Shown here: one piece after another, positions 1 to 64,000 of the stretch
How positions within the stretch are numbered: the first letter of the stretch is position 1
Layout of the letters: each line of letters starts with the position of its first letter
Source of the DNA: Haliclystus octoradiatus
Lineage: Eukaryota; Cnidaria; Staurozoa; Stauromedusae; Haliclystidae
Length of the DNA: 64,000 nucleotides
Assembly: GCA_916610825.1 (NCBI GenBank)
Contig: CAKAJK010000004.1
Coordinates: 496,001-560,000, forward strand
Direction of reading: 5' to 3'
Notes under the pieces: model-generated
The model's database searches: none
Told to the model about the DNA's origin: nothing
Seen by the model: only the letters and a program-made list of their open reading frames with translations
Translations under genes and position numbers: made by a program

Positions 1-445
1 GTCCTAAATATCCAAAAATAATGCCTAATTCCAATGGGAATTCAAAATTAATAAAAACAGTCCTAAATGACCAAGAACAATGCCTAATTTATATGACAAC
101 TCAAATTTGACAAAATCAGTCCAAAATGACCGTGAACAATGATAAATCCCCTTGGGATTTGAAATTCGACAAAATCAGTCCAAAAAATCCAAAAACAATA
201 CCTAACTCCCATAGGAACTTGAAATGACCAAGAAAAATGCCTAATTCCCATACGAGCTTAAAATGACCAAAAACATTGCCTAATTCCCATAGGAAATAAA
301 AATTAACAATAACAGTTCTAAATAACCAAAAACAATGCTTAAATCCCATGGAAAGTCAAAATTAACAATAACAGTCCTAAATAACCAAAAACAATGCCTA
401 ATTCCCATGGGAATTCAAAATTAATAAAAACAGTCCTAAATGACC
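1..445. repeat. Monomer block before first 55 bp element
   Basis: CAATG-equivalent starts at 19, 78, 137, 196, 235, 274, 333 and 392 show long monomers with two consecutive short ones (196-234 and 235-273). The block matches 14,983-15,427 at a constant offset of 14,982 and ends at the 55 bp element, so it is the tail of a larger repeat truncated by the window edge. Confidence 0.85.
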
Positions 446-500
446 TAAATATCAATGGGGCTAATTATGATCGCGTCTTTTAAAAGAACATTTACTTGGG
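446..500 (+). repeat. 55 bp invariant element, copy 1
   Basis: Non-monomer sequence between the GACC of one monomer and the ACAATG of the next. It contains CAATGGGGCTAATT, TGATCGCG, the 12 bp palindrome TCTTTTAAAAGA and CATTTACTTGGG. All 13 copies in the window read identical by eye. The CAATGGGGCTAATT start resembles a monomer start (CAATGCCTAATT), so it may be a strongly diverged monomer core; the rest matches no monomer subtype. Function unknown. Confidence 0.93.
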
Positions 501-1209
501 ACAATGCCTAATTCCCAAGGGAATTCAGATTTAACAAAAACAGTCAAAAATGACCATGAACAATGCCTATTTCCCATAGGATCTCAAAATTACCAAAAAC
601 AATGCCTAATTAACATGGAAATTCAAAATTTAACAATAACAGTCCTAAATAACCAATAACAATGCTTAAATCCCATTGGAATTCAAAATTAACAGTAACA
701 GTCCTAAATAACCAAAAACAATGCCCAATTCCCATGGGAATTCTAAATTAATAAAAACAGTCTTAAATGACAATAAACAATGCACAATTCCCAAGGGAAT
801 TCAGATTCAACAAAAACAGTCCAAAATGACCATGAACAATGCCTATTTCCCATAGGATCTCAAAATTACGTAAAACAATGCCTAATTAACATGGGAATTT
901 AAAATTAACAATAACAATTCTAAATAACCAAAAACAATGCCTAATTCCCATGGGAATTCAAAACTAACAAAAACAGTCCTAAATGACCAAGAACAATGAC
1001 TAATTCCTATGACAATTCAAATTTTACAAAATCAATCCTAACTGACCATAAACAATGCCTAATTTCCAAGGGAATTCAGATTTGACAAAAACAGTCCAAA
1101 ATGACCGAGAACAATGATAAATTCCCATGGGAATTCAAACTAGACAAAATCATTCCTAAATGACCAAAAACAATGCTTAATTCCCATAGGAACTTGAAAT
1201 GACCAAAAA
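501..1209. repeat. Monomer block after element copy 1
   Basis: Corresponds to the first ~700 bp of the 3.25 kb unit (compare 15,483-16,190 and 21,868-22,575). One extra T near 630 makes a 60 bp monomer (AAAATTTAACAATAAC). Monomers near 860-900 differ from the other copies (GGATCTCAAAATTACG, then AACATGGGAATTT), suggesting local conversion. Ends where the block jumps across 608 bp present in the 3.25 kb unit. Confidence 0.8.
1171..1209 (+). repeat. Representative short (39 bp) monomer
   Basis: A short monomer: CAATGCTTAATTCCC, then ATAGGAACTTGAAATGACC and an A-run. Compared with the 59 bp form it lacks 20 bp between the AAAT after the dyad and the AAAT of CCTAAATGACC. Short copies occur throughout in recurrent positions and come in subtypes such as AACTTGAAATGACC, AACTCAAAATTACC, AACTTGAAATTACC, AACTAGAAATGACC and GAGCTTAAAATGACC. 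The length change appears fixed and inherited with the higher-order unit rather than recurrent. Confidence 0.93.
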
Positions 1210-1268
1210 CAATGCCTAATTCCCATAGGAATTCAAAATCAATAAAAACAGTCCTAAATGACCAAAAA

Positions 1269-1327
1269 CAATGCCTAATTCCCATGGGAATTCAAAATTA
1301 ATAAAATCAGTCCTAAATGACCATAAA
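1269..1327 (+). repeat. Representative long (59 bp) monomer
   Basis: One copy of the long monomer, measured from CAATG to the next CAATG. In order it contains CAATGCCT, the dyad AATTCCCATGGGAATT, an A-rich stretch (CAAAATTAATAAAA), then CAGTCCTAAATGACC and an A-run before the next CAATG. Other long subtypes differ mainly at the dyad and in the middle: TTGACAAAAACAGTCC, TTAACAATAACAGTCC, TAGACAAAATCAGTCC and TTCGACAAAATCAGTCC. These subtypes recur in a fixed order inside the larger repeats. Confidence 0.95.
1277..1292. other. Class A dyad: perfect 16 bp palindrome
   Basis: AATTCCCATGGGAATT equals its own reverse complement and contains the NcoI hexamer CCATGG. It sits about 8 bases into many long monomers, so it recurs dozens of times. 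Frequent variants keep both 7-base arms but change the centre (CCCAAGGG), or break one arm (CCCATAGGAA, TACCATGGG, TCACATGGG, CCTATGACAA). This entry marks one intact example. Confidence 0.95.
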
Positions 1328-2886
1328 CAATGCCTAATTCCAAAGGGAATTCAGATTTGACAAAAACAGTCCAAAATGACCGAGAACAATGATAAATTCC
1401 TATTTGAATTCAAACTAGACAAAATCAGTCCTAAATGATTGAAAACGATGCTTAATTCCCATAGGAACTTGAAATGACCACAAACAATGTCTAATTGCCA
1501 TAGGAATTCAAAATTAATAAAAACAGTCCTAAATGACCAAAAACAATGCCTAATTCCCATGAGAATTTAAATTTGACAAAAACAGTCCAAAATGACCGCG
1601 AAAAAGGATAAATCCCCATAGGATTCAATTTCGACAAAATCAGTCCAAAAAGTCCAAAAACAATGTTAAATTCCCATAGGAATTTGAAATGACCAAAAAC
1701 AATGCCTAATTCCCATAAGAATTCAAATTTGATAAAAATTGTCCAAAATGACCACGAACAATGCCAAACTCCCATAGGGAAATAAAAATTAACAATAACA
1801 ATCCCAAATAATCAAAAACAATGCCTAAATCCCATGGGAATTCAAAATTAACAATAACAGTCCTAAATAACCAAAAACAATGCCTAATTCCCATGGGAAT
1901 TCAAAATTAATAAAATCAGTCCTAAATGACCATAAACAATGCCTAATTCCCAAGGGAAATCAGATTTGACAAAAACAGTCCAAAATGACTGAGAACAATG
2001 ATAAATTCCCATGGGAATTCAAACTAGACAAAATCATTCCTAAATGACCAAAAACAATGCTTAATTCTCATAGGAACTTGAAATGACCAAAAACAATGCC
2101 TAATTCCCATAGGAATTCAAAATTAATAAAAACAATCCTAAATGACCAAAAACAATGCCTAATTCCCATAGGAATTCAAATTTGACGAAAACAGACCAAA
2201 ATGACCGCGAACAATGATAAATCCCTATGGGATTTCAATCTCGACAAAATCAGTCCAAAAAGTCCAAAAACAATGCTAAATTCCCATAGGAACTTGAAAT
2301 GATCAAAAACAATGAGTAATTCCCATGAGAATTCAAATTTGACAAAAACTGTCCAAAATGACCACGAACAATGCCAAACTCCTATAGGAAATAAAAATTA
2401 ACAATAACAGTCCCAAATAACCAAAAACAATGCCTAAATTCCATGGGAATTCAAAATTAGTAAAAACAGTCCTAAATGACCAAGAACAATGCCTAATTCC
2501 TATGACTATTCAAATTTGACAAAATCAGTCCCAAATGACCATAAACAATGCCTAATTCCCAAGGGAATTCAGATTTAACAAAAACAGTCTAAAATGACCA
2601 TGAACAATGCCTATTTCACATAGGAACTCAAAATTATTAAAATCAATGCCTAATTCCCATGGGAATCCAAATTTGACAAAAAAAGTCTAAAATGACCACA
2701 AACAATGCCAAACTCCAATAGGAAATAAAAATTAACAATAACAGTCCTAAATAACGAAAAACAATGTCTAAATCCAATGGGAATTCAAAATTAACAATAA
2801 CCGTCCTAAATAGTCAAAAACAATGCCTAATTCCCATGGGACTTCAAAAATAATAAAAACAGTCCAAAATGACCATGAACAATGAT

Positions 2887-2903
2887 AAATCCCCAAGGGA
2901 TTT
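2887..2903. other. Class B dyad: arms AAATCCC / GGGATTT
   Basis: In monomers starting CAATGATAAATCCC the arms are AAATCCC and GGGATTT, exact reverse complements, around a 3-base centre (CAA here; TAT and CTT elsewhere). Relative to class A, both arms carry the matching change (AATTCCC to AAATCCC, GGGAATT to GGGATTT). The same class recurs across the window, for example near 143, 3,438, 13,891 and 33,408. Confidence 0.9.
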
Positions 2904-2922
2904 AAAATTCGACAAAATCTGT

Positions 2923-3856
2923 CCGAAAAGTCCAAAAACAATGCCTAACTCCCATAGGAACTTGAAATTACCAAAAACAATGCCTAATTACCATTGGAAT
3001 TCAAAATTAACAATAACAATCCTATATAACCAAAAACAATGCCTAATTCCCATGGGAATTCAAAATTAACAATAACAGTCCTAAATAACCAAAAACAATG
3101 CCTAATTCCAATGGGAATTCAAAATTAATAAAATCAGTCGTAAATGACCATAAACAATGCCTATCTGCCAAGGGAATTCAAATTTGACAAAAACAGTCCA
3201 AAATGACCGGGAACAATGATAAATTCACATGGGAATTCAAACTAGACAAAATCATTCTTAAATGACCAAAAACAATGCTTAATTCCCATAGGAACTTGAA
3301 ATGACCAAAAACAATGCCTAATTCCCATAGGAATTCAAAATTAATAAAAACAATCCTAAATGACCAAAAACAATGCCTAATTCCCATAGGAATTCAAATT
3401 TGACGAAAACAGACCAAAATGACCGCGAACAATGAAAAATCCCTATGGGATTTCAATTTCGACAAAATCAGTCCAAAAAGTCCAAAAACAATGCTAAATT
3501 CCCATAGGAACTTGAAATGATCAAAAACAATGAGTAATTCCCATGAGAATTCAAATTTGACAAAAACTGTCTAAAATGACCACGAAAAATGCCAAACTCC
3601 TATAGGAAATAAAAATTAACAATAACAGTCCCAAATAACCAAAAACAATGCCTAAATTCCATGGGAATTCAAAATTAGTAAAAACAGTCCTAAATGACCA
3701 AGAACAATGCCTAATTCCTATGACAATTCAAATTTGACAAAATCAGTCCCAAATGACCATAAACAATGCCTAATTCCCAAGGGAATTCAGATTTAACAAA
3801 AACAGTCTAAAATGACCATGAACAATGCCTATTTCACATAGGAACTCAAAATTATT
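2923..3856. repeat. Segment matching 29,455-30,388
   Basis: Offset 26,532 to the middle of the window. Shared rare variants include TACCATTGGAATTC (2,990 region), CAGTCGTAAATGACC and GCCTATCTGCCAAGGG (near 3,165). Similarity continues to about 4,130, overlapping the next segment. Confidence 0.8.
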
Positions 3857-6184
3857 AAAATCAATGCCTAATTCCCATGGGAATCCAAATTTGACAAAAA
3901 AAGTCTAAAATGACCACAAACAATGCCAAACTCCAATAGGAAATAAAAATTAACAATAACAGTCCTAAATAACGAAAAACAATGTCTAAATCCCATAGAA
4001 ATTCAAAATTAACAATAACAGTCCTAAATAGTCAAAAACAATGCCTAATTCCCATGGGACTTCAAAAATAATAAAAACAGTCCAAAATGACCAAGAACAA
4101 TGCCTAATTCCTATGACAATTCAAATTTGACAAAATCAGTCCCAAATGACCATAAACAATGCCTAATTCCCAAGGGAATTCAGATTTAACAAAAATAGTC
4201 TAAAATGACCATGAACAATGCCTATTTCACATAGGAACTCAAAATTATTAAAATCAATGCCTAATTCCCATGGGACTTCAAAAATAATAAAAACAGTCCA
4301 AAATGACCATGAACAATGATAAATCCCCAAGGGGTTTAAAATTCGAAAAAATCTGTCCGAGAAGTCCAAAAACAATGCCTAACTCCCATAGGAATTTGAA
4401 ATTACCAAAGACAATGCCTAATTACCATGGGAATTCAAAATTAACAATAACAGTCCTAAATAGTCAAAAACAATGCCAAATTCCCATGGGAATTCAAAAT
4501 TAATAAAAACAGTCCAAAATGACCGTGAACAATGATAAATCCCTATGGGATTTAAAATTCGACAAAATCAGTCCAAAAAGTCCAAAAACAATGCCTAACT
4601 CCCATAGGAACTTGAAATGACCAAAAATATGCCTAATTCCCATGAGAATTAAAATTTGACAAAAACAGTCGAAAATGATCGAGAACAATGATAAATTGCC
4701 ATGGGAATTCAAACTAGACAAAATCAGTCCTAATTGACCAAAAACAATGACAATGACCTAATTGACAAAAATAGTCCTAAATGACCAAAAACAAGGCCTA
4801 ATTCCCATGAGAATTCAAATTTGACAAAAACATTCCAAAATGACCGTGAACAATGATAAATCCTCTTGGGGTTTGAAATTCGACAAAATCAGTCCAAAAA
4901 ATCCAAAAACAATACCTAACTACCATAGGAACTTGAAATGACCAAGAAAAATGCCTAATTCCGATACAAGATTAAAATGACCAAAAACATTGCCTAATTC
5001 CCATAAAAAATAAAAATTAACAATAACAGTCCTAAATAACCAAAAACAATGCTTAAATCCCATGGGAAGTCAAAATTAACAATAACAGTCCTAAATAACC
5101 AAAAACAATGCCTAATTCCCATGGGAATTCAATATTAATAAAAACAGTCCTAAATGACCATAAACAATGCCTAACTCCCAAGGGAATTCAGATTTGACAA
5201 AAATAGTCCAAAATGACCGAGAACATTGATAAATTCACATGGGAATTCAAACTAGACAAAATCAGTCCTAAATGAACGAAAACAATGCTTAATTCCCATA
5301 GGAATTCAAAATTAATAAAAACAGTCCTAAATGACCAAAAACAATGCGTAATTCCCATGGGAATTCAAAATTAATAAAATCAGTCCTAAATGACCATAAA
5401 CAATGCCAAATTCCCAAGGGAATTCAGATTTGACAAAAACAGTCCAAAATGACCGAGAACAATGATAAATTCCCATGGGAATTCAAACTAGACAAAATCA
5501 GTCCTAAATGAACGAAAACAATGCTTAATTCCCATAGGAACTAGAAATGACCAAAAACAATGCCTAGTTCCCATAGGAATTCAAATTTGACAAAAACAGT
5601 CCAAAATGACCGCGAACATTGATAAATCCCTATGGGATTTCAATTTCGACAAAATCAGTCCAAAAAGTTCAAAAACAATGCTAAATTCCCAGAGGAACTT
5701 GAAATGATCAAAAACAATGCCTAATTCCCATGAGAATTCAAATTTGACAAAAAAGTCTAAAATGACCACAAACAATGCCAAACTCCCATAGGAAATAAAA
5801 GTTAACAACAACAGTCCTAAATAACCAAAAACAATGCCTAAATCCCATGGGAATTCAAAATTAACAATAACAGTCCTAAATAACCAAAAATAATGCCTAA
5901 TTCCAATAGGAATTCAAAATTAATAAAAACAGTCCTAAATGACCAAGAACAATGACTAATTCCTATGACAATTCAAATTTTACAAAATCAATCCTAACTG
6001 ACCGTGAACAATGATAAATCCCCTTGGGATTTGAAATTCGACAAAATCAGTCCAAAAAATCCAAAAACAATGCCTAACTCCCATAGGAACTTGAAATGAC
6101 CAAGAAAAATGCCTAATTCCCATACAAGCTTAAAATGACCAAAAACATTGCCTAATTCCCATAGGAAATAAAAATTAACAATAA
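3857..6184. repeat. 2.33 kb segmental duplication, copy 1
   Basis: Matches 8,380-10,707 at constant offset 4,523 with only a handful of substitutions seen by eye (for example CGAAAAAATCTG against CGACAAAATCTG, CCAAAGAC against CCAAAAAC, TTGGGGTTTG against TTGGGATTTG). Left flanks differ (CTCAAAATTATT here, TTGAAATGATC in copy 2). Right flanks also differ (ACAATCCTAAAT against ACAGTTCTAAAT). Contains one 216 bp type unit near 4,303 and one dyad-less monomer at 4,745. Confidence 0.87.
4745..4791 (+). repeat. Dyad-less 47 bp monomer, copy 1
   Basis: Reads CAATGACAATGACCTAATTG, so CAATG occurs twice 6 bp apart, and CTAATT joins directly to GACAAAAATAG. About 18 bp covering the right half of the dyad are missing; the AATT on both sides of the lost part suggests the junction. 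Confidence 0.88.
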
Positions 6185-7180
6185 CAATCCTAAATAACCA
6201 AAAACAATGCCTAAATCCCATGGGAAATCAAAATTAACAATAACAGTCCTAAATAACCAAAAACAATGCCTAATTCCCATGGGAATTCAAAATTAATAAA
6301 ATCAGTCCTAAATGACCATAAACAATGCCTAATTCCCAAGGGAATTCAGATTTGACAAAAACAGTCCAAAATGACCAAGAACAATAATAGATTGCCATGG
6401 GAATTCAAACTAGACAAAATCAGTCCTAAATGAACGAAAACAATGCTTAATTCTCATAGGAACTTGAAATGACCAAAAACAATGCCTAATTCCCATAGGA
6501 ATTCAAAATCAATAAAAACAGTCCTAAATGACCAAAAACAATGCCTAATTCCCATGGGAATTGAAAATTAATAAAATCAGTCCTAAATGACCATAAACAA
6601 TGCCTAATTCCAAAGGGAATTCAGATTTGACAAAAACAGTCCAAAATGACCGAGAACAATGATAAATTCCTATTTGAATTCAAACTAGACAAAATCAGTC
6701 CTAAATGATTGAAAACGATGCTTAATTCCCATAGGAACTTGAAATGACCACAAACAATGTCTAATTGCCATAGGAATTCAAAATTAATAAAAACAGTCCT
6801 AAATGACCAAAAACAATGCCTAATTCCCATGAGAATTTAAATTTGACAAAAACAATCCAAAATGACCGCGAAAAAGGATAAATCCCCATAGGATTCAATT
6901 TCGACAAAATCAGTCCAAAAAGTCCAAAAACAATGCTAAATTCCCATAGGAATTTGAAATGACCAAAAACAATGCCTAATTCCCATAAGAATTCAAATTT
7001 GACAAAAATTGTCCAAAATGACCACGAACAATGCCAAACTCCCATAGGGAAATAAAAATTAACAATAACAATCCTAAATAATCAAAAACAATGCCTAAAT
7101 CCCATGGGAATTCAAAATTAACAATAACAGTCCTAAATAACCAAAAACAATGCCTAATTCCCATGGGAATTCAAAATTAA
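6185..7180. repeat. 1.0 kb segment matching 11,917-12,912
   Basis: Offset 5,732. Subtype order includes GGGAAATC near 6,230, CTATTTGAATTC near 6,670, GAAAACGATG near 6,712 and CCATAGGGAAATAAAAA near 7,040. Ends at about 7,180, where the next monomers switch to CAATCCTATATAACC. Confidence 0.8.
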
Positions 7181-8379
7181 CAATAACAATCCTATATAAC
7201 CAAAAACAATGCCAAATTCCCATGGGAATTCAAAATTAATAAAAACAGTCCAAAATGACCGTGAACAACGATAAATCCCTATGGGATTTAAAATTCGACA
7301 AAATCAGTCCTAAATAACCAAAAACAATGCCTAATTCCCATGGGAATTCAAAATTAACAATAACAGTCCTAAATAACCAAAAACAATGCCTAATTCCGAT
7401 GGGAATTTAAAATTAATAAAATCAGTCCTAAATGACCATAAACAATGCCTAACTCCCAAGGGAATTCAGATTTGACAAAAACAGTCCAAAATGACCGAGA
7501 ACAATGATAAATTCACATGGGAATTCAAACTAGACAAAATCAGTCCTAAATGAACGAAAACAATGCTTAATTCCCATAGGAATTCAAAATTAATAAAAAC
7601 AGTCCTAAATGACCAAAAACAATGCGTAATTCCCATGGGAATTCAAAATTAATAAAATCAGTCCTAAATGACCATAAACAATGCCTAATTCCCAAGGGAA
7701 TTCAGATTTGACAAAAACAGTCCAAAATGACCGAGAACAATGATAAATTCCCATGGGAATTCAAACTAGACAAAATCAGTCCTAAATGAACGAAAACAAT
7801 GCTTAATTCCCATAGGAACTAGAAATGACCAAAAACAATGCCTAGTTCCCATAGGAATTCAAATTTGACAAAAACAGTCCAAAATGACCGCGAACATTGA
7901 TAAATCCCTATGGGATTTCAATTTCGACAAAATCAGTCCAAAAAGTTCAAAAACAATGCTAAATTCCCAGAGGAACTTGAAATGATCAAAAACAATGCCT
8001 AATTCCCATGAGAATTCAAATTTGACAAAAAAGTCTAAAATGACCACAAACAATGCCAAACTCCCATAGGAAATAAAAATTAACAACAACAGTCCTAAAT
8101 AACCAAAAACAATGCCTAAATCCCATGGGAATTCAAAATTAACAATAACAGTCCTAAATAACCAAAAATAATGCCTAATTCCAATAGGAATTCAAAATTA
8201 ATAAAAACAGTCCTAAATGACCAAGAACAATGCCTAATTTCTATGACAATTCAAATTTGACAAAATCAGTCCAAAATGACCGTGAACAATGATAAATCCC
8301 CTTGGGATTTGAAATTCGACAAAATCAGTCCAAAAAGTTCAAAAGCAATGCTAAATTCCCAGAGGAACTTGAAATGATC
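7181..8379. repeat. 1.15 kb segment matching 14,013-15,166
   Basis: Offset 6,832 until about 8,334. The rare GAACAACGATAAATCC (near 7,262) is shared with 14,094. The last ~45 bp (GTTCAAAAGCAATGC) join it to the second copy of the 2.33 kb duplication. With the preceding segment it shows that 6.2-8.4 kb is assembled from two non-adjacent parts of the 4.59 kb unit. Confidence 0.78.
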
Positions 8380-10707
8380 AAAATCAATGCCTAATTCCCA
8401 TGGGAATCCAAATTTGACAAAAAAAGTCTAAAATGACCACAAACAATGCCAAACTCCAATAGGAAATAAAAATTAACAATAACAGTCCTAAATAACGAAA
8501 AACAATGTCTAAATCCCATAGAAATTCAAAATTAACAATAACAGTCCTAAATAGTCAAAAACAATGCCTAATTCCCATGGGACTTCAAAAATAATAAAAA
8601 CAGTCCAAAATGACCAAGAACAATGCCTAATTCCTATGACAATTCAAATTTGACAAAATCAGTCCCAAATGACCATAAACAATGCCTAATTCCCAAGGGA
8701 ATTCAGATTTAACAAAAATAGTCTAAAATGACCATGAACAATGCCTATTTCACATAGGAACTCAAAATTATTAAAATCAATGCCTAATTCCCATGGGACT
8801 TCAAAAATAATAAAAACAGTCCAAAATGACCATGAACAATGATAAATCCCCAAGGGGTTTAAAATTCGACAAAATCTGTCCGAGAAGTCCAAAAACAATG
8901 CCTAACTCCCATAGGAATTTGAAATTACCAAAAACAATGCCTAATTACCATGGGAATTCAAAATTAACAATAACAGTCCTAAATAGTCAAAAACAATGCC
9001 AAATTCCCATGGGAATTCAAAATTAATAAAAACAGTCCAAAATGACCGTGAACAATGATAAATCCCTATGGGATTTAAAATTCGACAAAATCAGTCCAAA
9101 AAGTCCAAAAACAATGCCTAACTCCCATAGGAACTTGAAATGACCAAAAAAATGCCTAATTCCCATGAGAATTAAAATTTGACAAAAACAGTCGAAAATG
9201 ATCGAGAACAATGATAAATTGCCATGGGAATTCAAACTAGACAAAATCAGTCCTAATTGACCAAAAACAATGACAATGACCTAATTGACAAAAATAGTCC
9301 TAAATGACCAAAAACAAGGCCTAATTCCCATGAGAATTCAAATTTGACAAAAACATTCCAAAATGACCGTGAACAATGATAAATCCTCTTGGGATTTGAA
9401 ATTCGACAAAATCAGTCCAAAAAATCCAAAAACAATACCTAACTACCATAGGAACTTGAAATGACCAAGAAAAATGCCTAATTCCGATACAAGATTAAAA
9501 TGACCAAAAACATTGCCTAATTCCCATAAAAAATAAAAATTAACAATAACAGTCCTAAATAACCAAAAACAATGCTTAAATCCCATGGGAAGTCAAAATT
9601 AACAATAACAGTCCTAAATAACCAAAAACAATGCCTAATTCCCATGGGAATTCAATATTAATAAAAACAGTCCTAAATGACCATAAACAATGCCTAACTC
9701 CCAAGGGAATTCAGATTTGACAAAAATAGTCCAAAATGACCGAGAACATTGATAAATTCACATGGGAATTCAAACTAGACAAAATCAGTCCTAAATGAAC
9801 GAAAACAATGCTTAATTCCCATAGGAATTCAAAATTAATAAAAACAGTCCTAAATGACCAAAAACAATGCGTAATTCCCATGGGAATTCAAAATTAATAA
9901 AATCAGTCCTAAATGACCATAAACAATGCCAAATTCCCAAGGGAATTCAGATTTGACAAAAACAGTCCAAAATGACCGAGAACAATGATAAATTCCCATG
10001 GGAATTCAAACTAGACAAAATCAGTCCTAAATGAACGAAAACAATGCTTAATTCCCATAGGAACTAGAAATGACCAAAAACAATGCCTAGTTCCCATAGG
10101 AATTCAAATTTGACAAAAACAGTCCAAAATGACCGCGAACATTGATAAATCCCTATGGGATTTCAATTTCGACAAAATCAGTCCAAAAAGTTCAAAAACA
10201 ATGCTAAATTCCCAGAGGAACTTGAAATGATCAAAAACAATGCCTAATTCCCATGAGAATTCAAATTTGACAAAAAAGTCTAAAATGACCACAAACAATG
10301 CCAAACTCCCATAGGAAATAAAAGTTAACAACAACAGTCCTAAATAACCAAAAACAATGCCTAAATCCCATGGGAATTCAAAATTAACAATAACAGTCCT
10401 AAATAACCAAAAATAATGCCTAATTCCAATAGGAATTCAAAATTAATAAAAACAGTCCTAAATGACCAAGAACAATGACTAATTCCTATGACAATTCAAA
10501 TTTTACAAAATCAATCCTAACTGACCGTGAACAATGATAAATCCCCTTGGGATTTGAAATTCGACAAAATCAGTCCAAAAAATCCAAAAACAATGCCTAA
10601 CTCCCATAGGAACTTGAAATGACCAAGAAAAATGCCTAATTCCCATACAAGCTTAAAATGACCAAAAACATTGCCTAATTCCCATAGGAAATAAAAATTA
10701 ACAATAA
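8380..10707. repeat. 2.33 kb segmental duplication, copy 2
   Basis: Second copy of 3,857-6,184 (offset 4,523), with one 216 bp type unit near 8,826 and a dyad-less monomer at 9,268. The near identity against surrounding monomer divergence implies a recent event. To its right (10,708-10,840) the sequence follows the block that precedes the 55 bp element elsewhere. Confidence 0.87.
9268..9314 (+). repeat. Dyad-less 47 bp monomer, copy 2
   Basis: Same as 4,745-4,791, carried in the second copy of the 2.33 kb duplication. Confidence 0.88.
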
Positions 10708-10840
10708 CAGTTCTAAATAACCAAAAACAATGCTTAAATCCCATGGAAAGTCAAAATTAACAATAACTGTCCTAAATAACCAAAAACAATGCCTAATTCC
10801 CATGGGAATTCAAAATTAATAAAAACAGTCCTAAATGACC

Positions 10841-10895
10841 TAAATATCAATGGGGCTAATTATGATCGCGTCTTTTAAAAGAACATTTACTTGGG
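10841..10895 (+). repeat. 55 bp invariant element, copy 2
   Basis: Identical to copy 1. The monomer about 210 bp downstream has the left-type state AACCAATAACAATGC and, uniquely among copies, CAGTAACAATCC. Confidence 0.93.
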
Positions 10896-13800
10896 ACAAT
10901 GCCTAATTCCCAAGGGAATTCAGATTTAACAAAAACAGTCAAAAATGACCATGAACAATGCCTATTTCCCATAGGATCTCAAAATTACCAAAAACAATGC
11001 CTAATTAACATGGAAATTCAAAATTAACAATAACAGTCCTAAATAACCAATAACAATGCTTAAATCCCATTGGAATTCAAAATTAACAGTAACAATCCTA
11101 AATAACCAAAAACAATGCCCAATTCCCATGGGAATTCTAAATTAATAAAAACAGTCTTAAATGACAATAAACAATGCACAATTCCCAAGGGAATTCAGAT
11201 TCAACAAAAACAGTCCAAAATGACCATGAACAATGCCTATTTCCCATAGGAACTCAAAATTACCAAAAACAATGCCTAATTACCATGGGAATTCAAAATT
11301 ATCAATAACAATTCTAAATAACCAAAAACAATGCCTAATTCCCATGGGAATTCAAAACTAACAAAAACAGTCCTAAATGACCAAGAACAATGACTAATTC
11401 CTATGACAATTCAAATTTTACAAAATCAATCCTAACTGACCATAAACAATGCCTAATTTCCAAGGGAATTCAGATTTGACAAAAACAGTCCAAAATGACC
11501 GAGAACAATGATAAATTCCCATGGGAATTCAAACTAGACAAAATCATTCCTAAATGACCAAAAACAATGCTTAATTCCCATAGGAACTTGAAATGACCAA
11601 AGACAATGCCTAATTCCCATAGAAATTCAAAATTACTAAAAACAGTCCTAAATGATCAAAAACAATGCCTAATTCCCATGAGAATTTAAATTTGACAAAA
11701 ACAGTCCAAAATGACCGCGAAAAAGGATAAATCCCCATGGGATTCAATTTCGACAAAATCAGTCCAAAAAGTCCAAAAACAATGCTAAATTCCCATAGGA
11801 ACTTGAAATGACCAAAAACAATGCCTAATTCCCATGAGAATTCAAATTTTACAAAAACTGTCCAAAATGACCACGAACAATGCCAAACTCCCATAGGAAA
11901 TAAAAATTAACAATAACAATCCTAAATAACCAAAAACAATGCCTAAATCCCATGGGAAATCAAAATTAACAATAACAGTCCTAAATAACCAAAAACAATG
12001 CCTAATTCCCATGGGAATTCAAAATTAATAAAATCAGTCCTAAATGACCATAAACAATGCCTAATTCCCAAGGGAATTCAGATTTGACAAAAACAGTCCA
12101 AAATGACCAAGAACAATAATAGATTCCCATGGGAATTCAAACTAGACAAAATCAGTCCTAAATGAACGAAAACAATGCTTAATTCTCATAGGAACTTGAA
12201 ATGACCAAAAACAATGCCTAATTCCCATAGGAATTCAAAATCAATAAAAACAGTCCTAAATGACCAAAAACAATGCCTAATTCCCATGGGAATTCAAAAT
12301 TAATAAAATCAGTCCTAAATGACCATAAACAATGCCTAATTCCAAAGGGAATTCAGATTTGACAAAAACAGTCCAAAATGACCGAGAACAATGATAAATT
12401 CCTATTTGAATTCAAACTAGACAAAATCAGTCCTAAATGATTGAAAACGATGCTTAATTCCCATAGGAACTTGAAATGACCACAAACAATGTCTAATTGC
12501 CATAGGAATTCAAAATTAATAAAAACAGTCCTAAATGACCAAAAACAATGCCTAATTCCCATGAGAATTTAAATTTGACAAAAACAATCCAAAATGACCG
12601 CGAAAAAGGATAAATCCCCATAGGATTCAATTTCGACAAAATCAGTCCAAAAAGTCCAAAAACAATGCTAAATTCCCATAGGAATTTGAAATGACCAAAA
12701 ACAATGCCTAATTCCCATAAGAATTCAAATTTGACAAAAATTGTCCAAAATGACCACGAACAATGCCAAACTCCCATAGGGAAATAAAAATTAACAATAA
12801 CAATCCTAAATAATCAAAAACAATGCCTAAATCCCATGGGAATTCAAAATTAACAATAACAGTCCTAAATAACCAAAAACAATGCCTAATTCCCATGGGA
12901 ATTCAAAATTAATAAAATCAGTCCTAAATGACCATAAACAATGCCTAATTCCCAAGGGAATTCAGATTTGACAAAAACAGTCCAAAATGACTGAGAACAA
13001 TGATAAATTCCCATGGGAATTCAAACTAGACAAAATCATTCCTAAATGACCAAAAACAATGCTTAATTCTCATAGGAACTTGAAATGACCAAAAACAATG
13101 CCTAATTCCCATAGGAATTCAAAATTAATAAAAACAATCCTAAATGACCAAAAACAATGCCTAATTCCCATAGGAATTCAAATTTGACGAAAACAGACCA
13201 AAATGACCGCGAACAATGATAAATCCCTATGGGATTTCAATTTCGACAAAATCAGTCCAAAAAGTCCAAAAACAATGCTAAATTCCCATAGGAACTTGAA
13301 ATGATCAAAAACAATGAGTAATTCCCATGAGAATTCAAATTTGACAAAAACTGTCCAAAATGACCACGAACAATGCCAAACTCCTATAGGAAATAAAAAT
13401 TAACAATAACAGTCCCAAATAACCAAAAACAATGCCTAAATTCCATGGGAATTCAAAATTAGTAAAAACAGTCCTAAATGACCAAGAACAATGCCTAATT
13501 CCTATGACAATTCAAATTTGACAAAATCAGTCCCAAATGACCATAAACAATGCCTAATTCCCAAGGGAATTCAGATTTAACAAAAACAGTCTAAAATGAC
13601 CATGAACAATGCCTATTTCACATAGGAACTCAAAATTATTAAAATCAATGCCTAATTCCCATGGGAATCCAAATTTGACAAAAAAAGTCTAAAATGACCA
13701 CAAACAATGCCAAACTCCAATAGGAAATAAAAATTAACAATAACAGTCCTAAATAACGAAAAACAATGTCTAAATCCCATGGGAATTCAAAATTAACAAT

Positions 13801-15427
13801 AACCGTCCTAAATAGTCAAAAACAATGCCTAATTCCCATGGGACTTCAAAAATAATAAAAACAGTCCAAAATGACCATGAACAATGATAAATCCCCAAGG
13901 GATTTAAAATTCGACAAAATCTGTCCGAGAAGTCCAAAAACAATGCCTAACTCCCATAGGAACTTGAAATTACCAAAAACAATGCCTAATTACCATGGGA
14001 ATTCAAAATTAACAATAACAATCCTATATAACCAAAAACAATGCCAAATTCCCATGGGAATTCAAAATTAATAAAAACAGTCCAAAATGACCGTGAACAA
14101 CGATAAATCCCTATGGGATTTAAAATTCGACAAAATCAGTCCTAAATAACCAAAAACAATGCCTAATTCCCATGGGAATTCAAAATTAACAATAACAGTC
14201 CTAAATAACCAAAAACAATGCCTAATTCCGATGGGAATTTAAAATTAATAAAATCAGTCCTAAATGACCATAAACAATGCCTAACTCCCAAGGGAATTCA
14301 GATTTGACAAAAACAGTCCAAAATGACCGAGAACAATGATAAATTCACATGGGAATTCAAACTAGACAAAATCAGTCCTAAATGAACGAAAACAATGCTT
14401 AATTCCCATAGGAATTCAAAATTAATAAAAACAGTCCTAAATGACCAAAAACAATGCGTAATTCCCATGGGAATTCAAAATTAATAAAATCAGTCCTAAA
14501 TGACCATAAACAATGCCTAATTCCCAAGGGAATTCAGATTTGACAAAAACAGTCCAAAATGACCGAGAACAATGATAAATTCCCATGGGAATTCAAACTA
14601 GACAAAATCAGTCCTAAATGAACGAAAACAATGCTTAATTCCCATAGGAACTAGAAATGACCAAAAACAATGCATAGTTCCCATAGGAATTCAAATTTGA
14701 CAAAAACAGTCCAAAATGACCGCGAACATTGATAAATCCCTATGGGATTTCAATTTCGACAAAATCAGTCCAAAAAGTTCAAAAACAATGCTAAATTCCC
14801 AGAGGAACTTGAAATGATCAAAAACAATGCCTAATTCCCATGAGAATTCAAATTTGACAAAAAAGTCTAAAATGACCACAAACAATGCCAAACTCCCATA
14901 GGAAATAAAAATTAACAACAACAGTCCTAAATAACCAAAAACAATGCCTAAATCCCATGGGAATTCAAAATTAACAATAACAGTCCTAAATAACCAAAAA
15001 TAATGCCTAATTCCAATAGGAATTCAAAATTAATAAAAACAGTCCTAAATGACCAAGAACAATGCCTAATTTCTATGACAATTCAAATTTGACAAAATCA
15101 GTCCAAAATGACCGTGAACAATGATAAATCCCCTTGGGATTTGAAATTCGACAAAATCAGTCCAAAAAATCCAAAAACAATACCTAACTCCCATAGGAAC
15201 TTGAAATGACCAAGAAAAATGCCTAATTCCCATACGAGCTTAAAATGACCAAAAACATTGCCTAATTCCCATAGGAAATAAAAATTAACAATAACAGTTC
15301 TAAATAAACAAAAACAATGCTTAAATCCCATGGAAAGTCAAAATTAACAATAACAGTCCTAAATAACCAAAAACAATGCCTAATTCCCATGGGAATTCAA
15401 AATTAATAAAAACAGTCCTAAATGACC
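10841..15427. repeat. Long higher-order unit, 4,587 bp
   Basis: Runs from the start of one 55 bp element to the start of the next. Its first part (10,841 to about 12,870) and last part (about 14,210-15,427) match the ~3.25 kb units to the right. A central ~1,335 bp is additional and contains one 216 bp type unit at 13,871-14,071. The same central part recurs at 1,900-2,920, in part at 27,122-27,930, and at 53,880-54,830. Either the short unit lost this part or the long one gained it. Confidence 0.82.
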
Positions 15428-15482
15428 TAAATATCAATGGGGCTAATTATGATCGCGTCTTTTAAAAGAACATTTACTTGGG
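15428..15482 (+). repeat. 55 bp invariant element, copy 3
   Basis: Identical to copy 1; left-type downstream state AACCAATAACAATGC. Starts the first of the ~3.25 kb units. Confidence 0.93.
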
Positions 15483-18400
15483 ACAATGCCTAATTCCCAA
15501 GGGAATTCAGATTTAACAAAAACAGTCAAAAATGACCATGAACAATGCCTATTTCCCATAGGATCTCAAAATTACCAAAAACAATGCCTAATTAACATGG
15601 AAATTCAAAATTAACAATAACAGTCCTAAATAACCAATAACAATGCTTAAATCCCATTGGAATTCAAAATTAACAGTAACAGTCCTAAATAACCAAAAAC
15701 AATGCCCAATTCCCATGGGAATTCTAAATTAATAAAAACAGTCTTAAATGACAATAAACAATGCACAATTCCCAAGGGAATTCAGATTCAACAAAAACAG
15801 TCCAAAATGACCATGAACAATGCCTATTTCCCATAGGAACTCAAAATTACCAAAAACAATGCCTAATTACCATGGGAATTCAAAATTATCAATAACAATT
15901 CTAAATAACCAAAAACAATGCCTAATTCCCATGGGAATTCAAAACTAACAAAAACAGTCCTAAATGACCAAGAACAATGACTAATTCCTATGACAATTCA
16001 AATTTTACAAAATCAATCCTAACTGACCATAAACAATGCCTAATTTCCAAGGGAATTCAGATTTGACAAAAACAGTCCAAAATGACCGAGAACAATGATA
16101 AATTCCCATGGGAATTCAAACTAGACAAAATCATTCCTAAATGACCAAAAACAATGCTTAATTCCCATAGGAACTTGAAATGACCAAAAACAATGCCTAA
16201 TTCCCATAGGAATTCAAAATTACTAAAAACAGTCCTAAATGATCAAAAACAATGCCTAATTCCCATGAGAATTTATATTTGACAAAAACAGTCCAAAATG
16301 ACCGCGAAAAAGGATAAATCCCCATGGGATTCAATTTCGACAAAATCAGTCCAAAAAGTCAAAAAACAATGCTAAATTCCCATAGGAACTTGAAATGACC
16401 AAAAACAATGCCTAATTCCCATGAGAATTCAAATTTTACAAAAACTGTCCAAAATGACCACGAACAATGCCAAACTCCCATAGGAAATAAAAATTAACAA
16501 TAACAATCCTAAATAACCAAAAACAATGCCTAAATCCCATGGGAATTCAAAATTAACAATAACAGTCCTAAATAACCAAAAACAATGCCTAACTCCCATG
16601 GGAATTCAAAATTAATAAAATCAGTCCTAAATGACCATAAACAATGCCTAATTCCCAAGGGAATTCAGATTTGACAAAAACAGTCCAAAATGACCGAGAA
16701 CAATGATAGATTCCCATGGGAATTCAAACTAGACAAAATCAGTCCTAAATGAACGAAAACAATGCTTAATTCTCATAGGAACTTGAAATGACCAAAAACA
16801 ATGCCTAATTCCCATAGGAATTCAAAATCAATAAAAACAGTCCTAAATAACCAAAAACAATGCCTAATTCCCATGGGAATTCAAAATTAATAAAATCAGT
16901 CCTAAATGACCATAAACAATGCCTAATTCCAAAGGGAATTCAGATTTGACAAAAACAGTCCAAAATGACCGAGAACAATGATAAATTCCTATTTGAATTC
17001 AAACTAGACAAAATCAGTCCTAAATGATTGAAAACGATGCTTAATTCCCATAGGAACTTGAAATGACCACAAACAATGTCTAATTGCCATAGGAATTCAA
17101 AATTAATAAAAACAGTCCTAAATGACCAAAAACAATGCCTAATTCCCATGAGAATTTAAATTTGACAAAAACAGTCCAAAATGACCGCGAAAAAGGATTA
17201 ATCCCCATAGGATTCAATTTCGACAAAATCAGTCCAAAAAGTCCAAAAACAATGCTAAATTCCCATAGGAATTTGAAATGACCAAAAACAATGCCTAATT
17301 CCCATAAGAATTCAAATTTGACAAAAATTGTCCAAAATGACCACGAACAATGCCAAACTACCATAGAGAAATAAAAATTAACAATAACAATCCTAAATAA
17401 TCAAAAACAATGCCTAAATCCCATGGGAATTCAAAATTAACAATAACAGTCCTAAATAACCAAAAACAATGCCTAATTCCGATGGGAATTTAAAATTAAT
17501 AAAATCAGTCCTAAATGACCATAAACAATGCCTAACTCCCAAGGGAATTCAGATTTGACAAAAACAGTCCAAAATGACCGAGAACAATGATAAATTCACA
17601 TGGGAATTCAAACTAGACAAAATCAGTCCTAAATAAACGAAAACAATGCTTAATTCCCATAGGAATTCAAAATTAATAAAAACAGTCCTAAATGACCAAA
17701 AACAATGCGTAATTCCCATGGGAATTCAAAATTAATAAAATCAGTCCTAAATGAACGAAAACAATGCTTAATTCCCATAGGAACTAGAAATGACCAAAAA
17801 CAATGCCTAGTTCCCATAGGAATTCAAATTTGACAAAAACAGTCCAAAATGACCGCGAACATTGATAAATCCCTATGGGATTTCAATTTCGACAAAATCA
17901 GTCCAAAAAGTTCAAAAACAATGCTAAATTCCCAGAGGAACTTGAAATGATCAAAAACAATGCCTAATTCCCATGAGAATTCAAATTTGACAAAAAAGTC
18001 TAAAATGACCACAAACAATGCCAAACTCTCATAGGAAATAAAAATTAACAACAACAGTCCTAAATAACCAAAAACAATGCCTAAATCCCATGGGAATTCA
18101 AAATTAACAATAACAGTCCTAAATAAACAAAAATAATGCCTAATTCCAATAGGAATTCAAAATTAATAAAAACAGTCCTAAATGACCAAGAACAATGCCT
18201 AATTTCTATGACAATTCAAATTTGACAAAATCAATCCAAAATGACCGTGAACAATGATAAATCCCCTTGGGATTTGAAATTCGACAAAATCAGTCCAAAA
18301 AATCCAAAAACAATACCTAACTCCCATAGGAACTTGAAATGACCAAGAAAAATGCCTAATTCCCATACGAGCTTAAAATGACCAAAAACATTGCCTAATT

Positions 18401-18560
18401 CCCATAGGAAATAAAAATTAACAATAACAGTTCTAAATAACCAAAAACAATGCTTAAATCCCATGGAAAGTCAAAATTAACAATAACAGTCCTAAATAAC
18501 CAAAAACAATGCCTAATTCCCATGGGAATTCAAAATTAATAAAAACAGTCCTAAATGACC
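15428..18560. repeat. Higher-order unit, 3,133 bp (118 bp short)
   Basis: Same subtype order as the next two units but shorter by 118 bp, exactly two 59 bp monomers. The missing pair would lie near 17,750, where CAGTCCTAAATGA runs directly into ACGAAAAC; in the next unit the equivalent site (near 20,886) is separated by two monomers carrying CCCAAGGG and CCCATGGG dyads. Confidence 0.87.
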
Positions 18561-18615
18561 TAAATATCAATGGGGCTAATTATGATCGCGTCTTTTAAAA
18601 GAACATTTACTTGGG
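18561..18615 (+). repeat. 55 bp invariant element, copy 4
   Basis: Identical to copy 1; left-type downstream state. Confidence 0.93.
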
Positions 18616-21600
18616 ACAATGCCTAATTCCCAAGGGAATTCAGATTTAACAAAAACAGTCAAAAATGACCATGAACAATGCCTATTTCCCATAGGATCTC
18701 AAAATTACCAAAAACAATGCCTAATTAACATGGAAATTCAAAATTAACAATAACAGTCCTAAATAACCAATAACAATGCTTAAATCCCATTGGAATTCAA
18801 AATTAACAGTAACAGTCCTAAATAACCAAAAACAATGCCCAATTCCCATGGGAATTCTAAATTAATAAAAATAGTCTTAAATGACAATAAACAATGCACA
18901 ATTCCCAAGGGAATTCAGATTCAACAAAAACAGTCCAAAATGACCATGAACAATGCCTATTTCCCATAGGAACTCAAAATTACCAAAAACAATGCCTAAT
19001 TACCATGGGAATTCAAAATTATCAATAACAATTCTAAATAACCAAAAACAATGCCTAATTCCCATGGGAATTCAAAACTAACAAAAACAGTCCTAAATGA
19101 CCAAGAACAATGACTAATTCCTATGACAATTCAAATTTTACAAAATCAATCCTAACTAACCATAAACAATGCCTAATTTCCAAGGGAATTCAGATTTGAC
19201 AAAAACAGTCCAAAATGACCGAGAACAATGATAAATTCCCATGGGAATTCAAACTAGACAAAATCATTCCTAAATGACCAAAAACAATGCTTAATTCCCA
19301 TAGGAACTTGAAATGACCAAAAACAATGCCTAATTCCCATAGGAATTCAAAATTACTAAAAACAGTCCTAAATGATCAAAAACAATGCCTAATTCCCATG
19401 AGAATTTATATTTGACAAAAACAGTCCAAAATGACCGCGAAAAAGGATAAATCCCCATGGGATTCAATTTCGACAAAATCAGTCCAAAAAGTCCAAAAAC
19501 AATGCTAAATTCCCATAGGAACTTGAAATGACCAAAAACAATGCCTAATTCCCATGAGAATTCAAATTTTACAAAAACTGTCCAAAATGACCACGAACAA
19601 TGCCAAACTCCCATAGGAAATAAAAATTAACAATAACAATCCTAAATAACCAAAAACAATGCCTAAATCCCATGGGAATTCAAAATTAACAATAACAGTC
19701 CTAAATAACCAAAAACAATGCCTAATTCCCATGGGAATTCAAAATTAATAAAATCAGTCCTAAATGACCATAAACAATGCCTAATTCCCAAGGGAATTCA
19801 GATTTGACAAAAACAGTCCAAAATGACCGAGAACAATGATAGATTCCCATGGGAATTCAAACTAGACAAAATCAGTCCTAAATGAACGAAAACAATGCTT
19901 AATTCTCATAGGAACTTGAAATGACCAAAAACAATGCCTAATTCCCATAGGAATTCAAAATCAATAAAAACAGTCCTAAATGACCAAAAACAATGCCTAA
20001 TTCCCATGGGAATTCAAAATTAATAAAATCAGTCCTAAATGACCATAAACAATGCCTAATTCCAAAGGGAATTCAGATTTGACAAAAACAGTCCAAAATG
20101 ACCGAGAACAATGATAAATTCCTATTTGAATTCAAACTAGACAAAATCAGTCCTAAATGATTGAAAACGATGTTTAATTCCCATAGGAACTTGAAATGAC
20201 CACAAACAATGTCTAATTGCCATAGGAATTCAAAATTAATAAAAACAGTCCTAAATGACCGGGAAACAATGCCTATTTCCCATGAGAATTTAAATTTGAC
20301 AAAAACAATCCAAAATGACCTCGAAAAAGGATAAATCCCCATAGGATTCAATTTCGACAAAATCAGTCCAAAAAGTCCAAAAACAATGCTAAATTCCCAT
20401 AGGAATTTGAAATGACCAAAAACAATGCCTAATTCCCATAAGAATTCAAATTTGACAAAAATTGTCCAAAATGACCACGAACAATGCCAAACTCCCATAG
20501 AGAAATAAAAATTAACAATAACAATCCTAAATAATCAAAAACAATGCCTAAATCCCATGGGAATTCAAAATTAACAATAACAGTCCTAAATAACCAAAAA
20601 CAATGCCTAATTCCGATGGGAATTTAAAATTAATAAAATCAGTCCTAAATGACCATAAACAATGCCTAACTCCCAAGGGAATTCAGATTTGACAAAAACA
20701 GTCCAAAATGACCGAGAACAATGATAAATTCACATGGGAATTCAAACTAGACAAAATCAGTCCTAAATGAACGAAAACAATGCTTAATTCCCATAGGAAT
20801 TCAAAATTAATAAAAACAGTCCTAAATGACCAAAAACAATGCGTAATTCCCATGGGAATTCAAAATTAATAAAATCAGTCCTAAATGACCATAAACAATG
20901 CCTAATTCCCAAGGGAATTCAGATTTGACAAAAACAGTCCAAAATGACCGAGAACAATGATAAATTCCCATGGGAATTCAAACTAGACAAAATCAGTCCT
21001 AAATGAACGAAAACAATGCTTAATTCCCATAGGAACTAGAAATGACCAAAAACAATGCCTAGTTCCCATAGGAATTCAAATTTGACAAAAACAGTCCAAA
21101 ATGACCGCGAACATTGATAAATCCCTATGGGATTTCAATTTCGACAAAATCAGTCCAAAAAGTTCAAAAACAATGCTAAATTCCCAGAGGAACTTGAAAT
21201 GATCAAAAACAATGCCTAATTCCCATGAGAATTCAAATTTGACAAAAAAGTCTAAAATGACCACAAACAATGCCAAACTCCCATAGGAAATAAAAATTAA
21301 CAACAACAGTCCTAAATAACCAAAAACAATGCCTAAATCCCATGGGAATTCAAAATTAACAATAACAGTCCTAAATAAACAAAAATAATGCCTAATTCCA
21401 ATAGGAATTCAAAATTAATAAAAACAGTCCTAAATGACCAAGAACAATGCCTAATTTCTATGACAATTCAAATTTGACAAAATCAATCCAAAATGACCGT
21501 GAACAATGATAAATTCCCTTGGGATTTGAAATTCGACAAAATCAGTCCAAAAAATCCAAAAACAATACCTAACTCCCATAGGAACTTGAAATGACCAAGA

Positions 21601-21812
21601 AAAATGCCTAATTCCCATACGAGCTTAAAATGACCAAAAACATTGCCTAATTCCCATAGGAAATAAAAATTAACAATAACAGTTCTAAATAACCAAAAAC
21701 AATGCTTAAATCCCATGGAAAGTCAAAATTAACAATAACAGTCCTAAATAACCAAAAACAATGCCTAATTCCCATGGGAATTCAAAATTAATAAAAACAG
21801 TCCTAAATGACC
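18561..21812. repeat. Higher-order unit, 3,252 bp
   Basis: Complete unit between element copies 4 and 5, nearly identical to 21,813-25,063. One local oddity at about 20,258-20,285: GACCGGGAAACAATGCC replaces the usual GACC plus A-run, adding one base. Next to it are TATTTCCC and CTCGAAAAAGG where other units have TAATTCCC and CGCGAAAAAGG. This single-base gain joins two reading frames and creates the longest open frame of the window, which is fortuitous. Confidence 0.88.
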
Positions 21813-21867
21813 TAAATATCAATGGGGCTAATTATGATCGCGTCTTTTAAAAGAACATTTACTTGGG
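21813..21867 (+). repeat. 55 bp invariant element, copy 5
   Basis: Identical to copy 1, although the flank about 45 bp downstream has a private change (GTCAAAATTGACC for GTCAAAAATGACC). Confidence 0.93.
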
Positions 21868-24800
21868 ACAATGCCTAATTCCCAAGGGAATTCAGATTTA
21901 ACAAAAACAGTCAAAATTGACCATGAACAATGCCTATTTCCCATAGGATCTCAAAATTACCAAAAACAATGCCTAATTAACATGGAAATTCAAAATTAAC
22001 AATAACAGTCCTAAATAACCAATAACAATGCTTAAATCCCATTGGAATTCAAAATTAACAGTAACAGTCCTAAATAACCAAAAACAATGCCCAATTCCCA
22101 TGGGAATTCTAAATTAATAAAAACAGTCTTAAATGACAATAAACAATGCACAATTCCCAAGGGAATTCAGATTCAACAAAAACAGTCCAAAATGACCATG
22201 AACAATGCCTATTTCCCATAGGAACTCAAAATTACCAAAAACAATGCCTAATTACCATGGGAATTCAAAATTATCAATAACAATTCTAAATAACCAAAAA
22301 CAATGCCTAATTCCCATGGGAATTCAAAACTAACAAAAACAGTCCTAAATGACCAAGAACAATGACTAATTCCTATGACAATTCAAATTTTACAAAATCA
22401 ATCCTAACTGACCATAAACAATGCCTAATTTCCAAGGGAATTCAGATTTGACAAAAACAGTCCAAAATGACCGAGAACAATGATAAATTCCCATGGGAAT
22501 TCAAACTAGACAAAATCATTCCTAAATGACCAAAAACAATGCTTAATTCCCATAGGAACTTGAAATGACCAAAAACAATGCCTAATTCCCATAGGAATTC
22601 AAAATTACTAAAAACAGTCCTAAATGATCAAAAACAATGCCTAATTCCCATGAGAATTTATATTTGACAAAAACAGTCCAAAATGACCGCGAAAAAGGAT
22701 AAATCCCCATGGGATTCAATTTCGACAAAATCAGTCCAAAAAGTCCAAAAACAATGCTAAATTCCCATAGGAACTTGAAATGACCAAAAACAATGCCTAA
22801 TTCCCATGAGAATTCAAATTTTACAAAAACTGTCCAAAATGACCACGAACAATGCCAAACTCCCATAGGAAATAAAAATTAACAATAACAATCCTAAATA
22901 ACCAAAAACAATGCCTAAATCCCATGGGAATTCAAATTTAACAATAACAGTCCTAAATAACCAAAAACAATGCCTAATTCCCATGGGAATTCAAAATTAA
23001 TAAAATCAGTCCTAAATGACCATAAACAATGCCTAATTCCCAAGGGAATTCAGATTTGACAAAAACAGTCCAAAATGACCGAGAACAATGATAGATTCCA
23101 ATGGGAATTCAAACTAGACAAAATCAGTCCTAAATGAACGAAAACAATGCTTAATTCTCATAGGAACTTGAAATGACCAAAAACAATGCCTAATTCCCAT
23201 AGGAATTCAAAATCAATAAAAACAGTCCTAAATGACCAAAAACAATGCCTAATTCCCATGGGAATTCAAAATTAATAAAATCAGTCCTAAATGACCATAA
23301 ACAATGCCTAATTCTAAAGGGAATTCAGATTTGACAAAAACAGTCCAAAATGACCGAGAACAATGATAAATTCCTATTTGAATTCAAACTAGACAAAATC
23401 AGTCCTAAATGATTGAAAACGATGCTTAATTCCCATAGGAACTTGAAATGACCACAAACAATGTCTAATTGCCATAGGAATTCAAAATTAATAAAAACAG
23501 TCCTAAATGACCAAAAACAATGCCTAATTCCCATGAGAATTTAAATTTGACAAAAACAATCCAAAATGACCGCGAAAAAGGATAAATCCCCATAGGATTC
23601 AATTTCGACAAAATCAGTCCAAAAAGTCCAAAAACAATGCTAAATTCCCATACGAATTTGAAATGACCAAAAACAATGCCTAATTCCCATAAGAATTCAA
23701 ATTTGACAAAAATTGTCCAAAATGACCACGAACAATGCCAAACTCCCATAGAGAAATAAAAATTAACAATAACAATCCTAAATAATCAAAAACAATGCCT
23801 AAATCCCATGGGAATTCAAAATTAACAATAACAGTCCTAAATAACCAAAAACAATGCCTAATTCCGATGGGAATTTAAAATTAATAAAATCAGTCCTAAA
23901 TGACCATAAACAATGCCTAACTCCCAAGGGAATTCAGATTTGACAAAAACAGTCCAAAATGACCGAGAACAATGATAAATTCACATGGGAATTCAAACTA
24001 GACAAAATCAGTCCTAAATGAACGAAAACAATGCTTAATTCCCATAGGAATTCAAAATTAATAAAAACAGTCCTAAATGACCAAAAACAATGCGTAATTC
24101 CCATGGGAATTCAAAATTAATAAAATCAGTCCTAAATGACCATAAACAATGCCTAATTCCCAAGGGAATTCAGATTTGACAAAAACAGTCCAAAATGACC
24201 GAGAACAATGATAAATTCCCATGGGAATTCAAACTAGACAAAATCAGTCCTAAATGAACGAAAACAATGCTTAATTCCCATAGGAACTAGAAATGACCAA
24301 AAACAATGCCTAGTTCCCATAGGAATTCAAATTTGACAAAAACAGTCCAAAATGACCGCGAACATTGATAAATCCCTATGGGATTTCAATTTCGACAAAA
24401 TCAGTCCAAAAAGTTCAAAAACAATGCTAAATTCCCAGAGGAACTTGAAATGATCAAAAACAATGCCTAATTCCCATGAGAATTCAAATTTGACAAAAAA
24501 GTCTAAAATGACCACAAACAATGCCAAACTCCCATAGGAAATAAAAATTAACAACAACAGTCCTAAATAACCAAAAACAATGCCTAAATCCCATGGGAAT
24601 TCAAAATTAACAATAACAGTCCTAAATAAACAAAAATAATGCCTAATTCCAATAGGAATTCAAAATTAATAAAAACAGTCCTAAATGACCAAGAACAATG
24701 CCTAATTTCTATGACAATTCAAATTTGACAAAATCAATCCAAAATGACCGTGAACAATGATAAATCCCCTTGGGATTTGAAATTCGACAAAATCAGTCCA

Positions 24801-25063
24801 AAAAATCCAAAAACAATACCTAACTCCCATAGGAACTTGAAATGACCAAGAAAAATGCCTAATTCCCATACGAGCTTAAAATGACCAAAAACATTGCCTA
24901 ATTCCCATAGGAAATAAAAATTAACAATAACAGTTCTAAATAACCAAAAACAATGCTTAAATCCCATGGAAAGTCAAAATTAACAATAACAGTCCTAAAT
25001 AACCAAAAACAATGCCTAATTCCCATGGGAATTCAAAATTAATAAAAACAGTCCTAAATGACC
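21813..25063. repeat. Higher-order unit, 3,251 bp
   Basis: Complete unit between element copies 5 and 6, colinear with the preceding unit. Private substitutions include AATTCTAAAGGG near 23,312 and CCCATACGAATTTG near 23,647. Internally, two similar stretches 883 bp apart (near 22,582 and 23,465) share the GAAAAAGGATAAATCC monomer, indicating an older internal duplication of the unit. Confidence 0.88.
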
Positions 25064-25118
25064 TAAATATCAATGGGGCTAATTATGATCGCGTCTTTTA
25101 AAAGAACATTTACTTGGG
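25064..25118 (+). repeat. 55 bp invariant element, copy 6
   Basis: Identical to copy 1; left-type downstream state. Confidence 0.93.
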
Positions 25119-27981
25119 ACAATGCCTAATTCCCAAGGGAATTCAGATTTAACAAAAACAGTCAAAAATGACCATGAACAATGCCTATTTCCCATAGGAT
25201 CTCAAAATTACCAAAAACAATGCCTAATTAACATGGAAATTCAAAATTAACAATAACAGTCCTAAATAACCAATAACAATGCTTAAATCCCATTGGAATT
25301 CAAAATTAACAGTAACAGTCCTAAATAACCAAAAACAATGCCCAATTCCCATGGGAATTCTAAATTAATAAAAACAGTCTTAAATGACAATAAACAATGC
25401 ACAATTCCCAAGGGAATTCAGATTCAACAAAAACAGTCCAAAATGACCATGAACAATGCCTATTTCCCATAGGAACTCAAAATTACCAAAAACAATGCCT
25501 AATTACCATGGGAATTCAAAATTATCAATAACAATTCTAAATAACCAAAAACAATGCCTAATTCCCATGGGAATTCAAAACTAACAAAAACAGTCCTAAA
25601 TGACCAAGAACAATGACTAATTCCTATGACAATTCAAATTTTACAAAATCAATCCTAACTGACCATAAACAATGCCTAATTTCCAAGGGAATTCAGATTT
25701 GACAAAAACAGTCCAAAATGACCGAGAACAATGATAAATTCCCATGGGAATTCAAACTAGACAAAATCATTCCTAAATGACCAAAAACAATGCTTAATTC
25801 CCATTGGAACTTGAAATGACCAAAAACAATGCCTAATTCCCATAGGAATTCAAAATTACTAAAAACAGTCCTAAATGATCAAAAACAATGCCTAATTCCC
25901 ATGAGAATTTATATTTGACAAAAACAGTCCAAAATGACCGCGAAAAAGGATAAATCCCCATGGGATTCAATTTCGACAAAATCAGTCCAAAAAGTCCAAA
26001 AACAATGCTAAATTCCCATAGGAACTTGAAATGACCAAAAACAATGCCTAATTCCCATGAGAATTCAAATTTTACAAAAACTGTCCAAAATGACCACGAA
26101 CAATGCCAAACTCCCATAGGAAATAAAAATTAACAATAACAATCCTAAATAACCAAAAACAATGCCTAAATCCCATGGGAATTCAAAATTAACAATAACA
26201 GTCCTAAATAACCAAAAACAATGCCTAATTCCCATGGGAATTCAAAATTAATAAAATCAGTCCTAAATGACCATAAACAATGCCTATTTCCCAAGGGAAT
26301 TCAGATTTGACAAAAACAGTCCAAAATGACCGAGAACAATGATAGATTCCCATGGGAATTCAAACTAGACAAAATCAGTCCTAAATGAACGAAAACAATG
26401 CTTAATTCTCATAGGAACTTGAAATGACCAAAAACAATGCCTAATTCCCATAGGAATTCAAAATCAATAAAAACAGTCCTAAATGACCAAAAACAATGCC
26501 TAATTCCCATGGGAATTCAAAATTAATAAAATCAGTCCTAAATGACCATAAACAATGCCTAATTCCAAAGGGAATTCAGATTTGACAAAAACAGTCCAAA
26601 ATGACCGAGAACAATGATAAATTCCTATTTGAATTCAAACTAGACAAAATCAGTCCTAAATGATTGAAAACGATGCTTTATTCCCATAGGAACTTGAAAT
26701 GACCACAAACAATGTCTAATTGCCATAGGAATTCAAAATTAATAAAAACAGTCCTAAATGACCAAAAACAATGCCTAATTCCCATGAGAATTTAAATTTG
26801 ACAAAAACAATCCAAAATGACCGCGAAAAAGGATAAATCCCCATAGGATTCAATTTCGACAAAATCAGTCCAAAAAGTCCAAAAACAATGCTAAATTCCC
26901 ATAGGAATTTGAAATGACCAAAAACAATGCCTAATTCCCATAAGAATTCAAATTTGACAAAAATTGTCCAAAATGACCACGAACAATGCCAAACTCCCAT
27001 AGGGAAATAAAAATTAACAATAACAATCCTAAATAATCAAAAACAATGCCTAAATCCCATGGTAATTCAAAATTAACAATAACAGTCCTAAATAACCAAA
27101 AACAATGCCTAATTCCCATGGGAATTCAAAATTAATAAAATCAGTCCTAAATGACCATAAACAATGCCTAATTCCCAAGGGAATTCAGATTTGACAAAAA
27201 CAGTCCAAAATGACTGAGAACAATGATAAATTCCCATGGGAATTCAAGCTAGACAAAATCATTCCTAAATGACCAAAAACAATGCTTAATTCTCATAGGA
27301 ACTTGAAATGACCAAAAACAATGCCTAATTCCTATAGGAATTCAAAATTAATAAAAACAATCCTAAATGACCAAAAACAATGCCTAATTCCCATAGGAAT
27401 TTGAAATGATCAAAAACAATGAGTAATTCCCATGAGAATTCAAATTTGACAAAAACTGTCCAAAATGACCACGAACAATGCCAAACTCCTATAGGAAATA
27501 AAAATTAACAATAACAGTCCCAAATAACCAAAAACAATGCCTAAATTCCATGGGAATTCAAAATTAGTAAAAACAGTCCTAAATGACCAAGAACAATGCC
27601 TAATTCCTATGACAATTCAAATTTGACAAAATCAGTCCCAAATGACCATAAACAATGCCTAATTCCCAAGGGAATTCAGATTTAACAAAAACAGTCTAAA
27701 ATGACCATGACCAATGCCTATTTCACATAGGAACTCAAAATTATTAAAATCAATGCCTAATTCCAATGGGAATCCAAATTTGACAAAAAAAGTCTAAAAT
27801 GACCACAAACAATGCCAAACTCCAATAGGAAATAAAAATTAACAATAACAGTCCTAAATAACGAAAAACAATGTCTAAATCCCATGGGAATTCAAAATTA
27901 ACAATAACCGTCCTAAATAGTCAAAAACAATGCCTAATTCCCATGGGAATTCAAAATTAATAAAAACAGTCCTAAATGACC
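25064..27981. repeat. Chimeric higher-order unit, 2,918 bp
   Basis: Follows the 3.25 kb unit for about 2 kb. From about 27,122 it follows the extra central part of the 4.59 kb unit (CTGAGAACAATG, GAGTAATTCCC, GTCTAAATCCC), with about 140 bp missing near 27,390. It then jumps near 27,945 straight to the monomer preceding the next 55 bp element. It therefore combines the long and short unit types. Confidence 0.78.
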
Positions 27982-28036
27982 TAAATATCAATGGGGCTAA
28001 TTATGATCGCGTCTTTTAAAAGAACATTTACTTGGG
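27982..28036 (+). repeat. 55 bp invariant element, copy 7
   Basis: Identical to copy 1; left-type downstream state AACCAATAACAATGC. It is the last element before an 11.5 kb stretch without any. Confidence 0.93.
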
Positions 28037-28856
28037 ACAATGCCTAATTCCCAAGGGAATTCAGATTTAACAAAAACAGTCAAAAATGACCATGAACAAT
28101 GCCTATTTCCCATAGGATCTCAAAATTACCAAAAACAATGCCTAATTAACATGGAAATTCAAAATTAACAATAACAGTCCTAAATAACCAATAACAATGC
28201 TTAAATCCCATTGGAATTCAAAATTAACAGTAACAGTCCTAAATAACCAAAAACAATGCCCAATTCCCATGGGAATTCTAAATTAATAAAAACAGTCTTA
28301 AATGACAATAAACAATGCACAATTCCCAAGGGAATTCAGATTTGACAAAAACAGTCCAAAATGACCGAGAACAATGATAAATTCCCATGGGAATTCAAAC
28401 TAGACAAAATCATTCCTAAATGACCAAAAACAATGCTTAATTCCCATAGGAACTTGAAATGACCAAAAACAATGCCTAATTCCCATAGGAATTCAAAATT
28501 ACTAAAAACAGTCCTAAATGATCAAAAACAATGCCTAATTCCCATGAGAATTTATATTTGACAAAAACAGTCCAAAATGACCGCGAAAAAGGATAAATCC
28601 CCATGGGATTCAATTTCGACAAAATCAGTCCAAAAAGTCCAAAAACAATGCTAAATTCCCATAGGAACTTGAAATGACCAAAAACAATGCCTAATTCCCA
28701 TGAGAATTCAAATTTTACAAAAACTGTCCAAAATGACCACGAACAATGCCAAACTCCCATAGGAAATAAAAATTAACAATAACAATCCTAAATAGCCAAA
28801 AACAATGCCTAAATCCCATGGGAATTCAAAATTAACAATAACAGTCCTAAATAACC
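27982..28856. repeat. Truncated higher-order unit
   Basis: Starts like the 3.25 kb unit but lacks about 275 bp near 28,330 (CACAATTCCCAAGGG is followed at once by CAGATTTGACAAAAACAG). It continues to about 28,856, where it joins the 1.8 kb tandem block (AACCATAAACAATGCC). Confidence 0.78.
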
Positions 28857-29184
28857 ATAAACAATGCCTAATTCCCAAGGGAATTCAGATTTAACAAAAA
28901 CAGTCTAAAATGACCATGACCAATGCCTATTTCACATAGGAACTCAAAATTATTAAAATCAATGCCTAATTCCAATGGGAATCCAAATTTGACAAAAAAA
29001 GTCTAAAATGACCACAAAAAATGCCAAACTCCAATAGGAAATAAAAATTAACAATAACAGTCCTAAATAACGAAAAACAATGTCTAAATCCCATGGGAAT
29101 TCAAAATTAACAATAACCGTCCTAAATAGTCAAAAACAATGCGTAATTCCCATGGGACTTCAAAAATAATAAAAACAGTCCAAA

Positions 29185-29601
29185 ATGACCATGAACAATG
29201 ATAAATCCCCAAGGGATTTAAAATTCGACAAAATCTGTCCGAGAAGTCCAAAAACAATGCCTAACTCCCATAGGAACTTGAAATTACCAAAAACAATGCC
29301 TAATTACCATGGGAATTCAAAATTAACAATAACAGTCCTAAATAGTCAAAAATAATGCCTAATTCCCATGGGACTTCAAAAATAATAAAAACAGTCCAAA
29401 ATGACCATGAACAATGATAAATCCCCAAGGGATTTAAAATTCGACAAAATCTGTCCGAAAAGTCCAAAAACAATGCCTAACTCCCATAGGAACTTGAAAT
29501 TACCAAAAACATTGCCTAATTACCATTGGAATTCAAAATTAACAATAACAATCCTATATAACCAAAAACAATGCCTAATTCCCATGGGAATTCAAAATTA
29601 A
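29185..29601. repeat. 216 bp x2 array
   Basis: Two units (29,185 and 29,401), the first with GTCCGAGAAG and the second with GTCCGAAAAG and TACCATTGG. Repeated at 31,739-32,155 within the 1,827 bp tandem block. Confidence 0.85.
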
Positions 29602-29933
29602 CAATAACAGTCCTAAATAACCAAAAACAATGCCTAATTCCAATGGGAATTCAAAATTAATAAAATCAGTCGTAAATGACCATAAACAATGCCTATCTGC
29701 CAAGGGAATTCAGATTTGACAAAAACAGTCCAAAATGACCGGGAACAATGATAAATTCACATGGGAATTCAAACTAGACAAAATCATTCTTAAATGACCA
29801 AAAACAATGCTTAATTCCCATAGGAACTTGAAATGACCAAAAACAATGCCTAATTCCCATAGGAATTCAAAATTAATAAAAACAATCCTAAATGACCAAA
29901 AACAATGCCTAATTCCCATAGAAATTCAAATTT

Positions 29934-30660
29934 GACGAAAACAGACCAAAATGACCGCGAACAATGATAAATCCCTATGGGATTTCAATTTCGACAAAAT
30001 CAGTCCAAAAAGTCCAAAAACAATGCTAAATTCCCATAGGAACTTGAAATGATCAAAAACAAGGAGTAATTCCCATGAGAATTCAAATTTGACAAAAACT
30101 GTCTAAAATGACCACGAACAATGCCAAACTCCTATAGGAAATAAAAATTAACAATAACAGTCCCAAATAACCAAAAACAATGCCTAAATTCCATGGGAAT
30201 TCAAAATTAGTAAAAACAGTCCTAAATGACCAAGAACAATGCCTAATTCCTATGACAATTCAAATTTGACAAAATCAGTCCCAAATGACCATAAACAATG
30301 CCTAATTCCCAAGGGAATTCAGATTTAACAAAAACAGTCTAAAATGACCATGAACAATGCCTATTTCACATAGGAACTCAAAATTATTAAAATCAATGCC
30401 TAATTCCCATGGGAATCCAAATTTGACAAAAAAAGTCTAAAATGACCACAAACAATGCCAAACTCCAATAGGAAATAAAAATTAACAATAACAGTCCTAA
30501 ATAACGAAAAACAATGTCTAAATCCCATAGAAATTCAAAATTAACAATAACAGTCCTAAATAGTCAAAAACAATGCCTAATTCCCATGGGACTTCAAAAA
30601 TAATAAAAACAGTCCAAAATGACCAAGAACAATGCCTAATTCCTATGACAATTCAAATTT
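29934..30660. repeat. 727 bp nested tandem duplication, copy 1
   Basis: Starts at GACGAAAACAGACC. The next 727 bp are repeated immediately, including rare AAACAAGGAGTAATTCCC (near 30,058 and 30,786) and GTCTAAATCCCATAGAAATTC. Confidence 0.88.
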
Positions 30661-31387
30661 GACGAAAACAGACCAAAATGACCGCGAACAATGATAAATC
30701 CCTATGGGATTTCAATTTCGACAAAATCAGTCCAAAAAGTCCAAAAACAATGCTAAATTCCCATAGGAACTTGAAATGATCAAAAACAAGGAGTAATTCC
30801 CATGAGAATTCAAATTTGACAAAAACTGTCTAAAATGACCACGAACAATGCCAAACTCCTATAGGAAATAAAAATTAACAATAACAGTCCCAAATAACCA
30901 AAAACAATGCCTAAATTCCATGGGAATTCAAAATTAGTAAAAACAGTCCTAAATGACCAAGAACAATGCCTAATTCCTATGACAATTCAAATTTGACAAA
31001 ATCAGTCCCAAATGACCATAAACAATGCCTAATTCCCAAGGGAATTCAGATTTAACAAAAACAGTCTAAAATGACCATGAACAATGCCTATTTCACATAG
31101 GAACTCAAAATTATTAAAATCAATGCCTAATTCCCATGGGAATCCAAATTTGACAAAAAAAGTCTAAAATGACCACAAACAATGCCAAACTCCAATAGGA
31201 AATAAAAATTAACAATAACAGTCCTAAATAACGAAAAACAATGTCTAAATCCCATAGAAATTCAAAATTAACAATAACAGTCCTAAATAGTCAAAAACAA
31301 TGCCTAATTCCCATGGGACTTCAAAAATAATAAAAACAGTCCAAAATGACCAAGAACAATGCCTAATTCCTATGACAATTCAAATTT
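30661..31387. repeat. 727 bp nested tandem duplication, copy 2
   Basis: Head-to-tail copy of 29,934-30,660, nearly identical by eye. The junction after it returns to GACAAAATCAGTCCC, the sequence that also follows the single copy in the next 1,827 bp unit. Confidence 0.88.
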
Positions 31388-31410
31388 GACAAAATCAGTC
31401 CCAAATGACC

Positions 31411-33237
31411 ATAAACAATGCCTAATTCCCAAGGGAATTCAGATTTAACAAAAACAGTCTAAAATGACCATGAACAATGCCTATTTCACATAGGAACTCA
31501 AAATTTTTAAAATCAATGCCTAATTCCCATGGGAATCCAAATTTGACAAAAAAAGTCTAAAATGACCACAAACAATGCCAAACTCCAATAGGAAATAAAA
31601 ATTAACAATAACAGTCCTAAATAACGAAAAACAATGTCTAAATCCCATGGGAATTCAAAATTAACAATAACCGTCCTAAATAGTCAAAAACAATGCCTAA
31701 TTCCCATGGGACTTCAAAAATAATAAAAACAGTCCAAAATGACCATGAACAATGATAAATCCCCAAGGGATTTAAAATTCGACAAAATCTGTCCGAGAAG
31801 TCCAAAAACAATGCCTAACTCCCATAGGAACTTGAAATTACCAAAAACAATGCCTAATTACCATGGGAATTCAAAATTAACAATAACAGTCCTAAATAGT
31901 CAAAAATAATGCCTAATTCCCATGGGACTTCAAAAATAATAAAAACAGTCCAAAATGACCATGAACAATGATAAATCCCCAAGGGATTTAAAATTCGACA
32001 AAATCTGTCCGAAAAGTCCAAAAACAATGCCTAACTCCCATAGGAACTTGAAATTACCAAAAACATTGCCTAATTACCATTGGAATTCAAAATTAACAAT
32101 AACAATCCTATATAACCAAAAACAATGCCTAATTCCCATGGGAATTCAAAATTAACAATAACAGTCCTAAATAACCAAAAACAATGCCTAATTCCAATGG
32201 GAATTCAAAATTAATAAAATCAGTCGTAAATGACCATAAACAATGCCTATCTGCCAAGGGAATTCAGATTTGACAAAAACAGTCCAAAATGACCGGGAAC
32301 AATGATAAATTCACATGGGAATTCAAACTAGACAAAATCATTCTTAAATGACCAAAAACAATGCTTAATTCCCATAGGAACTTGAAATGACCAAAAACAA
32401 TGCCTAATTCCCATAGGAATTCAAAATTAATAAAAACAATCCTAAATGACCAAAAACAATGCCTAATTCCCATAGGAATTCAAATTTGACGAAAACAGAC
32501 CAAAATGACCGCGAACAATGATAAATCCCTATGGGATTTCAATTTCGACAAAATCAGTCCAAAAAGTCCAAAAACAATGCTAAATTCCCATAGGAACTTG
32601 AAATGATCAAAAACAAGGAGTAATTCCCATGAGAATTCAAATTTGACAAAAACTGTCTAAAATGACCACGAACAATGCCAAACTCCTATAGGAAATAAAA
32701 ATTAACAATAACAGTCCCAAATAACCAAAAACAATGCCTAAATTCCATGGGAATTCAAAATTAGTAAAAACAGTCCTAAATGACCAAGAACAATGCCTAA
32801 TTCCTATGACAATTCAAATTTGACAAAATCAGTCCCAAATGACCATAAACAATGCCTAATTCCCAAGGGAATTCAGATTTAACAAAAACAGTCTAAAATG
32901 ACCATGAACAATGCCTATTTCACATAGGAACTCAAAATTATTAAAATCAATGCCTAATTCCCATGGGAATCCAAATTTGACAAAAAAAGTCTAAAATGAC
33001 CACAAACAATGCCAAACTCCAATAGGAAATAAAAATTAACAATAACAGTCCTAAATAACGAAAAACAATGTCTAAATCCCATAGAAATTCAAAATTAACA
33101 ATAACAGTCCTAAATAGTCAAAAACAATGCCTAATTCCCATGGGACTTCAAAAATAATAAAAACAGTCCAAAATGACCAAGAACAATGCCTAATTCCTAT
33201 GACAATTCAAATTTGACAAAATCAGTCCCAAATGACC
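31411..33237. repeat. 1,827 bp tandem unit, copy 2
   Basis: Matches copy 1 without its nested 727 bp duplication, and includes two 216 bp units at 31,739-32,155. A private variant AAAATTTTTAAAATC near 31,500 recurs exactly 1,827 bp later near 33,329, supporting tandem copying of this unit. Confidence 0.84.
31739..32155. repeat. 216 bp x2 array
   Basis: Copy of 29,185-29,601 (offset 2,554), with the same GAG then GAA order and the shared rare ACATTGCCTAATTACC. Confidence 0.85.
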
Positions 33238-34021
33238 ATAAACAATGCCTAATTCCCAAGGGAATTCAGATTTAACAAAAACAGTCTAAAATGACCATGA
33301 ACAATGCCTATTTCACATAGGAACTCAAAATTTTTAAAATCAATGCCTAATTCCCATGGGACTTCAAAAATAATAAAAACAGTCCAAAATGACCATGAAC
33401 AATGATAAATCCCCAAGGGGTTTAAAATTCGACAAAATCTGTCCGAGAAGTCCAAAAACAATGCCTAACTCCCATAGGAATTTGAAATTACCAAAAACAA
33501 TGCCTAATTACCATGGGAATTCAAAATTAACAATAACAGTCCTAAATAGTCAAAAACAATGCCTAATTCCCATGGGACTTCAAAAATAATAAAAACAGTC
33601 CAAAATGACCATGAACAATGATAAATCCCCAAGGGATTTAAATTTCGACAAAATCTGTCCGAGAAGTCCAAAAACAATGCTTAACTCCCATAGGAACTTG
33701 AAATTTCCAAAAACAATGCCTAATTACCATGGGAATTCAAAATTAACAATAACAGTCCTAAATAGTCAAAAACAATGCCTAATTCCCATGGGACTTTAAA
33801 AATAATAAAAACAGTCCAAAATGTCCATGAACAATGATAAATCCCCAAGGGATTTAAAATTCGACAAAATCTGTCCGAAAAGTCCAAAAACAATGCCTAA
33901 CTCCCATAGGAACTTGAAATTACCAAAAACAATGCCTAATTACCATGGGAATTCAAAATTAACAATAACAATCCTATATAACCAAAAACTATGCCTAATT
34001 CCCATGGAAATTCAAAATTAA
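33238..34021. repeat. Partial 1,827 bp unit running into a 216 bp x3 array
   Basis: The first ~120 bp repeat the start of the 1,827 bp unit. At about 33,360 the sequence switches to three consecutive 216 bp units (33,389, 33,605, 33,821), each 59+39+59+59 bp. The first two have GTCCGAGAAG and the third GTCCGAAAAG. The third ends in private CTATGCCTAATTCCC and CATGGAAATTC. Confidence 0.85.
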
Positions 34022-36858
34022 CAATAACAGTCCTAAATAACCAAAAACAATGCCTAATTCCAATGCGAATTCAAAATTAAAAAAATCAGTCCTAAATGAC
34101 CATAAACAATGCCTAACTCCCAAGGGAATTCAGATTTGACAAAAACAGTCCAAAATGACCGGGAACAATGATAAATTCACATGGGAATTCAAACTAGACG
34201 AAATCAGTCCTAAATGAACAAAAACAATGCTTAATTCCCATAAGAATTCAAAATTAATAAAAACAGTCCTAAATGACCAAAAACAATGCGTAATTCCCAT
34301 GGGAATTCAAAATTAATAAAATCAGTCCTAAATGACCATAAACAATGCCTCATTCCCAAGGGAATTCAGATTTGACAAAAACAGTCCAAAATGACCGAGA
34401 ACAATGATAAATTCCCATGGGAATTCAAACTAGACAAAATCAGTCCTAAATGAACGAAAACAATGCTTAATTCCCATAGGAACTAGAAATGACCAAAAAC
34501 AATGCCTAATTCCCATAGGAATTCAAATTTGACAAAAACAGTCCAAAATGACCGCGAACATTGATAAATCCCTATGGGATTTCAATTTCGACAAAATCAG
34601 TCCAAAAAGTTCAAAAACAATGCCTATTTCCCATAGGAACTCAAAATTACCAAAAACAATGCCTAATTACCATGGGAATTCAAAATTATCAATAACAATC
34701 CTAAATAACCAAAAACAATGCCTAATTCCCATTGGAATTCAAAACTAACAAAAACAGTCCTAAATGACCAAGAACAATGACTAATTCCTATGACAATTCA
34801 ACTTTTACAAAATCAATCCTAAATGACCATAAACAATGCCTAATTTCCAAGGGAATTCAGATTTGACAAAAACAGTCCAAAATGACCGAGAACAATGATA
34901 AATTCCCATGGGAATTCAAACTGGACAAAATCATTCCTAAATGACCAAAAACAATGCTTAATTCCCATAGGAACTTGAAATGACCAAAAACAATGCCTAA
35001 TTGCCATAGGAATTCAAAATTAATAAAAACAGTCCTAAATGACCAAAAACAATGCCTAATTCCCATGAGAATTTAAATTTGACAAAAACATTCCAAAATG
35101 ACCGCGAAAAAGGATAAATCCCCATAGGATTCAATTTCGACAAAATCAGTCCAAAAGGTCCAAAAACAATGCTAAATTCCCATAGGAATTTGAAATGACC
35201 AAAAACAATGCCTAATTCCCATGAGAATTCAAATTTGACAAAAATTGTCCAAAATGACCACGAACAATGCCAAATTCCCATAGGGAAATGTAAAATAACA
35301 ATAACAATCCTAAATAACCAAAAACAATGCCTAAATCCCATGGGAATTCAAAATTAACAATAACAGTCCTAAATAACCAAAAACAGAGCCTAATTCCCAT
35401 AGGAATTCAAAATTAATAAAATCAGTCCTAAATGACCATAAACAATGCCTAATTCCCAAGGGAATTCAGATTTGACAAAAACAGTCCAAAATGACTGAGA
35501 ACAATGATAAATTCCCATGGGAATTGAAACTAGACAAAATCAGTCCTAAATGAACGAAAACAATGCTTAATTCTCATAGGAACTTGAAATGATCAAAAAC
35601 AATGCCTAATTCCCATAGGAATTCAAAATTAATAAAAACAGTCCTAAATGACAAAAAACAATGCCTAATTCCCATGGGAATTCAAAATTAATAAAATCAG
35701 TCCTAAATGACCATAAACAATGCCTAATTCCAAAGGGAATTCAGATTTGACAAAAACAGTCCAAAATGACCGAGAACAATGATAAATTCCCATGGGAATT
35801 CAAACTAGACAAAATCAGTCCTAAATGATTGAAAACAATGCTTAATTCCCATAGGAACTTGAAATGACCAAAAACAATGCCTAATTCCCATAGGAATTCA
35901 AATTTGACAAAAACAGTCCAAAATGACCGCGAACAATGATAAATCCCTATGGGATTTCAATTTCGACAAAATCAGTCCAAAAAGTCCAAAAACAATGCTA
36001 AATTCCCATAGGAGCTTGAAATGATCAAAAACAATGCCTAATTCCCATAGGAATTCAAAATTAATAAAAACAGTCCTAAATGACCAAAAACAATGCCTAA
36101 TTCCCATGGGAATCCAAAATTAACAATAACAGTCCTAAATAACCAAAAACAATGTCTAATTCCCATGAGAATTCAAATTTGACAAAAACAGTCCAAAATG
36201 ACCGCGAACAATGATAAATCCCTATGGGATTTCAATTTCGACAAAATCAGTCCAAAAAGTCCAAAAACAATGCTAAATTCCCATAGGAACTTGAAATGAT
36301 CAAAAACAATGACTAATTCCCATGAGAATTCAAATTTGACAAAAACTGTCCAAAATGACCACGAACAATGCCAAACTCCTCATAGGAAATGAAAATTAAC
36401 AATAACAGTCCCAAATAACCAAAAACAATGCCTAAATTCCATGGGAATTCAAAATTAGTAAAAACAGTCCTAAATGACCAAGAACAATGCCTAATTCCTA
36501 TGACAGTTCAAATTTGACAAAATCAGTCCCAAATGACCATAAACAATGCCTAATTCCCAAGGGAATTCAGATTTAACAAAAACAGTCTAAAATGACCATG
36601 AACAATGCCTATTTCACATAGGAACTCAAAATTAATAAAATCAATGCCTAATTCCCATGGGAATCCAAATTTGACAAAAAAAATCTAAAATGACCACAAA
36701 CAATGCCAAACTCCAATAGGAAATAAAAATTAACAATAACAGTCCTAAATAACGAAAAACAATGTCTAAATCCCATGGGAATTCAAAATTAACAATAACA
36801 GTCCTAAATAGTCAAAAACAATGCCTAAATCCCATGGGACTTCAAAAATAATAAAAAC
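34022..36858. repeat. More diverged monomer block without 55 bp element
   Basis: Starts with private AATGCGAATTC and an A7 run (AATTAAAAAAATCAG), shared with 55,740-55,770. It then contains a patchwork of subtypes seen in the 3.25 kb units, but in a different order and with changes not seen elsewhere (GAAATGTAAAATAAC near 35,286, AAACAGAGCC near 35,382, CTCATAGGAAATGAAAA near 36,379). A part near 35,530-35,910 matches 51,920-52,290, including the rare GACAAAAAACAATGCC. No non-satellite sequence. Confidence 0.75.
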
Positions 36859-37499
36859 AGTCCAAAATGACCATGAACAATGATAAATCCCCAAGGGATT
36901 TAAAATTCGACAAAATCTGTCCGAGAAGTCCAAAAACAATGCCTAACTCCCATAGGAACTTGAAATTACCAAAAACAATGCCGAATTACCATGGGAATTC
37001 AAAATTAACAATAACAGTCCTAAATAGTCAAAAACAATGCCTTATTCCCATGGGACTTCAAAAATAATAAAAACAGTCCAAAATGACCATGAACAATGAT
37101 AAATCCCCAAGGGATTTAAAATTCGACAAAATCTGTCCGAAAAGTCCAAAAACAATGCCTAACTCCCATAGGAACTTGAAATTACCAAAAACAATGCCTA
37201 ATTACCATGGGAATTCAAAATTAACAATAACAATCCTATATAACCAAAAACAATGCCAAATTCCCAAGGGAATTCAAAATTAATAAAAACAGTCCAAAAT
37301 GACCGTGAACAATTACAAATCCCTATGGGATTTAAAATTCGACAAAATCTGTCCGAAAAGTCCAAAAACAATGCCTAACTCCCATAGGAACTTGAAATTA
37401 CCAAAAACAATGCCTAATTACCATGGGAATTCAAAATTAACAATAACAATCCTATATAACCAAAAACAATGCCAAATTCCCATGGGAATTCAAAATTAA
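36859..37499. repeat. 216 bp x3 array
   Basis: Units start at 36,867, 37,083 and 37,299. The first has GTCCGAGAAG, the next two GTCCGAAAAG; the third carries AATTACAAATCCC in place of AATGATAAATCCC. The monomer phase continues at 37,515 with a related class B monomer having CCAAATGGG at the dyad centre. Confidence 0.85.
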
Positions 37500-39002
37500 T
37501 AAAAACAGTCCAAAATGACCGTGAACAATGATAAATCCAAATGGGATTTAAAATTCGACAAAATCAGTCCAAAAAGTCCAAAAACAATGCCTAACTCCCA
37601 TAGGAACTTGAAATGACCAAAAAAATGCCTAATTCCCATGAGAATTAAAATTTGACAAAAACAGTCGAAAATGATCGAGAACAATGATAAATTGCCATGG
37701 GAATTCAAACTAGACAAAATCAGTCCTAATTGACCAAAAACAATGACAATGACCTAATTGACAAAAATAGTCCTAAATGACCAAAAACAAGGCCTAATTC
37801 CCATGAGAATTCAAATTTGACAAAAACATTCCAAAATGACCGTGAACAATGATAAATCCTCTTGGGATTTGAAATTCGACAAAATCAGTCCAAAAAATCC
37901 AAAAACAATACCTAACTACCATAGGAACTTGAAATGACCAAGAAAAATGCTTAATTCCGATACGAGCTTAAAATGACCAAAAACATTGCCTAATTCCCAT
38001 AAAAAATAAAAATTAACAATAACAGTCCTAAATAACCAAAAACAATGCTTAAATCCCATGGGAAGTCAAAATTAACAATAACAGTCCTAAATAACCAAAA
38101 ACAATGCCTAATTCCCATGGGAATTCGAAAAATTAATAAAAACAGTCCTAAATGACCATAAACATTGCCTAATTCCCAAGGGAATTCAGATTTAACAAAA
38201 ACAGTCCAAAATGACCATGAACAATGCATATTTCCCATATTATCTCAAAATTACCAAAAACAATGCCTAATTACCATGGGAATTCAAAATTATCGATAAC
38301 AATCCTAAATAACCAAAAACAATACCTAATTCCCATGGGAATTCAAAATTAACAATAACAGTCCTAAATAACCAAAAACAATGCCTAATTCCAATGGGAA
38401 TTTAAAATTAATAAAATCAGTCCTAAATGACCATAAACAATGCCTAACTCCCAAGGGAATTCAGATTTGACAAAAATAGTCCAAAATGACCGAGAACAAT
38501 GATAAATTCACATGGGAATTCAAACTAGACAAAATCAGTCCTAAATGAACGAAAACAATGCTTAATTCCCATAGGAATTCAAAATTAATAAAAACAGTCC
38601 TAAATGACCAAAAACAATGCGTAATTCCCATGGGAATTCAAAATTAATAAAATCAGTCCTAAATGACCATAAACAATGCCTAATTCCCAAGGGAATTCAG
38701 ATTTGACAAAAACAGTCCAAAATGACCGAGAACAATGATAAATTCCCATGGGAATTCAAACTAGACAAAATCAGTCCTAAATGAACGAAAACAATGCTTA
38801 ATTCCCATAGGAACTAGAAATGACGAAAAACAATGCCTAGTTCCCATAGGAATTCAAATTTGACAAAAACATTTTAAAATGACCGCGAACATTGATAAAT
38901 CCCTATGGGATTTCAATTTCGACAAAATCAGTCCAAAAAGTTCAAAAACAATGCTAAATTCCCATAGGAACTTGAAATGATCAAAAACAATGCCTAATTC
39001 CC
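37500..39002. repeat. Segment matching 43,656-44,922
   Basis: Offset 6,156 at first, then 5,920 after a 236 bp difference near 38,310 / 44,466. Contains a dyad-less monomer at 37,741, two adjacent monomers with GAATTCGAAAAATTAA near 38,125 and private CATATTATCTC near 38,235. Leads into the 1,738 bp tandem duplication. Confidence 0.78.
37741..37787 (+). repeat. Dyad-less 47 bp monomer, copy 3
   Basis: Same structure, followed by ACAAGGCCTAATTCCC as at 4,791. Confidence 0.88.
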
Positions 39003-40740
39003 ATGAGAATTCAAATTTGACAAAAAAGTCTAAAATGACCACAAACAATGCCAAACTCCCATAGGAAATAAAAATTAACAACAACAGTCCTAAATAACCA
39101 AAAACAATGCCTAAATCCCATGGGAATTCAAAATTAACAATAACAGTCCTAAATAACCAAAAATAATGCCTAATTCCAATGGGAATTCAAAATTAATAAA
39201 AACAGTCCTAAATGACCAAGAACAATGCCTAATTCCTATGACAATTCAAATTTGACAAATTCAGTCCAAAATGACCGTGAACAATGATAAATCCCCTTGG
39301 GATTTGAAATTCGACAAAATCAGTCCAAAAAATCCAAAAACAATACCTAACTCCCATAGGAACTTGAAATGACCAAGAAAAATGCCTAATTCCCATACGA
39401 GCTTAAAATGACCAAAAACATTGCCTAATTCCCATAGGAAATAAAAATTAACAATAACAGTCCTAAATAACCAAAAACAATGCCTAATTCCCATGGGAAT
39501 TCAAAATTAATAAAAACAGTCCTAAATGACCTAAATATCAATGGGGCTAATTATGATCGCGTCTTTTAAAAGAACATTTACTTGGGACAATGCCTAATTC
39601 CCAAGGGAATTCAGATTTAACAAAAACAGTCAAAAATGACCATGAACAATGCCTATTTCCCATAGGATCTCAAAATTACCAAAAACAATGCCTAATTAAC
39701 ATGGGAATTCAAAATTAACAATAACAGTCCTAAATAACCAATAAAATGCTTAAATCCCATTGGAATTCAAAATTAACAGTAACAGTCCCAAATAACCAAA
39801 AACAATGCCCAATTCCCATGGGAATTCTAAATTAATAAAAACAGTCTTAAATGACAATAAACAATGCACAATTCCCAAGGGAATTCAGATTCAACAAAAA
39901 CATTCCAAAATGACCATGAACAATGCCTATTTCCCATAGGAACTCAAAATTACCAAAAACAATGCCTAATTACCATGGGAATTCAAAATTATCAATAACA
40001 ATTCTAAATAACCAAAAACAATGCCTAATTCCCATGGGAATTCAAAACTAACAAAAACAGTCCTAAATGACCAAGAACAATGACTAATTCCTATGACAAT
40101 TCAAATTTTACAAAATCAATCCTAACTGACCATAAACAATGCCTAATTTCCAAGGGAATTCAGATTTGACAAAAACAGTCCAAAATGACCGAGAACAATG
40201 ATAAATTCCCATGGGAATTCAAACTAGACAAAATCATTCCTAAATGACCAAAAACAATGCTTAATTACCATAGGAACTTGAAATGACCAAAAACAATGCC
40301 TAATTCCCATAGGAATTCAAAATTAATAAAAACAATCCTAAATGACCAAAAACAATGCCTAATTCCCATAGGAATTTAAATTTGACGAAAACAGACCAAA
40401 ATGACTGCGAACAATGATAAATCCCTATGGGATTTCAATTTCTACAAAATCAGTCCAAAAAGTCCAAAAACAATGCTAAATTCCCATAGGAACTTGAAAT
40501 GATCAAAAACAATGACTAATTTTCATGAGAATTCAAAATTAATAAAAACAATCCTAAATGACCAAAAACAATGCCTAATTCCCATAGGAATTTAAATTTG
40601 ACGAAAACAGACCAAAATGACTGCGAACAATGATAAATCCCTATGGGATTTCAATTTCTACAAAATCAGTCCAAAAAGTCCAAAAACAATGCTAAATTCC
40701 CATAGGAGCTTGAAATGATCAAAAACAATGACTAATTCCC
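39003..40740. repeat. 1,738 bp tandem duplication, copy 1
   Basis: Contains a 55 bp element at 39,532. Repeated head-to-tail at 40,741 with few differences (for example TAATTTTCATGAG near 40,510 against TAATTCCCATGAG near 42,250). Inside it, the AATTAATAAAAACAATCC stretch at 40,321 repeats 216 bp later at 40,537, carrying CTGCGAACAATG and TTTCTACAAAATC. Confidence 0.87.
39532..39586 (+). repeat. 55 bp invariant element, copy 8
   Basis: Identical to copy 1. The downstream monomer has the middle-type state AACCAATAAAATGC. Confidence 0.93.
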
Positions 40741-42478
40741 ATGAGAATTCAAATTTGACAAAAAAGTCTAAAATGACCACAAACAATGCCAAACTCCCAT
40801 AGGAAATAAAAATTAACAACAACAGTCCTAAATAACCAAAAACAATGCCTAAATCCCATGGGAATTCAAAATTAACAATAACAGTCCTAAATAACCAAAA
40901 ATAATGCCTAATTCCAATGGGAATTCAAAATTAATAAAAACAGTCCTAAATGACCAAGAACAATGCCTAATTCCTATGACAATTCAAATTTGACAAATTC
41001 AGTCCAAAATGACCGTGAACAATGATAAATCCCCTTGGGATTTGAAATTCGACAAAATCAGTCCAAAAAATCCAAAAACAATACCTAACTCCCATAGGAA
41101 CTTGAAATGACCAAGAAAAATGCCTAATTCCCATACGAGCTTAAAATGACCAAAAACATTGCCTAATTCCCATAGGAAATAAAAATTAACAATAACAGTC
41201 CTAAATAACCAAAAACAATGCCTAATTCCCATGGGAATTCAAAATTAATAAAAACAGTCCTAAATGACCTAAATATCAATGGGGCTAATTATGATCGCGT
41301 CTTTTAAAAGAACATTTACTTGGGACAATGCCTAATTCCCAAGGGAATTCAGATTTAACAAAAACAGTCAAAAATGACCATGAACAATGCCTATTTCCCA
41401 TAGGATCTCAAAATTACCAAAAACAATGCCTAATTAACATGGGAATTCAAAATTAACAATAACAGTCCTAAATAACCAATAAAATGCTTAAATCCCATTG
41501 GAATTCAAAATTAACAGTAACAGTCCCAAATAACCAAAAACAATGCCCAATTCCCATGGGAATTCTAAATTAATAAAAACAGTCTTAAATGACAATAAAC
41601 AATGCACAATTCCCAAGGGAATTCAGATTCAACAAAAACATTCCAAAATGACCATGAACAATGCCTATTTCCCATAGGAACTCAAAATTACCAAAAACAA
41701 TGCCTAATTACCATGGGAATTCAAAATTATCAATAACAATTCTAAATAACCAAAAACAATGCCTAATTCCCATGGGAATTCAAAACTAACAAAAACAGTC
41801 CTAAATGACCAAGAACAATGACTAATTCCTATGACAATTCAAATTTTACAAAATCAATCCTAACTGACCATAAACAATGCCTAATTTCCAAGGGAATTCA
41901 GATTTGACAAAAACAGTCCAAAATGACCGAGAACAATGATAAATTCCCATGGGAATTCAAACTAGACAAAATCATTCCTAAATGACCAAAAACAATGCTT
42001 AATTACCATAGGAACTTGAAATGACCAAAAACAATGCCTAATTCCCATAGGAATTCAAAATTAATAAAAACAATCCTAAATGACCAAAAACAATGCCTAA
42101 TTCCCATAGGAATTTAAATTTGACGAAAACAGACCAAAATGACTGCGAACAATGATAAATCCCTATGGGATTTCAATTTCTACAAAATCAGTCCAAAAAG
42201 TCCAAAAACAATGCTAAATTCCCATAGGAACTTGAAATGATCAAAAACAATGACTAATTCCCATGAGAATTCAAAATTAATAAAAACAATCCTAAATGAC
42301 CAAAAACAATGCCTAATTCCCATAGGAATTTAAATTTGACGAAAACAGACCAAAATGACTGCGAACAATGATAAATCCCTATGGGATTTCAATTTCTACA
42401 AAATCAGTCCAAAAAGTCCAAAAACAATGCTAAATTCCCATAGGAGCTTGAAATGATCAAAAACAATGACTAATTCCC
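40741..42478. repeat. 1,738 bp tandem duplication, copy 2
   Basis: Second copy, with its 55 bp element at 41,270 and the same internal 216 bp duplication. Downstream it continues as ACAAAAACTGTCC, while copy 1 is followed by ACAAAAAAGTCTAAAATG, placing the junction at about 40,740. Confidence 0.87.
41270..41324 (+). repeat. 55 bp invariant element, copy 9
   Basis: Identical to copy 1; middle-type state AACCAATAAAATGC, as in copy 8. Confidence 0.93.
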
Positions 42479-43022
42479 ATGAGAATTCAAATTTGACAAA
42501 AACTGTCCAAAATGACCACGAACAATGCCAAACTCCTATAGGAAATAAAAATTAACAATAACAGTCCCAAATAACAAAAAACAATGCCTAAATTCCATGG
42601 GAATTCAAAATTAGTAAAAACAGTCCTAAATGACCAAGAACAATGCCTAATTCCTATGACAGTTCAAATTTGACAAAATCAGTCCCAAATGACCATAAAC
42701 AATGCCTAATTCCCAAGGGAATTCAGATTTAACAAAAACAGTCTAAAATGACCATGAACAATGCCTATTTCACATAGGAACTCAAAATTAATAAAATCAA
42801 TGCCTAATTCCCATGGGAATCCAAATTTGAAAAAAAAAATCTAAAATGACCACAAACAATGCCAAACTCCAATAGGAAATAAAAATTAACAATAACAGTC
42901 CTAAATAACGAAAAACAATGTCTAAATCCCATGGGAATTCAAAATTAACAATAACAGTCCTAAATAGTCAAAAACAATGCCTAAATCCCATGGGACTTCA
43001 AAAATAATAAAAACAGTCCAAA

Positions 43023-43655
43023 ATGACCATGAACAATGATAAATCCCCAAGGGATTTAAAATTCGACAAAATCTGTCCGAGAAGTCCAAAAATAATGCCT
43101 AACTCCCATAGGAACTTGAAATTACCAAAAACAATGCCGAATTACCATGGGAATTCAAAATTAACAATAACAGTCCTAAATAGTCAAAAACAATGCCTAA
43201 TTCCCATGGGACTTCAAAAATAATAAAAACAGTCCAAAATGACCATGAACAATGATAAATCCCCAAGGGATTTAAAATTCGACAAAATCTGTCCGAAAAG
43301 TCCAAAAACAATGCCTAACTCCCATAGGAACTTGAAATTACCAAAAACAATGCATAATTACCATGGGAATTCAAAATTAACAATAACAATCCTATATAAC
43401 CAAAAACAATGCCAAATTCCCAAGGGAATTCAAAATTAATAAAAACAGTCCAAAATGACCGTGAACAATTATAAATCCCTATGGGATTTAAAATTCGACA
43501 AAATCTGTCCGAAAAGTCCAAAAACAATGCCTAACTCCCATAGGAACTTGAAATTACCAAAAACAATGCCTAATTACCATGGGAATTCAAAATTAACAAT
43601 AACAATGCTATATAACCAAAAACAATGCCAAATTCCCATGGGAATTCAAAATTAA
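43023..43655. repeat. 216 bp x3 array
   Basis: Units start at 43,023, 43,239 and 43,455. GTCCGAGAAG occurs in the first only. The second carries GCATAATTACC and the third AATTATAAATCCC, a combination also found at 47,010 and 58,481. Confidence 0.85.
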
Positions 43656-43896
43656 TAAAAACAGTCCAAAATGACCGTGAACAATGATAAATCCCTATGG
43701 GATTTAAAATTCGACAAAATCAGTCCAAAAAGTCCAAAAACAATGCCTAACTCCCATAGGAACTTGAAATGACCAAAAAAATGCCTAATTCCCATGAGAA
43801 TTAAAATTTGACAAAAACAGTCGAAAATGATCGAGAACAATGATAAATTGCCATGGGAATTCAAACTAGACAAAATCAGTCCTAATTGACCAAAAA

Positions 43897-43943
43897 CAAT
43901 GACAATGACCTAATTGACAAAAATAGTCCTAAATGACCAAAAA
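43897..43943 (+). repeat. Dyad-less 47 bp monomer, copy 4
   Basis: Same structure, followed by the private ACAACGCGTAATTCCC. Confidence 0.88.
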
Positions 43944-45510
43944 CAACGCGTAATTCCCATGAGAATTCAAATTTGACAAAAACATTCCAAAATGACCGTG
44001 AACAATGATAAATCCTCTTGGGATTTGAAATTCGACAAAATCAGTCCAAAAAATCCAAAAACAATACCTAACTACCATAGGAACTTGAAATGACCAAGAA
44101 AAATGCCTAATTCCGATACGAGCTTAAAATGACCAAAAACATTGCCTAATTCCCATAAAAAATAAAAATTAACAATAACAGTCCTAAATAACCAAAAACA
44201 ATGCTTAAATCCCATGGGAAGTCAAAATTAACAATAACAGTCCTAAATAACCAAAAACAATGCCTAATTCCCATGGGAATTCGAAAAATAAATAAAAACA
44301 GTCCTAAATGACCATAAACATTGCCTAATTCCCAAGGGAATTCAGATTTAACAAAAACAGTCCAAAATGACCATGAACAATGCCTATTTCCCATAGGATC
44401 TCAAAATTACCAAAAACAATGCCTAATTACCATGGGAATTCAAAATTATCGATAACAATCCTAAATAACCAAAAACAATGCTTAATTCCCATAGGAATTC
44501 AAAATTAATAAAAACAGTCCTAAATGACCAAAAACAATGCGTAATTCCCATGGGAATTCAAAATTAATAAAATCAGTCCTAAATGACCATAAACAATGCC
44601 TAATTCCCAAGGGAATTCAGATTTGACAAAAACAGTCCAAAATGACCGAGAACAATGATAAATTCCCATGGGAATTCAAACTAGACAAAATCAGTCCTAA
44701 ATGAACGAAAACAATGCTTAATTCCCATAGGAACTAGAAATGACCAAAAACAATGCCTAGTTCCCATAGGAATTCAAATTTGACAAAAACATTTTAAAAT
44801 GACCGCGAACATTGATAAATCCCTATGGGATTTCAATTTCGACAAAATCAGTCCAAAAAGTTCAAAAACAATGCTAAATTCCCATAGGAACTTGAAATGA
44901 TCAAAAACAATGCCTAATTCCAATGAGAATTCAAATTTGACAAAAAAGTCTAAAATGACCACAAACAATGCCAAACTCCCATAGGAAATAAAAATTAACA
45001 ACAACAGTCCTAAATAACCAAAAACAATGCCTAAATCCCATGGGAATTCAAAATTAACAATAACAGTCCTAAATAACCAAAAATAATGCCTAATTCCAAT
45101 GGGAATTCAAAATTAATAAAAACAGTCCTAAATGACCAAGAACAATGCCTAATTCCTATGACAATTCAAATTTGACAAATTCAGTCCAAAATGACCGTGA
45201 ACAATGATAAATCCCCTTGGGATTTGAAATTCGACAAAATCAGTCCAAAAAATCCAAAAACAATACCTAACTCCCATAGGAACTTGAAATGACAAAGAAA
45301 AATGCCTAATTCCCATACGAGCTTAAAATGACCAAAAACATTGCCTAATTCCCATAGGAAATAAAAATTAACAATAACAGTTCTAAATAACCAAAAACAA
45401 TACTTAAATCCCATGGAAAGTCAAAATTAACAATAACAGTCCTAAATAACCAAAAACAATGCCTAATTCCCATGGGAATTCAAAATTAATAAAAACAGTC
45501 CTAAATGACC

Positions 45511-45565
45511 TAAATATCAATGGGGCTAATTATGATCGCGTCTTTTAAAAGAACATTTACTTGGG
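45511..45565 (+). repeat. 55 bp invariant element, copy 10
   Basis: Identical to copy 1. Right-type downstream state AACCAATAAAAATGC. Confidence 0.93.
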
Positions 45566-47009
45566 ACAATGCCTAATTCCCAAGGGAATTCAGATTTAAC
45601 AAAAACAGTCAAAAATGACCATGAACAATGCCTATTTCCCATAGGATCTCAAAATTACCAAAAACAATGCCTAATTAACATGGGAATTCAAAATTAACAA
45701 TAACAGTCCTAAATAACCAATAAAAATGCTTAAATCCCATTGGAATTCAAAATTAACAGTAACAGTCCCAAATAACCAAAAACAATGCCCAATTCCCATG
45801 GGAATTCTAAATTAATAAAAACAGTCTTAAATGACAATAAACAATGCACAATTCCCAAGGGAATTCAGATTCAACAAAAACATTCCAAAATGACCATGAA
45901 CAATGCCTAATTACCATGGGAATTCAAAATTATCAATAACAATTCTAAATAACCAAAAACAATGCCTAATTCCCATGGGAATTCAAAACTAACAAAAACA
46001 GTCCTAAATGACCAAGAACAATGACTAATTCCTATGACAATTCAAATTTTACAAAATCAATCCTAACTGACCATAAACAATGCCTAATTTCCAAGGGAAT
46101 TCAGATTTGACAAAAACAGTCCAAAATGACCGAGAACAATGATAAATTCCCATGGGAATTCAAACTAGACAAAATCATTCCTAAATGACCAAAAACAATG
46201 CTTAATTCTCATAGGAACTTGAAATGACCAAAAACAATGCCTAATTCCCATAGGAATTCAAAATTAATAAAAACAATCCTAAATGACCAAAAACAATGCC
46301 TAATTCCCATAGGAATTTAAATTTGACGAAAACAGACCAAAATGACTGCGAACAATGATAAATCCCTATGGGATTTCAATTTCTACAAAATCAGTCCAAA
46401 AAGTCCAAAAACAATGCTAAATTCCCATAGGAACTTGAAATGATCAAAAACAATGACTAATTCCCATGAGAATTCAAATTTGACAAAAACTGTCCAAAAT
46501 GACCACGAACAATGCCAAACTCCTATAGGAAATAAAAATTAACAATAACAGTCCCAAATAACCAAAAACAATGCCTAAATTCCATGGGAATTCAAAATTA
46601 GTAAAAACAATGCCTAATTACCAAGAACAATGCCTAATTCCTATGACAGTTCAAATTTGACAAAATCAGTCCCAAATGACCATAAACAATGCCTAATTCC
46701 CAAGGGAATTCAGATTTAACAAAAACAGTCTAAAATGACCATGAACAATGCCTATTTCACATAGGAACTCAAAATTAATAAAATCAATGCCTAATTCCCA
46801 TGGGAATCCAAATTTGACAAAAAAAATCTAAAATGACCACAAACAATGCCAAACTCCAATAGGAAATAAAAATTAACAATAACAGTCCTAAATAACGAAA
46901 AACAATGTCTAAATCCCATGGGAATTCAAAATTAACAATAACAGTCCTAAATAGTCAAAAACAATGCCTAAATCCCATGGGACTTCAAAAATAATAAAAA
47001 CAGTCCAAA

Positions 47010-47642
47010 ATGACCATGAACAATGATAAATCCCCAAGGGATTTAAAATTCGACAAAATCTGTCCGAGAAGTCCAAAAACAATGCCTAACTCCCATAGGA
47101 ACTTGAAATTACCAAAAACAATGCCGAATTACCATGGGAATTCAAAATTAACAATAACAGTCCTAAATAGTCAAAAACAATGCCTAATTCCCATGGGACT
47201 TCAAAAATAATAAAAACAGTCCAAAATGACCATGAACAATGATAAATCCCCAAGGGATTTAAAATTCGACAAAATCTGTCCGAAAAGTCCAAATACAATG
47301 CCTAACTCCCATAGGAACTTGAAATTACCAAAAACAATGCATAATTACCATGGGAATTCAAAATTAACAATAACAATCCTATATAACCAAAAACAATGCC
47401 GAATTCCCAAGGGAATTCAAAATTAATAAAAACAGTCCAAAATGACCGTGAACAATTATAAATCCCTATGGGATTTAAAATTCGACAAAATCTGTCCGAA
47501 AAGTCCAAAAACAATGCCTAACTCCCATAGGAACTTGAAATTACCAAAAACAATGCCTAATTACCATGGGAATTCAAAATTAACAATAACAATCCTATAT
47601 AACCAAAAACAATGCCAAATTCCCATGGGAATTCAAAATTAA
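47010..47642. repeat. 216 bp x3 array
   Basis: Units at 47,010, 47,226 and 47,442. Private GTCCAAATACAATGCC near 47,290 is shared only with 58,761, linking this array to that at 58,481. Confidence 0.85.
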
Positions 47643-47884
47643 TAAAAACAGTCCAAAACGACCGTGAACAATGATAAGTCCCTATGGGATTTAAAATTCG
47701 ACAAAATCAGTCCAAAAAGTCCAAAAACAATGCCTAACTCCCATAGGAACTTGAAATGACCAAAAAAAATGCCTAATTCCCATGAGAATTAAAATTTGAC
47801 AAAAACAGTCGAAAATGATCGAGAACAATGATAAATTGCCATGGGAATTCAAACTAGACAAAATCAGTCCTAATTGACCAAAAA

Positions 47885-47931
47885 CAATGACAATGACCTA
47901 ATTGACAAAAATAGTCCTAAATGACCAAAAA
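47885..47931 (+). repeat. Dyad-less 47 bp monomer, copy 5
   Basis: Same structure, followed by ACAAGGCGTAATTCCC, as in copy 7. Confidence 0.88.
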
Positions 47932-49216
47932 CAAGGCGTAATTCCCATGAGAATTCAAATTTGACAAAAACATTCCAAAATGACCGTGAACAATGATAAA
48001 TCCTCTTGGGATTTGAAATTCGACAAAATCAGTCCAAAAAATCCAAAAACAATACCTAACTACCATAGGAACTTGAAATGACCAAGAAAAATGCCTAATT
48101 CCGATACGAGCTTAAAATGACCAAAAACATTGCCTAATTCCCATAAAAAATAAAAATTAACAATAACAGTCCTAAATAACCAAAAACAATGCTTAAATCC
48201 CATGGGAAGTCAAAATTAACAATAACAGTCCTAAATAACCAAAAACAATGCCTAATTCCCATGGGAATTCGAAAAATAAATAAAAACAGTCCTAAATGAC
48301 CATAAACATTGCCTAATTCCCAAGGGAATTCAGATTTAACAAAAACAGTCCAAAATGACCATGAACAATGCCTATTTCCCATAGGATCTCAAAATTACCA
48401 AAAACAATGCCTAATTACCATGGGAATTCAAAATTATCGATAACAATCCTAAATAACCAAAAACAATGCCTAATTCCCATGGGAATTCAAAATTAACAAT
48501 AACAGTCCTAAATAACCAAAAACAATGCCTAATTCCAATGGGAATTTAAAATTAATAAAATCAGTCCTAAATGACCATAAACAATGCCTAACTCCCAAGG
48601 GAATTCAATTTTGACAAAAATAGTCCAAAATGACCGAGAACAATGATAAATTCACATGGGAATTCAAACTAGACAAAATCAGTCCTAAATGAACGAAAAC
48701 AATGCTTAATTCCCATAGGAATTCAAAATTAATAAAAACAGTCCTAAATGACCAAAAACAATGCGTAATTCCCATGGGAATTCAAAATTAATAAAATCAG
48801 TCCTAAATGACCATAAACAATGCCTAATTCCCAAGGGAATTCAGATTTGACAAAAACAGTCCAAAATGACCGAGAACAATGATAAATTCCCATGGGAATT
48901 CAAACTAGACAAAATCAGTCCTAAATGAACGAAAACAATGCTTAATTCCCATAGGAACTAGAAATGACCAAAAACAATGCCTAGTTCCCATAGGAATTCA
49001 AATTTGACAAAAACAGTCCAAAATGACCGCGAACATTGATAAATCCCTATGGGATTTCAATTTCGACAAAATCAGTCCAAAAAGTTCAAAAACAATGCTA
49101 AATTCCCATAGGAACTTGAAATGATCAAAAACAATGCCTAATTCCCATGAGAATTCAAATTTGACAAAAAAGTCTAAAATGACCACAAAAAATGCCAAAC
49201 TCCCATAGGAAATAAA

Positions 49217-51462
49217 AATTAACAACAGCAGTCCTAAATAACCAAAAACAATGCCTAAATCCCATGGGAATTCAAAATTAACAATAACAGTCCTAAATAA
49301 CCAAAAATAATGCCTAATTCCAATGGGAATTCAAAATTAATAAAAACAGTCCTAAATGACCAAGAACAATGCCTAATTCCTATGACAATTCAAATTTGAC
49401 AAAATCAGTCCAAAATGACCGTGAACAATGATAAATCCCCTTGGGATTTTAAATTCGACAAAATCAGTCCAAAAAATCCAAAAACAATACCTAACTCCCA
49501 TAGGAACTTGAAATGACCAAGAAAAATGCCTAATTCCCATACGAGCTTAAAATGACCAAAAACATTGCCTAATTCCCATAGGAAATAAAAATTAACAATA
49601 ACAGTTCTAAATAACCAAAAACAATACTTAAATCCCATGGAAAGTCAAAATTAACAATAACAGTCCTAAATAACCAAAAACAATTCCTAATTCCCATGGG
49701 AATTCAAAATTAATAAAAACAGTCCTAAATGACCTAAATATCAATGGGGCTAATTATGATCGCGTCTTTTAAAAGAACATTTACTTGGGACAATGCCTAA
49801 TTCCCAAGGGAATTCAGATTTAACAAAAACAGTCAAAAATGACCATGAACAATGCCTATTTCCCAAAGGATCTCAAAATTACCAAAAACAATGCCTAATT
49901 AACATGGGAATTCAAAATTAACAATAACAGTCCTAAATAACCAATAAAAATGCTTAAATCCCATTGGAATTCAAAATTAACAGTAACAGTCCCAAATAAC
50001 CAAAAACAATGCCCAATTCCCATGGGAATTCTAAATTAATAAAAACAGTCTTAAATGACAATAAACAATGCACAATTCCCAAGGGAATTCAGATTCAACA
50101 AAAACAGTCCAAAATGACCATGAACAATGCCTATTTCCCATAGGAACTCAAAATTACCAAAAACAATGCCTAATTACCATGGGAATTCAAAATTATCAAT
50201 AACAATTCTAAATAACCAAAAACAATGCCTAATTCCCATGGGAATTCAAAACTAACAAAAACAGTCCTAAATGACCAAGAACAATGACTAATTCCTATGA
50301 CAATTCAAATTTTACAAAATCAATCCTAACTGACCATAAACAATGCCTAATTTCCAAGGGAATTCAGATTTGACAAAAACAGTCCAAAATGACCGAGAAC
50401 AATGATAAATTCCCATGGGAATTCAAACTAGACAAAATCATTCCTAAATGACCAAAAACAATGCTTAATTCCCATAGGAACTTGAAATGACCAAAAACAA
50501 TGCCTAATTCCCATAGGAATTCAAAATTACTTAAAACAATCCTAAATGACCAAAAACAATGCCTAATTCCCATGAGAATTTAAATTTGACAAAAACAGTC
50601 CAAAATGACCGCGAAAAAGGATAAATCCCCATGGGATTCAATTTCGACAAAATCAGTCCAAAAAGTCCAAAAACAATGCTAAATTCCCATAGGAACTTGA
50701 AATGACCAAAAACAATGCCTAATTCCCATGAGAATTCAAATTTTACAAAAACTGTCCAAAATGACCACGAACAATGCCAAACTCCCATAGGAAATAAAAA
50801 TTAACAATAACAATCCTAAATAACCAAAAACAATGCCTAAATCCCATGGGAATTCAAAATTAACAATAACAGTCCTAAATAACCAAAAACAATGCCTAAT
50901 TCCCATGGGAATTCAAAATTAATAAAATCAGTCCTAAATGACCATAAACAATGCCTAATTCCCAAGGGAATTCAGATTTGACAAAAACAGTCCAAAATGA
51001 CCGAGAACAATGATAGATTCCCATGGGAATTCAAACTAGACAAAATCAGTCCTAAATGAACGAAAACAATGCTTAATTCTTATAGGAACTTGAAATGACC
51101 AAAAACAATGCCTAATTCCCATAGGAATTCAAAATCAATAAAAACAGTCCTAAATGACCAAAAACAATGCCTAATTCCCATGGGAATTCAAAATTAATAA
51201 AATCAGTCCTAAATGACCATAAACAATGCCTAATTCAAAAGGGAATTCAGATTTGACAAAAACGGTCCAAAATGACCGAGAACAATGATAAATTCCTATT
51301 TGAATTCAAACTAGACAAAATCAGTCCTAAATGATTGAAAACGATGCTTAATTCCCATAGGAACTTGAAATGACCAAAAACAATGCCTAATTGCCATAGG
51401 AATTCAAAATTAATAAAAACAGTCCTAAATGACCAAAAACAATGCCTAATTCCCATGAGAAT
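49217..51462. repeat. 2.25 kb displaced duplication, copy 1
   Basis: Matches 59,382-61,627 at constant offset 10,165, including its 55 bp element and rare variants ATTACTTAAAAC (50,525), AATTCTTATAGG (51,076) and AATTCAAAAGGG (51,233). Confidence 0.85.
49735..49789 (+). repeat. 55 bp invariant element, copy 11
   Basis: Identical to copy 1. Flanks carry private changes CAATTCCTAATTCCC (49,682) and CCCAAAGGATCTC (49,863), both shared with copy 13 only. Confidence 0.93.
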
Positions 51463-54169
51463 TTAAATTTGACAAAAACAGTCCAAAATGACCGCGAAAA
51501 AGGATAAATCCCCATAGGATTCAATTTCGACAAAATCGGTCCAAAAAGTCCAAAAACAATGCTAAATTCCCATAGGAATTTGAAATGACCAAAAACAATG
51601 CCTAATTCCCATAAGAATTCAAATTTGACAAAAATTGTCCAAAAAGACCACGAACAATGCCAAACTCCCATAGGGAAATAAAAATTAACAATAACAATCC
51701 TAAATAATCAAAAACAATGCCTAAATCCCATGGGAATTCAAAATTAACAATAACAGTCCTAAATAACCAAAAACAATGCCTAATTCCCATGGGAATTCAA
51801 AATTAATAATATCAGTCCTAAATGACCATAAACAATGCCTAATTCCCAAGGGAATTCAGATTTGACAAAAACAGTCCAAAATGACTGAGAACAATGATAA
51901 ATTCCCATGGGAATTCAAACTAGACAAAATCAGTCCTAAATGAACGAAAACAATGCTTAATTCTCATAGGAACTTGAAATGACCAAAAACAATGCCTAAT
52001 TCCCATAGGAATCCAAAATTAATAAAAACACTTCTAAATGACAAAAAACAATGCCTAATTCCCATGGGAATTCAAAATTAATAAAATCAGTCCTAAATGA
52101 CCATAAACAATGCCTAATTCCAAAGGGAATTCAGATTTGACAAAAACAGTCCAAAATGACCGAGAACAATGATAAATTCCCATTGGAATTCAAACTAGAC
52201 AAAATCAGTCCTAAATGATTGAAAACAATGCTTAATTCCCATAGGAACTTGAAATGACCAAAAACAATGCCTAATTCCCATAGGAATTCAAATTTGACAA
52301 AAACAGTCGAAAATGACCGAGAACAATGATAAATTGCCATGGGAATTCAAACTAGACAAAATCAGTCCTAATTGACCAAAAACAATGACAATGACCTAAT
52401 TGACAAAATTAGTCCTAAATAACCAAAAACAATGCCCAATTCCCATGGGAATTCTAAATTAATAAAAACAGTCTTAAATGACAATAAACAATGCACAATT
52501 CCCAAGGGAATTCAGATTCAACAAAAACAGTCCAAAATGACCATGAACAATGCCTATTTCCCATAGGAACTCAAAATTACCAAAAACAATGCCTAATTAC
52601 CATGGGAATTCAAAATTAACAATAACAATCCTATATAACCAAAAACAATGCCTAATTCCCATAGGAATTCAAATTTGACGAAAACAGACCAAAATGACCG
52701 CGAACAATGATAAATCCCTATGGGATTTCAATTTCGACAAAATCAGTCCAAAAAGTCCAAAAACAATGCTAAATTCCCATAGGAACTTGAAATGATCAAA
52801 AACAATGAGTAATTCCCATGAGAATTCAAATTTGACAAAAACTGTCCAAAATGACCACGAACAATGCCAAACTCCCATAGGAAATAAAAATTAACAATAA
52901 CAATCCTAAATAACCAAAAACAATGCCTAAATCCCATGGGAATTCAAAATTAACAATAACAGTCCTAAATAACCAAAAACAATGCCTAATTCCCATGGGA
53001 ATTCAAAATTAATAAAATCAGTCCTAAATGACCATAAACAATGCCTAATTCCCAAGGGAATTCAGATTTGACAAAAACAGTCCAAAATGACCGAGAACAA
53101 TGATAGATTCCCATGGGAATTCAAACTAGACAAAATCAGTCCTAAATGAACGAAAACAATGCTTAATTCTCATAGGAACTTGAAATGACCAAAAACAATG
53201 CCTAATTCCCATAGGAATTCAAAATCAATAAAAACAGTCCTAAATGACCAAAAACAATGCCTAATTCCCATGGGAATTCAAAATTAATAAAATCAGTCCT
53301 AAATGACCATAAACAATGCCTAATTCCAAAGGGAATTCAGATTTGACAAAAACAGTCCAAAATGACCGAGAACAATGATAAATTCCTATTTGAATTCAAA
53401 CTAGACAAAATCAGTCCTAAATGATTGAAAACGATGCTTAATTCCCATAGGAGCTTGAAATGACCAAAAACAATGCCTAATTGCCATAGGAATTCAAAAT
53501 TAATAAAAACAGTCCTAAATGACCAAAAACAATGCCTAATTCCCATGAGAATTTAAATTTGACAAAAACAGTCCAAAATGACCGCGAAAAAGGATAAATC
53601 CCCATAGGATTCAATTTCGACAAAATCAGTCCAAATAGTCCAAAAACAATGCTAAATTCCCATAGGAATTTGAAATGACCAAAAACAATGCCTAATTCCC
53701 ATAAGAATTCAAATTTGACAAAAATTGTCCAAAATGACCACGAACAATGCCAAACTCCCATAGGGAAATAAAAATTAACAATAACAATCCTAAATAATCA
53801 AAAACAATGCCTAAATCCCATGGGAATTCAAAATTAACAATAACAGTCCTAAATAACCAAAAACAATGCCTAATTCCCATGGGAATTCAAAATTAATAAA
53901 ATCAGTCCTAAATGACCATAAACAATGCCTAATTCCCAAGGGAATTCAGATTTGACAAAAACAGTCCAAAATGACTGAGAACAATGATAAATTCCCATGG
54001 GAATTCAAACTAGACAAAATCATTCCTAAATGACCAAAAACAATGCTTAATTCTCATAGGAACTTGAAATGACCAAAAACAATGCCTAATTCCCATAGGA
54101 ATTCAAAATTAATAAAAACAATCCTAAATGACCAAAAACAATGCCTAATTCCCATAGGAATTCAAATTT
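51463..54169. repeat. Mosaic block with internal 2,090 bp offset copy
   Basis: About 50,780-51,917 is repeated at 52,870-54,007 (offset 2,090). Between them, 51,920-52,290 follows 35,530-35,900. A dyad-less monomer at 52,383 runs directly into monomers that elsewhere lie ~330 bp downstream of the 55 bp element (AATGCCCAATTCCC), so the element and its near flank are missing there. Confidence 0.75.
52383..52429 (+). repeat. Dyad-less 47 bp monomer, copy 6
   Basis: Differs in its second half (AAAATTAGTCCTAAATAACC) and is followed by AATGCCCAATTCCC, marking a recombination junction inside the monomer. Confidence 0.86.
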
Positions 54170-56942
54170 GACGAAAACAGACCAAAATGACCGCGAACAA
54201 TGATAAATCCCTATGGGATTTCAATTCCGACAAAATCAGTCCAAAAAGTCCAAAAACAATGCTAAATTCCCATAGGAACTTGAAATGATCAAAAACAATG
54301 AGTAATTCCCATGAGAATTCAAATTTGACAAAAACTGTCCAAAATGACCACGAACAATGCCAAACTCCTATAGGAAATAAAAATTAACAATAACAGTCCC
54401 AAATAACCAAAAACAATGCCTAAATTCCATGGGAATTCAAAATTAGTAAAAACAGTCCTAAATGACCAAGAACAATGCCTAATTCCTATGACAATTCAAA
54501 TTTGACAAAATCAGTCCCAAATGACCATAAACAATGCCTAATTCCCAAGGGAATTCAGATTTAACAAAAACAGTCTAAAATGACCATGAACAATGCCTAT
54601 TTCACATAGGAACTCAAAATTATTAAAATCAATGCCTAATTCCCATGGGAATCCAAATTTGACAAAAAAAGTCTAAAATGACCACAAACAATGCCAAACT
54701 CCAATAGGAAATAAAAATTAACAATAACAGTCCTAAATAACGAAAAACAATGTCTAAATCCCATGGGAATTCAAAATTAACAATAACAGTCCTAAATAGT
54801 CAAAAACAATGCCTAATTCCCATGGGACTTCAAAAATAATAAAAACAGTCCAAAATGACCAAGAACAATGCCTAATTCCTATGACAATTCAAATTTGACA
54901 AAATCAGTCCCAAATGACCATAAACAATGCCTAATTCCCAAGGGAATTCAGATTTAACAAAAACAGTCTAAAATGACCATGAACAATGCCTATTTCACAT
55001 AGGAACTCAAAATTATTAAAATCAATGCCTAATTTCCATGGGACTTCAAAAATAATAAAAACAGTCCAAAATGACCATGAACAATGATAAATCCCCAAGG
55101 GGTTTAAAATTCGACAAAATCTGTCCGAGAAGTCCAAAAACAATGCCTAACTCCCATAGGAATTTGAAATTACCAAAAACAATGCCTAATTACCATGGGA
55201 ATTCAAAATTAACAATAACAGTCCTAAATAGTCAAAAACAATGCCTAATTCCCATGGGACTTCAAAAATAATAAAAACAGTCCAAAATGACCATGAACAA
55301 TGATAAATCCCCAAGGGATTTAAATTTCGACAAAATCTGTCCGAGAAGTCCAAAAACAATGCCTAACTCCCATAGGAATTTGAAATTACCAAAAACAATG
55401 CCTAATTACCATGGGAATTCAAAATTAACAATAACAGTCCGAAATAGTCAAAAACAATGCCTAATTCCCATGGGACTTCAAAAATAATAAAAACAGTCCA
55501 AAATGACCATGAACAATGAAAAATCCCCAAGGGATTTAAAATTCGACAAAATCTGTCCGAAAAGTCCAAAAACAATGCCTAACTCCCATAGGAACTTGAA
55601 ATTACCAAAAACAATGCCTAATTACCATGGGAATTCAAAATTAACAATAACAATCCTATATAACCAAAAACTATGCCTAATTCCCATGGAAATTCAAAAT
55701 TAACAATAACAGTCCTAAATAACCAAAAACAATGCCTAATTCCAATGCGAATTCAAAATTAAAAAAATCAGTCCTAAATGACCATAAACAATGCCTAACT
55801 CCCAAGGGAATTCAGATTTGACAAAAACAGTCCAAAATGACCGGGAACAATGATAAATTCACATGGGAATTCAAACTAGACAAAATCAGTCCTAAATGAA
55901 CAAAAACTATGCTTAATTCCCATAGGAATTCAAAATTAATAAAAACAGTCCTAAATGACCAAAAACAATGCGTAATTCCCATGGGAATTCAAAATTAATA
56001 AAATCAGTCCTAAATGACCATAAACAATGCCTAATTCCCAAGGGAATTCAGATTTGACAAAAACAGTCCAAAATGACCGAGAACAATGATAAATTCCCAT
56101 GGGAATTCAAACTAGACAAAATCAGTCCTAAATGAACGAAAACAATGCTTAATTCCCATAGGAACTAGAAATGACCAAAAACAATGCCTAGTTCCCATAG
56201 GAATTCAAATTTGACAAAAACATTTTAAAATGACCGCGAACATTGATAAATCCCTATGGGATTTCAATTTCGACAAAATCAGTCCAAAAAGTTCAAAAAC
56301 AATGCTAAATTCCCATAGGAACTTGAAATGATCAAAAACAATGCCTAATTCCAATGAGAATTCAAATTTGACAAAAAAGTCTAAAATGACCACAAACAAT
56401 GCCAAACTCCCATAGGAAATAAAAATTAACAACAACAGTCCTAAATAACCAAAAACCAATGCCTAAATCCCATGGGAATTCAAAATTAACAATAACAGTC
56501 CTAAATAACCAAAAATAATGCCTAATTCCAATGGGAATTCAAAATTAATAAAAACAGTCCTAAATGACCAAGAACAATGCCTAATTCCTATGACAATTCA
56601 AATTTGACAAATTCAGTCCAAAATGACCGTGAACAATGATAAATCCCCTTGGGATTTGAAATTCGACAAAATCAGTCCAAAAAATCCAAAAACAATACCT
56701 AACTCCCATAGGAACTTGAAATGACCAAGAAAAATGCCTAATTCCCATACGAGCTTAAAATGACCAAAAACATTGCCTAATTCCCATAGGAAATAAAAAT
56801 TAACAATAACAGTTCTAAATAACCAAAAACAATACTTAAATCCCATGGAAAGTCAAAATTAACAATAACAGTCCTAAATAACCAAAAACAATGCCTAATT
56901 CCCATGGGAATTCAAAATTAATAAAAACAGTCCTAAATGACC
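54170..56942. repeat. Segment matching 32,488-34,500
   Basis: Offset 21,682, including a 216 bp x3 array (55,071, 55,287, 55,503) with the same GAG, GAG, GAA order as 33,389-34,021. Also shared are private CTATGCCTAATTCCC, AATGCGAATTC and the A7 run. From about 56,190 it follows the end of the ~4.2 kb unit instead. One extra C occurs at about 56,457 (AAAAACCAATGCC). Confidence 0.82.
55071..55703. repeat. 216 bp x3 array
   Basis: Displaced copy of the array at 33,389. Private differences include CAGTCCGAAATAGTC near 55,436 and AATGAAAAATCCCC near 55,516. Confidence 0.85.
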
Positions 56943-56997
56943 TAAATATCAATGGGGCTAATTATGATCGCGTCTTTTAAAAGAACATTTACTTGGG
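56943..56997 (+). repeat. 55 bp invariant element, copy 12
   Basis: Identical to copy 1; right-type state AACCAATAAAAATGC. Confidence 0.93.
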
Positions 56998-58480
56998 ACA
57001 ATGCCTAATTCCCAAGGGAATTCAGATTTAACAAAAACAGTCAAAAATGACCATGAACAATGCCTATTTCCCATAGGATCTCAAAATTACCAAAAACAAT
57101 GCCTAATTAACATGGGAATTCAAAATTAACAATAACAGTCCTAAATAACCAATAAAAATGCTTAAATCCCATTGGAATTCAAAATTAACAGTAACAGTCC
57201 CAAATAACCAAAAACAATGCCCAATTCCCATGGGAATTCTAAATTAATAAAAACAGTCTTAAATGACAATAAACAATGCACAATTCCCAAGGGAATTCAG
57301 ATTCAACAAAAACATTCCAAAATGACCATGAACAATGCCTATTTCCCATAGGAACTCAAAATTACCAAAAACAATGCCTAATTACCATGGGAATTCAAAA
57401 TTATCAATAACAATTCTAAATAACCAAAAACAATGCCTAATTCCCATGGGAATTCAAAACTAACAAAAACAGTCCTAAATGACCAAGAACAATGACTAAT
57501 TCCTATGACAATTCAAATTTTACAAAATCAATCCTAACTGACCATAAACAATGCCTAATTTCCAAGGGAATTCAGATTTGACAAAAACAGTCCAAAATGA
57601 CCGAGAACAATGATAAATTCCCATGGGAATTCAAACTAGACAAAATCATTCCTAAATGACCAAAAACAATGCTTAATTCCCATAGGAACTTGAAATGACC
57701 AAAAACAATGCCTAATTCCCATAGGAATTCAAAATTAATAAAAACAATCCTAAATGACCAAAAACAATGCCTAATTCCCATAGGAATTTAAATTTGACGA
57801 AAACAGGCCAAAATGACTGCGAACAATGATAAATCCCTATGGGATTTCAATTTCTACAAAATCAGTCCAAAAAGTCCAAAAACAATGCTAAATTCCCATA
57901 GGAACTTGAAATGATCAAAAACAATGACTAATTCCCATGAGAATTCAAATTTGACAAAAACTGTCCAAAATGACCACGAACAATGCCAAACTCCTATAGG
58001 AAATAAAAATTAACAATAACAGTCCCAAATAACCAAAAACAATGCCTAAATTCCATGGGAATTCAAAATTAGTAAAAACAGTCCTAAATGACCAAGAACA
58101 ATGCCTAATTCCTATGACAGTTCAAATTTGACAAAATCAGTCCCAAATGACCATAAACAATGCCTAATTCCCAAGGGAATTCAGATTTAACAAAAACAGT
58201 CTAAAATGACCATGAACAATGCCTATTTCACATAGGAACTCAAAATTAATAAAATCAATGCCTAATTCCCATGGGAATCCAAATTTGACAAAAAAAATCT
58301 AAAATGACCACAAACAATGCCAAACTCCAATAGGAAATAAAAATTAACAATAACAGTCCTAAATAACGAAAAACAATGTCTAAATCCCATGGGAATTCAA
58401 AATTAACAATAACAGTCCTAAATAACCAAAAACAATGCCTAAATCCCATGGGACTTCAAAAATAATAAAAACAGTCCAAA

Positions 58481-59113
58481 ATGACCATGAACAATGATAA
58501 ATCCCCAAGGGATTTAAAATTCGACAAAATCTGTCCGAGAAGTCCAAAAACAATGCCTAACTCCCATAGGAACTTGAAATTACCAAAAACAATGCCGAAT
58601 TACCATGGGAATTCAAAATTAACAATAACAGTCCTAAATAGTCAAAAACAATGCCTAATTCCCATGGGACTTCAAAAATAATAAAAACAGTCCAAAATGA
58701 CCATGAACAATGATAAATCCCCAAGGGATTTAAAATTCGACAAAATCTGTCCGAAAAGTCCAAATACAATGCCTAACTCCCATAGGAACTTGAAATTACC
58801 AAAAACAATGCATAATTACCATGGGAATTCAAAATTAACAATAACAATCCTATATAACCAAAAACAATGCCAAATTCCCAAGGGAATTCAAAATTAATAA
58901 AAACAGTCCAAAATGACCGTGAACAATTATAAATCCCTATGGGATTTAAAATTCGACAAAATCTGTCCGAAAAGTCCAAAAACAATGCCTAACTCCCATA
59001 GGAACTTGAAATTACCAAAAACAATGCCTAATTACCATGGGAATTCAAAATTAACAATAACAATCCTATATAACCAAAAACAATGCCAAATTCCCATGGG
59101 AATTCAAAATTAA
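58481..59113. repeat. 216 bp x3 array
   Basis: Units at 58,481, 58,697 and 58,913, matching 47,010-47,642 including GTCCAAATACAATGCC. The following class B monomer carries GATAAGTCCC (59,142 region), also seen at 47,674 and 62,827. Confidence 0.85.
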
Positions 59114-59899
59114 TAAAAACAGTCCAAAATGACCGTGAACAGTGATAAGTCCCTATGGGATTTAAAATTCGACAAAATCAGTCCAAAAAGTCCAAAAACA
59201 ATGCCTAACTCCCATAGGAACTTGAAATGACCAAAAAAATGCCTAATTCCCATGAGAATTAAAATTTGACAAAAATAGTCCAAAATGACCGAGAACAATG
59301 ATAAATTCACATGGGAATTCAAACTAGACAAAATCAGTCCTAAATGAACGAAAACAATGCTTAATTCCCATAGGAATTCAAAATTAACAACAACAGTCCT
59401 AAATAACCAAAAACAATGCCTAAATCCCATGGGAATTCAAAATTAACAATAACAGTCCTAAATAACCAAAAATAATGCCTAATTCCAATGGGAATTCAAA
59501 ATTAATAAAAACAGTCCTAAATGACCAAGAACAATGCCTAATTCCTATGACAATTCAAATTTGACAAAATCAGTCCAAAATGACCGTGAACAATGATAAA
59601 TCCCCTTGGGATTTGAAATTCGACAAAATCAGTCCAAAAAATCCAAAAACAATACCTAACTCCCATAGGAACTTGAAATGACCAAGAAAAATGCCTAATT
59701 CCCATACGAGCTTAAAATGACCAAAAACATTGCCTAATTCCCATAGGAAATAAAAATTAACAATAACAGTTCTAAATAACCAAAAACAATACTTAAATCC
59801 CATGGAAAGTCAAAATTAACAATAACAGTCCTAAATAACCAAAAACAATTCCTAATTCCCATGGGAATTCAAAATTGATAAAAACAGTCCTAAATGACC

Positions 59900-59954
59900 T
59901 AAATATCAATGGGGCTAATTATGATCGCGTCTTTTAAAAGAACATTTACTTGGG
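59900..59954 (+). repeat. 55 bp invariant element, copy 13
   Basis: Identical to copy 1, although an adjacent upstream monomer has a private G (AAAATTGATAAAAAC) and CCCAAAGGATCTC lies downstream. Last copy in the window. Confidence 0.93.
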
Positions 59955-60894
59955 ACAATGCCTAATTCCCAAGGGAATTCAGATTTAACAAAAACAGTCA
60001 AAAATGACCATGAACAATGCCTATTTCCCAAAGGATCTCAAAATTACCAAAAACAATGCCTAATTAACATGGGAATTCAAAATTAACAATAACAGTCCTA
60101 AATAACCAATAAAAATGCTTAAATCCCATTGGAATTCAAAATTAACAGTAACAGTCCCAAATAACCAAAAACAATGCCCAATTCCCATGGGAATTCTAAA
60201 TTAATAAAAACAGTCTTAAATGACAATAAACAATGCACAATTCCCAAGGGAATTCAGATTCAACAAAAACAGTCCAAAATGACCATGAACAATGCCTATT
60301 TCCCATAGGAACTCAAAATTACCAAAAACAATGCCTAATTACCATGGGAATTCAAAATTATCAATAACAATTCTAAATAACCAAAAACAATGCCTAATTC
60401 CCATGGGAATTCAAAACTAACAAAAACAGTCCTAAATGACCAAGAACAATGACTAATTCCTATGACAATTCAAATTTTACAAAATCAATCCTAACTGACC
60501 ATAAACAATGCCTAATTTCCAAGGGAATTCAGATTTGACAAAAACAGTCCAAAATGACCGAGAACAATGATAAATTCCCATGGGAATTCAAACTAGACAA
60601 AATCATTCCTAAATGACCAAAAACAATGCTTAATTCCCATAGGAACTTGAAATGACCAAAAACAATGCCTAATTCCCATAGGAATTCAAAATTACTTAAA
60701 ACAGTCCTAAATGACCAAAAACAATGCCTAATTCCCATGAGAATTTAAATTTGACAAAAACAGTCCAAAATGACCGCGAAAAAGGATAAATCCCCATGGG
60801 ATTCAATTTCGACAAAATCAGTCCAAAAAGTCCAAAAACAATGCTAAATTCCCATAGGAACTTGAAATGACCAAAAACAATGCCTAATTCCCAT

Positions 60895-61620
60895 GAGAAT
60901 TCAAATTTTACAAAAACTGTCCAAAATGACCACGAACAATGCCAAACTCCCATAGGAAATAAAAATTAACAATAACAATCCTAAATAACCAAAAACAATG
61001 CCTAAATCCCATGGGAATTCAAAATTAACAATAACAGTCCTAAATAACCAAAAACAATGCCTAATTCCCATGGGAATTCAAAATTAATAAAATCAGTCCT
61101 AAATGACCATAAACAATGCCTAATTCCCAAGGGAATTCAGATTTGACAAAAACAGTCCAAAATGATCGAGAACAATGATAGATTCCCATGGGAATTCAAA
61201 CTAGACAAAATCAGTCCTAAATGAACGAAAACAATGCTTAATTCTTATAGGAACTTGAAATGACCAAAAACAATGCCTAATTCCCATAGGAATTCAAAAT
61301 CAATAAAAACAGTCCTAAATGACCAAAAACAATGCCTAATTCCCATGGGAATTCAAAATTAATAAAATCAGTCCTAAATGACCATAAACAATGCCTAATT
61401 CAAAAGGGAATTCAGATTTGACAAAAACAGTCCAAAATGACCGAGAACAATGATAAATTCCTATTTGAATTCAAACTAGACAAAATCAGTCCTAAATGAT
61501 TGAAAACGATGCTTAATTCCCATAGGAACTTGAAATGACCAAAAACAATGCCTAATTGCCATAGGAATTCAAAATTAATAAAAACAGTCCTAAATGACCA
61601 AAAACAATGCCTAATTCCCA
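60895..61620. repeat. 726 bp tandem duplication, copy 1
   Basis: Begins at CATGAGAATTCAAATT. Landmarks AATTCTTATAGG (61,242) and AATTCAAAAGGG (61,398) recur 726 bp later at 61,968 and 62,124. Confidence 0.83.
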
Positions 61621-62551
61621 TGAGAATTCAAATTTGACAAAAATTGTCCAAAATGACCACGAACAATGCCAAACTCCCATAGGAAATAAAAATTAACAAT
61701 AACAATCCTAAATAACCAAAAACAATGCTTAAATCCCATGGGAATTCAAAATTAACAATAACAGTCCTAAATAACCAAAAACAATGCCTAATTCCCATGG
61801 GAATTCAAAATTAATAAAATCAGTCCTAAATGACCATAAACAATGCCTAATTCCCAAGGGAATTCAGATTTGACAAAAACAGTCCAAAATGACCGAGAAC
61901 AATGATAGATTCCCATGGGAATTCAATATAGTCAAAATCAGTCCTAAATGAACGAAAACAATGCTTAATTCTTATAGGAACTTGAAATGACCAAAAACAA
62001 TGCCTAATTCCCATAGGAATTCAAAATCAATAAAAACAGTCCTAAATGACCAAAAACAATGCCTAATTCCCATGGGAATTCAAAATTAATAAAATCAGTC
62101 CTAAATGACCATAAACAATGCCTAATTCAAAAGGGAATTCAGATTTGACAAAAACAGTCCAAAATGACCGAGAACAATGATAAATTCCTATTTGAATTCA
62201 AACTAGACAAAATCAGTCCTAAATGAACGAAAACAATGCTTAATTCTTATAGGAACTTGAAATGACCAAAAACAATGCCTAATTGCCATAGGAATTCAAA
62301 ATTAATAAAAACAATCCTAAATGACCAAAAACAATGCCTAATTCCCATGAGAATTTAAATTTGACAAAAACAGTCCAAAATGACCGCGAAAAAGGATAAA
62401 TCCCCATAGGATTCAATTTCGACAAAATCAGTCCAAAAAGTCCAAAAACAATGCTAAATTCCCATAGGAATTTGAAATGACCAAAAACAATGCCTAATTC
62501 CCATAAGAATTCAAATTTGACAAAAATTGTCCAAAAAGACCACGAACAATG
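61621..62551. repeat. 726 bp tandem duplication, copy 2, and flank
   Basis: Second copy up to about 62,230, with private CAATATAGTCAAAATC near 61,924. AATTCTTATAGG appears a third time at 62,242, 274 bp on, where the copy joins the usual downstream monomers (GAAAAAGGATAAATCC). At about 62,552 the block jumps into a class B monomer series matching 47,400. Confidence 0.78.
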
Positions 62552-64000
62552 CCAAACTCCCAAGGGAATTCAAAATTAATAAAAACAGTCCAAAATGACC
62601 GTGAACAATTATAAATCCCTATGGGATTTAAAATTCGACAAAATCTGTCCGAAAAGTCCAAAAACAATGCCTAACTCCCATAGGAACTTGAAATTACCAA
62701 AAACAATGCCTAATTACCATGGGAATTCAAAATTAACAATAACAATCCTATATAACCAAAAACAATGCCAAATTCCCATGGGAATTCAAAATTAATAAAA
62801 ACAGTCCAAAATGACCGTGAACAATGATAAGTCCCTATGGGATTTAAAATTCGACAAAATCAGTCCAAAAAGTCCAAAAACAATGCCTAACTCCCATAGG
62901 AACTTGAAATGACCAAAAAAATGCCTAATTCCCATGAGAATTAAAATTTGACAAAAACAGTCGAAAATGATCGAGAACAATGATAAATTGCCATGGGAAT
63001 TCAAACTAGACAAAATCAGTCCTAATTGACCAAAAACAATGACAATGACCTAATTGACAAAAATAGTCCTAAATGACCAAAAACAAGGCGTAATTCCCAT
63101 GAGAATTCAAATTTGACAAAAACATTCCAAAATGACCGTGAACAATGATAAATCCTCTTGGGATTTGAAATTCGACAAAATCAGTCCAAAAAATCCAAAA
63201 ACAATACCTAACTACCATAGGAACTTGAAATGACCAAGAAAAATGCCTAATTCCGATACGAGCTTAAAATGACCAAAAACATTGCCTAATTCCCATAAAA
63301 AATAAAAATTAACAATAACAGTCCTAAATAACCAAAAACAATGCTTAAATCCCATGGGAAGTCAAAATTAACAATAACAGTCCTAAATAACCAAAAACAA
63401 TGCCTAATTCCCATGGGAATTCGAAAAATAAATAAAAACAGTCCTAAATGACCATAAACATTGCCTAATTCCCAAGGGAATTCAGATTTAACAAAAACAG
63501 TCCAAAATGACCATGAACAATGCCTATTTCCCATAGGATCTCAAAATTACCAAAAACAATGCCTAATTACCATGGGAATTCAAAATTATCGATAACAATC
63601 CTAAATAACCAAAAACAATGCCTAATTCCCATGGGAATTCAAAATTAACAATAACAGTCCTAAATAACCAAAAACAATGCCTAATTCCAATGGGAATTTA
63701 AAATTAATAAAATCAGTCCTAAATGACCATAAACAATGCCTAACTCCCAAGGGAATTCAGATTTGACAAAAATAGTCCAAAATGACCGAGAACAATGATA
63801 AATTCACATGGGAATTCAAACTAGACAAAATCAGTCCTAAATGAACGAAAACAATGCTTAATTCCCATAGGAATTCAAAATTAATAAAAACAGTCCTAAA
63901 TGACCAAAAACAATGCGTAATTCCCATGGGAATTCAAAATTAATAAAATCAGTCCTAAATGACCATAAACAATTCCTAATTCCCAAGGGAATTCAGATTT
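62552..64000. repeat. Segment matching 47,400-48,848
   Basis: Offset 15,153, then 15,152 after a one-base A-run difference near 47,765. Contains one 216 bp unit (62,595), the GATAAGTCCC variant and a dyad-less monomer at 63,037. It is cut by the window end, so the array continues to the right. Confidence 0.82.
63037..63083 (+). repeat. Dyad-less 47 bp monomer, copy 7
   Basis: Same as copy 5, within the segment copied from 47.4-48.8 kb. Confidence 0.88.

Follow-up and report, generated by a model that had tools for sequence, protein, structure and literature searches.

What keeps a 55-bp element identical in copy after copy when the satellite around it has diverged? The question is raised by a stretch of 64,000 nucleotides from the staurozoan Haliclystus octoradiatus (C13:496001-560000; hereafter the window, with positions that lack a contig name counted within it), for which a preliminary description had proposed either sequence constraint, such as that on a protein-binding box resembling the CENP-B box, or very recent spread. 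The element proves to be a fragment from the end of the Cdk9 gene that entered a satellite array a single time. That satellite fills the window (1..64000, + strand); its monomers, of 59 bp and 39 bp, run in one direction and are arranged in duplicated blocks of kilobase size, and the satellite also makes up the first 4 kb of the contig; the far end of the contig (C13:908472-912471) is a different, AT-rich and repeat-like sequence, in which the word ACAATG is absent from both strands over the 4 kb. Genome-wide, a 38-bp satellite word matches 4847 times in forward and 25 times in reverse orientation, and among the matches listed the monomers are also present on C1, C5 and C15. These related stretches lie, again among the matches listed, at C1:21.09-22.01 Mb, C5:16.23-16.50 Mb and C15:354-360 kb, those on C1 and C5 being on the minus strand and the variants of all three looking contig-specific. 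An interior cluster of telomere-type TTAGG repeats is found at C5:11186386-11186708, where a search with (TTAGG)6 gave 12 overlapping exact matches, the only place in the assembly that it reported.

Thirteen copies of the element lie in the window, all on the + strand, at 446..500, 10841..10895, 15428..15482, 18561..18615, 21813..21867, 25064..25118, 27982..28036, 39532..39586, 41270..41324, 45511..45565, 49735..49789, 56943..56997 and 59900..59954. They are letter-for-letter identical over 55 bp, and all thirteen starting points in the preliminary description were right. No further copy is present on either strand of the window at up to 3 mismatches, the number expected from 100 shuffles of the window is 0, and Rfam gives 0 matches there at the gathering score. 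The array continues on both sides, and in the 240 kb read contiguously (C13:420001-660000) there are 24 copies, from C13:473420 to C13:621858, of which 23 are identical while that at C13:477523 has one change. Direct reading covered these 240 kb, the first and last 4 kb of C13 and 20 kb of C6, and for the rest of the assembly (261.9 Mb in 33 contigs) a statement of absence refers to genome searches. A pattern search with 41 bases, allowing up to 3 mismatches, returned 25 matches, 24 in C13 and one on C6, and a BLAST-type search returned 44 rows, which are the same 25 places together with 19 short hits, 27 bp each, in plain flanking satellite. The spacing of the 24 copies is irregular, from 640 bp to 38.5 kb. 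The closest pair stands at C13:606679 and C13:607319, 640 bp apart, and the 38.5 kb from C13:560828 to C13:599331 are devoid of copies, so that the spread is patchy.

That the element is the only sequence here unlike the monomers, as had been said, holds well for the larger region: 24 of the 25 outlier clusters in the 240 kb are the element, and the remaining one (C13:641291-641330) is a small local duplication, a short ATGATAA repeat inside a monomer. Outliers were defined as 40-bp tiles at an edit distance of at least 15 from the monomer modules, a threshold of the analyst's choosing that leaves tiles at distance 12-14 outside the inspection; at this threshold, and that short local duplication aside, C13:420001-660000 contains no other captured sequence.

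The single match outside the array, C6:26900286-26900342, is identical at 56 of 57 bases (98%) and forms the 3′-terminal part of a Cdk9 gene, comprising the last 11 codons (NINGANYDRVF), the stop codon (TAA, C6:26900320-26900322) and 20 bp beyond. Within the 55 bp of the element are the same 11 codons, the TAA and 17 bp beyond it (20 bp if the ACA shared with the satellite is counted), in sense orientation on the + strand of the satellite. The C6 match lies where a 307-residue open frame (stop to stop) ends, a frame that Pfam assigns to the protein kinases (Pkinase) and whose residues 16-307 match the solved structure of cyclin-dependent kinase 9, presumably the human protein, with an E value of 5.7e-134 down to the final R-V-F. 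As this C-terminus is common to the C6 frame and the solved CDK9, the transfer was from gene to satellite. Upstream in the same 10 kb of C6 are a piece with GQGTFG and a piece with TALREI, each cut off by stops, and because these separate pieces are taken to be upstream Cdk9 exons, the locus looks like a normal gene with introns, as opposed to a retrocopy. The two candidate boxes singled out in the preliminary description, TGATCGCG and the palindrome TCTTTTAAAAGA (468..487 in copy 1, + strand), are the bases around the Cdk9 codons for Y-D-R-V-F, the stop and the first bases after it. All 24 array copies have the same ends, the same orientation and the same one-base difference from Cdk9, and the insertion therefore had a single origin.

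What the satellite looked like before the insertion can be read from its empty counterparts. A search of the 240 kb for the left and right flanks (70 bp each) near one another, at up to 14 mismatches each, gave 1344 candidate empty sites, with exactly 4 bp between the flanks in 1338 of them. The closest of these read GACC-ATAA-ACAATG, and across 140 bp just 1-3 of their bases depart from the flanks of filled copies. By comparison with them, the left junction of a filled site is satellite GACC (442..445 in copy 1, + strand, and the same in all 13 window copies) and the right junction is satellite ACAATG (501..506 in copy 1, + strand), so that ATAA has been replaced by the 55 bp, a tiny deletion. 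Target-site duplication is absent when filled and empty sites are compared, and there is no poly(A) at the right junction, which reads GGG-ACAATG. About 3 bp of microhomology can be recognized at each end. On the right it is the ACA common to donor and satellite, while on the left there are two readings: either AAA is shared and one satellite base was lost, or ACC is shared and is followed by a donor T and a 2-base skip. A GACCTAAACAATG monomer is absent from the 240 kb. The two microhomology ends are modestly suggestive of end joining and not proof of it, because 7% of 200,000 random pairings have at least 3 bp of microhomology at one junction and the small indel at the left junction gives extra freedom. 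An insert from a distant genomic locus, bounded by neither a target-site duplication nor junction poly(A), is what characterizes class-2 templated sequence insertions, and the end-joining marks of that class, microdeletion and microhomology, are present too, the latter carrying modest weight given the chance rate of 0.07. The anatomy of the junctions matches this class, with a break as the probable starting point that such anatomy suggests.

With a probability of about 0.93, the 24 copies are identical by recent descent, the end of Cdk9 having been captured once by break repair and then multiplied by block copying within the array. The repair, which we infer from one insertion, would have begun when a single monomer of the satellite suffered a break, or a fork stalled there, in or beside the ATAA of GACC-ATAA-ACAATG. 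Repair would then have copied or patched in some 55-59 bp of the Cdk9 3′ end, a patch made up of the last 11 codons, the stop and at most 20 bp beyond (17 of them inside the 55 bp), using the microhomology of about 3 bp at each end in alternative end joining or template switching. Within this reading, a patch end-joined at the break from Cdk9 RNA or cDNA instead of Cdk9 DNA is a possible though rather unlikely variant. Class-2 insertions have been argued, in the available part of the human study, to be RNA-derived (PMC5110952), and the fragment, which falls within one open stretch of the gene, is compatible with such a template; however, it contains no splice junction, and so a patch from RNA and one from DNA would look the same.

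Amplification after the capture is recorded in the surroundings of the copies. Each of the 24 has a partner with which it shares an ungapped block of 605-5049 bp, about 95-99.6% identical with 8-34 flank mismatches. Partner distances of 1738, 3251, 3611 and 4726 bp are near the lengths of the corresponding blocks (1889, 3787, 3617 and 5049 bp), as in tandem segmental duplication. The eighth and ninth copies of the window are in such a duplication, spaced 1738 bp apart, and, counted from the start of the element, agree without a mismatch over 538 bp to the left and 990 bp to the right. As random monomers differ on average by 21% over 38 bp (5000 pairs), the blocks are probably recent relative to the age of the monomers. 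In the second step of the proposed origin, unequal exchange, tandem segmental duplication and gene conversion would have copied the block that held the patch until 148 kb of one contig contained 24 copies. It is very improbable that the assembler, and not the genome, multiplied the copies within the satellite contig. The satellite is highly repetitive and the contig is 912 kb long, which gives that idea some footing, but the copies differ in their flanks, carry private variants and are irregularly spaced, and there is no N in the 240 kb; misassembly might alter the copy number and would hardly make identical Cdk9-satellite junctions 24 times.

Whether the element varies less than its surroundings bears directly on the proposal of constraint. 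The flank variants that had been cited in its favor (AAAATTGATAAAAAC before copy 13, CCCAAAGGATCTC after copies 11 and 13, and GTCAAAATTGACC after copy 5) are all correct, but the contrast that they implied, of an invariant element between varying flanks, does not hold at close range: over the adjoining 30 bp, 12 of the 13 copies agree with one another on the left side and all 13 agree on the right. For the 13 window copies, variable columns number 0/55 in the element and 4/150 in the nearby flanks (Fisher p 0.58), or 11/200 in wider flanks (p 0.13); for all 24 copies the figures are 1/55 against 6/150 in the nearest flanks (p 0.68) and 15/200 in the wider ones (p 0.21). Stretches beyond about -100 and +155 are excluded from this test because copies there are increasingly in different block contexts. 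Mean pairwise difference (pi) is 0.0015 in the element, 0.0096 in the left 50 bp and 0.0031 in the right 100 bp. The element is nominally the quietest stretch in each comparison, and not significantly so. The comparison of substitution density inside and outside the 55 bp that the preliminary description had called for thus comes close to the equality that was to count against constraint (p 0.13-0.68), with the lower variability of the element surviving in nominal form.

A control from the array itself puts the identity in proportion. For 300 random array 55-mers, the count of copies (self included) reaches 24 in 77% when 1 mismatch is allowed and in 38% when none is, and since the nearest copies anywhere in the 240 kb are counted, and not strictly orthologous ones, the control shows that identity is ordinary in the array and not that rates are equal. 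Within the window, 668 other 55-mers that are clear of the element are each present 13 or more times in identical form, these being mutually overlapping and not independent. The perfect identity of the element is ordinary in this array; recent spread suffices to explain it and constraint is not needed. The other explanation in the preliminary description, recent spread, is supported by this control together with the large near-identical blocks, and the copies are identical because of recent descent from one insertion and not because of demonstrable sequence constraint. Mild constraint on the element may nevertheless be present, as every comparison gives it a nominally lower variability than the flanks.

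The CENP-B box of alpha satellite is a short motif in a subset of satellite repeats, and the element resembles it in just that respect, while differing in its gene origin, irregular spacing and want of any match to the box. That selection should keep the 55 bp constant as a putative protein-binding box of this kind is extremely unlikely. Speaking for it are the low counts of variable columns, the lowest rate among the stretches compared, and the position of the element as the main non-monomer sequence in 240 kb. These weigh little against the lack of a significant difference from the flanks, the frequency of equal identity among random 55-mers of the array, spacing that ranges from hundreds of bases to tens of kilobases, and codons of Cdk9 that explain both candidate boxes; moreover, the satellite monomers extend, among the matches listed, to C1, C5 and C15, where the element was not found by the pattern search (41 bases, up to 3 mismatches). 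The CENP-B box consensus is not enriched in the window: there is 1 one-mismatch match, at 51526 and so outside the element, with 2.77 expected. A CENP-B-box-like site in the element was rejected as a candidate, there being no consensus match within it and no encouragement from the variability test or the random 55-mers.

Equally unlikely is a transposon, or a product of LINE-driven retrotransposition of Cdk9 mRNA (a class-1 templated insertion), for although the run of the gene fragment over the stop codon into the 3′ flank is compatible with mRNA, target-site duplication and 3′ poly(A) are both missing, the junction is of a single type, and the genome searches found no dispersed independent insertion, just the 24 copies in one array and the donor. 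It is likewise most improbable that the array is transcribed antisense to Cdk9 and could yield, from the Cdk9 stop-codon region present in its 24 copies, piRNA or siRNA that tunes this P-TEFb kinase gene and so favored the recent spread.

The proposed capture of the Cdk9 end by break repair, followed by copying in the array, has its closest parallels in three known systems. Class-2 templated sequence insertions (TSI, or TSIP as polymorphisms), described for human cells and human polymorphisms, are alike in being short patches from a distant locus with microdeletion and junction microhomology and with neither target-site duplication nor poly(A); here, unlike in the human cases as far as the available part of that account goes, the patch landed in a satellite monomer and went on to be amplified to 24 copies, keeping in mind that alpha-satellite sequence was discarded from the human screen (PMC5110952). 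The CentC arrays of maize centromere 10 are similar in microhomology-based break repair and in segmental duplications that form higher-order repeats, and the accessible portion of the account records the insertion of mitochondrial sequence and one CentC sequence with a 40-nt insertion whose source is left unstated (PMC4806543). The maize case differs in being from a plant and, in that portion, in having no piece of a protein gene multiplied in a higher-order repeat, the term ‘gene fragment’ going unmentioned there (PMC4806543). On the Drosophila Y, heterochromatic breaks are likewise repaired with microhomology, with gene duplication and gene conversion, and new satellites have arisen, some of them possibly from non-repetitive sequence; what is described in the part of that report at hand is duplicated genes and new simple satellites, in contrast to a 55-bp scrap inside an older satellite (PMC8794474). 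No report of the present case was recognized among the matches listed from the open-licence literature, and a 16-base satellite word had no match in that literature.

The element is a clear new example of known processes, the capture of a gene fragment and the amplification of satellite DNA. A single genome shows the donor, the recipient, the empty site and the subsequent amplification, which makes the capture of unique DNA by a satellite traceable. It also serves as a warning that the perfect identity of an odd satellite element does not by itself indicate function. The Cdk9 piece acts as a natural tag for the array, in which block copying has carried it over 148 kb of a single contig, and as the genome search did not find it in related arrays on other contigs, it offers a means by which exchange between chromosomes can be followed.
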